Below are positions 1-64,000 of a stretch of 64,000 nt of DNA, in pieces. The stretch spans positions 25,594,001-25,658,000 of the forward strand of contig NC_092674.1 of the NCBI RefSeq assembly GCF_964355755.1, written 5' to 3'. How positions within the stretch are numbered: position 1 is the stretch's first letter; each line of letters opens with the position of its first letter. Under the pieces are notes generated by a model. The model was given only the letters and a program-made list of their open reading frames with translations, made no database searches and had not been told where the DNA came from. Both the position numbers and the translations under genes were made by a program. The stretch comes from Antedon mediterranea. Taxonomy: Eukaryota > Echinodermata > Crinoidea > Comatulida > Antedonidae.

Positions 1-1376
1 GATATTTGATTATTTGAAATAAATTAATTAATATTGTAAATATTGTTATTAACTATAACAAACAACAATAATAATTGATTATTTGAAATAAATTAATTTA
101 TATTTTACATATTGTTATTAACTATAATTAGTAAGTATGGGTACTGGCAAGATAAAGTGTTATAAAAATAAGGGTTTTAACTAATTTTTAATGTTAATAA
201 ATGTAAAGCTATAAAAATAAATGTACATAGAAAGAAATTAAATATTGTTATTCAAGCATTAATTAGACGGGTATTTGATTATTATTTTTTTATTGAATTT
301 AATTAAGTTAAGTTTAGTTTGAAAGAAAAAGCAGTTCCAACTTCTTTGAATGTTATTGTTAATGAAAAAAGTAAAATTGTTGCTAATATATAGTTCCATT
401 TAAATTCACCAAGAATTTGTTATAACACTGAACAGTATAGAAAACGTAGATATGGGCGCTCCATACTAACGGCCCCTTTGCACAGCAGGAAGTCGAATTG
501 AATAGCGGCCGGAGGCACCGGAGTGCATAACATCGCGCTAAACTGATACGGCGGCCGGAGTGAAGCGTGATCGGCTACCCTATCGAATCACTACTCCTGG
601 TGGTGGTGGGAATATTGGTGGCGCTCTACACGTAATTAAAATTACGTAGCGCCACCAATTTGTTTCCACTCAAAATATGACACGATATGTGTGCCAAAAT
701 ATTTTTCTATTTTACGAAATAAAAATAAAAGTACAATATGACCTCTCTTATCTCAGAATACTATAATTAAATACCATCTGGAGAGATCTGGCCACGCGCG
801 CACCAAATGACTCTGTACGGAAGTGATAAATACATAATAATATAAATTAATTAACAATTCTTTCTTACAATAGTAATTCTTTCCAAAATAATGAAGATGC
901 CGACGTTTTTTTCAAAGTAGGAAACCACACAATTGCTTATGAATTTCTTACATTGTTTGCTTACACTTCTTTTAACGTGAAAAAATGCGCAAAATCAATT
1001 TCAGGTAATTAAGTTTAAGCATGCAGCGCATTAACATTTCGAAATTGTTGTGCGCACACACACGTGACACAAAATAGACCCAATTCCATCCAGCAGTATC
1101 GTTTTATTTAAGATGGCATAATTTAGGATGGCATAACCTTTGCGCTCATAGTTTACGTGCGTGTTGAATTTACGTGGATAACCTCTTTCGCACGTCCTAT
1201 GTGTGTACTGTGTGTGTGATGAGTCAGATCTAGTTGATGATGAATTTTCCAAAATGAATGATAAGTAAACAAATCTAGGCATAGTACTGTAATTGTATTG
1301 TGCGCCAATGTGCTATTGTAAAGCAAAACCGTTGACCCGAATCCGAATCACGTTTTGTTCACTTCACAAGGCTAGT
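1..1376. other. Upstream region of the SDR gene, no gene seen
   Basis: The first 420 bases are very AT-rich and show no open frame or known element. A GC-richer island follows at about 450-660, with two copies of the 10-mer gcggccggag (near 505 and 552) and a hairpin, listed separately. From 1020 to 1376 lies the probable 5' leader and promoter of the dehydrogenase. It holds an AP-1-type TGAGTCA at 1220-1226, inside a (TG)-rich stretch. No clear TATA box is visible. Confidence 0.5.
614..659. repeat. Near-perfect inverted repeat (hairpin)
   Basis: The left arm attggtggcgct...acgtaatt pairs with the right arm aattacgtagcgccaccaat. The only difference is a 4-base insertion (ctac) in the left arm. 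It closes the GC-rich island and looks like the tip of a foldback element, or a transposon end, rather than part of a gene. Confidence 0.6.
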
Positions 1377-3596
1377 ATGCAGCTAAAAGATTACATCAAA
1401 CAGTTAATTCAGAGAATGTTTTCGACAATTCAAAGCTTACTGGTTTTTATAACCAGAGTTTTATTTGCGTATCTGTATACGGTGTACCGATTTGTAATTC
1501 CTCGTTCTCCTAAGTCAGTAGTGGGTAAAGTAGTACTCATAACTGGGGCTGGTCACGGCATAGGCAAGGAAACGGCACTGAAATTCGCTAGGCTAGGGGC
1601 TACATTGGTGTTATGGGATCTAAACAAAACCGACAATGAACAAACTGCAGAGGAGGCACGGAACGTAGGAGCAGGCGCGTGCGCGTACACAGTTGACGTG
1701 AGTAACAAAAACGCTGTGTACGCCGCAGGTAAAAGGGTAACCGACGAGGTGGGGAATGTCGATATACTAATTAATAATGCAGGTGTGCTTGTTGGAGAGG
1801 AACTTCTAGAATTAACTGATGAGCAAATTGAAAGAACATTTAATGTCAATATTTTGGCTCATTTTTGGGTGAGTTCTCTTAAATGTTATTTTTCAAGACA
1901 CCAACCCCCTAGGGGCTCCCCTAAACTGAATTTATTTATTTCCTATAATAAATAGAAAGAGTAAATATAATCTGTGAGAATTCAAGCAATCATGGTCTAA
2001 TGGAGAGCATATCATGAGCATAAGATTCCTGGTTCGAATCTCAGTTGGGATGACTTTTTCTCATTCTCAGATTTTCTTATCTTATTTCCATTTCTAAATT
2101 GATTAATAATAATTAATATTACCTATGCCAAATTTTACTATAAATTTAATATTTCACATTTAATTTAGTTTGCTTTATTTATAGATTCTTCGTGCATTTC
2201 TTCCAAGTATGCTTGAAAGAAACGATGGACACATCGTCACAGTGGCATCAATGGCTGGTCACTTTGGGTGGCATCGATTGGTTGATTACTCCGCCAGTAA
2301 ATTTGCTGCAGTCGGGCTTGATGATGCGCTGAGGAGAGAGTTAAAAATGCTCAAGAAAACAGGAATTCATTTATCAATCGTTTGTCCAAACTTTGTCAGT
2401 ACAGGATTGATCCATAATGTGTCGCAAAGGTCAGTAAGGTCATTGCCAACAAAGTGCCTTTAATATATGATATATAACCAGAGAGGTGTAATAAGCAGAA
2501 GGCTAGAGGGTGTACTCCAGTGATTCTAACAGGATCAGGGGGAACCAACAAGATGGCAGCCATAAATGTGTTCAAAAACATTATTTAATATAAAAATAAT
2601 AATCTAATATAATACATTAAGACCACGTAAATTACAACACATATTCATCTTGTTAAACGACAAGAAAGTTTAAAAAAAATTAAACATATTGTTAATCGCA
2701 ATGGAATGAATAATTTCTTGCCAGGTAATCTAGCATTTTTATTTTTTTCTCGATATGACATGTAGGTAATTAGCACCAGTTTGGTTTTCGTTGCAAATTA
2801 TATTTTTTAATTTTCTTCTTCAGGATTGGTAAAATAATCACAGCAGATGATGTTGCAGAGGCCATTATTTATGGAGTGCAAAGAAATGAAAGAGAAATAT
2901 TCCCAAAAGCTACATATGAAAGTCCATTACAAATCATTTTAAATAAGTGAGTATATTATCATTAGGATTCGGAAATTTGGAAAACTGCCAACCCAAGAGA
3001 AGGAGACAAAAGTGAAAGTTGAAAGAGTGGATTTTGGCTATCAATCCATGGGTCCTGGGGGAAAGCCCTGTCAGAGAAGTCCACCACAATGCAAGTAGAC
3101 ATAGTTATATAACAAAAGACACACATAAGGTCTACCTGGATTAATACACATGTACTATGATCTGTTGGTATACCTGAATCATTATTTATACACAATACCC
3201 TTGATAACAAATCTAATAATTCTCATATCAAAATGTATAAAAACTGAAATTTGCATTGTAAAGGTTATCTTGTTTAGATAGACAATATCAATAAACAGAC
3301 AGGTTCCCTGTTTTATCAGAATTCTTTGTTGATTTAATTTCTTTTTTTAGCGCATACATTATCATATCTTGCGATCGAGCATTTACTAGAAAGGCTATCT
3401 AAAAATTATATTAATTTTCTGCTTTTTTTTTAAATTTATGTATTCATTAAAATTCAATTTGAATTTGTTTAGATCAGTTTTTTAAAATAAATATTTCTAA
3501 TTATATTTCCACAGGATACTACCATTTAGGGTGCTTGAAGTTCTCGAAGAAGCTTTCGAGATTAAAATTGGATCGCAGTCTAAAAAGGAACTTTGA
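1377..3596 (+). CDS. HSD17B11: Membrane-anchored short-chain dehydrogenase, SDR16C / 17-beta-HSD 11-13 type
   Basis: Four exons join in frame: 1377-1868, 2185-2429, 2824-2946 and 3515-3596, giving 313 residues against about 300 in the family. The product should be an NAD(P)-dependent oxidoreductase of sterols, retinoids or other lipids, on ER or lipid droplets. A hydrophobic N-terminal anchor (residues about 20-41) precedes a Rossmann fold. TGAGHGIG at 56-63 binds cofactor and NNAG is at 133-136. The catalytic set is Ser186, Tyr199 and Lys203 (YSASK). NILAHFW, GHIVTVAS and CPNFVSTG are typical of 17-beta-HSD11/13, more so than of SDR16C5. The start at 1377 puts the anchor at the N-terminus; an in-frame extension upstream adds no family-like sequence. 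Orthology to 11 versus 13 cannot be settled, because these split in vertebrates. It converges on COMMD6. Confidence 0.9.
1984..2062 (+). repeat. tRNA-like / tRNA-SINE head in SDR intron 1
   Basis: TGGTCTAATGG matches the RNA polymerase III A box and GGTTCGAATCT matches the B box, at about the spacing of a tRNA, followed by a T run. The D, T and acceptor arms do not fold into a full cloverleaf. It is therefore more likely the head of a tRNA-derived SINE or a decayed tRNA than a working tRNA. Confidence 0.4.
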
Positions 3597-3664
3597 TGAC
3601 GAAGGCGCTAGGATTGTGCTAACTTTATATAAAACATTAATGCAGTAAAAAGGAAAGAAATCAG

Positions 3665-3670
3665 AATAAA
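3665..3670 (+). terminator. Polyadenylation signal candidate of the SDR gene
   Basis: AATAAA lies 69 bases after the stop codon at 3594-3596. A second AATAAA at 3876-3881 is an alternative. Confidence 0.45.
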
Positions 3671-4183
3671 TTAAAGGAGTTTTTATATTTCTATCAACTA
3701 AACTAAACTTAGCTTGAATGACACAAACCACAGTCTTGCATATTTATGTTAATTTACATGTTAATTTATATGTTAATTTATGTTAATTTGAATATAGCAA
3801 TGGCTTTAACAAGTCTATGGTATTAATGCATACCAGTATACATACAGAAAGACATTTATTTAACATTCAGAATTGAATAAATCAAAATTTTATTATATTA
3901 CTGACTGTATCTATGGTAGAATAAACATTATTGGGAAGGGGGCCTTCCACTATTACCAAAAAAAAATGAACACTATTATATTTAATATTTACTTATATAT
4001 ATATATATTTATTTTAAAATGATATTGATAATATACATTTGATTAAATGCTTTACATTCCAATCCAATATATTTATTATTATCAAAGTTATTGTCATATT
4101 TTGTCTTGTACAGTATAATTAATACGTGATCAAAAGATGGTGATTATAAACTGAACATTTTCATATAAACTCCTGTAAATGTG

Positions 4184-4189
4184 TTTATT
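4184..4189 (-). terminator. Polyadenylation signal candidate of COMMD6
   Basis: AATAAA on the minus strand, about 57 bases beyond the COMMD6 stop codon. Confidence 0.5.
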
Positions 4190-4245
4190 TCTATTTGTTT
4201 CAAACACATTTATCATTTGATTTTATATACAGTCGTCCAGAGAGT

Positions 4246-7200
4246 TTAAGCAGTGTCCAGCATACTTGCCATCTCCTTCATTTCTTTACTGAAGTTCTGC
4301 AATACAAAAATGACAATTAAAATTAAGTTCAAATTTATTTGTTCTGACCACTGCTGGTGGATCTAGGATTTTGAAATAGGGGAGGGAGCAGGGCCTTGTA
4401 AACAACATCACAATAGACAATATTGTCTTTGTTGTTAAACTCCATGTGGGCCATTGGGACAAGGCTACTGTGCATGTAATTTATTTACTATTTTTCTATA
4501 GGCACAGTTGACTACATGTATGCTGAAAGACAATATTTGGTTTGGCTATTGACACAGTCAACTGTAGTTTTATCAGCACATGAAGACTTCACATTAGATG
4601 GATGGCCAACCATGCCGATGGACCTATAGCATGACGCATGATTGACCATGCTGATAGACCTATATAACGCATAATTGACTAGGCTGATAGAACTATAATA
4701 TGACGCTAATTGACCGTGCTGATAGACCTGTATGACGCTGATAGAACTATAATATGATGCATGATGCATCTTTCAACACAAGAATAAATAGATTATTTTT
4801 TTGGGCCTTACCTGAAACTCTGAAATAGTCATTTCAAATGATCTTGTTGTCACCAGACCAGATGAATTCGCTACCTTCAGGGAAATGGTAACAAATGGAG
4901 AGTTGATATTCTTGCATGATTCTGATGACATGGCCATTCCTAGCTTCCATCGCATATCAATCAATTTGCCAACATTTAGTAAACGTGTTGCAGGCGTACT
5001 TAACAGCTTACCCTACCAAAACGAGAATAATTATTTTTTGCTGCAGAAATGTAAAAAAGAAAAAGAACACACGGCACCATCCAGGATTTCCAATTTAATT
5101 CATCATTTCCTACAGGCCTAAAACTGTGCATAGTCACATTTATGCAGCTGAGCTCTTTCTTTCTTCATATATTTGTTTTTTTTTAAATTGATTAAATTTT
5201 CAAATTTTTTTTATTCAGGATTTCTGTCAACACTAGAGATACAATTCGTGAATCCCTCTAGTGATGTTGACTTAATCTTCCTTCCTTCCTTCCTAGTACT
5301 GTATGTGTTCCAAAGATAGATGGTGGGTGTACATATTTGTTCTGGTTTTAGACATTTTGAACATCTTGCTGTGACCTCTAGTACCTGGAGGAGGTTCACA
5401 TGTTATATTATTTTTAAGTTTATTATTTTTTACCATTATTTATTTATTTATACAACTATACTATTCCTTTTCAATAGGAAATTTATTGATTCGCGTTTGA
5501 AATGATTGCCAAAAATATACTGCAGTAATCATTTCTTAATTTTAGTCGGTCGGTCGGTAAACACTAACTTGAGCACGCGACTGCAGCCATGTATATGGCC
5601 TTGTTGAATCATGGAGGTTATATCAGGGAAGAGAGAAATTACTCAGTTTTCTCACTTGTTCATTCCACAGTTGCTTCATAACAGACACTGTTGTGGCATC
5701 CCATAATAATGACTTGCTTAGTTCATCAGCTAATTCATCAGGTGTTGCATTACACTTTGCAGATGATCTAGAGGAAGGAACGCACATTAATGGTAAAACT
5801 AGAGGATTTTACAATTTATGTGTACAATTAAAAGATTTTTCTTATTCTAATAATTAGGGACTGATTTTGTGTGAAGTGGCGAGCATGCCAATTTATCAAT
5901 CGATGTACAATCAACTCGCACAATACAGGGGAAAAAACCACCAACAATTTATGAAAACTCTTCTCTTCTTGAATTGACTGTATTTATAAATTGTGACCGA
6001 ATGCCATATCTGGTAGCATAAAGTTCTGTCAAACTAGTTTGATGCGTTCAAATATAGTAGTGATGTGCCCAAATATGGTAGTGATATGGTCACATCACAT
6101 TTTGTTGTCACATAAAGTTTGTTAGTGTAGACAGAGTGAATTCCGAAACTCAGAATTAATATTTGCTAAATTGACTCACACACGTAAATATAATTCTTTT
6201 TATAAATATTTTAAAAGTAAACAGTACCTAAATACGAATACGATAGCTTCAATTGCAGATTCTACGTCACCGTTTGAACACCTGACATCAGCCTCTTCTA
6301 ATTTCTGAAAGTAATCCAAAATATTTTATTAGGACTTGGTTCATATGTCTATATAGGCATAGATTTTTTTTTACATGAGTTTACAAACTAAACGCAAGCA
6401 TTAAAAATAGAGTAAACAGTTATTAACAAAGCGCAGGGAAGAGACTCTTTCTTGGTATAGAGCCAACTCTTAATTTTCTTTATATAATATTATATATTTT
6501 ACTTACTAAATAAAAATACAGAAACAAATACTGTCTGCTTAATTTTCTATATAAATCTTTTTTTTTTAAATTTAATTTCACAGCGACACCCCAAAACAGT
6601 TTCAGATGGTATATCAATATTAGTCATTGAATAAGGATAGATGCCAACAAAATCGGTTCACTTTAATTGTTATCGTAACATGAACATCTAGTGACTTTAC
6701 TGCTAAGCGATTTATCAACTGAAGAAACAGTTTGAAAGATTAAAAGAATAAGTTGTTCATTAAATCACAACATGACGCTGTGAGGAAAAATATTTAAAGA
6801 AAGGAAAACAAGTTGGTAATCGCAATATTTGTCTATAAATAGTTTGGCGGACATCAAACATTTAGAAAAAAAAGTTATTTTATGATGGAAAATGTATAAA
6901 CCATATCGTGTTTACAAATATGAACAATGACGTGTGTGTACCGTATATCTAACAGCTTGAAAATGGATTTATATACATATAAATACAGAGTAAAAACAAC
7001 ATTATTGTATTTATTAATACATCAACAAGTCAAAGGGAAACAACCAGTTTACTGATCAACAGAAAATACTAAACATTCTAGAAATAAAAAGTGATTCTGG
7101 GTAAGTACATTATTATTATTCAGTATTGTTTTACTTTATGTAATAATAATAATATTCAATACTGTTATAGTTCTTTATACTGACAACCAACAGTGGGTCA

Positions 7201-10200
7201 GTACAAACAGGATCAATTGACTTGAACAACACTCTAAACAACTATAGTATTAATTAACATAAAGTGATTTAGTGTTGGTGGGAGAAATAATATCAAATTA
7301 AAATCTCCCAGTTGTAAATTTGATTCTTTAAAAAGAAGATCCTACTTTACTCATTTCATTTTTAAACTTTTGTATACTCTTTACGTGCACCTCTAGTCTA
7401 GGTTGTATAGAGATGGTGATTTGTGGTCTTACTGCTTGAGTAATACTCTAAACTAACTAGAACTAGTGTATAACATAATAATGGGTGTATGGTTTGATTG
7501 GATTTAGTTTGTAAAAATTAAAATCTCAGTTGTGAATTTTATTCTTAAAAAGCAAGATCCTATCCAATACTACTATACTCATTTCATTTTCTAACTTTTG
7601 TACCTCTTTACAAGTAGTCTAGGTTGTAAATGGTAATTTAGCTAAATATTAAAAAGAAAAACATTTTTGAACATTTGGTGTCATAATTATACTTGAGCTA
7701 AAATTAATTTGGTTTTTTTATATAGAAATGCTCACTGGTGGCCCTATGTAAAAAGAAATAACAAGTCCATACAAAAGCATTATTATCTGTATTTTGTAGT
7801 TAGATTGACGGTACAGATATGTCAGATAATAGTTCAGATTGGTTTTAGTGCCAAAATAGCTTCTATTTTTCTTTTACCTTAAGTTGCTGAATTAAAAAAG
7901 TTAGATGTAATTTTTTCGACCACCCTTTCATTCAGCTGCCATTAAAAAAAAATATATGGCACCGAAGATTGTGCTGGGAAACAGAATAAACGTTCTAAAG
8001 TTACACTTGATTTGCCTCTTAATAATATTGTAGTACAGGATCGTTTTTGGTGTTCTGCCTTTAGTTTTTAATAATTTTATATTTGTCTTGCTTGCAGTAA
8101 ATGAAATAAATAGTATTGTATAAACTTCAGAAAGTTATCAGGTTTGAGGTTCAAACTTTAGATCCATGGGACCCTCAACATGTAGTTATTTTATTGATAT
8201 TAACTTCTACTTTTTTTAAACAAAGACTTTGTATGAAATGATAATTAAAAACTTTGATTACAGATTCAACATGTTGCTTGCAATTAGTATCATTTACATC
8301 ATGATGATGATCCAATCAGCCGCTCTAGCGGAACCTGAAGCTTGTAATAGTTGTAGTGCTGGGGTTCCTGGCATTCCAGGACATCATGGTAATCCAGGCA
8401 CAATAGGACCACAAGGAATAAATGGAGAAAAGGGAATGAAAGGAGAAAATGGACAACAAGGAATGAAAGGAGAAAAAGGACTGAAAGGAGAACAAGGAAT
8501 GAATGGAGAACAAGGACTTAAAGGTGATAATGGAAAGAATGGACTAGATGGGATACCAGGGAAATTAGGACCACAGGGACCTCGAGGACCTATTGGGGTA
8601 CCAGGTTCAATTGGTGCAAAAGGTGAAAAGGGTGAACAAACCAATATTACTAAATCAGCCTTTACAGTAGCTTTTAAAAGAAGCCCAGGTCGTCCTACTG
8701 GCCCGTTAAAGTATGACACAACAATTACAAATGTAGGAAGTCACTACAACACTGAAACAGGCAAGTTTGTCTGTGAAATGCCAGGTGTTTATGTATTCCA
8801 AGTCACGTCAACAAAAGCTTCAGGAACTGGTAAAGTAGGAACAGCAATGATGAGAAATGGAAGCCGTCAAGTTTCCACACGGACAGAATCTGATAGATTT
8901 AGTTCGGTAAGCACAATGGTGATACTTGATTTAGTAGTAGGTGATGAAGTATGGACTCAGCCATTTAATTCAGCATATAACTATTACTATAGTGACAGCA
9001 ATGGATATTGCTCATTCTCAGGTTTCTTGCTTTATCCGTTATGGTAATATTCAGTATGGTAATACTAAAGGTTCATCTACTATACATTATCTTGTGGATA
9101 TGTTAAATTATGTTTATGAAAGTCTTGACAAGCCCAAACAATCAGTTGAACTCTGTACAATTGATTTTACTAAGGCCTTTGATAGAGTTAATCATACAAT
9201 TATTATAGATAAATTAATTAAACTTGGAGTTAGGTCATCCATTGTTTCCATCGTCTGCAGCTTTCTGTGTGAAAGAACTCATACTACCAAACCTGGCACG
9301 CACGTTTCTTCCACCAAATCAATCTCTTGTGGGGTACCACAGGGAACCAAACTGGGACCCATACTATTCTTGGTTCTAGTAAATGATGCTGCCATTGAAA
9401 GTTGTAGGCGTTGGAAATTTGTGGATGACCTGACTCTAGGGGAAGTAACCAAATGTGGTGCTTCCTCCAACTTACAAGTGTCCTTAATAGTGTCAGTGAG
9501 TGGTGTGCATCTAATGATGTTCTACCTAAACCAGCTAAATGCCAAGTAATTGAATTTAACTTTTTAAAGCAACGGCAGCTTAATTTAGTATACACTATTG
9601 ATAACTTTAATCTTCCAATAGTTGGTAAGTTAAAACTGCTTGGTGTAATAATCCAAAATGACCTCAAATGGGGTTCAAATGTTAATGATATAACATCAAG
9701 AGCCTCGCGTAGACTATTCTCACTATGTATCCTGAAAAGGTCTAGTGCACCAGTCAGTGACCTGGTTACAGTATTTACAGTACATCATATATCAGACCTG
9801 TGCTGGAATATGCCTGCCAGGTTTGGCATTCATCATTAACTGTTCAGCAATCTAATTTAATAGAAAAAATTCAAAAACGGGCATTGCGCATAATTTTGAG
9901 CCCACATTATATTAGCTATAAATTAGCCTTAGAGCAAGTAGGTTTGCCTTCTTTAAAGTCCCGTAGAGAACAGATTCTTCTCAAGTTTAGCAAGAGTCTT
10001 TTAGAATCTACAAAAATTTAGAAATATGTTACCAGCATATAAATCTGATAGACATTCAAGATCGTTAAGGAGCAATACTAGCTCAAAGTTGGATTCTTGC
10101 AGATGTTGTACAGAAAGATATAGGCGGTCTACTATTCCGCACTTAGCACGAATCCTTTAAGTTTAAGTTTAATGTTTAGTTCAGATCTCTTTTGATGTAT

Positions 10201-13200
10201 TTTACTTCTCAGTTTATGATTGTAATCCAACCTTTTCAGCTCTTGCTGCTGGTGGGAATTTGATGTTTTTTTATACCTTAATAAATAAAAAAATAAAAAA
10301 ATATCCATCCTAGGTTTGTTACTGAACCAAGAACACAGTATAAATAGAATACTTAATATTAATGAGGAATGATAATCACCATTTATTAATATACATTTCT
10401 GTTTATTTTATTGTACACAAATAATGAAACTAATAAAATAAATATTTTTTTATATATACAGAATTTCTCCTTTGGCGATCAATAATAAAATTATTCTGAT
10501 TGTCTGATTCTAAAACCTATAATTCTGAGGCTGAAGATATAGCACAGTATGATGCTATTCTAGTAATGTAATTTTAAAAAGTCAAATAAGACTAAAAATT
10601 ATCTGAATTACAACATAATAAATATATACAGTATATGTTTAAATAAAAGTTATTATTAACCAATAAAATACAAGCAACAAATTCAATTCATTCAATGTTT
10701 TATTTTAATTAATTGATAATAATGCTTCTTTTCATATTTCAAGTTTAAACTTCATAAATTAAAGTTCTAAAGAATTTGTCCAAATGTCGTGCAGTGTCCA
10801 CCTTGTCACAGTCACTAAACTATAGCATTCTGGATAGTTTTTTATATGATAACAAAATATTAAACGCAAGCATTAAAAATACGAGTAAATGGAAAACATA
10901 GAGCAGGGAAGAGACTCTTTGTTGGTATTTTTCTTGTATCTACTGTACATTATAATACTCCTGGTCTTGTGTTGAGAGATAAAGCTAGATCCTGCAAAGT
11001 ATATGTATTTTACTTAATAAATAAAAGGGTTACAAAAATAAGACTAATGAAATACAGAAACCAATAATGTCTTAATTTTCTAAAAATAATTTTTTTTTAC
11101 AAATTCAATTTTACAGCGGCATGAAATCACCACAACAAAGTTTCAGATGGTATATAAATATTAGTCTAGATGGAATAAGGATAAATGCCAACAAAATCTG
11201 TTCACTTTCATTGTTATCGTAACATGAACATCTAGCGACTTTACTGCTAAGCGATTTATCAACTGATGAAACAGTTGGAAAGATTAAAGAATAAATTGTT
11301 CATTAAATCACAACATGACGCTGTGAGGAAAAGTATTTAACGAAAGATAAATAAGTTGGTAATCGCAGTATTTGTTGCGATACTGGCCGGATGTTCATTT
11401 TTTTTATCATTTAAAATGTATAAACCATATCGTGTTTACAAAATTGAACAATGACGTGTATATCTAACAGCTTGAAAATGGATTTATAAATACAGAGAAA
11501 AACAACATTGTATTTATTAATACAGCAACAAGTCAAAGGAAAACATCCAGTTTACTGATCAACAGAAAGTACTAAACATTCTAGAAATAAAAAGTGATCT
11601 TGGGTAAGTACATTATTATTATTCAGTATATTGTTTTACTTTATGTAATAATAATAATATTCAATACTGTTATAGTTCTTTATACCTGACAACCAACAGT
11701 GGGTCAGTACAAACAGGATCAATTGACTTGAACAACACTCTAAACAACTATAGTATTAATTAACATAAAGTGATTTAGTGTTGGTGGGAGAAATAATATC
11801 AAATTAAAATCTCCCAGTTGTAAATTTGATTCTTTAAAAAGAAGATCCTACTTTAAAAAGGAAGATCCTACTTTACTCATTCCATTTTCTAACTTGTGTA
11901 TCTCTTACTGTACATGCACCTCTAGTCTAGGTTGTATAGAGATGTTGATTTGTGGTCTAATTGCTTGAGTAATACTCTAAACTAACTAGAACTAGTGTAT
12001 AACATAACAATGGATGTATTGTTTGATTGGATTTAGTTTGTAAAAATTAAAATCTCAGTTGTGAATTTTATTCTTAAAAAGCAAGATCCTATCCAATACT
12101 ACTATACTCATTTCATTTTCAAACTTTTGTACCTCTTTACAAGTAGTCTAGGTTGTAAATGGTAATTTAGCTAAATATTAAAAAGAAAAACATTTTTGAA
12201 CATTTGGTGTCATAATTATACTTGAGCTAAAATAAATTTGGTTTTTTTAAATCGAAATGCTCACTGGTGGCCCTATGTAAAAAGAAATAACAAGTCCATA
12301 CATAAGCATTATTATCTGTATTTTGTAGTTAGATTGATGGTACAGATATGTCAGATAATAGTTCAGATTGGTTTTAGTGCCAAAATAGCTTCTTTTTTTT
12401 CTTTTACTTTAAGTTGCTGAATTAAAAAAGTTAGGTGTAATTTTTTCGACCACCCTTTCATTCAGCTGCCATTAGAAAAAAATATATGGCACCGAAGATT
12501 GTGCTGGGAAACAGAATAAACGTTCTAAAGTTACACTTGATTTGGCTCTTAATAATATTGTAGTACAGGATCGTTTTTGGTGTTCTGCCCTTTAGTTTTT
12601 AATAATTTTATATTTGTCTTGCTTGCAGTAAATGAAATAAATAGTATTGTATAAACTTCAGAAAGTTATCAGGTTTGAGGTTCAAACTTTAGATCCATGG
12701 GACCCTCAACATGTAGTTATTTTATTGATATTAACTTCTACTTTTTTTAAACAAAGACTTTGTATGAAAAAATGATAATTAAAAACTTTGATTACAGATT
12801 CAACATGTTGCTTGCAATTAGTATCATTTACATCATGGTGATCCAATCAGCCGCTCTAGCAGAACCTGAAGCTTGTAATAGTTGTTGTAGTGCTGGGGTT
12901 CCTGGCATTCCAGGACATCATGGTAATCCAGGCGCAATTGGACCACAAGGAATAAATGGAGAAAAGGGAATAAAAGGAGAATATGGAGAACAAGGAATGA
13001 ATGGACAACACGGAATGAAAGGAGAAAATGGACTGAAAGGAGAACAAGGACTGAAAGGAGAACAAGGAATGAATGGAGAACAAGGACTTAAAGGTGATAA
13101 TGGAAAGAATGGACTAGATGGGATTCCAGGGAAATTAGGACCACAGGGACCACGAGGACCTATTGGGCTACCAGGTGCAATTGGCGCAAAAGGTGAAAAA

Positions 13201-16200
13201 GGTGAACAAACCAATATAACTAAATCAGCCTTTACAGTAGCTTTTAAAAGACCCCCAGGTCGTCCTAATGGCCCGTTAAAGTATGACACAACAATTACAA
13301 ATTTAGGAAGTCACTACAACACTGAAACAGGCAAGTTTGTCTGTGAAATTCCAGGTGTTTATGTATTTCAAGTCACGTCACAAAAAACTTCAGGACCTAG
13401 TAAAGTAGGAACAGCAATGATCAGAAATGGGAACCGTCAAGTTTCCACAATGACACATTCTGATACATATAGTTCAGTAAGCACAATGGTGGTACTTGAT
13501 CTAGTAGTAGGTGATGAAGTATGGACTGAACCATTTAATTCACAATATAACTATTACTATGGTCACAGCAATGGATATTGCTCATTCTCAGGTTTCTTGC
13601 TTTATCCATCCTAAAGTTTCTACTCAACCAAGAAAGCAGTTATAAATAGGAATACAATTCAATCACTGAGATAAATATAAATACCTAGGTAAAGTGAAAT
13701 GTCAATGTATTTACAATGGAGGAATTATACCATTGTAATCATACATTTCAGTTTTATTTTAATGTACACAAATAATAAAACATAAAAGCTATAATTCTAA
13801 AGGCTGAAGATATAGTACAGTATGATACTAGTCTAGTTGAAACCAAAAAGTCAAAGAAGACTAAAAGTTATCTGAATTACAACATAATGAATATATTTAA
13901 ATGCATGTTATTATTAATAATTAATATACAGTATGTTTAAATGTATTTTACTTAAAGATGTATTGTCCCTTGAAACACAAAAAAATGAAGGTCAAAATAT
14001 TCTAAATTTAAAGTGGCCATATCAAAGTAATATTAAAGTTATTCACTTTAAGTCGAAAATTTAAGCCAAAACAACAAGTTTACGTAATTAACAGGTAAAT
14101 TAGTTTGATTACATTTCATCTGGAAAATCGTCACGAGCGAAAGTAAACAAAGATTTCAAACCATGAGTACGCATTATGCATGCCAAATTAGGATTGTTTA
14201 CAACTCGTCACGGTTAAGAAGGTATTTTCACACAGATCATGAAGAAGTTTTATGATTATGCATACAGAGTATATATAGCCAAACAAGCGCGTTTCATTAT
14301 GGGATATATTTTGATTGAAAACTTTGACTGGAAGTCAAAGTTATTTTTTTAACAAAAAAACGTCTGTATTTCAGATAAATTTTTTTTATACAGTATATGT
14401 TTAAATGCATGTTATTATTACTCAATAAAATAAAAGCAACAAATATTCATGTTTTATTTTAAGTTATTGATATTAATGCTTCTGTTCATATTTCAAGTTT
14501 AAACTTCATAATTGAAAGTTCTAAGAATTTGTCTCTCCAACTTGTCACAGTCACCAAACGATAGCATTCTGGATAGTCATGATTACAAAATATTAAACGC
14601 AAGCATTGAAAATAGAGTTACTGTATGTTAATGTTAACATAGAGCAGGGAAGAGACTCTTTCTTGGTATAGAGCCAACTCCTAATATTCTACTGTACATT
14701 ATAATACTCCTGGTCTTGTGTTGAGAGATAAAGCTAGATCCTGCAAAGTATATTGTATTTTACTTAATAAATAAAAGATATACGGAAACAAATACTGTCT
14801 GCTTAATTTTCTAAAAATTTTTTTTATTTGTTACAAATTCAATTTTACAGCGACAAAATCACCACAAAAAACTTTCAGATGGTACAGTATATCAATATTA
14901 GTCTAGATTGAATAAGGATAAATGCCAACAAAATCGGTTCACTTTCATTGTTATCGTAACATGAACATCTAGCAACTTTACTGATAAGCGATTTATCAAC
15001 TAATGAAACAGTTTGAAAGATTAAAGAATAAATTGTTCATTAAATCACAACATGATGCTGTGAGGAAAAGTATTTATGGGTGATAATGGAAAGAATGGAC
15101 TAGATGGGATACCAGGGAAATTAGGACCACAGGGACCTCGAGGACCTTTTGGGCTACCAGGTTCAAATGGTGCAAAAGGTGAAAAGGGTGAACAAACCAA
15201 TATTACTAAATCAGCCTTTACAGTAGCTTTTAAAAGAAGCCCAGGTCGTCCTACTGGCCCGTTAAAGTATGACACAACAATTACAAATTTAGGAAGTCAC
15301 TACAACACTGAAACAGGCAAGTTTGTCTGTGAAATGCCAGGTGTTTATGTATTCCAAGTCACGTCAGCAAAACCTTCAGGAACTGGTAAAGTAGGAACAA
15401 CAATGAAGAGAAATGGAATCATTCAAGTTTCCACACGGACAGAATCTGATAGAGTTAGTTCGGTAAGCACAATGGTGATACTTGATTTAGTAGTAGGTGA
15501 TGAAGTATGGACTGAGCCATTTGGTTCAAGCTTTAACTATTACTATAGTAACAGCAGTGGATATTGCTCATTCTCAGGTTTCTTGCTTTATCCATCCTAG
15601 GTTTGCTACTCAACCAAGAAAGCAGTATAAATAGAATACTTAATAATATTAATGAGGAATGATAATCACCATTTATTAATATACATTTCTGTTTTATTTT
15701 ATTGTACACAAATAATGAAACTAATAAAATAAATATTTTTATATATATACAGAATTTCTCCTTTGGCGATCAATAATAAAATTATTCTGATTGTCTGATT
15801 CTAAAACCTATAATTCTGAGGCTGAAGATATAGTACAGTATGATGCTATTCTAGTAATATAATTTTAAAAAGTCAAATAAGACTAAAAATTATCTGAATT
15901 ACAACATAATGAATATAAACAGTATATGTTTAAATAAAAGTTATTATTAACCAATAAATACAAGCAACAAATTCAATTCATTCAATGTTTTATTTTAATT
16001 AATTGATAATAATGCTTCTTTTCATATTTCAAGTTTAAACTTCATAAATTAAAGTTCTAAAGAATTTGTCCAAATGTCATGCAGTGTCCACCTTGTCACA
16101 GTCACTAAACTATAACATTCTGGATAGTTTTTTAAATGATAACAAAATATTAAACACAAGCATTAAAAATACGAGTAAATGGAAAACATAGAGCAGGGAA

Positions 16201-19200
16201 GAGAATCTTTCTTGGTATTTTTCTTGTATCTACTGTACATTATTATACTCCTGGTCTTGTGTTGAGAGATAAAGCTATAGGTCTTGCAAAGTATATGTAT
16301 TTTACTTAATAATTAAAAGGGTTACAAAAATAAGACTAATGAAATACAGAAACCAATAATGTCTTAATTTTCTAAAAATAATTTTTTTTTACAAATTCAA
16401 TTTTACAGCGGCATGAAATCACCACAACAAAGTTTCAGATGGTATATAAATATTAGTCTAGATGGAATAAGGATAAATGCCAACAAAATCTGTTCACTTT
16501 CATTGTTATCGTAACATGAACATCTAGCGACTTACTGCTAAGCGATTTATCAACTGATGAAACAGTTGGAAAGATTAAAGAATAAATTGTTCATTAAATC
16601 ACAACATGACGCTGTGAGGAAAAGTATTTAACGAAAGATAAATAAGTTGGTAATCGCAGTATTTGTTGCGATACTGGCCGGATGTTCATTTTTTTTATCA
16701 TTTAAAATGTATAAACCATATCGTGTTTACAAAATTGAACAATGACGTGTATATCTAACAGCTTGAAAATGGATTTATAAATACAGAGAAAAACAACATT
16801 GTATTTATTAATACAGCAACAAGTCAAAGGAAAACATCCAGTTTACTGATCAACAGAAAGTACTAAACATTCTAGAAATAAAAAGTGATCTTGGGTAAGT
16901 ACATTATTATTATTCAGTATATTGTTTTACTTTATGTAATAATAATAATATTCAATACTGTTATAGTTCTTTATACCTGACAACCAACAGTGGGTCAGTA
17001 CAAACAGGATCAATTGACTTGAACAACACTCTAAACAACTATAGTATTAATTAACATAAAGTGATTTAGTGTTGGTGGGAGAAATAATATCAAATTAAAA
17101 TCTCCCAGTTGTAAATTTGATTCTTTAAAAAGAAGATCCTACTTTAAAAAGCAAGATCCTACTTTACTCATTCCATTTTCTAACTTGTGTATCTCTTACT
17201 GTACATGCACCTCTAGTCTAGGTTGTATAGAGATGTTGATTTGTGGTCTAATTGCTTGAGTAATACTCTAAACTAACTAGAACTAGTGTATAACATAACA
17301 ATGGATGTATTGTTTGATTGGATTTAGTTTGTAAAAATTAAAATCTCAGTTGTGAATTTTATTCTTAAAAAGCAAGATCCAATCCAACACTTCTATACTC
17401 ATTTCATTTTCAAACTTTTGTACCTCTTTACAAGTAGTCTAGGTTGTAAATGGTGATTTAGCTAAATATTAAAAAGAAAAACATTTTGGAAAATTTGGTG
17501 TCATAATTATAATTTAGCTAAAATTAATTTGGTTTTTTTTAAATCGAAATGCTCACTGGTGGCCCTATGTAAAAAGAAATAACAAGTCCATACAAAGGCA
17601 TTATTATCTGTATTTTGTAGTTAGATTGATGGTACAGATATGTCAGATAATAGTTCAGATTGGTTTTAGTGCCAAAATAGCTTTTTTTGGCTACCTTTAT
17701 CTTGAGTTACTGAATTTAAAAATGTTATTTTTTTTCGACCACCCTTTCAGTTAGTTACCAACCAATATTTTGTGGAACCCAGATCAAGCTGGAAAACAGA
17801 ATAAACCTTTGTTACACTTGATTTATAGCCCATAATAATCTTGTAGTACAAGATCGTTTTTTGTGTTCTGTCCTTTTAGTTTGTAATATTTATGTAAAAA
17901 CACAAAATAAAAACTGTCTTGCAGTAAAATTAAATAAATAATATTGTATAAACTTCAGAAAGTTATCAGGTTTGAGGTTCAAACTTTAGATCCATGGGAC
18001 CCTCAACATGTAGTTATTTTATTGATATTAACTTCTACTTTTTTTAAACAAAGACTTTGTATGAAAAAATGATAATTAAAAACTTTGATTACAGATTCAA
18101 CATGTTGCTTGCAATAAGTATCATTTACATCATGGTGATCCAATCAGCCGCTCTAGCGGAACCTGAAGCTTGTAATAGTTGTTGTAGTGCTGGGGTTCCT
18201 GGCATTCCAGGACATCATGGTAATCCAGGCACAATAGGACCACAAGGAATAAATGGAGAAAAGGGAATGAAAGGAGAAAATGGACAACAAGGAATGAAAG
18301 GAGAAAAAGGACTGAAAGGAGAACAAGGAATGAATGGAGAACAAGGACTTAAAGGTGATAATGGAAAGAATGGACTAGATGGGATACCAGGGAAATTAGG
18401 ACCACAGGGACCTCGAGGACCTATTGGGCTACCAGGTTCAATTGGTGCAAAAGGTGAAAAGGGTGAACAAACCAATATTACTAAATCAGCCTTTACAGTA
18501 GCTTTTAAAAGAAGCCCAGGTCGTCCTACTGGCCCGTTAAAGTATGACACAACAATTACAAATGTAGGAAGTCACTACAACACTGAAACAGGCAAGTTTG
18601 TCTGTGAAATTCCAGGTGTGTATGTATTTCAAGTCACGTCACAAAAAACTTCAGGAACTGGTAGAGTAGGAACAACAATGATGAGAAATGGAATCATTCA
18701 AGTTTCCACACGGACAGAATCTGATACATATAGTTCAGTAAGCACAATGGTGATACTTGATTTAGTAGTAGGTGATGAAGTATGGACTGAGCCATTTGGT
18801 TCAAGCTATAACTATTACTATAGTAACAGCTATGGATATTGCTCATTCTCAGGTTTCTTGCTTTATCCATCCTAGGTTTGTTACTCAACCAAGAACACAG
18901 TATAAATAGAATACTTAATATTAATGAGGAATGATAATCACCCTTTATTAATATACATTTCTGTTTTATTTTATTGTACACAAATAATTAAACTAATAAA
19001 ATAAATATTTTTATATATATACAGAATTTCTCCTTTGGCGATCAATAATAAAATTATTCTGATTGTCTGATTCTAAAACCTATAATTCTGAGGCTGAAGA
19101 TATAGTACAGTATGATGCTATTCTAGTAATATAATTTTAAAAAGTCAAATAAGACTAAAAATTATCTGAATTACAACATAATGAATATATACAGTATGTT

Positions 19201-22200
19201 TAAATAAAAGTTATTATTAACCAATAAAATACAAGCAACAAATTCAATTTATTCAATGTTTATTTTAATTAATTGATAATAATGCTTCTTTTCCTATTTC
19301 AAGTTTAAACTTCATAAATTAAAGTTCTAAAGAATTTGTCCAAATGTCGTGCAGTGTCCACCTTGTCACAGTCACCAAACTATAGCATTCTGGATAGTTT
19401 TTTAAATGATAACAAAATATTAAACGCAAGCATTAAAAATACGAGTAAATAGAAAACATAGAGCAGGGAAGAGACTCTTTCTTGGTATTTTTCTTGTATC
19501 TACTGTACATTATTTAATATTATACTCCTGGTTTTGTGTTGAGAGATAAAGCTATAGGTCCTGCAAAGTATATGTATTTTACTTAATAAATAAAAGGGTT
19601 ACAAAAATAAGACTAATGAAATACAGAAACCAATAATGTCTGCTTAATTTTCTAAAAATAATTTTTTTTACAAATTCAATTTTACAGCCACATGCACCCC
19701 AAAAAATTTTTAGATGGTATATCAATATTAGTATAAATGGAATAAGGATAAATGCCAACAAAATTGGTTCACTTTCATTGTTATCGTAACATGAACATCT
19801 AGCGACTTTACTGCTAAGCGATTTATCAACTGATGAAACAGTTGGAAAGATTAAAGAATAAATTGTTCATTAAATCACAACATGACGCTGTTAGGAAAAG
19901 TATTTAACGAAAGATAAATAAGTTGGTAATCGCAGTATTTGTTGCGATACTGGCCGGATGTTCATTTTTTTTATCATTTAAAATGTATAAACCATATCAT
20001 GTTTACAAAATTGAAAAATGACGTGTATATCTAACAGCTTGAAAATGGATTAATAAATACAGAGAAAAACAACATTGCATTTATTGATACATCAACAAGT
20101 CAAAGGGAAACATCCAGTTTACTGATCGACAGAAAGTACCAAACATTCTAGGAATAAAAAGTGATCTTGGGTAAGTACATTAATATTATTCAGTATTGTT
20201 TTACTTTATGTAATAATAATTAATGAAAATAATAATGTTATAGTTATTTATACCCGACAACCAAATTGCAGTTGGTCAGTATAAACAGGATCAATTGACT
20301 TGAACAATACTCTAAACAACTACAGTATTAATTAACATAAAAGTGATTTAGTTTTGGTGGGAGTTAGAAATGATGTTAAATTAAAACCCCAGTTGTAAAT
20401 TTGATTCTTTAAAAGGCAAGATCCTACTTTACTCATTCCATTTTCTAACTTGTGTATCTCTTACTGTACATGCACCTCTAGTCTAGGTTGTATAGAGATG
20501 ATGATTTGTGGTCTTATTGCTTAAGTATTACTCTAAACTAACTAGAACTAGTGTATAACATAATAATGGGTGTATGGTTTGATTGGATTTAGTTTGTAAA
20601 AATTAAAATCTCAGTTGTGAATTTTATTCTTAAAAAGCAAGATCCTATCTAATACTACTATACTCATTTCATTTTCAAACTTTTGTACCTCTTTACAAGT
20701 AGTCTAGGTTGTAAATGGTAATTTAGCTAAATATTAAAAAGAAAAACATTTTTGAACATTTGGTGTCATAATTATACTTGAGCTAAAATTAATTTGGTTT
20801 TTTAAATCGAAATACTCACTGGTGGCCCTATGTAAAAAGAAATAACAAGTCCATACAAAAGCATTATTATCTGTATTTTGTAGTTAGATTGATGGTACAG
20901 ATATGTCAGATAATAGTTCAGATTGGTTTTAGTGCCAAAATAGCTTCTTTTTTTTCTTTTACTGAATTAAAAAAGTTAGGTGTAATTTTTTCGACCACCC
21001 TTTCATTCAGCTGCCATTAGAAAAAAATATATGGCACCGAAGATTGTGCTGGGAAACAGAATAAACGTTCTAAAGTTACACTTGATTTGGCTCTTAATAA
21101 TATTGTAGTACAGGATCGTTTTTGGTGTTCTGCCCTTTAGTTTTTAATAATTTTATATTTGTCTTGCTTGCAGTAAATGAAATAAATAGTATTGTATAAA
21201 CTTCAGAAAGTTATCAGGTTTGAGGTTCAAACTTTAGATCCAAGGGACCCTCAACATGTAGTTATTTTATTGATATTAACTTCTACTTTTTTTAAACAAA
21301 GACTTTGTATGAAAAAATGATAATTAAAAACTTTGATTATAGATTCAACATGTTGCTTGCAATTAGTATCATTTACATCATGGTGATCCAATCAGCCGCT
21401 CTAGCGGAACCTGAAGCTTGTAATAGTTGTTGTAGTGCTGGGGTTCCTGGCATTCCAGGACATCATGGTAATCCAGGCGCAATTGGACCACAAGGAATAA
21501 ATGGAGAAAAGGGAATAAAAGGAGAATATGGAGAACAAGGAATGAATGGACAACACGGAATGAAAGGAGAAAATGGACAACAAGGAATGAAAGGAGAAAA
21601 AGGACTGAAAGGAGAACAAGGAATGAATGGAGAACAAGGACTTAAAGGTGATAATGGAAAGAATGGACTAGATGGGATTCCAGGGAAATTAGGACCACAG
21701 GGACCTCGAGGACCTATTGGGCTACCAGGTTCAATTGGTGCAAAAGGTGAAAAGGGTGAACAAACCAATATTACTAAATCAGCCTTTACAGTAGCTTTTA
21801 AAAGAAGCCCAGGTCGTCCTACTGGCCCGTTAAAGTATGACACAACAATTACAAATGTAGGAAGTCACTACAACACTGAAACAGGCAAGTTTGTCTGTGA
21901 AATTCCAGGTGTGTATGTATTCCAAGTCACGTCAGCAAAAGATGCAGGAACTGGTAAAGTAGGAACAGCAATGATGAGAAATGGAAGCCGTCAAGTTTCC
22001 ACACGGACAGAATCTGATACATATAGTTCAGTAAGCACAATGATGATACTTGATTTAGTAGTAGGTGATGAAGTATGGACTCAGCCATTTTATTCAGCAT
22101 ATAACTATTACTATAGTGACAGCAATGGATATTGCTCATTCTCAGGTTTCTTGCTTTATCCATCCTAGGTTTGTTACTGAACCAAGAAAGCAGTTTAAAT

Positions 22201-25200
22201 ACAATACTTAATATTAATGAGGAATGATAATCACCATTTATTAATATACATTTCTGTTTTATTTTATTGTACACTAATAATGAAACTAATAAAATAAATA
22301 TTTTTATATATATACAGAATTTCTCCTTTGGCGATCAATAATAAAATTATTCTGATTGTCTGATTCTAAAACCTATAATTCTGAGGCTGAAGATATAGTA
22401 CAGTATGATGCTATTCTAGTAATATAATTTTAAAAAGTCAAATAAGACTAAAAATTATCTGAATTACAACATAATGAATATAAACAGTATATGTTTAAAT
22501 AAAAGTTATTATTAACCAATAAAATACAAGCAACAAATTCAATTCATTCAATGTTTTATTTTAATTAATTGATAATAATGCTTCTTTTCATATTTCAAGT
22601 TTAAACTTCATAAATTAAAGTTCTAAAGAATTTGTCCAAATGTCGTGCAGTGTCCACCTTGTCACAGTCACTAAACTATAGCATTCTGGATAGTTTTTAA
22701 TAAATGATAACAAAATATTAAACACAAGCATTAAAAATACGAGTAAATGGAAAACATAGAGCAGGGAAGAGAATCTTTCTTGGTATTTTTCTTGTATCTA
22801 CTGTACATTATTATACTCCTGGTCTTGTGTTGAGAGATAAAGCTATAGGTCTTGCAAAGTATATGTATTTTACTTAATAATTAAAAGGGTTACAAAAATA
22901 AGACTAATGAAATACAGAAACCAATAATGTCTTAATTTTCTAAAAATAATTTTTTTTTACAAATTCAATTTTACAGCGGCATGAAATTACCACAACAAAG
23001 TTTCAGATGGTATATAAATATTAGTCTAGATGGAATAAGGATAAATGCCAACAAAATCTGTTCACTTTCATTGTTATCGTAACATGAACATCTAGCGACT
23101 TTACTGCTAAGCGATTTATCAACTGATGAAACAGTTGGAAAGATTAAAGAATAAATTGTTCATTAAATCACAACATGACGCTGTGAGGAAAAGTATTTAA
23201 CGAAAGATAAATAAGTTGGTAATCGCAGTATTTGTTGCGATACTGGCCGGATGTTCATTTTTTTTATCATTTAAAATGTATAAACCATATCGTGTTTACA
23301 AAATTGAACAATGACGTGTATATCTAACAGCTTGAAAATGGATTTATAAATACAGAGAAAAACAACATTGTATTTATTAATACAGCAACAAGTCAAAGGA
23401 AAACATCCAGTTTACTGATCAACAGAAAATACTAAACATTCTAGAAATAAAAAGTGATTCTGGGTAAGTACATTATTATTATTCAGTATTGTTTTACTTT
23501 ATGTAATAATAATAATATTCAATACTGTTATAGTTCTTTATACCTGACAACCAACAGTGGGTCAGTACAAACAGGATCAATTGACTTGAACAACACTCTA
23601 AACAACTATAGTATTAATTAACATAAAGTGATTTAGTGTTGGTGGGAGAAATAATATCAAATTAAAATCTCCCAGTTGTAAATTTGATTCTTTAAATAGC
23701 AAGATCCTACTTTACTCATTTCATTTTTAAACTTTTGTATACTCTTTACGTGCACCTCTAGTCTAGGTTGTATAGAGATGGTGATTTGTGGTCTTACTGC
23801 TTGAGTAATACTCTAAACTAACTAGAACTAGTGTATAACATAATAATGGGTGTATGGTTTGATTGGATTTAGTTTGTAAAAATTAAAATCTCAGTTGTGA
23901 ATTTTATTCTTAAAAAGCAAGATCCTATCCAATACTACTATACTCATTTCATTTTCTAACTTTTGTACCTCTTTACAAGTAGTCTAGGTTGTAAATGGTA
24001 ATTTAGCTAAATATTAAAAAGAAAAACATTTTTGAACATTTGGTGTCATAATTATACTTGAGCTAAAATTAATTTGGTTTTTTTATATAGAAATGCTCAC
24101 TGGTGGCCCTATGTAAAAAGAAATAACAAGTCCATACAAAAGCATTATTATCTGTATTTTGTAGTTAGATTGACGGTACAGATATGTCAGATAATAGTTC
24201 AGATTGGTTTTAGTGCCAAAATAGCTTCTATTTTTCTTTTACCTTAAGTTGCTGAATTAAAAAAGTTAGATGTAATTTTGTCGACCACCCTTTCATTCAG
24301 CTGCCATTAAAAAAAAATATATGGCACCGAAGATTGTGCTGGGAAACAGAATAAACGTTCTAAAGTTACACTTGATTTGCCTCTTAATAATATTGTAGTA
24401 CAGGATCATTTTTGGTGTTCTGCCTTTAGTTTTTAATAATTTTATATTTGTCTTGCTTGCAGTAAATGAAATAAATAGTATTGTATAAACTTCAGAAAGT
24501 TATCAGGTTTGAGGTTCAAACTTTAGATCCATGGGACCCTCAACATGTAGTTATTTTATTGATATTAACTTCTACTTTTTTTAAACAAAGACTTTGTATG
24601 AAATGATAATTAAAAACTTTGATTACAGATTCAACATGTTGCTTGCAATTAGTATCATTTACATCATGATGATGATCCAATCAGCCGCTCTAGCGGAACC
24701 TGAAGCTTGTAATAGTTGTAGTGCTGGGGTTCCTGGCATTCCAGGACATCATGGTAATCCAGGCACAATAGGACCACAAGGAATAAATGGAGAAAAGGGA
24801 ATGAAAGGAGAAAATGGACAACAAGGAATGAAAGGAGAAAAAGGACTGAAAGGAGAACAAGGAATGAATGGAGAACAAGGACTTAAAGGTGATAATGGAA
24901 AGAATGGCCTAGATGGGATACCAGGGAAATTAGGACCACAGGGACCTCGAGGACCTATTGGGGTACCAGGTTCAATTGGTGCAAAAGGTGAAAAGGGTGA
25001 ACAAACCAATATTACTAAATCAGCCTTTACAGTAGCTTTTAAAAGAAGCCCAGGTCGTCCTACTGGCCCGTTAAAGTATGACACAACAATTACAAATGTA
25101 GGAAGTCACTACAACACTGAAACAGGCAAGTTTGTCTGTGAAATGCCAGGTGTTTATGTATTCCAAGTCACGTCAACAAAAGCTTCAGGAACTGGTAAAG

Positions 25201-28200
25201 TAGGAACAGCAATGATGAGAAATGGAAGCCGTCAAGTTTCCACACGGACAGAATCTGATAGATTTAGTTCGGTAAGCACAATGGTGGTACTTGATCTAGT
25301 AGTAGGTGATGAAGTATGGACTCAGCCATTTAATTCAGCATATAACTATTACTATAGTGACAGCAATGGATATTGCTCATTCTCAGGTTTCTTGCTTTAT
25401 CCGTTATGGTAATATTCAGTATGGTAATACTAAAGGTTCATCTACTATACATTATCTTGTGGATATGTTAAATTATGTTTATGAAAGTCTTGACAAGCCC
25501 AAACAATCAGTTGAACTCTGTACAATTGATTTTACTAAGGCCTTTGATAGAGTTAATCATACAATTATTATAGATAAATTAATTAAACTTGGAGTTAGGT
25601 CATCCATTGTTTCCATCGTCTGCAGCTTTCTGTGTGAAAGAACTCCTACTACCAAACTTGGCACGCACATTTCTTCCACCAAATCAATCTCTTGTGGGGT
25701 ACCACAGGGAACCAAACTGGGACCCATACTATTCTTGGTTCTAGTAAATGATGCTGCCATTGAAAGTTGTAGGCGTTGGAAATTTGTGGATGACCTGACT
25801 CTAGGGGAAGTAACCAAATGTGGTGCTTCCTCCAACTTACAAGTGTCCTTAATAGTGTCAGTGAGTGGTGTGCATCTAATGATGTTCTACCTAAACCAGC
25901 TAAATGCCAAGTAATTGAATTTAACTTTTTAAAGCAACGGCAGCTTAATTTAGTATACACTATTGATAACTTTAATCTTCCAATAGTTGGTAAGTTAAAA
26001 CTGCTTGGTGTAATAATCCAAAATGACCTCAAATGGGGTTCAAATGTTAATGATATAACATCAAGAGCCTCGCGTAGACTATTCTCACTATGTATCCTGA
26101 AAAGGTCTAGGGCACCAGTCAGTGACCTGGTTACAGTATTTACAGTACATCATATATCAGACCTGTGCTGGAATATGCCTGCCAGGTTTGGCATTCATCA
26201 TTAACTGTTCAGCAATCTAATTTAATAGAAAAAATTCAAAAACGGGCATTGCGCATAATTTTGAGCCCACATTACGTTAGCTATGAATTAGCCTTAGAGC
26301 AAGTAGGTTTGCCTTCTTTAAAGTCCCGTAGAGAACAGATTCTTCTCAAGTTTAGCAAGAGTCTTTTAGAATCTACAAAAATTTAGAAATATGTTACCAG
26401 CATATAAATCTGATAGACATTCAAGATCGTTAAGGAGCAATACTAGCTCAAAGTTGGATTCTTGCAGATGTCGTACAGAAAGATATAGGCGGTCTACTAT
26501 TCCGCACTTAGCACGAATCCTTTAAGTTTAAGTTTAATGTTTAGTTCAGATCTCTTTTGATGTATTTTACTTCTCAGTTTATGATTGTAATCCAACCTTT
26601 TCAGCTCTTGCTGCTGGTGGGAATTTGATGTTTTTTTATACCTTAATAAATAAAAAAATAAAAAAATATCCATCCTAGGTTTGTTACTGAACCAAGAACA
26701 CAGTATAAATAGAATACTTAATATTAATGAGGAATGATAGTCACCATTTATTAATATACATTTCTGTTTTATTTTATTGTACACAAATAATGAAACTAAT
26801 AAAATAAATATTTTTTTATATATATACAGAATTTCTCCTTTGGCGATCAATAATAAAATTATTCTGATTGTCTGATTCTAAAACCTATAATTCTGAGGCT
26901 GAAGATATAGCACAGTATGATGCTATTCTAGTAATGTAATTTTAAAAAGTCAAATAAGACTAAAAATTATCTGAATTACAACATAATAAATATACAGTAT
27001 ACAGTATATGTTTAAATAAAAGTTATTATTAACCAATAAAATACAAGCAACAAATTCAATTCATTCAATGTTTTATTTTAATTAATTGATAATAATGCTT
27101 CTTTTCATATTTCAAGTTTAAACTTCATAAATTAAAGTTCTAAAGAATTTGTCCAAATGTCGTGCAGTGTCCACCTTGTCACAGTCACTAAACTATAGCA
27201 TTCTGGATAGTTTTTTATATAATAACAAAATATTAAACGCAAGCATTAAAAATACGAGTAAATGGAAAACATAGAGCAGGGAAGAGACTCTTTGTTGGTA
27301 TTTTTCTTGTATCTACTGTACATTATAATACTCCTGGTCTTGTGTTGAGAGATAAAGCTAGATCCTGCAAAGTATATGTATTTTACTTAATAAATAAAAG
27401 GGTTACAAAAATAAGACTAATGAAATACAGAAACCAATAATGTCTTAATTTTCTAAAAATAATTTTTTTTTACAAATTCAATTTTACAGCGGCATGAAAT
27501 CACCACAACAAAGTTTCAGATGGTATATAAATATTAGTCTAGATGGAATAAGGATAAATGCCAACAAAATCTGTTCACTTTCATTGTTATCGTAACATGA
27601 ACATCTAGCGACTTTACTGCTAAGCGATTTATCAACTGATGAAACAGTTGGAAAGATTAAAGAATAAATTGTTCATTAAATCACAACATGACGCTGTGAG
27701 GAAAAGTATTTAACGAAAGATAAATAAGTTGGTAATCGCAGTATTTGTTGCGATACTGGCCGGATGTTCATTTTTTTTATCATTTAAAATGTATAAACCA
27801 TATCGTGTTTAATAAATTGAACAATGACATGTATATCTAACAGCTTGAAAATGGATTAATAAATACAGAGAAAAACAACATTGCATTTATTGATACATCA
27901 ACAAGTCAAAGGGAAACATCCAGTTTACTGATCAACAGAAAATACTAAACATTCTAGAAATAAAAAGTGATCTTGGGTAAGTACATTATTATTATTCAGT
28001 ATATTGTTTTACTTTAGGTAATAATTAATAATAATAATAATATTAATAATTAATAATAATAATGTTATAGTTCTTTATACCTGACAACCAAATTACAGTG
28101 GGTCAGTACCAACAGGATCAATTGACTTGAACAATACTCTAAACAACTACAGTATTAATTAACATAAAAGTGATTTAGTGGGAGTTAGAAATGATGTTAA

Positions 28201-31200
28201 ATTAAAATCCCAGTTGTAAATTTGATTCTTTAAATAGCAAGATCCTACTTTACTCATTCCATTTTCTAACTTTTGTATCTCTTTACATGCACCTCTAGTC
28301 TAGGTTGTATAGATGGTGATTTGTGGTCTTACTGCTTGAGTAATACTCTAAACTAACTAGAACTAGTGTATAACATAATAATAGGTGTTTGGTTTGATTG
28401 GATTTAGTTTGTAAAAATTAAAATCTCAGTTGTGAATTTTATTCTTAAAAAGCAAGATCCTATCCAATACTACTATACTCATTTCATTTTCAAACTTTTG
28501 TACCTCTTTACAAGTAGTCTAGGTTGTAAATGGTAATTTAGCTAAATATTAAAAAGAAAAACATTTTTGAACATTTGGTGTCATAATTATACTTGAGCTA
28601 AAATAAATTTGGTTTTTTTAAATCGAAATGCTCACTGGTGGCCCTATGTAAAAAGAAATAACAAGTCCATACATAAGCATTATTATCTGTATTTTGTAGT
28701 TAGATTGATGGTACAGATATGTCAGATAATAGTTCAGATTGGTTTTAGTGCCAAAATAGCTTCTTTTTTTTCTTTTACAGTACCTTAAGTTGCTGAATTA
28801 AAAAAGTTAGGTGTAATTTTTTCGACCACCCTTTCATTCAGCTGCCATTAGAAAAAAATATATGGCACCGAAGATTGTGCTGGGAAACAGAATAAACGTT
28901 CTAAAGTTACACTTGATTTGGCTCTTAATAATATTGTAGTACAGGATCGTTTTTGGTGTTCTGCCCTTTAGTTTTTAATAATTTTATATTTGTCTTGCTT
29001 GCAGTAAATGAAATAAATAGTATTGTTACACTTGATTTGGCTCTTAATAATATTGTAGTACAGGATCGTTTTTGGTGTTCTGCCCTTTAGTTTTTAATAA
29101 TTTTATATTTGTCTTGCTTGCAGTAAATGAAATAAATAGTATTGTATAAACTTCAGAAAGTTATCAGGTTTGAGGTTCAAACTTTAGATCCATGGGACCC
29201 TCAACATGTAGTTATTTTATTGATATTAACTTCTACTTTTTTTAAACAAAGACTTTGTATGAAAAAATGATAATTAAAAACTTTGATTACAGATTCAACA
29301 TGTTGCTTGCAATTAGTATCATTTACATCATGGTGATCCAATCAGCCGCTCTAGCAGAACCTGAAGCTTGTAATAGTTGTAGTGCTGGGGTTCCTGGCAT
29401 TCCAGGACATCATGGTAATCCAGGCGCAATTGGACCACAAGGAATAAATGGAGAAAAGGGAATAAAAGGAGAATATGGAGAACAAGGAATGAATGGACAA
29501 CACGGAATGAAAGGAGAAAATGGACAAGGAATGAAAGGAGAAAAAGGACTGAAAGGAGAACAAGGAATGAATGGAGAACAAGGACTTAAAGGTGATAATG
29601 GAAAGAATGGACTAGATGGGATTCCAGGGAAATTAGGACCACAGGGACCACGAGGACCTATTGGGCTACCAGGTGCAATTGGCGCAAAAGGTGAAAAAGG
29701 TGAACAAACCAATATAACTAAATCAGCCTTTACAGTAGCTTTTAAAAGACCCCCAGGTCGTCCTACTGGCCCGTTAAAGTATGACACAACAATTACAAAT
29801 TTAGGAAGTCACTACAACACTGAAACAGGCAAGTTTGTCTGTGAAATTCCAGGTGTTTATGTATTTCAAGTCACGTCACAAAAAACTTCAGGAACTAGTA
29901 AAGTAGGAACAGCAATGATCAGAAATGGGAACCGTCAAGTTTCCACAATGACACATTTTGATACATATAGTTCAGTAAGCACAATGGTGGTACTTGATCT
30001 AGTAGTAGGTGATGAAGTATGGACTGAACCATTTAATTCACAATATAACTATTACTATAGTGACAGCAATGGATATTGCTCATTCTCAGGTTTCTTGCTT
30101 TATCCATCCTAAAGTTTCTACTCAACCAAGAAAGCAGTTATAAATAGGAATACAATTCAATCACTGAGATAAATATAAATACCTAGGTAAAGTGAAATGT
30201 CAATGTATTTACAATGGAGGAATTATACCATTGTAATCATACATTTCAGTTTTATTTTAATGTACACAAATAATAAAACATAAAAGCTATAATTCTAAAG
30301 GCTGAAGATATAGTACAGTATGATACTAGTCTAGTTGAAACCAAAAAGTCAAAGAAGACTAAAAGTTATCTGAATTACAACATAATGAATATATTTAAAT
30401 GCATGTTATTATTAATAATTAATATACAGTATGTTTAAATGTATTTTACTTAATGATGTATTGTCCCTTGAAACACAAAAAAATGAAGGTCAAAATATTC
30501 TAAATTTAAAGTGGCCATATCAAAGTAATATTAAAGTTATTCACTTTAAGTCGAAAATTTAAGCCAAAACAACAAGTTTACGTAATTAACAGGTAAATTA
30601 GTTTGATTACATTTCATCTGGAAAATCGTCACGAGCGAAAGTAAACAAAGATTTCAAACCATGAGTACGCATTATGCATGCCAAATTAGGATTGTTTACA
30701 ACTCGTCACGGTTAAGAAGGTATTTTCACACAGATCATGAAGAAGTTTTATGATTATGCATACAGAGTATATATAGCCAAACAAGCGCGTTTCATTATGG
30801 GATATATTTTGATTGAAAACTTTGACTGGAAGTCAAAGTTATTTTTTTAACAAAAAAACGTCTGTATTTCAGTTAAATTTTTTTTATACAGTATATGTTT
30901 AAATGCATGTTATTATTACTCAATAAAATAAAAGCAACAAATATTCATGTTTTATTTTAAGTTATTGATATTAATGCTTCTGTTCATATTTCAAGTTTAA
31001 ACTTCATAATTGAAAGTTCTAAGAATTTGTCTCTCCAACTTGTCACAGTCACCAAACGATAGCATTCTGGATAGTCATGATTACAAAATATTAAACGCAA
31101 GCATTGAAAATAGAGTTACTGTATGTTAATGTTAACATAGAGCAGGGAAGAGACTCTTTCTTGGTATAGAGCCAACTCCTAATATTCTACTGTCTGTACA

Positions 31201-34200
31201 TTATAATACTCCTGGTCTTGTGTTGAGAGATAAAGCTAGATCCTGCAAAGTATATTGTATTTTACTTAATAAATAAAAGATATACAGAAACAAATACTGT
31301 CTGGTTAATTTTCTAAAAATTTTTTTTATTTGTTACAAATTCAATTTTACAGCGACAAAATCACCACAAAAAACTTTCAGATGGTACAGTATATCAATAT
31401 TAGTTTAGATTGAATAAGGATAAATGCCAACAAAATCGGTTCACTTTCATTCTTATCGTAACATGAACATCTAGCGACTTTACTGCTAAGCGATTTATCA
31501 ACTAATGAAACAGTTTGAAAGATTAAAGAATAAATTGTTCATTAAATCACAACATGATGCTGTGAGGAAAAGTATTTATGGGTGATAATGGAAAGAATGG
31601 ACTAGATGGGATACCAGGGAAATTAGGACCACAGGGACCTCGAGGACCTTTTGGGCTACCAGGTTCAATTGGTGCAAAAGGTGAAAAGGGTGAACAAACC
31701 AATATAACTAAATCAGCCTTTACAGTAGCTTTTAAAAGAAGCCCAGGTTGTCCTACATACTTGATTTAGTAGTAGGTGATGAAGTATGGACTCAGCCATT
31801 TAATTCAGTATATAACTATTACTATAGTGACAGCAATGGATATTGCTCATTCTCAGGTTTCTTGTTTTATCCATCCTAGGTTTGTTACTCAACCAAGAAC
31901 ACAGTATAAATAGAATACTTACTATTAATGAGGAATGATAATCACCATTTATTAATATACATTTCTGTTTTATTTTATTGTACACAAATAATGAAACTAA
32001 TAAAATAAATATTTTTATATATATACAGAATTTCTCCTTTGGCGATCAATAATAAAATTATTCTGATTGTCTGATTCTAAAACCTATAATTCTGAGGCTG
32101 AAGATATAGTACAGTATGATGCTATTCTAGTTAATTTTAAAAAGTCAAATAAGACTAAAAATTATCTGAATTACAACATAATAAATATATTCAGTATATG
32201 TTTAAATAAAAGTTATTATTAACCAATAAATACAAGCAACAAATTCAATTTATTCAATGTTTTATTTTAATTAATTGATAATAATGCTTCTTTTCATATT
32301 TCAAGTTTAAACTTCATAAATTAAAGTTCTAAAGAATTTGTCCAAATGTCGTGCAGTGTCCACCTTGTCACAGTCACCAAACTATAGCATTCTGGATAGT
32401 TTTTTAAATGATAACAAAATATTAAACGCAAGCATTAAAAATACGAGTAAATGGAAACCATAGAGCAGGGAAGAGACTCTTTGTTGGTATTTTTCTTGTA
32501 TCTACTGTACATTATTATACTCCTGGTTTTATGTTGAGAGATAAAGCTATAGGTCCTGCAAAGGTTCCCCAATTCACTCAAATCAATACAAAATAATGCA
32601 ACCTTCAAAATAAAACTTAAAGAATATTTTAATAATGAACAGCTTGGAATTTCAGTTTAATTAAGTTATTTTTAATATTGTTTTTTTGATGTTATCTGGT
32701 CTTGTATGTATTTTCTTGTTTTTTCATTTTTACTGAGTCATACTTAATGATAATTGTACTAGGCCCAACCACTCACTTTTCAGTCATTACGGATTGGACC
32801 CCATTGGAAATAAGTTTACTTTTTTGTCGACTTAATGGGTTATCCAGGTATTCTCTTTTATACAGTGTATATTTTAACTTTTATGTATGAATATCGAATA
32901 AAATCAATCAATCAAAGTATATGTATTTTACTTAATAAATAAAAGGGTTACAAAAGTAAGACTAATGAAATACAGAAACCAATAATGTCTGCTTAATTTT
33001 CTAAAAATAATTTTTTTTACAAATTCAATTTTTACAGCCACATGAAATCACCCCAACAAATTTTTAGATGGTATATCAATATTAGTCTAAATGGAATAAG
33101 GATAAATGCCAACAAAATTGGTTCACTTTCAATGTTATCGTAACATGAACATCTAGCAACTTTACTGCTAAGCGATTTATCAACTGATGAAACAGTTTGA
33201 AAGATTAAAGAATAAATTGTTCATTAAATCACAACATGATGCTGTGAGGAAAAGTATTTAAAGAAAGAAAAATAAGTTGGTAATCGCAATATTTGTCTAT
33301 AAATAGTTTGGCGGAAATCAAACATTTAGAAAAAAATTGTTATTTTATCATGGCAAATGTATAAACCATATCGTGTTTACAAAATTGAACAATGACGTGT
33401 ATATCTAACAGCTTGAAAATGGATTTATATACATATAAATACACAGAAAAACAACATTACATTTATTAATACATCAACAAGTCAAAGGGAAACATCCAGT
33501 TTACTGATCAACAGAAAATACCAAACATTCTAGAAATAAAAAGTGATCTTGGGTAAGTACATTATTATTATTCAGTATTTTTGTACTTTAGATAATAATA
33601 ATAATAATAATAATAACACTAATAATAATAATAATACTGTTATAGTTCTTTATACCTGACAACCAAATTAAAGTGAGTCAGTACCAACAGGATCAATTGA
33701 CTTAAACAACACTCTAAACAACTACAGTAGAAATTAAATTAAGTGATTTTGGTGGGAGTTAAAAATGATTTTAAATTAAAACCCCAGTTGTAAATTTGAT
33801 TCTTTAAAAGGCAAGATCCTACTTTACTCATTCCATTTTCTAACTTGTGTATCTCTTACTGTACATGCACCTCTAGTCTAGGTTGTATAGAGATGATGAT
33901 TTGTGGTCTTATTGCTTAAGTATTACTCTAAACTAACTAGAACTAGTGTATAACGTAATAATGGATGTATAACATAATAATGGGTGTATGGTTTGATTGG
34001 ATTTAGTTATGAATTTTATTCTTAAAAAGCAAGATCCAATCCAATACTACTATACTCATTTCATTTTCAAACTTTTGTACCTCTTTACAAGTAGTCTAGG
34101 TTGTAAATGGTAATTTAGCTTAATAATTATTAATATTAAACAGAAAAACATTTTGGAAAATTTGGTGTCATAATTATAATTTAGCTAAAATAAATTTTGT

Positions 34201-36994
34201 TTTTTTAATAGAAATGCTTACTGGTGGCCCTATGTAAAAAGAAATAACAATTCCATACTAAAGCATTATTACCTGTAGTATCTGTATTTTGTTAGATTGA
34301 TGGTGCTAAAGATATGTCAAATAATAGTTCAGATTGTTTTTAAAATTAAATCATCAACATTTTTATTCCTTTATCAATATAAAAAACATATACAAATACA
34401 ATACAAATAATATGATAATGGAATGGGATACAAAATAAGCACAAGTGCTTTTAAGCATGTAACCCTAACAAAAAAGATCAAACATTAGTACTGTACAAAC
34501 AAAAAAGAACAAACCAAAATAACATAATGTGATTTACTTAACTTAAATATTTCTATTGTTATAATGCTGCTTTAATCTCTGTTTAAACAAACTTAGAGTG
34601 GGGGATTGTTTTATATAATCTGTTTAATTGTTCCAAATATGTGTTCCTTGGTAGGAAATACATTGCTGTCCAACTTTGGTGCATTTTAGTTGTGGACAGT
34701 AGTTTGACCTGTTTCTAGTTGAGTAATTATGGAATGAGGCAGATGTACTAAATAAGTTATTAAATGATTCAGGTAATAGATTATGTTTATTGATACATAA
34801 ATATAGCACTAAGCAGTGTGTTTCGTATAAAGATCAACAATATTTAATGTTTGGGTCAAAATAAAAAGTGAATGAGAAGGATGCCAAAATAGCTTTTTTT
34901 GGCTACCTTTATCTTGAGTTGCTGAATTAAAAAATGTTATGTGTTATTTTTTTTCGACCATCTTTCAGTTACCATTTAACAACATTTTGTGGCACCAAGA
35001 TTAAGCTGGAAAACAGAATATTAAAACCTTATAATGTTACACTTGATTTAGCCCATAATAATGTAGTACAAGATCGTTTGTGGTGTTTTTTTGTTGTTAG
35101 TTTTTAATTATTTATTCAAAAACACACAATAAAAATAATGTACAAAGTTCAGAAAGTTATCAGGTTTCAAATTTTAGATCAATGAGGCCCAACATTTAAT
35201 TATTTTATAGTAAATACAGGTATTAACTTCTTTTTTTTTTTTTAATAAAGATATGTGTACTGTATGAAAAAATGATAATTAAAAACTTTGATTTTAGATT
35301 CAAGATGTTGCTTGCAATTAGTATCGTCTACATCATGGTGATCCAATCAGCCGCTCAAGCGAAACCTGAAGCTTGTAATAGTTGTTGTAGTGCTGGGGTT
35401 CCTGGCATTCCAGGAAATCATGGTAATCCAGGCGCAATTGGACCACAAGGAATAAATGGAGAAAAGGGAATGAAAGGAGAATATGGACTGAAAGGAGAAC
35501 AAGGAATGAAAGGAGAACAAGGAATGAATGGTGAACATGGAATAAAAGGTGATCGAGGACCAGGGGGACCTCAAGGACCTATTGGGCTACCAGGTTCAAT
35601 TGCCGCAAAAGGTGAACAAACCAATATTACTAAATCAGCCTTTACAGTAGCTTTTAAAAGAAGCCTAGACCGTCCTACTGGCCCATTAATGTATGACACA
35701 ACAATTACAAATGTAGGAAGTCACTACAACACTGAAACAGGCAAGTTTGTCTGTGAAATTCCAGGTGTTTATGTATTTCAAGTCACGTCAGCAAAAGATG
35801 CAGGAACTGGTAGAGTAGGAACAAAAATGATGAGAAATGGAAACCAACAAGTTTCCACACTGTCACATTCTGATACATTTGATTCAGTAAGCACAATGGT
35901 GGTACTTGATTTAGTAGTAGGTGATGAAGTATGGACTGAGCCATTAAATACAATATATCATAACTATTACTATAGTAACAGAAATGGATATTGCTCATTC
36001 TCAGGTTTCTTACTTTATCCATCCTAAAGTTTCTACTCAACCAAGAAATAGAAAAATATTTTATCATGAATAACGATTCTTTACCACTAAGATTAAATAT
36101 ACCTAGGTAGAGTACGATGGAGGAATTCTAATAACTAATACTAACACTTAAATTGTACATTTCAGTATATTGCTGAAACAAATAAACATAAATCACTAGT
36201 ACTACTATAGTTAGTAAAGTTTTTCAATTAAAAACAATTTATTATATGCATGTTATGTTATTATAACCTAATAAAATAAATTCCAAGCCAAATAATCAGG
36301 ATTTTTTTTCATATCCCTTTATTGAGATTCAGGAGGATAACTTTAAATTTAACAGGAGCGTCTCAATTATCTTGAGACTTTGTGAGGTCTTACTGTACTT
36401 TGAAAAGATGTGTGATTATTACCTCAAGTAAATTGTCAGCATTTACAGGACCCTGACTACATTGTAGGCACAACAATACGTCTCTGCAGGTTTCTGTGAA
36501 GATGTCTTGTGGAAATGTGTGGATGACCTCAACGGCTTTTGAAAAACCTACATGCATGGAATAAACTTACATTCTAAAAATCAATTTACTTAGTTTATTT
36601 TCTATTTTTACGTACAAAGGTGATCTGTCATATACAGTGTTAACTGTTTTCTACGCACATTGATATAAAGCTAAATGAATTACTACTCTCGATCTGGGAC
36701 GGCTTATATTATTATTAGGCCGAAACGACTCGACAAACAATGACAGATTGGATCGTACTGCCGGTTCTACTCCTTTTATTTATACAGTATTTCCAGAGAG
36801 GTCGTGTGGCCTAGCTAGCCCCTAAGTGCTACACAGTAGGGCCTTCCCAGGTTAATAAGCTGTTTCGGTATCTAAAATACACATTTTTTAATATCTGGGA
36901 CTATTCTATATCTATAAAAAGTAAGAAGAAACCAGGTCTAGCTGAATTAATTGAATTTAATTCTACCTTTTGGTACGCATACAAGGATCGCCAT
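4246..36994 (-). CDS. COMMD6: COMM domain-containing protein 6 (Commander/CCC complex)
   Basis: Six exons join in phase: 36994-36967, 36547-36423, 6304-6228, 5767-5656, 5012-4812 and 4296-4246, giving 197 residues. COMMD6 is a subunit of the COMMD ring of Commander, which recycles endosomal cargo with Retriever and CCDC22/93. The C-terminal COMM domain is very clear: a DMRWKLGMAMSS stretch, SFEMTISEFQNF, and a short tail ending MLDTA. The N-terminal helical domain (exons 2-4) is retained, unlike the short human form. Exon 1 encodes only nine residues from a strong-context ATG in a CpG-rich patch. If exon 1 is wrong, an in-frame ATG at 36557 gives 191 residues. Intron 2 (6305-36422, 30.1 kb) contains the whole antisense C1q-collagen array. 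The splice across it joins ...NADNLLE to KLEEADV in phase 0. The COMM half is certain; exon 1 is the weakest call. Confidence 0.87.
4330..4420. repeat. Dispersed repeat fragment
   Basis: A segment around ggtggatctaggattttgaaatagg recurs with small changes at about 43025-43080 in a NAA15 intron, so both are pieces of one dispersed element. The type is not clear; a hAT-like element end is possible. Confidence 0.35.
4611..4766. repeat. Irregular minisatellite in COMMD6 last intron
   Basis: About five imperfect copies of a unit containing gctgatagacctata or gctgatagaactata, spaced 21-36 bases apart. Confidence 0.6.
6024..6136. repeat. MITE family 1, partial copy (COMMD6 intron 3)
   Basis: It carries tgtcaaactagtttga, then gtgatgtgcccaaatatgg, and ends with the complementary terminus agtgtagacagag. 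Related copies occur at 37.7, 44.6, 47.8, 50.8 and 60.9 kb. Confidence 0.65.
6967..7100 (+). promoter_or_regulatory. Unit 1 promoter and non-coding exon 1
   Basis: The TATA-like tatatacatataaatac is followed by a leader of about 90 bases ending in ctgg, with donor GTAAGT at 7101. The acceptor is ttttttaaacaaag, ending at 8225. The upstream part (agtttggcggacatc, near 6842) matches only unit 9, not the inner units. Transcript support is needed for the exact start. Confidence 0.5.
8238..9047 (+). CDS. C1q-collagen protein, unit 1 (LINE-modified C-terminus)
   Basis: A 269-residue secreted protein from a single coding exon. A signal peptide (MLLAISIIY onwards, from residue 12) is followed by mature EPEACNSCSAG with two cysteines, 31 uninterrupted Gly-X-Y triplets, a TNIT glycosylation sequon and a C1q head of about 125 residues. 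The head contains GKFVCEMPGVYVF and CSFSGFLLYP. Such proteins form trimers and often bundles, and act as soluble pattern-recognition or complement-like molecules; the ligand here is unknown. A LINE inserted just before the stop, so the protein ends YPLW where other units end YPS. The second in-frame ATG (codon 12) could also start translation. It differs from unit 6 by one residue (I/V in STMVILD). Confidence 0.9.
   Translation: MIIKNFDYRFNMLLAISIIYIMMMIQSAALAEPEACNSCSAGVPGIPGHHGNPGTIGPQGINGEKGMKGENGQQGMKGEKGLKGEQGMNGEQGLKGDNGKNGLDGIPGKLGPQGPRGPIGVPGSIGAKGEKGEQTNITKSAFTVAFKRSPGRPTGPLKYDTTITNVGSHYNTETGKFVCEMPGVYVFQVTSTKASGTGKVGTAMMRNGSRQVSTRTESDRFSSVSTMVILDLVVGDEVWTQPFNSAYNYYYSDSNGYCSFSGFLLYPLW
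9038..10301 (+). mobile_element. 5'-truncated non-LTR retrotransposon (LINE) with broken RT
   Basis: 1264 bases lie between target-site copies of tatcc (9033-9037 and 10302-10306), with a 3' tail of aaataaa repeats. It carries the C-terminal half of a reverse transcriptase: IDFTKAFDRVNH, SCGVPQGTKLGP and FVDDLTLGE, where YADD is more usual. The C-terminal part includes LEYACQVWHSSL and IQKRALRII. The frame breaks after FVDDLTL and again near 9800, so it is dead. The style is CR1/L2/Jockey-like; the clade is not resolved. The same insertion recurs in unit 6. Confidence 0.85.
10302..11480. other. Spacer between units 1 and 2
   Basis: This is the original 3' flank of unit 1 after the LINE, including aataaa signals near 10434, then the upstream flank of unit 2. 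The block ttgttgcgatactggccgg near 11373 marks the inner-unit promoter type. No gene is seen. Confidence 0.55.
11481..11603 (+). promoter_or_regulatory. Unit 2 promoter and non-coding exon 1
   Basis: TATA-like atttataaataca, then a leader ending in ttgg with donor GTAAGT at 11604. The intron runs to the acceptor aaacaaag just before 12760. Confidence 0.5.
12772..13614 (+). CDS. C1q-collagen protein, unit 2
   Basis: A 280-residue member of the same secreted family. It has a signal peptide to about residue 30, a CNSCC cysteine cluster (three cysteines), 35 Gly-X-Y triplets with an internally expanded GEQ/GLK segment, the TNIT sequon and a C1q head. Head variants include QKTSGPSK, RNGNRQVSTMTHSD, TEPFNSQY and YGHSNGYC, which separate it from units 1, 4 and 5 and tie it to unit 7. 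It ends YPS followed by TAA; units 3, 4, 5 and 8 use TAG. A tiny upstream ORF (ATG AAA AAA TGA) overlaps the start codon. Confidence 0.9.
   Translation: MIIKNFDYRFNMLLAISIIYIMVIQSAALAEPEACNSCCSAGVPGIPGHHGNPGAIGPQGINGEKGIKGEYGEQGMNGQHGMKGENGLKGEQGLKGEQGMNGEQGLKGDNGKNGLDGIPGKLGPQGPRGPIGLPGAIGAKGEKGEQTNITKSAFTVAFKRPPGRPNGPLKYDTTITNLGSHYNTETGKFVCEIPGVYVFQVTSQKTSGPSKVGTAMIRNGNRQVSTMTHSDTYSSVSTMVVLDLVVGDEVWTEPFNSQYNYYYGHSNGYCSFSGFLLYPS
13615..15075. other. Spacer between units 2 and 3
   Basis: The 3' flank of unit 2, then a stretch (about 13952-14400) absent from most spacers that begins like MITE family 2 (ttaaagatgtattgtccc) but lacks its right end, then unit-type upstream sequence. It is matched almost base for base by 30113-31577 after unit 7. 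Confidence 0.55.
15076..15600 (+). pseudogene. 5'-truncated C1q-collagen copy, unit 3
   Basis: An open frame of 174 residues contains 13 Gly-X-Y triplets, TNIT and a full C1q head (AKPSGTGK, RNGIIQVSTRTESD, TEPFGSSF). A deletion fused the far-upstream flank (gaggaaaagtattt) directly to the collagen stretch. The TATA box, 5' exon, intron, signal peptide and cysteine cluster are all gone. The ATG exists only because of the junction. Without a signal peptide the product could not follow the usual secretory route, so it is probably a pseudogene, but the head is intact and could donate sequence by gene conversion. Confidence 0.8.
15601..16771. other. Spacer between units 3 and 4
   Basis: Standard 3' flank with aataaa signals followed by the inner-type upstream flank. 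No gene or extra insertion is seen. Confidence 0.5.
16772..16894 (+). promoter_or_regulatory. Unit 4 promoter and non-coding exon 1
   Basis: TATA-like atttataaataca and a leader with donor GTAAGT at 16895; acceptor aaacaaag just before 18057. Confidence 0.5.
18069..18875 (+). CDS. C1q-collagen protein, unit 4
   Basis: A 268-residue secreted member with signal peptide, CNSCC cluster, 31 uninterrupted Gly-X-Y triplets, TNIT sequon and C1q head. The head is mosaic. QKTSGTG resembles units 2 and 7, RNGIIQVSTRTESD and TEPFGSS resemble unit 3, and SDTYSS is shared with unit 5. The collagen segment has the same triplet order as units 1 and 6. The upstream part of its intron (about 17690-17930) diverges from the other inner units and resembles unit 9. 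Confidence 0.9.
   Translation: MIIKNFDYRFNMLLAISIIYIMVIQSAALAEPEACNSCCSAGVPGIPGHHGNPGTIGPQGINGEKGMKGENGQQGMKGEKGLKGEQGMNGEQGLKGDNGKNGLDGIPGKLGPQGPRGPIGLPGSIGAKGEKGEQTNITKSAFTVAFKRSPGRPTGPLKYDTTITNVGSHYNTETGKFVCEIPGVYVFQVTSQKTSGTGRVGTTMMRNGIIQVSTRTESDTYSSVSTMVILDLVVGDEVWTEPFGSSYNYYYSNSYGYCSFSGFLLYPS
18876..20046. other. Spacer between units 4 and 5
   Basis: Standard 3' flank, aataaa signals near 18995, then inner-type upstream flank. No gene is seen. Confidence 0.5.
20047..20170 (+). promoter_or_regulatory. Unit 5 promoter and non-coding exon 1
   Basis: TATA-like attaataaataca (a variant shared with unit 7) and a leader with donor GTAAGT at 20171; acceptor just before 21305. Confidence 0.45.
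21317..22168 (+). CDS. C1q-collagen protein, unit 5 (longest collagen stalk)
   Basis: At 283 residues this is the longest copy. The signal peptide runs to about residue 30. Cys35, Cys38 and Cys39 form the N-terminal cluster. 36 Gly-X-Y triplets span about 42-149, TNIT follows at 150-153, and the C1q head fills the rest. Head variants are AKDAGTGK (as in unit 9), RNGSRQVSTRTESD (as in units 1 and 6) and TQPFYSAY. Its collagen combines the GEYGEQGMNGQHG block of units 2 and 7 with the GENGQQGMKGEKG block of units 1, 4 and 6. Confidence 0.9.
   Translation: MIIKNFDYRFNMLLAISIIYIMVIQSAALAEPEACNSCCSAGVPGIPGHHGNPGAIGPQGINGEKGIKGEYGEQGMNGQHGMKGENGQQGMKGEKGLKGEQGMNGEQGLKGDNGKNGLDGIPGKLGPQGPRGPIGLPGSIGAKGEKGEQTNITKSAFTVAFKRSPGRPTGPLKYDTTITNVGSHYNTETGKFVCEIPGVYVFQVTSAKDAGTGKVGTAMMRNGSRQVSTRTESDTYSSVSTMMILDLVVGDEVWTQPFYSAYNYYYSDSNGYCSFSGFLLYPS
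22169..23339. other. Spacer between units 5 and 6
   Basis: Standard 3' flank and inner-type upstream flank. No gene is seen. Confidence 0.5.
23340..23463 (+). promoter_or_regulatory. Unit 6 promoter and non-coding exon 1
   Basis: TATA-like atttataaataca and a leader ending ctgg, as in unit 1, with donor GTAAGT at 23464; acceptor just before 24591. Confidence 0.5.
24603..25412 (+). CDS. C1q-collagen protein, unit 6 (LINE-modified C-terminus)
   Basis: 269 residues, differing from unit 1 at one residue. It has the same two-cysteine CNSC cluster, 31 triplets, TNIT sequon and C1q head, and the same LINE-derived C-terminal LW. It is the block-duplication partner of unit 1. The downstream LINE removes the normal 3' flank from immediately after the stop, so message processing may differ from the other units. 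Confidence 0.9.
   Translation: MIIKNFDYRFNMLLAISIIYIMMMIQSAALAEPEACNSCSAGVPGIPGHHGNPGTIGPQGINGEKGMKGENGQQGMKGEKGLKGEQGMNGEQGLKGDNGKNGLDGIPGKLGPQGPRGPIGVPGSIGAKGEKGEQTNITKSAFTVAFKRSPGRPTGPLKYDTTITNVGSHYNTETGKFVCEMPGVYVFQVTSTKASGTGKVGTAMMRNGSRQVSTRTESDRFSSVSTMVVLDLVVGDEVWTQPFNSAYNYYYSDSNGYCSFSGFLLYPLW
25403..26666 (+). mobile_element. Same 5'-truncated LINE, duplicated copy
   Basis: Again 1264 bases, at the same position of the C1q unit, with the same tatcc flanks (right copy 26667-26671), the same frame breaks and the same tail. It differs from 9038-10301 by only a few substitutions, so it was copied with the unit and not inserted independently. Confidence 0.85.
26667..27851. other. Spacer between units 6 and 7
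   Basis: The counterpart of the unit 1-2 spacer. It holds 3' flank and inner-type upstream flank with no gene. Confidence 0.5.
27852..27976 (+). promoter_or_regulatory. Unit 7 promoter and non-coding exon 1
   Basis: TATA-like attaataaataca and a leader with donor GTAAGT at 27977. The intron is longer than usual because of an (AAT)n run near 28021-28068 and the 119-base duplication at 28906-29143. Confidence 0.45.
28906..29143. repeat. 119-base direct duplication in unit 7 intron
   Basis: The segment starting gttacacttgatttggctc at 28906 is repeated from 29025, apparently without change, and includes the tgcttgcag tract. Other units have one copy. Confidence 0.85.
29267..30112 (+). CDS. C1q-collagen protein, unit 7 (interrupted collagen)
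   Basis: 281 residues with signal peptide, a two-cysteine CNSC cluster, collagen, TNIT and a C1q head close to unit 2 (RNGNRQVSTMTH, TEPFNSQY). A 3-base loss turns GENGQQGMK into GENGQGMK, so one Gly-X-Y triplet lacks its third residue. Such breaks put a flexible kink in C1q and mannose-binding-lectin stalks. The stop is TAA as in unit 2. The frame is otherwise intact. Confidence 0.9.
   Translation: MIIKNFDYRFNMLLAISIIYIMVIQSAALAEPEACNSCSAGVPGIPGHHGNPGAIGPQGINGEKGIKGEYGEQGMNGQHGMKGENGQGMKGEKGLKGEQGMNGEQGLKGDNGKNGLDGIPGKLGPQGPRGPIGLPGAIGAKGEKGEQTNITKSAFTVAFKRPPGRPTGPLKYDTTITNLGSHYNTETGKFVCEIPGVYVFQVTSQKTSGTSKVGTAMIRNGNRQVSTMTHFDTYSSVSTMVVLDLVVGDEVWTEPFNSQYNYYYSDSNGYCSFSGFLLYPS
30113..31577. 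other. Spacer between units 7 and 8
   Basis: Nearly identical to 13615-15075, including the one-ended MITE family 2 start at about 30442. No gene is seen. Confidence 0.55.
31578..31879 (+). pseudogene. Doubly deleted C1q-collagen copy, unit 8
   Basis: It shares the 5' truncation junction of unit 3 (aagtatttatgggtgataatgg). A second deletion of a little over 200 bases inside the head joins cctac to atacttgatttag and shifts the frame, giving a stop at 31767-31769. The last head segment (VVGDEVWTQPFNS to CSFSGFL) persists in another frame up to 31879. It cannot encode a C1q domain. Confidence 0.88.
31880..33420. other. Spacer between units 8 and 9
   Basis: Standard 3' flank interrupted by a LINE tail (32564-32912). 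The outer-type upstream flank follows, with agtttggcggaaatc near 33306 as in unit 1. No gene is seen. Confidence 0.5.
32564..32912 (+). mobile_element. LINE 3' end with (AATC)n tail
   Basis: This 349-base insert sits between caaag target-site copies (32559-32563 and 32913-32917). Its start still reads as the C-terminus of an RT-type ORF (FKIKLKEYFNNEQL) followed by a 3' UTR and a tail of aatc repeats. It is absent from the matching place in other units, so it is younger than the array. Confidence 0.7.
33421..33552 (+). promoter_or_regulatory. Unit 9 promoter and non-coding exon 1
   Basis: TATA-like tatatacatataaatac, as in unit 1, and a leader with donor GTAAGT at 33553. An (AAT)n run follows at about 33592-33640. 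The intron is enlarged by an antisense LINE; the acceptor is tttaataaag, ending at 35250. Confidence 0.5.
34342..34882 (-). mobile_element. Antisense LINE 3' fragment in unit 9 intron
   Basis: It lies between ttcagattgttttta and gccaaaatagc, which are adjacent in unit 4. On the minus strand it encodes the end of an RT-type protein (YCPQLKCTKVGQQC, GTHIWNNL) followed by a 3' UTR. The same 3' UTR occurs in plus orientation at 44337-44586. Confidence 0.7.
35272..36027 (+). CDS. C1q-collagen protein, unit 9 (divergent copy)
   Basis: 251 residues, the most divergent member. It has the signal peptide, a CNSCC cluster and a shorter collagen of about 23 triplets containing GLKGEQGMKGEQ and GDRGPGGPQG. 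A Gly-to-Ala change (GSI AAK GEQ) breaks the last triplets. The TNIT sequon is kept. The C1q head has its own variants (RSLDRPTG, RNGNQQVSTLSHSD, TEPLNTIYHNYYYSN). With unit 1 it shares the outer-type promoter flank, so units 1 and 9 probably bracket the original locus and the inner units arose between them. Confidence 0.9.
   Translation: MIIKNFDFRFKMLLAISIVYIMVIQSAAQAKPEACNSCCSAGVPGIPGNHGNPGAIGPQGINGEKGMKGEYGLKGEQGMKGEQGMNGEHGIKGDRGPGGPQGPIGLPGSIAAKGEQTNITKSAFTVAFKRSLDRPTGPLMYDTTITNVGSHYNTETGKFVCEIPGVYVFQVTSAKDAGTGRVGTKMMRNGNQQVSTLSHSDTFDSVSTMVVLDLVVGDEVWTEPLNTIYHNYYYSNRNGYCSFSGFLLYPS
36028..36422. other. Right edge of the array
   Basis: The 3' flank of unit 9 (cctaggtagagtac, as after units 2 and 7), decaying into unrelated sequence before COMMD6 exon 2. 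No gene is seen. Confidence 0.5.
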
Positions 36995-37656
36995 GTTTCG
37001 TCCGCCGACGCGTGAGGATGATATCATAGGGCGCCCTCTATGTTATCAGTTCTTTCTTACTGCTGCTCACAAGTTACACTTTACAGTGAGTATCAAACTG
37101 GTGGATGTACGAAAAAAAAAGCTGCACTTTGGTGTAATATTTTGCACCAGCAAAAACATGTGAAAAAGATGTTACTCTTTAGCTTTATAAATAGTGTTGG
37201 CTTTTTAAGTAAAAACAAAACAATTTTTTTCTTAAGAATGGTGGTTTTTATTTCTTTCGTTTGAGAACAATGCATAACATAACGAATCGGTCTTGGTCTA
37301 TAAAAAAAAAATCAAAAAAAAAATCAGAACTTAATGTTTTAGAAACAATTTCATATCAACACATTTTAATGCATATTGTGTGCAACATGTTCTACATATA
37401 GAAATGTGTCTCTATTCTGAATAATATATGTACTGAAATATGGATGGTATATATCTAGTTGCACATATGAAAAAGGCGTAATGAATCGGTTTTGGATTAA
37501 GGACGGGAATACATTAATTAAAAACATTGTCTCCGGGAAAACTAAATACAATATAAAATGGAGGTTGTATATTTGACACCGAGTGCTGTATATTTTTCAC
37601 TTGCCAGCAAAACTAAGTCTAGTCGGGTGTAAAAATTTAATCTTAAGGCCTATATA

Positions 37657-37800
37657 GTCTGTCTACACTATCAAACTAGTTTGACAAAGAAAGGGTAATG
37701 TGCCCAAATATGGTAGTGATATGCCCACATATGGTAGTGATATGACATCATTATTTCCATATATGGGCACATCACATTTTGTTGTCGCATAAAGTTACAT
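37657..37800. repeat. MITE family 1 copy
   Basis: The left terminus gtctacactatcaaactagt is intact. Then come three copies of an atatggtagtgatatg-type motif and gggcacatcacattttgttg. The right terminus is eroded. Confidence 0.65.
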
Positions 37801-39286
37801 TACAACCATAACTTTGTATGTCAAAGACCAATGGCCGTTTTTACCAATTACACTGAAGTTAGATATTTCACTTAACTTAATAAATATTTCAGTATTTCCC
37901 TAAAATTGTATTCACTTAGATAGGAGAGTTTAATTTTAAGGGTGTTTCCTTAGAATAGCCTAAGTGCGAATGGCAAAGACGGCCACAGATTCCTTGTCTT
38001 TAGAGGCATGTTCATCACACACACAAATGTTTATTTTGGATTCTGTAATCAAAACATACGAGTGAATGCAGCACATGAACATTTAATATATTGTATTATG
38101 TAACACCTAAATAAATTCCTGTCATTTGATTGGACGATTGTGGGTTACATGGTGTGCAATAGTACGCACTATCCAATCACCGGACCTAATCAGAGCTTAG
38201 TGTGAACATTTCTTAACATAATATAGTCTTTGATATACACAGTCTGGCAAAAATCATAAATATGGAGTAAATTCAATCCAGCACATTTTTCTTTAAAACA
38301 GATTTGACAAAATTAACTCAAAGTTAAAACTATGTTACATGTTTTTAATTCTGTTGATTTTAACAAATCGAATGTTTTTTGATAGCCTATAGCAATTTAT
38401 GAAATAAATAATCATTTTATTTTTTTGTATTACAAACAGAATCACCACTGCAATCATTAAAATACATCTGCCTCAATAACACTGAATGTTTCAATTTGAA
38501 ATCTCTCATCTAAAAATCACAGTTAATGTAGTTATTCTACTTTCATTTCTAAAAAAATTGCTATTGTTGGATACAGAAATTTCAACACAAAATACAAGTC
38601 TGTAACCTGTACAAAAACACAACATCAGCAACAATTTTTGGTTATTTTCTACGAAAAAATGTGAATATTGGGAATTCTTTCAAAAAATTCATACAAATAC
38701 TACACTGCATTTCAGCCTGCCATTCACACTATGATTCAGTATGATGCTCAGAAAAAAAAAATCATTACTGTGTATTGAGCTAACTGAATGACATACATAC
38801 ATATACTCATACCATACTCATTTTTCAATAGGTTTTTTTTCTCTAGCCTTTTTTCAATTGAGCTATACCTGGATGGCCTATTACATAGATATGGAAATCT
38901 TCTAGAGTTGTGTTCTATATATGAAATTGTCAATATTATTGAAATAAACAACTATGCTTTTTTTTAGGCTATCCTGGAAAATCTTTTATAAATGTATTTG
39001 ATCAGTAGTATCACTTCGTATGTATTTTTTATGATTTTCCAAAAAATTCAAATCAAATTAATTAAAATTGCTATGGAATGTTAGCACAGATATAAATTAG
39101 CATGCATGGTATAAAATACGATTTTGTTTGTAACATGGCCCAATATTAGGTTTACTAATTCCTCTATGTTTGAAAAATTGCCAATGTAAACATTTCAAAA
39201 CCACCATAAAGGCTGTGAAAAAAATTTATTTTCTTTTTCGCTGTAATGAGAGCATGTATAATTGGGATAATGCATGAATTTGAAAA

Positions 39287-39615
39287 TTAAAGATGTATTG
39301 TCACCCAAAAACATGAAAAATGAAGATTATTTAAATCAGACTTTGAATATGTTATTTTGTAGTTTTAATAAAGTTAATAAGTTCCATAGAAAAAAAAAAT
39401 GTTTTCACTTATAAAATGACAAAATAAATGGTCAAATTCAACCAAAAACCCATTGGCTGGCAGCCAATTTGACCAAAGTACAGTTTTTTCAGGTAAATAC
39501 ATTTTTTTTCGATCAAATTTTTGGTGAAAGTGGATAACCATTATGTTACATTCAAATGGCATATTAAAAAAAAAATTGTACAAATTATTTTTTCAGGGGA
39601 ACAATACATCTTTAA
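39287..39615. repeat. MITE family 2, complete copy
   Basis: About 329 bases with termini ttaaagatgtattgtc and gaacaatacatctttaa. A near copy is at 62036-62363 and half copies at 48816, 13952 and 30442. It has no coding capacity. Confidence 0.75.
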
Positions 39616-39789
39616 CCGATAGGTAATTAATTGATAGGTAAGTAGATACTTAGTTTGAAATATGTTGGAAACATTCACTTTATGTTGCTAAGTTTACTAT
39701 GCGATAAAGTGCATTATCACACATTTGTTACCCAACACTAACCAGTAATACCAGTAAAATGGTGTTAATACGAACACCAGAAACATAGT

Positions 39790-39915
39790 GTCAAGAAACA
39801 CTAACATCAGTAATATGATGTTAAGTAACACTAACATCAGTAATATGATGTTAAGTAACACTAACATCAGTAATATAAGTAACACTAACATCGGTAATGT
39901 GATGTTTAAGTAACA
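39790..39915. repeat. 30-base minisatellite downstream of NAA15
   Basis: About four copies of a unit containing gtaacactaacatcagtaat; the ctaacatcag core recurs at 39801, 39831 and 39861. Confidence 0.8.
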
Positions 39916-40026
39916 CTAGTACATGATGTATGTTACATAATACCAGCCACAGTGCTAAGATACACAGTCCATAGGTTAAACACTGTTCATACAGTGTTAA
40001 CTAACACTAACAAAGGTCCTTTTTCA

Positions 40027-43000
40027 TCAGGTATTTGATATAAGCTCACTGCCAGCATCTCCGGTAGAGTTGCATGTTTTCCCCATAACTGTTGACTCTT
40101 TAATTAATTCTGCATTTCCGTTTGTTTTCAACGATACTAATTCATGCTTCTCTTCGTCACTCAGGAATGATGGAGATAAAGGAAATTGCTCGCGGCATTT
40201 CTTTCGGTATAAGTTAGCTGCGTTGGGATTTTTGAAGTCACTTGTAATTGCTTCTAGAATAGTTGTGCATAACTGAAAAGGAATTTTGAAATTATCGATG
40301 TGCACAGAATGAAATAAGATAGGGAAGGGGTGTTTGATGGGAAGGGTTAATTGTGCTTGGTTTGGCCCAACCACTGAACGTGATTATGCTATAATTCAAG
40401 CCATGTTTAATTCATCAAGAATTGTTCAACCTGGTCAAGAATTGTTAAACCTGGTAAGAAGGTCGACAACCAAGTCAATGGTTGTGTTCAGAAGGTGAAT
40501 AAGTCAGTGTTCAGTAGAGCATGTTATTCTTTGTTAGTGGGTTTACCACCTATATGCAAATTACCTTTAATAAAGCGTGTCAAGAGTTGTTAACCTGGTC
40601 ATGAGTTCTTTAACCTGGACAAGAGGTTTTCAACCAGGTCAAGGGTTGTTTAACCTAGTCAAGAGTTTTTCAAACAGGTCAAGAAGTGCTAAAATCTGGT
40701 TAAGATGGTAAAATTAATCACAGAAGAGTAAAAAAGCAACAAGTACTAACCCGAGGTGTTCTATGTAACATGTTGTCATCCAAGTTAGTTAATTGAGATA
40801 TGGCAGCCTCTTGTGTTGACGGGTCTATTAATACCTGCATCTTGCATCCTGTAAATAAATTTTAAAAACATTCTTATCTTTGAATATTAAAGTTAAAAAA
40901 CAATGGTGTAAAAGTTGATTATCGCCTTTAGGTCATACATATTTTAAGAACTGGGCATTACAGTATGGTCACATTTAAAGACCAAACTAAACAATTTTTG
41001 TTCGATTGTTAATTTGCAAATATGGTAAATAATAAAAAACAAACAAAAGGAGGTTTGTCTTTACCTGCAAGCAGGTGTGGTAGAGACGTTGCATGGGTTA
41101 CACGGAAATCTTTATTATACTCCTCAAGTTCCCTTCCATTTAACATTTTTTGCATTTCATCAGATATAACAGTGTCAACGGCTTCTGGTAACGTCTGCTT
41201 TTCCTTCACTGTGCACAAAAAAAGTGACAAAAGAAAGTGTTAATGTACATTAAAATTAACGCAAACACTTTGGTACCCAACATACTAAATATACCGCCAA
41301 AATGTTAAAACATAAACTTTGGGACATACCCCTAATATCACCTACAATTTGTTGGGTCCTGAAGGTGTCCCTTTAATAGGAGTTATACTGTATTTGTTTC
41401 CCTTTGCTTGTTTTACAGGAAAGCGTCATTTTATTAGGGTGACCCAATGGAGGGGTTATACTGTATTTTAGTATCAAGTAAAAAAATATATATTTTCAAT
41501 AAATTCAATTAGCAGCAATAGCAATCAAAATTAAACTTGTAGCCTACTTGTGCATTTCCATTAAAAATATATAATTTATAATTTAAATAAAAAAATAAAA
41601 TATTTTTACTTACGTAGCATGGCGAATTGAACAATACATTTATGTAGTTTGGGGTCGGAGGGTTCTAAGGCATACGCCCTCTTGATGGACTGCAACATTA
41701 ATAGTACCTTGTCTGCAAGAAAACAAAATTTAAAATAAAAAATATACATAACCTTTGCTTATACAAATATAACTCCATATAATACGTACAATATTTATAA
41801 ATTGTGTTTTCCAATTTAATTTGTTTTAGGCTAGGAATGGGATCTAAACTTTAACTAGTATACAGGTAACAACATTTGATATATTTAACGCATATGCAAC
41901 AAAGTTGTTGAGATCTAAGCATTACGGTATAATTTTAGTGTAATAATCTTACCTTTCCTATAGTAGATATCGAATGCCAATAGATGGGTTTGAATCTTGT
42001 CCTTAGCTAATGTTTGTAAAGGTTTTAAGAAATAGAGTGCTTCTTGTAATGGGTTTTCACACTGAAACAAAACAAAATTGACAATGCAACAATGGTATGT
42101 GTGTGTGAACAGGTTGCTACAGTACAACCAATCTATCATAATAGAATACTTGCCTGAAAAGGGTATCAAACAATTGGTAAATAATATAAAATAACTATTC
42201 AAGTCATCAAATAAGCTTTAACTTATAACATTTCTTCTTTGCTTTAGCAAAGGGCTTAATTAACATAATTTGTGTGTGTGTGTGTGTTTATTTGGTGTTT
42301 TTTAAATGGCCATCCCAAAGATTTATTACTAGATGAGTGACCAAGTGGAACCGTAATACCTTGCCATATTAACATCGGCAAGTGTTCGAGCCTCACTCGC
42401 TCCTTGGTTCTGGTGGTAGAACGAGTCTTCTCGGATAAGGACTATATGGCTCATGTGCACTTTAAAGAACCTAGCACATCTTTCGAGACGAGTAGAGGGT
42501 TATCCCAATGGACTAATATACACACAGCCACTGTCACACACAGACACTTATCATAACTCATCAAGAGGGCCCCTTGATTGTCAGCATATGCTGTTTAGGG
42601 TCACCCCCTATAAATAAGGCGAAATAAAATATATATCAAAAAATAAAGATATGTGCTAGAAAGTAATAAAGTGAGTGATGTACTGTGATTATTACCTTTT
42701 CTAATTTATCTGGAATAAGTTCTTCTTCCTTCGGTCCCTCACTTTCTGCATCTTTCTTTTGTTTGCTATCAGACTTTATCTTCTGTTCCTCCTTTTCCTG
42801 CGCCTTCTTTTGCGCCCTTCGTTGTTTACTTTTTAATTTCTTCAATTCCTTTGGAGTTAGATTCTCGGTGTCTAGTTGGTCCATCCCGTCGTTATCTTGG
42901 ATTGGCTTGTCATGTAGGTGAACGTAAACCTTCAAATAATTACAACAAATAATTATATAAGACGTCAACAAAATAATGACTTTATAACATTTAATTCGGA

Positions 43001-46000
43001 CATCATAGAGAGTTATGGATTTTGATGCACGGTGGTGGATCAAGGATTTTGAAATAGGAGGCAGAGGGAGGGGAGTGGCAGGGTTCAATACCGTATATCC
43101 TCTGGTATAATCCCACCCAACTACAACACAAATTCTCAGTGAAACCTGGTTCAGATAAAACATCATTGTTAAGCATTTCTTGTAAAAACTCATCTGAGAG
43201 AGGCCTAAATCCAGACCAAAAGTCAATACTGGGACTATACCCGGGGATATGCTTGTTTGTGAAATTATAATTCCTCCGCATTCAATAGAACACAAATTGA
43301 GGATGAAGGTTTGTAGTGTTAAACTTATATTATAAATAAATCATATCTGTTCAGATATAGTATTTGATAGAAAAATATAATTCTTTTAAAACTTTAGATT
43401 TAGTAACGTAATTATACAACAATCATTGTAAATACATTTACAGCACAAAATATAATGAGTAAGAGATAACTAGATCATCTGGTTACAGTAATCGATACCC
43501 AGGTGTATAAATGGGTACTGGTTAAATCAAGACAAAACTTAGTGCTGATTACTAGCTGCATTATTGAAGTATGTTTCCATACATGTTTTTGTTGTGCAAT
43601 AAGCGCTATATAAGAACGAATATTATTATTATTATTATTATTGGTAGAGCTAGATATATATCAGAAAATTATAAAATAAAGCAAATTGTATTTGTATTCC
43701 TGAAAATGTCATGAAAATCATTGTAACAAGACACTATACAATTCAGGATTACACTTTAATATGGCATACATTTTCCCCTTTGTAAGACACTGAAATCTAT
43801 CTCACAAAGTCTACTTGTATGCAGAGTGTAGAAATACTAGCAAAACATATTTTTTACTTTGTCACTAACCTAACCCAGTCAATATGGTGAAATGGCTGCG
43901 AGGGCTTCACTTTATGGAACACCAGTGTAGTGTAGGAAAGATATGTTATTCTTACTCTACTAAGGCATTGGTGACAGTAGGAGCAATTAAATGTGAAAAA
44001 CATTGGATATTCTCAAGTGACATTGGCTTTAAATAATTACCACAACAGCCTACCTCTATTGCCACCTGAGCAGCTTTGAAAAAGAACCTATGACGACGAA
44101 TAACATCTTCTAAACGAAGTAGACTAACATACGCCCTCAACGTCATTTTCCGTAAACAGTATGTGTGAAAGTCAAATTGATCTTCATTTATTTCACAAAA
44201 ATGCTGAAAAATAATATAGATTAAATTATAAAATACTAAATAATAATAATTTAGACAACTTTTTTGCTCAATTTAACCAACACAAATATAAGCAAAAAAT
44301 ATAAAGGTGAAACTTTTGGAAACTAAAGCCGCCGAAATTTAAACAGAGATTAAAGCAATATTATAACAATAGAAATATTTAAGTTAAGTAAATCACATTG
44401 TTATTTTGGTTTGTTCTTTTTTGTTTGTACTAATTGTTTGATCTTTTTTTTTTTAGGGTTACATGCTTAAAAGCACTTGTGCTTATTTTGTATCCCATTC
44501 CATTATCTTATTATTTGTATTGTATTTGTATATGTTTTTATTTTGATTATGGAATAAAAATGTCGATGAAATTGAATTGAATTGAAATAGCCCTTAAATG
44601 GATGTCCCATTTCATGTCAGCCCAACTGGGTACATTAAGCTGTCTACACTATCAAACTAGTTTGGCCTCAGACAGCAGTATCTCAGCTTGTTAATTAACT
44701 GGCTTGACGTACCCTATCCACTTGAAAACATTTCTTTAAAGCCTCTCCGTACTTTCCTTGTCGCTGATAACTTGACGCACACTCCGTCTGGAACCACATA
44801 CATTGCATCTCATTTAAGTTTTCCATAGCTGCTACACTCTCCTATGTTAGAAAATAATATTTAAAAAATACATAAATATTAATATCTTTTTCTATGAATT
44901 TTTTTATCTGTCTATCTTAAGTCAATACTGGCAACTATAGTATAACCAGAATTTTCAGAGAAGTTTTCAGACAATGTTGATATATATTTTTTTGTGTGCT
45001 ATCATGGAATAATTTATTTTAAAGGTTCGCTCAACACAAGATGTTTTTCTGCATCTGCCTTCAAACTCTGACCTTATATCATCATTTTTTGCATTGTATT
45101 TATTAACTTTTGTCTGCAAATAAATAATATAAATACGTGCATAATGAATTAACATGATGCAAGTAGTTTCCGATGTTGTCAAAAACTTTTTAGTGGAGCT
45201 GTAACTTGGTGGTTAATGTGCCTGCCTACCAATCAGGGTTCAACGCCGACCTAGTGCCAGGGTTGTAACTCGCAACTCTTTCAACTCCACTCTCTAAGCA
45301 TCAAATGAGACTTAGTTTATAAGCATGATAAATTATAAACTAGTTTATACATCCTGTAATTGGCGAGTTTGTGCTCGCTGTTGGATGCGTATGAAATAAC
45401 AAAAAAATATAAAAACAACATCTTACCCTTGTGAATTTACTGCACATGTCTTCAGCTTCTTTTACTAAGTTTCCCTTTAGTAGATACTTGGCACATTTAG
45501 AGTTAATAAACCGATCAGCCGTGTCTAATGATTGCGCTTCATCCATGCATTCAATCGCCTTCTGAATGTCCCCAGCATGCTAAAATATTATACAAGTACA
45601 TATTGTCATTGTAACCGATTTGAATTATCTTTTGTGCCAGGGATCAATAACTTGTAAAAAGTGTTTTCAGTGTTTTTTAGAGCCCCTCCAAAAAATTAAG
45701 GTTGACACTCACTGTTGTTAAAAGATGACATTTTGTTGATGTATAGGGTTTCTACTGTGCATTAATGTAATTATGACGTAGTTGGCCAAAACATACGACC
45801 ATTAAGTATAACATGCAATACTATGTAAAATAGTTATCAGTCTCTATCACTGAGTAAACCATTAATGCATATTTCTTGTGCATGCATTACATTTATGAGG
45901 AAAAAAAATATTAAAACTTCACAATAATTTCTTGATAATAATAATAATGCATAAAGTTCAACTTATAATTTGTTTAAATTGTCACAATTCACTGATCAGA

Positions 46001-49000
46001 GGTCAAGCAGTATGTTTGACCTGGTTATTGAAGGAAGACCATACAGTCTCAAACCTATCTACCTTATAAATCTTAGCTTTCACTACAAACAGTTCTATAT
46101 GGACTGGCGTGTGCTCAATGGCTTTATCAATGTATTCCAACGCCTTGACTGAATCACCCATCATGTCATGGTGTATCGCTAGGTAATACCAACCCCACAT
46201 CAACATCGATGGCATACCAATTTCTGCACTTGGATCTGAAAGAGCAAAATATAATGTTGCAATAAGCTAGTGATATTGGGCCTGTTTAGGCTTAGTTATT
46301 TACATGGTCAAATCTGACCTACACACCGAAGTTACCAATAACTATGCCCAGGTAAATAACTGCGCCTGAACAGGCCCAACTTTATGTTAAAGGCCAGGTA
46401 CGGGCAAAAAATTTCTATTGATCATACATTCCAATAATTATCGATCTTTAGTTTTCCCTATGTTTCATAATTTTTCGGATTTTATTTGTGTTACACGACC
46501 TTGTTGAAAATAAGCACTTTCTTATCAGTGGGGGGATAGTTCAAATTACACAGTAAAATCCCTATTCTTTTGTACACAAATTTTGTAAATAGAGAGGCAT
46601 TTTAAAAAGCTATGAAAAATAAACGGTGTGGTAAAAAATGTTATCAGATGACTAAATATAGGTAATATAACTTGAATATTACATTTCTGATATTTTTATT
46701 CAACTTCAGATTTTTATTTTCATGCTATAGCAAAAATTATCCACCGTATATCCACCATCTTTTTTCACCATCTAGGGAGTCACCAGACATGTTATTACAT
46801 TAGGTTAACCACCTAACTACTGAAAAAAAGTCTTCCTGGTTTTTATGGAAGAATTTTGCCAAATTTTGTATTTGACTATATTAAGGGAAATTCATGTTTT
46901 TTTGTCTCGATTTCTGTTACAAATATTTGATTTATGTACAATTAACCAAATATTATATTTAAAATTGATGCCTGTAGCTTAGCTTAGTACAAATACAAAA
47001 CAAGAGGGATAAGAAACAAAATATTGATATGATTCTTTTTTTTTTATGTTGGAAGAGGCTCAGAAACAAAGAAAGAAAACAAAAGTTTAATAAATTCTAC
47101 AAACAACAATTAAACATTTTGTAATTATTCATTCAGAAAAATAAGATTACTAAAATCCCAGTCCCTAAAGAGGTCCTTATTTGGAGGTACACTGTAATGA
47201 CATACCATGACCATATAGGTTTCCAGTCGTTTGCAGAGAGTTTACATGGTCCATAAGAATTCTCTCTATCAAAGCTGACTTCACTTTGTTTGCATACAAT
47301 GCCTTGATATTCGTCATTGCTGGGGCCACTCCTTTCACTAATGCTTTTTGCAGATACATATCAATCATAACTTCAAATTCATCGCCTATAAAAGAGAAAT
47401 TCATTCATTCATTCGGTTCCAATAACAACATACAAGAACACAACTTTGTTTAAAAGCAATACACAGGAGAATTAAAACTGGTACAAAGCTTACAATAAAA
47501 CATGAAAAGCAGAAAAGACATGAAATAGATGATTTAAAATTAACCACAAAAGAACTAGCATAGCACAACCTAAAAGTTCTGCCTACGGAATAAATAAATA
47601 AAATTAATAAAACGATGTTGTTATATTGTAATAATAATAAACATAACAAACAGTAATAACATATTTTTTTTTTAGGGGGGGGGGGGGACGGGGGGTTAGA
47701 CACTCTGTTTGACAGTCAACCTTTCTTTACTATGTAACTATGTTAGGCTCGGTCTACACTATCAAACTTTGTGACAAAAAATGTCATGTGCCCATATGTG
47801 GACATGATGACATCATATCAGTACCATATTTGGGCACATCATACTATTTTTGTCAAATTAGTTCGCTAGTCTAGACAGAGCTTTACATATGTTTAAATTG
47901 GATTGAGCAGTAAAAACTGATTTGCAGAAAGACTTTAACCGGATCTTACCATGAGCTACTTTCATCATCAGATGTTTTGGCATGGACGCTCTTGAATATT
48001 TTTCTGTAAATGGTTTGAATGCTGCAGCCTTTTCGTCATCGGTGTGACAGTCACAAGCAGTAGCGTACGACTCCAAGTACAGCTTGTTTTCAGGATTCCT
48101 CTCCAGCAAACCTTCATAGATGTGCGAGGCTTCTACTTTTCTGCCTAGCTTTAAAAATATCTCACCTGGGATTAGAAAGGTTAAACGATTGTCAATTAAT
48201 CAATACAGTCACGTCATCAATAATAAAATGAATAATAATTAATAATATCAATAACAAATAATAGCAATAGCATACTTCTAATCATACAATGTATTTAACA
48301 CATTTTATCCAAAATTGTACACATTTAAAGTTGGGTAGAATTTTCAAATCGTTAATGTTGAAAATAAACAACGAAACCGGTGATCGAGCCGAACCGCTAA
48401 TATTTACAAATTGTTACCAAATCATTCATAGTTTTTTGGTTAAACAATATTAACATTGATTTTTACCAGTAAAATTGTTGATAAAATCGTACGTAAATCC
48501 CCTGGATCATGCTTAAAAGGAGAGTGTGGAGTGCAAGTTTATAACTTAAATTTACAGTTCAATTCAAACTATATAACCTATTTTTTTACGAATTAAATTC
48601 CTAAAACACACCACATTATATACCTCTAGTTTCCTGGACAGAGAGTCTATCGTTAATTTGATCTTCATACTGGTTCAGATGCCCGAGGGCTTCTTCTAGC
48701 TTCCCAGCATCCTTCATGACATCGTTTTGATAGAGTAAGAATTCACTATGTTCATAGTCGTACTGTTTTACCTGCTGAAAAAACAAATTAAAAAATATAT
48801 TGTAATTCATCTTCAATTTAAAGATGTATTTCCCCCAAAACATGAAAAATAAAGATTAATAAAATCAGACTTTGAATAGACCATTTTGCAGTTTTAATAA
48901 AGTTATTCACTTCTGTAAAAAAATCAAATGATTATACTTATAAAAGGAAACGGTTAATTTTAACCAAAAACCAGACAATTTAAGTTTTCAAATAAACGTG

Positions 49001-52000
49001 GTACTTAAGCTTGGTTCCCACTAGGACGCGATGCAGCAACTTAGGTGCAATGTAAGCCAGGTAACCAATGACAAGTTTGTCATTGGACCAATTACTTGCG
49101 TTGCTCTTATGTTCTAGTGGGAACTAAGCCTAAGTTACATATGCATTGTACAGTCTGTACACATGATTCCATCAATTCAAAGACTCTTATAAAGCAGGTA
49201 TGTTTTTATTAATTTTAAAAAGGTCATTAGGGAGGTTTCGAAACCTTACGAATACGATAACGAAAACGGATACATCACACATTTGTGAAACTTTTGAGCT
49301 GATCCCCATTTCATATTCGTAAAGCGTATTCGTGTTGACGAATATCACCAGTCATATTCGTAACTACAAAACGAGTATAGTTTTTGAGCTATGTTGCACA
49401 TTTTGCATTTAAATCAGGAATGATTCATGATTATAATATAATTATACTTTTATTTAAAGTAATTTACTAAAGTAATTCACTAAAATACCAGGTCAATTTT
49501 GATAAATAGCAATTTTTAAAGTCCTTACTCGCTTTGATGTTACGCTGGGCCTAGGCAGCCAAGCATCAAGCAACACGTACCCGCGCTTCGCTCAAATTTA
49601 CCGCAGTCATAATTTTGGACGGCACCCTCAATATTTCGTTGCCATGCGAAACAGATTTTTACTGGCTTGCGAAAAACGAAGAGTGTGTGACGTATCCGTT
49701 TTCGTATTCGTAAGATTGCGAAACCTCCATATTAATGAAAAAATAACTACTATATATTTACTGTTTGAGTTTTTCTATATTCTTCTAGTATATTTAATGA
49801 CTGAGTATAGTCCTTCAGTAAATGATGTGCAATGGCGTATCCTATCCAGGAGGCTCGTTGTACTGGTCTTAGTTGCAGTAACTGGTACCGTGTATCCTGC
49901 AAAAAAAACAACCCCCCCCAATCATAAAAACAGACTATCATAAAAACGCACATTTAAATGCGATCGTCAGTGGCAGATCCAGGAATTTAATCAGTTTTTT
50001 TTTTAATTGTAAATTATTCAGTGAGCTTTCTTTTATATAGTAATATTATATAGTAATAATTTCTTTAATATACATTTTAGAATTTTAAATGTTTAAAAAT
50101 GTACTCATATTATTTCCATTTTAATTGGCAAATAAAAATTGAATCTTGAGCTGATTTTAATCCAATATTTTTCTAAGTTTCAGTTAGACAATTATTTTTG
50201 TAAATTTGAATAATGTCATTTCTATAAGGGTTGAATCTTGGTTTTGTAACCTCTTACAAAACTGGATTGTTCTTACAGAAATGTCACCTTCTTAAAAAAC
50301 CATTGAGACCGGCTTATGGAACCGGTGTTTGGGAGAGTTGGCTGTAGCAATAAGTGGCTAGCTACTTACTCTGTAGCCCTCCAGGTCCCTCATCTGAATC
50401 TGTAGCAGTGAAAGATCTCTCAGAATTTGAAGATTATCCTGTCAACCAAAAACAAAGCAACAGTTTAAAAAAAAAAAAAACATTATTATGTAAACAGGAA
50501 AACAATACAGAAAATACAAAGACAGATAAATAGCATAAAAGCTACATCAACAATTATGTGAACCTCCAACTGCTAATTACTAACTGTATAAACAAATTCC
50601 TAAATGGATATGTTGTGTATAAAAAATTAAAATATATTTAAATTCATATTAATATCCAAATTTATTTATTACAGTAAAAACAATGGCATCAACTAAAGCT
50701 ACATTAAAACTAGTTACACTATCAAACAAGTTTGACAAAAAAGTGTGATGTGCCCAAGTACGGTAGTTATATACACAAATATGGTAGTTATATACCCAAA
50801 TATGGTAGTGGTATGACATCATCATGTCCATATATGGGCACATCACATTTAATTGTCGCACAAAGTTTGAAAGTGTAGACAGAGCTTAACTCACTCAAGT
50901 GTAAATGTAGATTAAGGAATAATTAAATAGAAAGCATGGATTTCTTTCCATCCTGTAATTGTCGCATTGTTTCACATGCTTTCTGTGCCCCAAATAAAAA
51001 AACAAGTAATTAGTGTTACCTTATCCCACTTTAAGGCGTTCCTATAGCACTTGATGGCATCATCATACTTGCGATCAGATCTTTGAAGAAGTCCATAGAC
51101 ATGCCAACCTAAAGAAGACTGCTAAGGAAAGCTTTCAAATATTCATTGAAAAAAAAAACAGCTTTACGAGAAAATCACTGGACAGTTGTTACCCATCATT
51201 AAGGTTTAGTGGCAATGACAGCGTAGGCCCAGTGTTCTCACGAAGCAGGTTTAGGCAGCAACATTTCCCCAGACTATATTGGCTTCAATCGGTATTAAAA
51301 ACACTTTTCTATGAGTGGTAGGTTAGATTCTATGCAAGTGGTATAACCAAACAGCATCAGTATCCTATAAATTCTGTAATTCTCACAAGAGCAATTATTA
51401 TTATTATTAAGTTTTCTGTCGGGGTTTACCCCTAGCCTTTACTTTTCCAGAGGCACCCACAAGCAGTAGCGTAACAGCTATGCTCACTGACTAAACGGAG
51501 GGGCCCTGGAGCTTATGGGGGCCCATGAATTGTGCACAGAGGAAAAAACAGGCATTAAAATATATGTTAGAACTTGCAGGGCCAGTTAGGTTTCCTAAAC
51601 TAGGGGCCTCAGGCCTCTGCATTATGCCACTGACCACAAGGTATATTTTCCTCATAGCTGGGCATCTCTGTTTCATATGCACCAGGTATAGAGTTATTAA
51701 TGACAAGTGATTGGTTAAATATAGGCAAGGATACACACATGGCTCTTCAGATCATTTCTAAGACCTCTCCGAACGAGGTCGTACGCTTCTTCCTTCCGAC
51801 CCAAACAATTCAACGTCAATCCTTTCATTGCAAGAGTTTCTACAGATATCAAAATAAAATCATTGATTAAAAATTAACAGAAAGCAAATTTGCTTTCAAA
51901 TGGTGCAAAGGAGGAGTCATACATTATGGTACTACCTTAGTAATGTTATAAATATATATATTTTAATGAACAAACTAGCTAGATAAAACAGTATTTAAAA

Positions 52001-54568
52001 AGGCTTGATTAGGCTGATTTTGCTATTTTATTAACTTGTAGTAACCTTTACATGGTAGTCATTATATGCACTTTAGGTAAAGAAAAAGTTTGGCTAACTT
52101 TGCCTTAAATACAAAAATTCACTCCACTTCAACAGTAATATTGTTTTATTCTCATTTTACTGTAGGCAAATTGCCAAGGATAACCACAAGTGAATCCATT
52201 CACTTCTCAAAGGTGGTAATCCCGTTTACAAGACTAACATATACACAAGATGCTCTACATAAACTTATTACAAGTTTTTGGGAGTGGAGTTGCAAATTGT
52301 CATTAGAAAAAAACCATGGTATCACTTACAGTACTTTTAATAGGGATACCGAGAGCTGACTCCATTTTCATTACCACGATTAAACAGCGCGCACGTTACT
52401 ATGCGCGCAATGTCATTGACGCGGTGTTTTTTTACTTTGGTAAACACTTTTTATTAGGTAATTGTTCTGAAAATAAATAAATTATAAATATATCCTTTTG
52501 AGTATATATTTATTTACCTATTATTCTATAAGATCAAGTATTTTTTATTTCCATTTCATTCAACCAAAAATGTGAATATAGTGGTTAAAAGATCGTTATC
52601 GCCTAGCGCGTATAGCTTTTGTTTACTACGAAACCCTCGGAAGGCTCAATGACCTACCATTTCAACCTTATTTTTGTAGTTGAGCCTCTTATGACCTCAA
52701 AATGTTTTTTATTCCTACACCAAGATAATATAGTTCCACATACCATGTGCTTGTTACTAAGAAAAATATTAATTTTAACTGCTAAAAAAACAATTTTATC
52801 CCGATATGAGGCCTTTATGATTCGAATATTTCATAGTAACAACCCATATACCATAAAAAATATCCGTTTAGTCCATTTTTTAAATAATTTTTGAAAAATT
52901 CCGAGGGGCTCAACTACAAAAACGCCATTTTATGGTATGATGTCATCGCAAGCCAATCAAACCTCCGCTCCGCAAGTCTCACGGTTGAACGATTTTGGAT
53001 TCTCGCCCTTTGATTGGTTGACGCCATTCAACACACAGCGGAATAATTTTCTCGCGAGTGCCGTGAAGTCACATGGTGTCAGGCCTGTCCAATTACACAG
53101 GAAAATAATGCATTGAAATTCTTCGAACGAGGTTAAATAAACACTCTTTTTTATACAATAAATAAGTAATATCATATTTTATTGAATTTTACAATGTTGA
53201 TATATAAAATATGTTACTTAAAATCGTGATTTTATATAATTATTTTTACGAAAAATGACTAGTTCATACAATTGTCGACTGAGGGCGCAATTTGTTTATA
53301 TCGTTCGTGGCTAAAAACGATCATTTTCGGCGATGTTTTAAACCCTATATTTCGAAAAGTACAAGTCATATTTTCATAATTCTTTCTTTATTATAATATT
53401 GATACAAAATACTAACAGGCAATGTATAATTTGTTTGAAAAATATTAACTTTTAATTTTACATCGTTATCCCTACTTTTAACATAACATCTTACCTCCAT
53501 GTTCTGCAAACTTTGGATTGCCCAATATTTGCTTGGAGTACTTCAAACCAATTTTGTATTGCTTGTGTTCGTAACATTTCTAAACATCAGAATAAACAAA
53601 ATACACTTGCTACTTCTAAGATCAAACCTTTCAATTTTAGTGAAAAAAAAATGTGCTGTGCAATTTGGGCACTTGATCCGGTCGCACTACTTCGGCAACC
53701 TTAGCCCATCATAGCGAGAGAATCGCAGGCTACCTAGGGCTATGCCTAATTTTGCTGTCTAAATTTGTCGTTTCTCTAATTAAAACATGAATCATTTTAT
53801 TCTTTATATTTATAACAATTCATTCTGTTAAGATTAATAATATTATTTGCATTAAATATATGCAAAATATTATTAGAGATTATCAAGCTTTCCTTTTCTT
53901 TATCAAATACTTTGCTCTGTTTGTAATTTTCTGCCCAATTTCAATTGAGTAACTTTGATTATAATTATTGAGCAAGGAAATCCATGCACAATTTTGGATT
54001 TCAAATTGCACAAACCATTTAAATTGTGAATAACATAGGCATAAGACGTATTTTGAAACAGTGCAAGGTATTTTTCTACAATTATGGCAGTAAACCCAGT
54101 CATAAGTTACAGGGCTATTAAATTGTCAATTGATCGTGCACCGTTTTATTTATAAATTATATTATTTATTTTGCTTTAACATAAAAAACATTATTTTCTG
54201 AAAAATTAAACATTGCATTGTTGTGAAGAAGATAGCCTAGCCTACTAGGCCTAGCCTAGCTAGGTGGTGTTTAATCACCATTACAAGTGATTTACAAAAT
54301 TAATATTATTAGTTTAGGTTTAGTATTCACCGCCACTGAGAAACGGCTAGGCCTAGGCTAGCCGGTTTCCGTCTCATATTCTTTTTTTTCAATGCTGATA
54401 ACCGGGTTCCCCCACCCAATCCGTGCGATCTCCACAAAAATTACCACACACAACCAAACGAGGTGTGTGTTCTCAATACCTATTCAAACATATAAATGTC
54501 AGTTAACTTACCAAAATTCGTTTAAATAAACTATTTTCTTTTGATGGTAGAGGTTGTGAGCTTGGCAT
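40027..54568 (-). CDS. NAA15: N-alpha-acetyltransferase 15, NatA auxiliary subunit
   Basis: Nineteen exons join in phase to 873 residues (human about 866): 54568-54512, 53579-53495, 51839-51735, 51108-51020, 50438-50370, 49896-49762, 48774-48624, 48165-47950, 47385-47206, 46235-46063, 45579-45427, 44841-44713, 44203-44054, 42929-42696, 42061-41953, 41712-41614, 41208-41065, 40848-40751, 40272-40027. It is the TPR scaffold that holds NAA10 and docks NatA on the ribosome, for co-translational acetylation of Ser/Ala/Thr/Gly N-termini. Diagnostic stretches are [38 protein letters not shown] and [18 protein letters not shown]. The basic coiled-coil linker [18 protein letters not shown] is in exon 14. 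The start matches the family ([19 protein letters not shown]). Exon 7 has a tandem cagcag acceptor that may add or drop one Gln. No breaks are seen. Confidence 0.96.
40428..40700. repeat. 20-base minisatellite in NAA15 intron 18
   Basis: Degenerate copies of gtcaagagttgttaacctg, head to tail, clearest at 40578-40690, with outliers to 40428. Confidence 0.7.
42310..42620. repeat. SINE-like element in NAA15 intron 14
   Basis: The segment contains tgttcgagcctcact (B-box-like) and then a conserved-looking body with gtcttctcggataaggact, cactttaaagaaccta and gggttatcccaatggact. It resembles the body of widespread metazoan SINEs. The exact family needs a database search. Confidence 0.5.
43488..43650. 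repeat. SINE tail in NAA15 intron 13
   Basis: acccaggtgtataaatgggtac, gtgcaataagcgctatataag and a terminal (ATT)n form a typical SINE 3' end. A sister copy is at 58040-58175. Confidence 0.55.
44337..44586 (+). mobile_element. LINE 3' UTR fragment in NAA15 intron 12
   Basis: It matches, in opposite orientation, the 3' part of the LINE fragment at 34342-34882 (gtaaatcaca, ttacatgcttaaaagcactt, attccattat) and ends in an aattg repeat tail. Confidence 0.65.
44637..44672. repeat. MITE family 1 terminus
   Basis: Only the terminal ctgtctacactatcaaacta and the following tagtttgg remain. Confidence 0.5.
45190..45300. repeat. tRNA-related SINE fragment in NAA15 intron 11
   Basis: gtaacttggtggttaatgtg (A-box-like) and cagggttcaacgcc (B-box-like) sit about 35 bases apart, then gtaactcgcaactc. 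It is too degenerate for a tRNA. Confidence 0.35.
46276..46380. repeat. Foldback element in NAA15 intron 9
   Basis: Arms gggcctgtttaggcttagtt and its near complement at 46352-46377 (ending caggccc) form a hairpin of about 105 bases. Confidence 0.6.
47747..47883. repeat. MITE family 1, complete copy
   Basis: Termini gctcggtctacactatcaaa and tctagacagagc are complementary. Internally it has tgtgcccatatgtgg and tttgggcacatca arms. It lies in NAA15 intron 8. Confidence 0.7.
48816..48980. repeat. MITE family 2, half copy
   Basis: Left terminus ttaaagatgtatttccccc and the following body match 62036-62200; the right half is missing. Confidence 0.6.
49005..49133. repeat. Foldback MITE with TTAA-type end
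   Basis: Left ttaagcttggttcccactag and right ctagtgggaactaagcctaa are complementary; the body is about 85 bases. Confidence 0.6.
49226..49734. repeat. Foldback DNA element with about 50-base termini (NAA15 intron 6)
   Basis: Left gggaggtttcgaaaccttac and onwards is complementary, with a few differences, to the right end finishing aagattgcgaaacctcc, both flanked by atta. The internal part carries several attcgtaa-type motifs and no ORF. Confidence 0.65.
50710..50888. repeat. MITE family 1, complete copy
   Basis: Left tacactatcaaacaagtttg and right gtgtagacagagc ends. Internal tandem copies of aatatggtagt precede the gggcacatcaca arm. It lies in NAA15 intron 4. Confidence 0.7.
51464..51632. 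repeat. hAT-like MITE in NAA15 intron 3
   Basis: Ends cagtagcgtaac and attatgccactg are complementary apart from two positions and resemble the CAGTGGCGTAAC ends of many hAT-type elements. The GC-rich inner ends ggggccc are typical of the same group. Confidence 0.5.
52671..52922. repeat. Inverted-repeat element in NAA15 intron 2
   Basis: A perfect 16-base arm tttttgtagttgagcc is matched by ggctcaactacaaaaa 220 bases later. Confidence 0.55.
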
Positions 54569-55062
54569 TATAATTTCGTTGGTAAAAGAATGCCTTCTAA
54601 TACCAATTCCAAAAGGAATTTTCCTTCGGCAAAAACCTCGTGGATATCCAAACGAGCCAAAATGGCCGACGGAAACAACGCATGCGTGTTGCTAATGTTG
54701 GAACATGATCGAAAAAATGTATTTAAGATCTATAAAAATCGTAAACGTATTTAATATCCTAGGCCTAATTACAAGATATTAATTTGGACACGCAATATTA
54801 TTTTAATTAAAGTGGAAATTAAGTTACAAAAAACGTATATTTTTAGAATTTAACGCTTCAGTGAGTCCACCACCACCACACACACATACTCGCGAGTCGT
54901 CGCGCGCGAACAGCAGTATCACTTTTTTCAAGTCACTTGACTTGTTCGGAAGCGCTTGGCTTGAGAGGTAGACTGTTAAAATCCTTGTTTATAACTTACT
55001 TTTTAGGGTATAATCCTAACAACAATGTAATTTCACTTATTCTTGACCTAATTAACATTGAA
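54569..55062. promoter_or_regulatory. Shared head-to-head promoter of NAA15 and LAMTOR1
   Basis: The two start codons are 494 bases apart on opposite strands. The middle holds a CpG cluster with palindromic actcgcgagt at 54888-54897, then cgtcgcgcgcgaac. ccaaaatggccga at about 54657 is close to a YY1-type site in the NAA15 leader. No TATA box is seen. This fits a housekeeping bidirectional promoter. Confidence 0.65.
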
Positions 55063-57336
55063 ATGGGTTGTTGTTTCGATAAAGCGAAAGATGAAGGAGC
55101 CCAGGTAAGTTTTAAGTAATTGTTATTATGAACGTCGTAGCATTGATGACTTGTGGTCACATGATTCTCACCGCACTGGATCCCAAAGAATCGCCGGTTG
55201 AACAGGCTGTGAGAGAGCTAAGCCTAGCCTAGCGCATAATATTGATTACAAATGTACAAAAACAGAAATAATACTAGGCCTAGGCCCTAGTCATATTCAA
55301 ACATAAATATTTCAATTTCATAACATACTTTTGTTAATAATTTAGTCTCAATTAATAATTAGCTTTATTTAAAAATAAGTTAACACCTTTAACTTTTTTT
55401 TAAAACACAGACTCGGACGGAATCAGAGAGACAAATTATATTTCAATTTTTTTTTTTTTTTTCAATCCAGGATGAACCTGGAGAACGAAGCAGCCTTTTG
55501 CGAAATCCGGTTGGCAATACTCCACATCGCCCGATAACAAGGTACAGCCTTCCGTGACATTATTTATAATAATATTAATATTTAAAGATTGTAGGCCTAT
55601 TTATCAAAGAGCTCTTCTCTAATGATTTCAGATATCTCCAGTATTACCTAAATTTATGAACAATTATGCTTCCAAGTTTCTTTTGATTTTGCAACCTTTT
55701 CCTGATGCACCAATACACTGTAGCTGTCGAGTAAAAAATTCTATGCATACTCCTCATGCTTTTAGTACTAATTTTTCATAAAGATTACTGAAAATAATTA
55801 TATTATCAAATTGACAAATACAATGTTTTTGTACCTATTTGTATCCAAATGTTTTTTTTTCCATTCTTGCAGTGATAATTTTCCAAATCACACACCACCA
55901 TCTATCAGCAAAGGCGATGAACAGTCAGCACTTACTAGAATACTTAACCAAGCAGCGAGGTATGATTTTGAATGTGTTAAATTATTGCATGCTAAAAGTA
56001 ACAAAATACTAATAGCCAAAGTAACTACAAAAATGGCACGATTTTAAAAACTAAGGAGATATTGTTTAGTCAACTGTGCAATTAATATTTGTTATTGTCA
56101 AATTCATTGCTTACTATCGGTATGGTCTATCGGCACACCCAGCTGACCATACCGATAACAATTTTAAATGCATGGTTAAATTTCCTATTTTAAACAATAT
56201 TTCTATGTATGGATAAATAAAATAATATTCCAAAATATACTCGATGGCTAAAGTCTATGAAATGGTCTCTTCCAACTGAAAACAGCACTACTGTACATAA
56301 CAAAACAAAGCTTTTTATTTTCCTGAGAATTCCATCTGAAAAAGTATAAAATTGCATAAATGTTTATTGTATGTAAATGATTTTATTTTCCCACAGTAAT
56401 ATAATTGATGTATCTGCTATAGATTCACCTTCAATGGAAACACATGAATATATGGATAAAGCAAGACATTATAGGTAAAAATAGGCATTAGGCTTATACA
56501 TACTTAATATTATAATACATATTCGTTTACTGTTTTGAGCACAGGAGATCTACAGTAGCCCACTGTTTTAATGCAAGCAGGTAGTGGGACTAGATCATTG
56601 AAAATGACCAGTGGAATACACAGCTACTGACATTTTTTTTTTCAATAAAAAAAAAATATGCATGATAAATTCCTTAAACTGTAGCATTTGTTTTTAGTTC
56701 CAGATTAGCTGTGGTTGGCAGCGGTCCAAAGAAAGCATATACTACAAAAGTTGCATTACCAAATAGTGTAGGAGTTCCACATTCAATTTTATCAACAGAT
56801 CCTATTACATTAGCAGATATTGATATGGTAAGCCAATGGACTTCATTGATTTACTTGTTTTCTACATTTTTTCCCCTATGGCGATTTGGTTCCTAAATCC
56901 TGATCTTCTTTTATGCCGATTCGGTTCCTAAATCCTGCTCTTCTAATAAGCCGATTCGGTTCCTAAATCCTGATCATCTTTTAAGCCGATTCAGTTCCCA
57001 ATTCCTGCTCTGTTTGTTGTATTTTATAATGTGTTTAATCTGTGTTATTGTGATGTTTATATGCAGGGTGAAGAATGTAGTTCACCATTTAGGGAAAGTG
57101 CAAGGTACCTGGGAATCAGGTCCCTGGGAATCACATCCAGGGTTCACACACTTTAGTGAAACTCCAATCTAAAACAACCTGTTAAAACAACTACATTTAA
57201 TTCATTTGTCAAACTATTATCCTCCTTCTGTTTCTTGTAGATTTCCGAAGCTGTTAAAATGGCATCTGAAGCAGTAAACAATGTAAAAATAGAACATAAA
57301 GAAGATTTAGTTGTACAGTTTGCACTACCCAGTTAA
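55063..57336 (+). CDS. LAMTOR1: LAMTOR1 / p18, Ragulator lysosomal anchor
   Basis: Six exons join in phase to 167 residues (human 161): 55063-55104, 55471-55541, 55873-55959, 56397-56474, 56698-56827, 57241-57336. LAMTOR1 wraps the other Ragulator subunits and tethers them to late endosomes and lysosomes, supporting Rag GTPases and mTORC1. The N-terminus MGCC carries the N-myristoylation Gly2 and palmitoylation Cys3/Cys4, which fixes the start. Then come an acidic linker, DEQSALTRILNQAA, NIIDVSAIDSPSMETHEYMD, and the C-terminal helix ending EDLVVQFALPS. The middle segment (GSGPKKAYTTKVALP) is the least conserved. The exon 5-6 intron holds a 35-base minisatellite. Confidence 0.95.
56880..57012. 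repeat. 35-base minisatellite in LAMTOR1 intron 5
   Basis: Nearly four copies of a unit with ccgattcggttcctaaatcc; unit starts at about 56880, 56915, 56950 and 56985. Confidence 0.85.
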
Positions 57337-57634
57337 AATGCATACACTTATCAAAAAATTATTGGAAATGTTGATCAAAGGTCTCGTGCATTCACCGATA
57401 ACACAAACGGTAACACAACTTGTGAGCAATAATTTGTTCATAAACGCAGGTGGACTTTTACGGTAATAATAAATGCAAATTTATGCAGTAGAATCGCGAT
57501 CAAATATGGTATGGCACATCAATTTGGAAAGGGTCCATTTGCCACAAATGTCTGGGTGCAATTATTATCTGTAACCAGCAACTGGGTCAATTCTGATGAG
57601 GTCAACTCTTATGAATTTATTTAGACAAAAAATG

Positions 57635-57640
57635 AATAAA
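57635..57640 (+). terminator. LAMTOR1 polyadenylation signal candidate
   Basis: AATAAA about 300 bases after the stop codon. Confidence 0.45.
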
Positions 57641-58039
57641 GTTGTTTCCATTTGATGTAAATACATTTACAAATTTAATTAGTTTATGCTCTTTTTCTCA
57701 CCTATATCTTGCGTAATGGATGTTCATTATGTTCAACTACAATCTTTTGAAATGTAACCAGAATCACCTAGTTAGTATTAAGTATATACTGATTAAACTT
57801 ATGCATGATTAAAAAATATTAGAATATAGTATATTAATAAATTTGCCATAAAAAATGTAATTTGCTGCATTTTTTTGTGCAGTGGAAAGGTCATGTGCTA
57901 TGTTTTAAGAGTTGAATAACAACCTTACTAATATAGCTCCTTTCACAATGTAGTATTAAAGGCGAGTGACACAGTTTCGTTCGTTTTGATCTAACTCTTG
58001 CAACTTAGGCAAAACACTTTACTTATGTTTGCCTCTCTC

Positions 58040-58175
58040 CACCCAAGTGTATAATTGGGTACCGGTTAGATCAAGACACAACTTGTTTCCATCGTGTTTG
58101 ATTCAAAAAATGTCTGGGGTGATAATGTGAAGCACTTGGATGCATTGTGCAATAACCACAAATATTATTATTTAA
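58040..58175. repeat. SINE tail
   Basis: cacccaagtgtataattgggtaccggttagatcaagaca, in shorter form, matches 43488-43560, ending in attattattt after tgtgcaata. Confidence 0.5.
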
Positions 58176-60044
58176 TGGTGATGTGAAAAGGGTAGGATTC
58201 TTTTTCAACTCATACTATATGGCACCAACATATATTTGAGGGAAATGTATCTCTACCTGCAGTTTATGCCGTACAATTGACATTGGTATTCCAACCCCCG
58301 ATTAACATTATGATAGAAAATTCAACCAATGTTTCATATCATTTCTAATCATATTTTTGTAGATTTAACGGCAACACTAAAAATATGATAATGCCACATA
58401 AATATATCAGTATTTACTGTACTGTAGTTCCTTTTTGGGCAATAAAACATTTTGTATTTGTAAACAAGACTTGTTGTTTGAACTATTTGTTTAGTTTTGA
58501 AGTGTTCTACATGTTATATTCCGCAACTTTGCATGCGAAACAGCAAATTTTGGAATCTTAAAGTAGTCCCAAGAAACACAAAGAATGGACCAAACTGACT
58601 CGCAATAAGGATGGCTGTGGAGAACAGGGCCACATGGAAGACCCCCCAAACACCAAAGTAAGCAAGTATAGTAGCCCTGGCCAGTCATAGAACACTTACC
58701 TTCATTTTCACTTTTTACCTGTGCATATGTAAAGATGAGCACCAGAATTTGCTTGTCAGATACCAAACAATCGTATAAAAAAGTAAATAAATGTCATGTG
58801 CGATTTGTTGTAGCCATTATCAATACACCTGCATCAATCCAAACCATCGTATTAAACTAAGAAAAACAAATTTAAAAAACATTTTAATTTTTGAGAAAGC
58901 AAATAAACATTGTCTTTATAATTTACAATAACTTGCCTTTCATAAAATGGATCAGTCCAAAGAGACTTGATTGGCAGAATGTGGGTGGTAATCCTTTGGT
59001 TTCTGGACATTACTGATTGGTGTAGAGTCTTCTTGACATCAACATATTCCGCCATCTGATGATCAGGGTCTTCTTAACATCCGCACAAATCCTGCCATCT
59101 GATGATATCCACAACTCCGGAGAGCAAAACACCAAATAAAATTTGGCAGCTAATAAATCTCTTAAGTCCCTTTTTGTTTTTTTTTTTGCTTTCCAACTTT
59201 TTTTTTCAAACAATGAGTATGTCATGTTTTTTGATAATTTACAATTCATATTTTATTTTCATGTTTTATTATTTTTTTCTTATGGAAAGCTTGTATCTCT
59301 TTTCATACTCATTGATAGTATTATACTGTACTTAGTTATCGGACAATGAAACAAAATTTCATTAAAATACAAAATAATATGTACCTAGGGTAAACTTATT
59401 CAAAACATTCCTATCGTATTTATCCATGATGTACATTTCTAATATATGTACATTATAAAAATTTAATTAATATAAAATGCATAACCTGCATATTTATCAG
59501 AAAAAAAAAATTGAAATATTCACTGTTGAAATGTTTACAACAAATACATCCAAAAATACTGTGAAATATTATCATTCCACATCATCTACGAAAATTTAGA
59601 GTTTTGTCACCAATCTCAATGATGCGTGCAAAGCAAAAATTAAAGACCAGCTAAATATAACATTATCATTAATTAATAATAAACAATATACTCAGATATG
59701 TCGCAAACAACAAGTAAACGCGCAATTTGTTGTTAAATTAACTATGAACAGTGTTTCATTTATCCTTGCCTAAACATTACAAGTTTACCATAAACGTTCA
59801 ACGTCTGCATGCATTGTGTGAAATTACTGTTGATAAACAATTCTTCTGTTTCGAAATCCATGTGCAACCAGCATATTTTCCTAATATAGCCAAGGTCCAA
59901 TTGCTAATTCTTTATGATTGATAATCTGCTTTTCATTGAACATTTTACAGATTAGCAAAAGTTTGATTGTGAAAATAGAAATTTCATCAAACTTTTTAAG
60001 AAGCACACATTAATACTATGAGATTTCCAAAACAATGCAACATG

Positions 60045-60377
60045 TTAAAGCCGATTTTTCACTAGGCAAATTTAAAACCCCTACCCTTTCCACTACAAAA
60101 TTTAGCTGCGATTTTCATGTTCATCGCGTGTCTCCTGGGCTTTTTAATTCGCATAAGTACTCGTAAACACATCATAGCTAATTTTCTGAGCTCTGATTGG
60201 TTGCGCAATTTTTCGCTTCGCAAAAAGTAGAAACAATTCAAAAACTACCAATCCCACTGAAGCAAAAAACTCAAGGAACTAGAATTCATCGCAGATAGGA
60301 ATTTGGAAACAGGAATATGAATGCGTAAAGACGACGCTTGCGAGTGAAAACATTCGCCTAGTGGAAAATCAGCTTAA
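60045..60377. repeat. MITE with TTAA ends
   Basis: Left ttaaagccgatttttcacta and right tagtggaaaatcagcttaa are complementary with few mismatches. 333 bases, non-coding; TTAA at both ends suggests a piggyBac-type target. Confidence 0.65.
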
Positions 60378-60684
60378 CACAACTTCCAACATGAATGATA
60401 AGTGCACATGGACTACAAAACAGGAGAGTTATTTAAGGCGTTGATAAAATATCCATAATGCTTAAGGCATTATCGTGTGGATAAACCTAATGGTATCTTG
60501 ATGACCAATCAATCAAGTGCATGGAGTGATGTCATTGGCCATTTTGGCGCCATTTATCAGTATCACCTTAGTACATGAACAAAAAATATGTTGTTCAGAG
60601 TATTTAAAACAAAACATATTGTTATAAAATGGATAACAGTGATCCTTGTTATGTTAACTTCTTCTCCATCTATGGCTTTCCTAA

Positions 60685-63559
60685 TCATCTTCTCCATCCA
60701 CGGCTTTCCTCATCATCCTCTTCATCCTCATCATCAATTAAAAGATCATCATTTAATTCTTCATTGTCCTTTAAAAAATACATAAATATTAGTGCTGAAA
60801 ATCACTTTTTTTTTACTTGGCACTTGTCATGCTTCTGGAAACCACCAATCAATTATTATGGATGTTTCATTTATGCGCTCTGTTTACACTATCAAACTAG
60901 TTTGAGAAAAAATATTTCAAATATTACCTCATCGTCAGGTTGTAAGGCATTTCCTAGACCACTCTCAACATCTTCTTCTAATATAACAACTTCTGGCGCA
61001 GGTTTGTGCCAAGCCATCTTCAATACTATCTCCTTAAAATGTTGACCTTTACTTGCAGCCTAATGAATATGCATAATATTATAATCACTTTTAAATAAAT
61101 ATGCGTAATGATGTGTTTACTACAAATTGTTTTTTTTTATTGACTAGAGACACTGTAGATGAGCTCTTCATCTGTCACTGTATTAAAGAATTTGCCCATG
61201 ATACTGGACTGATTATGCCATATCAACAAATACATAGAATCAAATGAAATTTTAATAAAATATTTGGAGAAAATTTTAAAAAGCAAAATAATTATAGATT
61301 ACAATATTTTACATGATTTAATTGTTAGTTATTTAAGAGTGGAGAAGTTCAATAAGTATTACTGTAAATCTTCTAATTGTATTATTCTTTGATAGTTTTT
61401 TTAGGGTGGGGGAATATTAGAAGGGTGGTTACTATTAGAGTAGTGGGTTACTATTACTAATCTTAAATTAGGCACCTGAAAATAGTAACTCACCCAACTT
61501 TTCCGGTCAGCAACTAATAGCAAAATAATAAAACAGTACGAATAAACAAATTTGGTTGAACTCTATACTTTAAACTCAAAAAAACTCAATCCTCCTCCAC
61601 TCCCGCGATCAACATGCATTATCTCCTTAATTTCAAAATATGGCTGTTAGTTTTTGTGACTCTAATAATAACTCCCATGGGTTACTATTAGAGTAGTGGG
61701 TTATTATTATAGATTGACTTATAAGATGGGGTACTATAAGAAGGGGGGTTACTATTAGAAGGGGGTTACTAATAGAAGATTTACGGTATTGTTAATTATG
61801 ACCAAAAAAAAGTTCACTTACTCCCTCTGCTTCAAGTCTGCTGTGGTATCCTATTACCAATGTGTGGTTAGCGTTGTTATATTCAATTTTTTCTAGTTCT
61901 CCAAATTCCTACAATTAGAAAATAATAATGTGATTGATAAAACTGAAATTTACTGGCTTTACTTGTTTTTTTTTCCAAATTTCTAGTAGTATATTTATAT
62001 AAACTACTTTAAAATTATATTTTATTTAATAAATATTAAAGATGTATTGTCCCCCCAAAAAACATGAAAATTAAGATTATTTAAATCAGACTTTAAATAG
62101 GCTATTTTGTAGTTTTAATAAAGTTAATCACTTCCGTAAAAAAAAAAATAATGTTTTCACTCATAAAATAACATAATAAATGGTTAAATTCAAACAAAAA
62201 TCTATTGGCTGGCAGCCAATTTGCCATTTTTTTGCTTTAAATTACAGTTTTTAAAAAAAATCCAATTTTTGGTCAAAGTGGATAACTATTAGGCGACATT
62301 AAAATGCCATATTCGAAAAAAAAATTAAAAAAATTTTTTTTCAGGGGGACAATACATCTTTAATTGATTAAATAAATTTACTTACAGCAAAATGTGTAAT
62401 AATTTCATCTTTATCCGACTCATTGAATCCACTAACTGTTAACTCTCGCGGTCGTTTATCAAGTATCGTATTCGCTTTATGATGGTTAGTAGATCCTCGT
62501 CTGAACGATCCTCGTCCACGACCCCTACCGGCGCCACTCCTACCAATACCACCCCTGCCTTTCATAATATGACCCCGCCCTCTTCCAGATGACAGTAACC
62601 CTAATGATTGTGCCTGTTAATAGATAGAAAAATAAAGATATTTGGAAAGTAATTGAGAAAAAAAAACACATTAGGACAGCTTTTATACAATCTAGAGTAT
62701 TTAATAAAAAAGATCATCTTAATTTTGTAATGATTTTGCTTAAGCATATTTTCATCATTTTATGATGAATGAAGATGAAGGCCAATACTTAAGATAAAGG
62801 AACTGGTTTTTCAACTAAGCATAAATTTCCTCAACTATCTTGACTTAAGCAAAATGATTTCATAAATACATTTACAGGATTGATCAAAGATGTACGAAAA
62901 GAATGAGGTAACATGTATTTAAAGGATGATACTGTACAGCGAAATAATTGTGGTGACTTAAGAAAGGAAGAAAACGTTGAAAGAAGGGCAAATAAAAGTG
63001 TTTCGTTTACAATCTTGTTCCTTCAAGTTTGACATTGCTTTGTGGTATAGCACAAAGATATGTTGATTTCTTAAGGTGTTTGCTGTAGGTCTCAATGCTT
63101 GTATTATAAAGTATTAGAGCCTTTATAACAAAATAGCCTGGACCAGCGTATATTACAATTATATATAGTTGTATAAAACATTCATTTTGAGTGAATTATA
63201 AATAAATTCACAGACTTCTTCACACTGTATCTTAACAATACCTTAGACAAATTCCATTGTGCAGAATCACAAGTATATTAAATGTTACAGGCATCACATG
63301 TGAAACACATGAGATGCTGTATCACAGAGTTTACCTATGATACGGGAGAAATTTAAATACAGTACAAATATTCGGCTGATAAATTAGGCTGGTTGCACAC
63401 TAAACACAGACTGGCTAACTGTAATTCTAACTGTGGCTCTTCATTATTTCTTACCTCTAATTTTAACTGTGCTACTTTCTTTTTCAGCTGACTGGTATCC
63501 CCACCTTCTGCTTGCTGGTTGTACAGTTCCAATTCCGTATCTAACAGCTCTTTTTGAGT
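60685..63559 (-). CDS. RBM26: RBM26/RBM27 C-terminal part (gene runs off the window)
   Basis: Five exons are visible, joining in phase: 63559-63455, 62613-62386, 61908-61822, 61059-60928, 60768-60685, for 211 C-terminal residues. RBM26/27 are nuclear zinc-finger/RRM proteins of the PAXT-type RNA exosome adaptor network. Seen here are a helical segment (TQKELLDTELELYNQQ), an RG-rich stretch (GRGRGRGSFRRG), and the C-terminal RRM (RPRELTVSGF, ITHFA, EFGELEKIEY, TLVIGYHSRLEAE). LKMAWHKPAPEV and an acidic tail ending ESRGWRR follow. The upstream exons lie beyond 64000. RBM26 and RBM27 cannot be told apart from this part; an invertebrate would usually have one ancestor of both. Confidence 0.9.
60877..60912. 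repeat. MITE family 1 terminus in RBM26 last intron
   Basis: ctctgtttacactatcaaac followed by tagtttgagaaaa. Confidence 0.5.
62036..62363. repeat. MITE family 2, complete copy in RBM26 intron
   Basis: Termini ttaaagatgtattgtcccc and gggggacaatacatctttaa are complementary. The body is close to 39287-39615, sharing ggctggcagccaattt. Confidence 0.75.
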
Positions 63560-64000
63560 CTACAAAAATAAATATGTATAACAAGGGATAGCATACAGCA
63601 CTTCTAATTAATGTATCCGTTCAATAAATATAAATTTATGTAATAGATATTACATTTGATATTTTGGAAGCCATAACATTATTTCAAATAATAAATTAGG
63701 TGATGATGATGATAATAAGGACAAATATGAAAGGCTAGAAAAATAGAAGATGTAGTGGTATACAAATAATGAATGTTTATGAGTGTTATGGTACAAATAA
63801 TGGCATGAGGTGAAATATAACCTTTCATCATTTACCGAATCTACGGAGATACCAAATAGGCAGCACTGTTGTGTTTCAAAAGTAATAGTAGAAAAAAAAA
63901 TTTTCCAAACATTAAAAAGATTTTATTTTTCCTACACAAAAAAGTACTATTTAACGACCGTTCTATAGTTCATACTATTTGACGGCTTGTGACCAACAGT
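63560..64000. other. RBM26 intron to the window edge
   Basis: AT-rich sequence with a short gatgatgat run near 63700. No exon was recognised. Confidence 0.4.

Follow-up and report, generated by a model that had tools for sequence, protein, structure and literature searches.

A tandem array of C1q-collagen genes nested antisense within a COMMD6 intron of the crinoid Antedon mediterranea

The closest described counterpart of the locus reported here is the dunce intron of Drosophila, which harbors Sgs4 and four ng genes and thus places secreted-protein genes of dynamic families inside an unrelated, conserved host (PMC10835880). We found no closer precedent for gene clusters or tandem arrays in introns in the openly licensed literature. 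A complete opposite-strand gene in an intron of a conserved host is also known from 2mit, nested in timeless2, and no functional relationship was found between that nested gene and its host (PMC3786989). Opposite-strand nesting is the more common arrangement, accounting for ∼63% of human nested genes (PMC3192792). Clusters of C1q-domain-containing genes that grew by tandem duplication have been described in oysters, where this growth is attributed to unequal crossing over and new copies are under positive selection (PMC6835236).

We analysed a stretch of 64,000 nucleotides of Antedon mediterranea DNA (the window; contig 5, 25594001-25658000) together with the genome that was searched, which comprises 354 Mb in 18 contigs. 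As read from the genomic sequence, a tandem array of predicted C1q-collagen genes lies antisense within one intron of COMMD6. Like the dunce cluster, it consists of predicted secreted-protein genes of a dynamic family in an unrelated conserved host, but the fly genes encode glue proteins, and the ng genes have no counterpart of the intron found in their Sgs3-like relatives (PMC10835880). The array described here, in contrast, keeps both a putative promoter region and a 5′UTR intron and contains more near-identical intact copies than the dunce nested cluster. The orientation is that of 2mit in timeless2, with the difference that 2mit is one protein-coding nested gene (PMC3786989) while here we observe an expanding array. 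Tandem duplication is shared with the oyster clusters, whose C1q genes, unlike the nested genes here, have no collagen tails (PMC6835236).

The locus therefore joins two known phenomena, nested genes and tandem C1q expansion, and holds no surprise of principle; what it adds to these known kinds is a clear record of array growth and decay. The first-pass annotation of this DNA had regarded tandem immune-type families as common and the expansion of one in an antisense intron of a conserved gene as unusual. Given the frequency of opposite-strand nesting (PMC3192792) and the dunce precedent (PMC10835880), "unusual" is only half right. The value of the locus lies rather in its preservation, since the start, growth and decay of a tandem immune-gene array can be traced within a conserved, single-copy host. 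The host requires only splicing, and the locus therefore offers a natural test of the extent to which antisense genes can enlarge an intron without harm to the host gene.

The COMMD6 host gene and its long intron

COMMD6 lies on the minus strand and comprises six coding exons. Exon 1 (36967 to 36994) provides the ATG and a GT donor, and exon 2 (36423 to 36547) has one genomic match; exons 3 (6228 to 6304), 4 (5656 to 5767), 5 (4812 to 5012, with the COMM domain match) and 6 (4246 to 4296, with the stop codon) follow on the far side of the array. All junctions are GT-AG and there is no frame break, giving a predicted protein of 197 amino acids, so the proposal that exons 1-2 and 3-6 join in phase was borne out. 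The product matches Pfam COMM_domain (1.6e-18) and COMM_HN (1.3e-6, residues 11-94, above the cut-off). Its best solved relatives are chains of human COMMD6 (1.1e-19), followed by COMMD4 (1.1e-7).

A Pfam search with exons 1-2 alone gave no match, these exons being short and divergent. We assign them to COMMD6 on the basis of the frame, the splice sites and the COMM_HN match, which spans the junction between exon 2 and exon 3 (residue 51/52), that is, the junction across the array. Both exons that flank the 30-kb intron are open, and the reading frame continues from one to the other. The COMM domain is shared with human COMMD6 of the Commander/CCC complex, the best PDB match of the protein described here; the human protein has no HN domain, whereas the crinoid one keeps it, as does COMMD6 of other non-human species (PMC10187114). 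The earlier annotation had also asked whether another complete COMMD6 locus exists, and we found none in the 354-Mb genome. Upstream of COMMD6 and on the same minus strand, an NAA15-like gene (NatA auxiliary subunit) occupies ∼42000 to 48200 of the window, and short-chain dehydrogenase exons lie downstream on the plus strand (1293 to 2463).

The intron between exons 2 and 3 (6305 to 36422, minus strand) measures 30,118 bp, ∼50 to 70 times the length of the others, the five introns of the gene being 419, 30,118, 460, 643 and 515 bp long. The array would thus lengthen the COMMD6 pre-mRNA, as had been expected. Sequence homologous to the array extends from ∼6362 to 36048, with all C1q copies on the plus strand and between 6305 and 36422, which agrees with the description of an intron filled almost edge to edge. 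Outside the array, only ∼57 bp remain next to exon 3 and 374 bp next to exon 2. This remainder of ∼430 bp is of the size of the other COMMD6 introns and for that reason suggests, without proving it, that the array invaded an intron of ordinary, short length. The right flank (36049 to 36422) has no other genomic copy, and we therefore see no sign of a transposon vehicle.

We also considered whether native intron DNA had been duplicated into the array spacers, but the match of 36255 to 36309 to position 14409 by blastn was weak and a spacer profile HMM was unsupportive, so this idea was dropped. Dating the host intron through COMMD paralogs was likewise abandoned: the position of the intron is not clearly common to them, and the exon boundaries differ in the sole clear HN paralog (L068).

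The nested C1q genes

Searches with the C1q domain gave 86 matches in the genome, eight of them in the window, and a more sensitive search revealed a ninth copy, a remnant. The nine copies counted in the first-pass annotation are in fact seven full-length genes and two broken ones, namely a 5′-truncated copy (N3) and the small remnant (N8). The seven intact genes (N1, N2, N4, N5, N6, N7 and N9) encode predicted proteins of 240 to 272 amino acids with a hydrophobic N-terminal stretch (by eye only, MLLAISIIYIMVIQSAALA), collagen repeats and a C1q domain, in the order known from secreted collagen-tailed C1q proteins (sC1q-like type I), and for N1 and N9 the Pfam Collagen and C1q matches are both above the cut-off.

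Each intact gene is preceded, ∼1.2 to 1.8 kb upstream of its coding exon, by a ∼140-bp element that ends in a GGTAAGT donor (7 of 7), and this element is absent from both broken copies. N1 (8271 to 9047, element at ∼6978-7119) has an intact open reading frame, N2 lies at 12805 to 13614 (element at 11475-11622), and N3 (15064 to 15600) has lost the putative promoter element, the predicted signal peptide and the N-terminal collagen. N4 follows at 18102 to 18875, with its 5′UTR exon at ∼16766-16897, a GTAAGT donor and an acceptor 7 nucleotides before the ATG, and N5 at 21350 to 22168 (element at 20042-20189). Downstream of these are N6 (24636 to 25412, element at 23335-23482), N7 (29300 to 30112, element at 27848-27995), N8 (∼31575 to 31879), which carries a further internal deletion of ∼0.22 kb, and N9 (35305 to 36027, element at 33434-33571).

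A fragment of a non-LTR retrotransposon (9038 to 10302, plus strand; Pfam RVT_1) sits at the 3′ end of N1, and a second copy of this LINE fragment (25403 to 26667, plus strand) at that of N6. The insertion changes the last codons of both genes, which end in YPLW instead of YPS. The fragment belongs to a dispersed family with many genomic copies at 94 to 97% identity that have a common 3′ end.

A similar element with a donor precedes most of the C1q genes examined on contig 3, and an acceptor AG lies ∼7 nucleotides before the ATG in nested and contig-3 genes alike. From these splice signals, the nested genes are read as a noncoding first exon, a 5′UTR intron and one coding exon; they are not single-exon genes. 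Most nested copies have a TATA-like box close to where the element begins, with changes in N5 and N7; this box is not strictly conserved and does not match that of the contig-3 genes. The intact nested genes presumably have their own promoters.

Origin of the array and its relation to the host

A tree built from a codon alignment of the C1q domain, which covered all nested copies but the remnant N8 (too short), unites them in a single clade that has 100% support and a stem of 0.26 substitutions per site. Their nearest relatives, at 68 to 70% amino acid identity, belong to a large cluster on contig 3. This main C1q-collagen cluster spans 3.38 to 4.08 Mb and contains ∼40 copies on both strands (L028-L045, L051, L053-L057, L061-L064). 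Outside the coding exon and the short upstream element, no similarity is left between the spacers of the array and contig 3.

The array is built of units of ∼3.3 kb that are mostly 90 to 96% alike. The block from 6514 to 15254 recurs at 22910 to 31756 with 96.4 to 98.9% identity, which identifies N6-N7-N8 as duplicates of N1-N2-N3, copied as a block of ∼9 kb that included the LINE fragment. N9 is the most diverged copy, its 5′UTR intron differing by ∼0.2 from those of all other copies. Given that all testable copies form one clade, the simplest history would be a single seeding event at the DNA level, after which the array expanded where it had landed.

We consider it very probable that a C1q gene was copied as DNA into a short COMMD6 intron and multiplied there, and that the two units are transcribed separately. 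A C1q-collagen gene with its promoter region, 5′UTR exon and 5′UTR intron would have been copied from the lineage of the contig-3 cluster, this being the direction of copying that we infer, and would have landed antisense in an ordinary intron of presumably ∼0.45 kb. Unequal exchange with a period of ∼3.3 kb would then have enlarged the array in place, and a later, single duplication of the ∼9-kb block would have carried the LINE fragment along, with seven intact and two broken genes as the outcome. The nested genes would act as independent plus-strand units under their own promoters, their products being predicted secreted, collagen-tailed C1q lectin-like proteins with a presumed immune role, whose C1q loops may diversify under selection. 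COMMD6 would be transcribed through the whole array on the other strand and the 30-kb array spliced out of its pre-mRNA. Both partners are presumably expressed, and they need have no functional relationship.

Genome assemblies are known to go wrong at tandem arrays, and the C1q array could in principle have been misplaced into COMMD6. We regard such an artefact as extremely improbable because the window is free of N gaps and because the array is bordered by the two parts of the genome's only COMMD6, which stand in the right order, orientation and phase; in addition, the nested copies are a clade separate from other C1q clusters, and no tool result favors misplacement. If the array had started from a retroposed C1q mRNA, this would account for the whole C1q coding region lying in one exon, as in a retrocopy, but one coding exon is also typical of the contig-3 family. 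A retrocopy would moreover have lost the 5′UTR exon, the 5′UTR intron and the splice sites, all of which are conserved in nested and contig-3 genes, and their retention argues for copying at the DNA level. With the 5′UTR intron kept, there is no intron loss relative to the parent of the kind expected of retrogenes, and we hold retroposition to be highly improbable.

Among human nested genes there are documented cases of transcriptional interference, and a nested gene can lead to intron retention, exonization or cryptic polyadenylation of its host's transcripts (PMC3192792). COMMD6 and the C1q array may plausibly interfere with each other's transcription, as the first-pass annotation had proposed. 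A stronger proposal is that the antisense nesting is itself regulatory and kept by selection, with C1q induction repressing COMMD6 or COMMD6 read-through restraining the array. Its geometry and the human cases of interference (PMC3192792) would fit, but no sequence feature indicates a dedicated link, and we think this unlikely. We judge it very unlikely that the intron acts as a sheltered nursery in which a young array of immune genes can grow, where copy-number changes tune Commander output and an infection-induced array lowers or delays COMMD6; if it were so, immune-gene turnover would directly tune the Commander endosomal recycling complex through the length of the COMMD6 pre-mRNA.

Elsewhere in the genome, a dispersed single C1q copy on contig 9 (L049-L050, ∼11.886-11.890 Mb) contains an in-frame TGA and has a similar 5′UTR-exon element. 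A reverse-transcriptase open reading frame separates this element from the coding exon.

Replacement pattern in the C1q domain

To compare substitution patterns, 27 variable positions of the C1q domain were chosen on contig-3 paralogs only and then tested on the seven intact nested genes. At these positions pN is 0.186 and pS 0.026, whereas the other 107 positions show a pN of 0.038 and a pS of 0.070; the 5′UTR introns of the nested genes differ by 0.092 on average. Counted as minimum changes, replacement and silent substitutions number 25:0 at the 27 positions versus 21:10 elsewhere (Fisher p = 0.0013), counts that gene conversion among the copies could distort. When replacement counts were permuted, 0 of 20,000 random site sets scored as high as the 27 positions. 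The replacements are thus unevenly distributed, a pattern that suggests diversifying selection on the nested C1q genes, with relaxed constraint also possible.

The C1q domain of N4 was modelled by AlphaFold with high confidence (mean pLDDT 95), and by Foldseek the model resembles gC1q domains (C1QTNF5, adiponectin and C1q) with a TM score of up to 0.90. Many of the variable residues are located in or beside inter-strand loops of this model (∼60-65, 75-76, 81-88 and 107-121), so the pattern fits a diversification of predicted ligand-binding loops.

The copies also vary outside the C1q domain. Their collagen stretches differ in length and show up as tandem repeats of 18, 36, 45 and 54 bp between 8400 and 35550 of the window.
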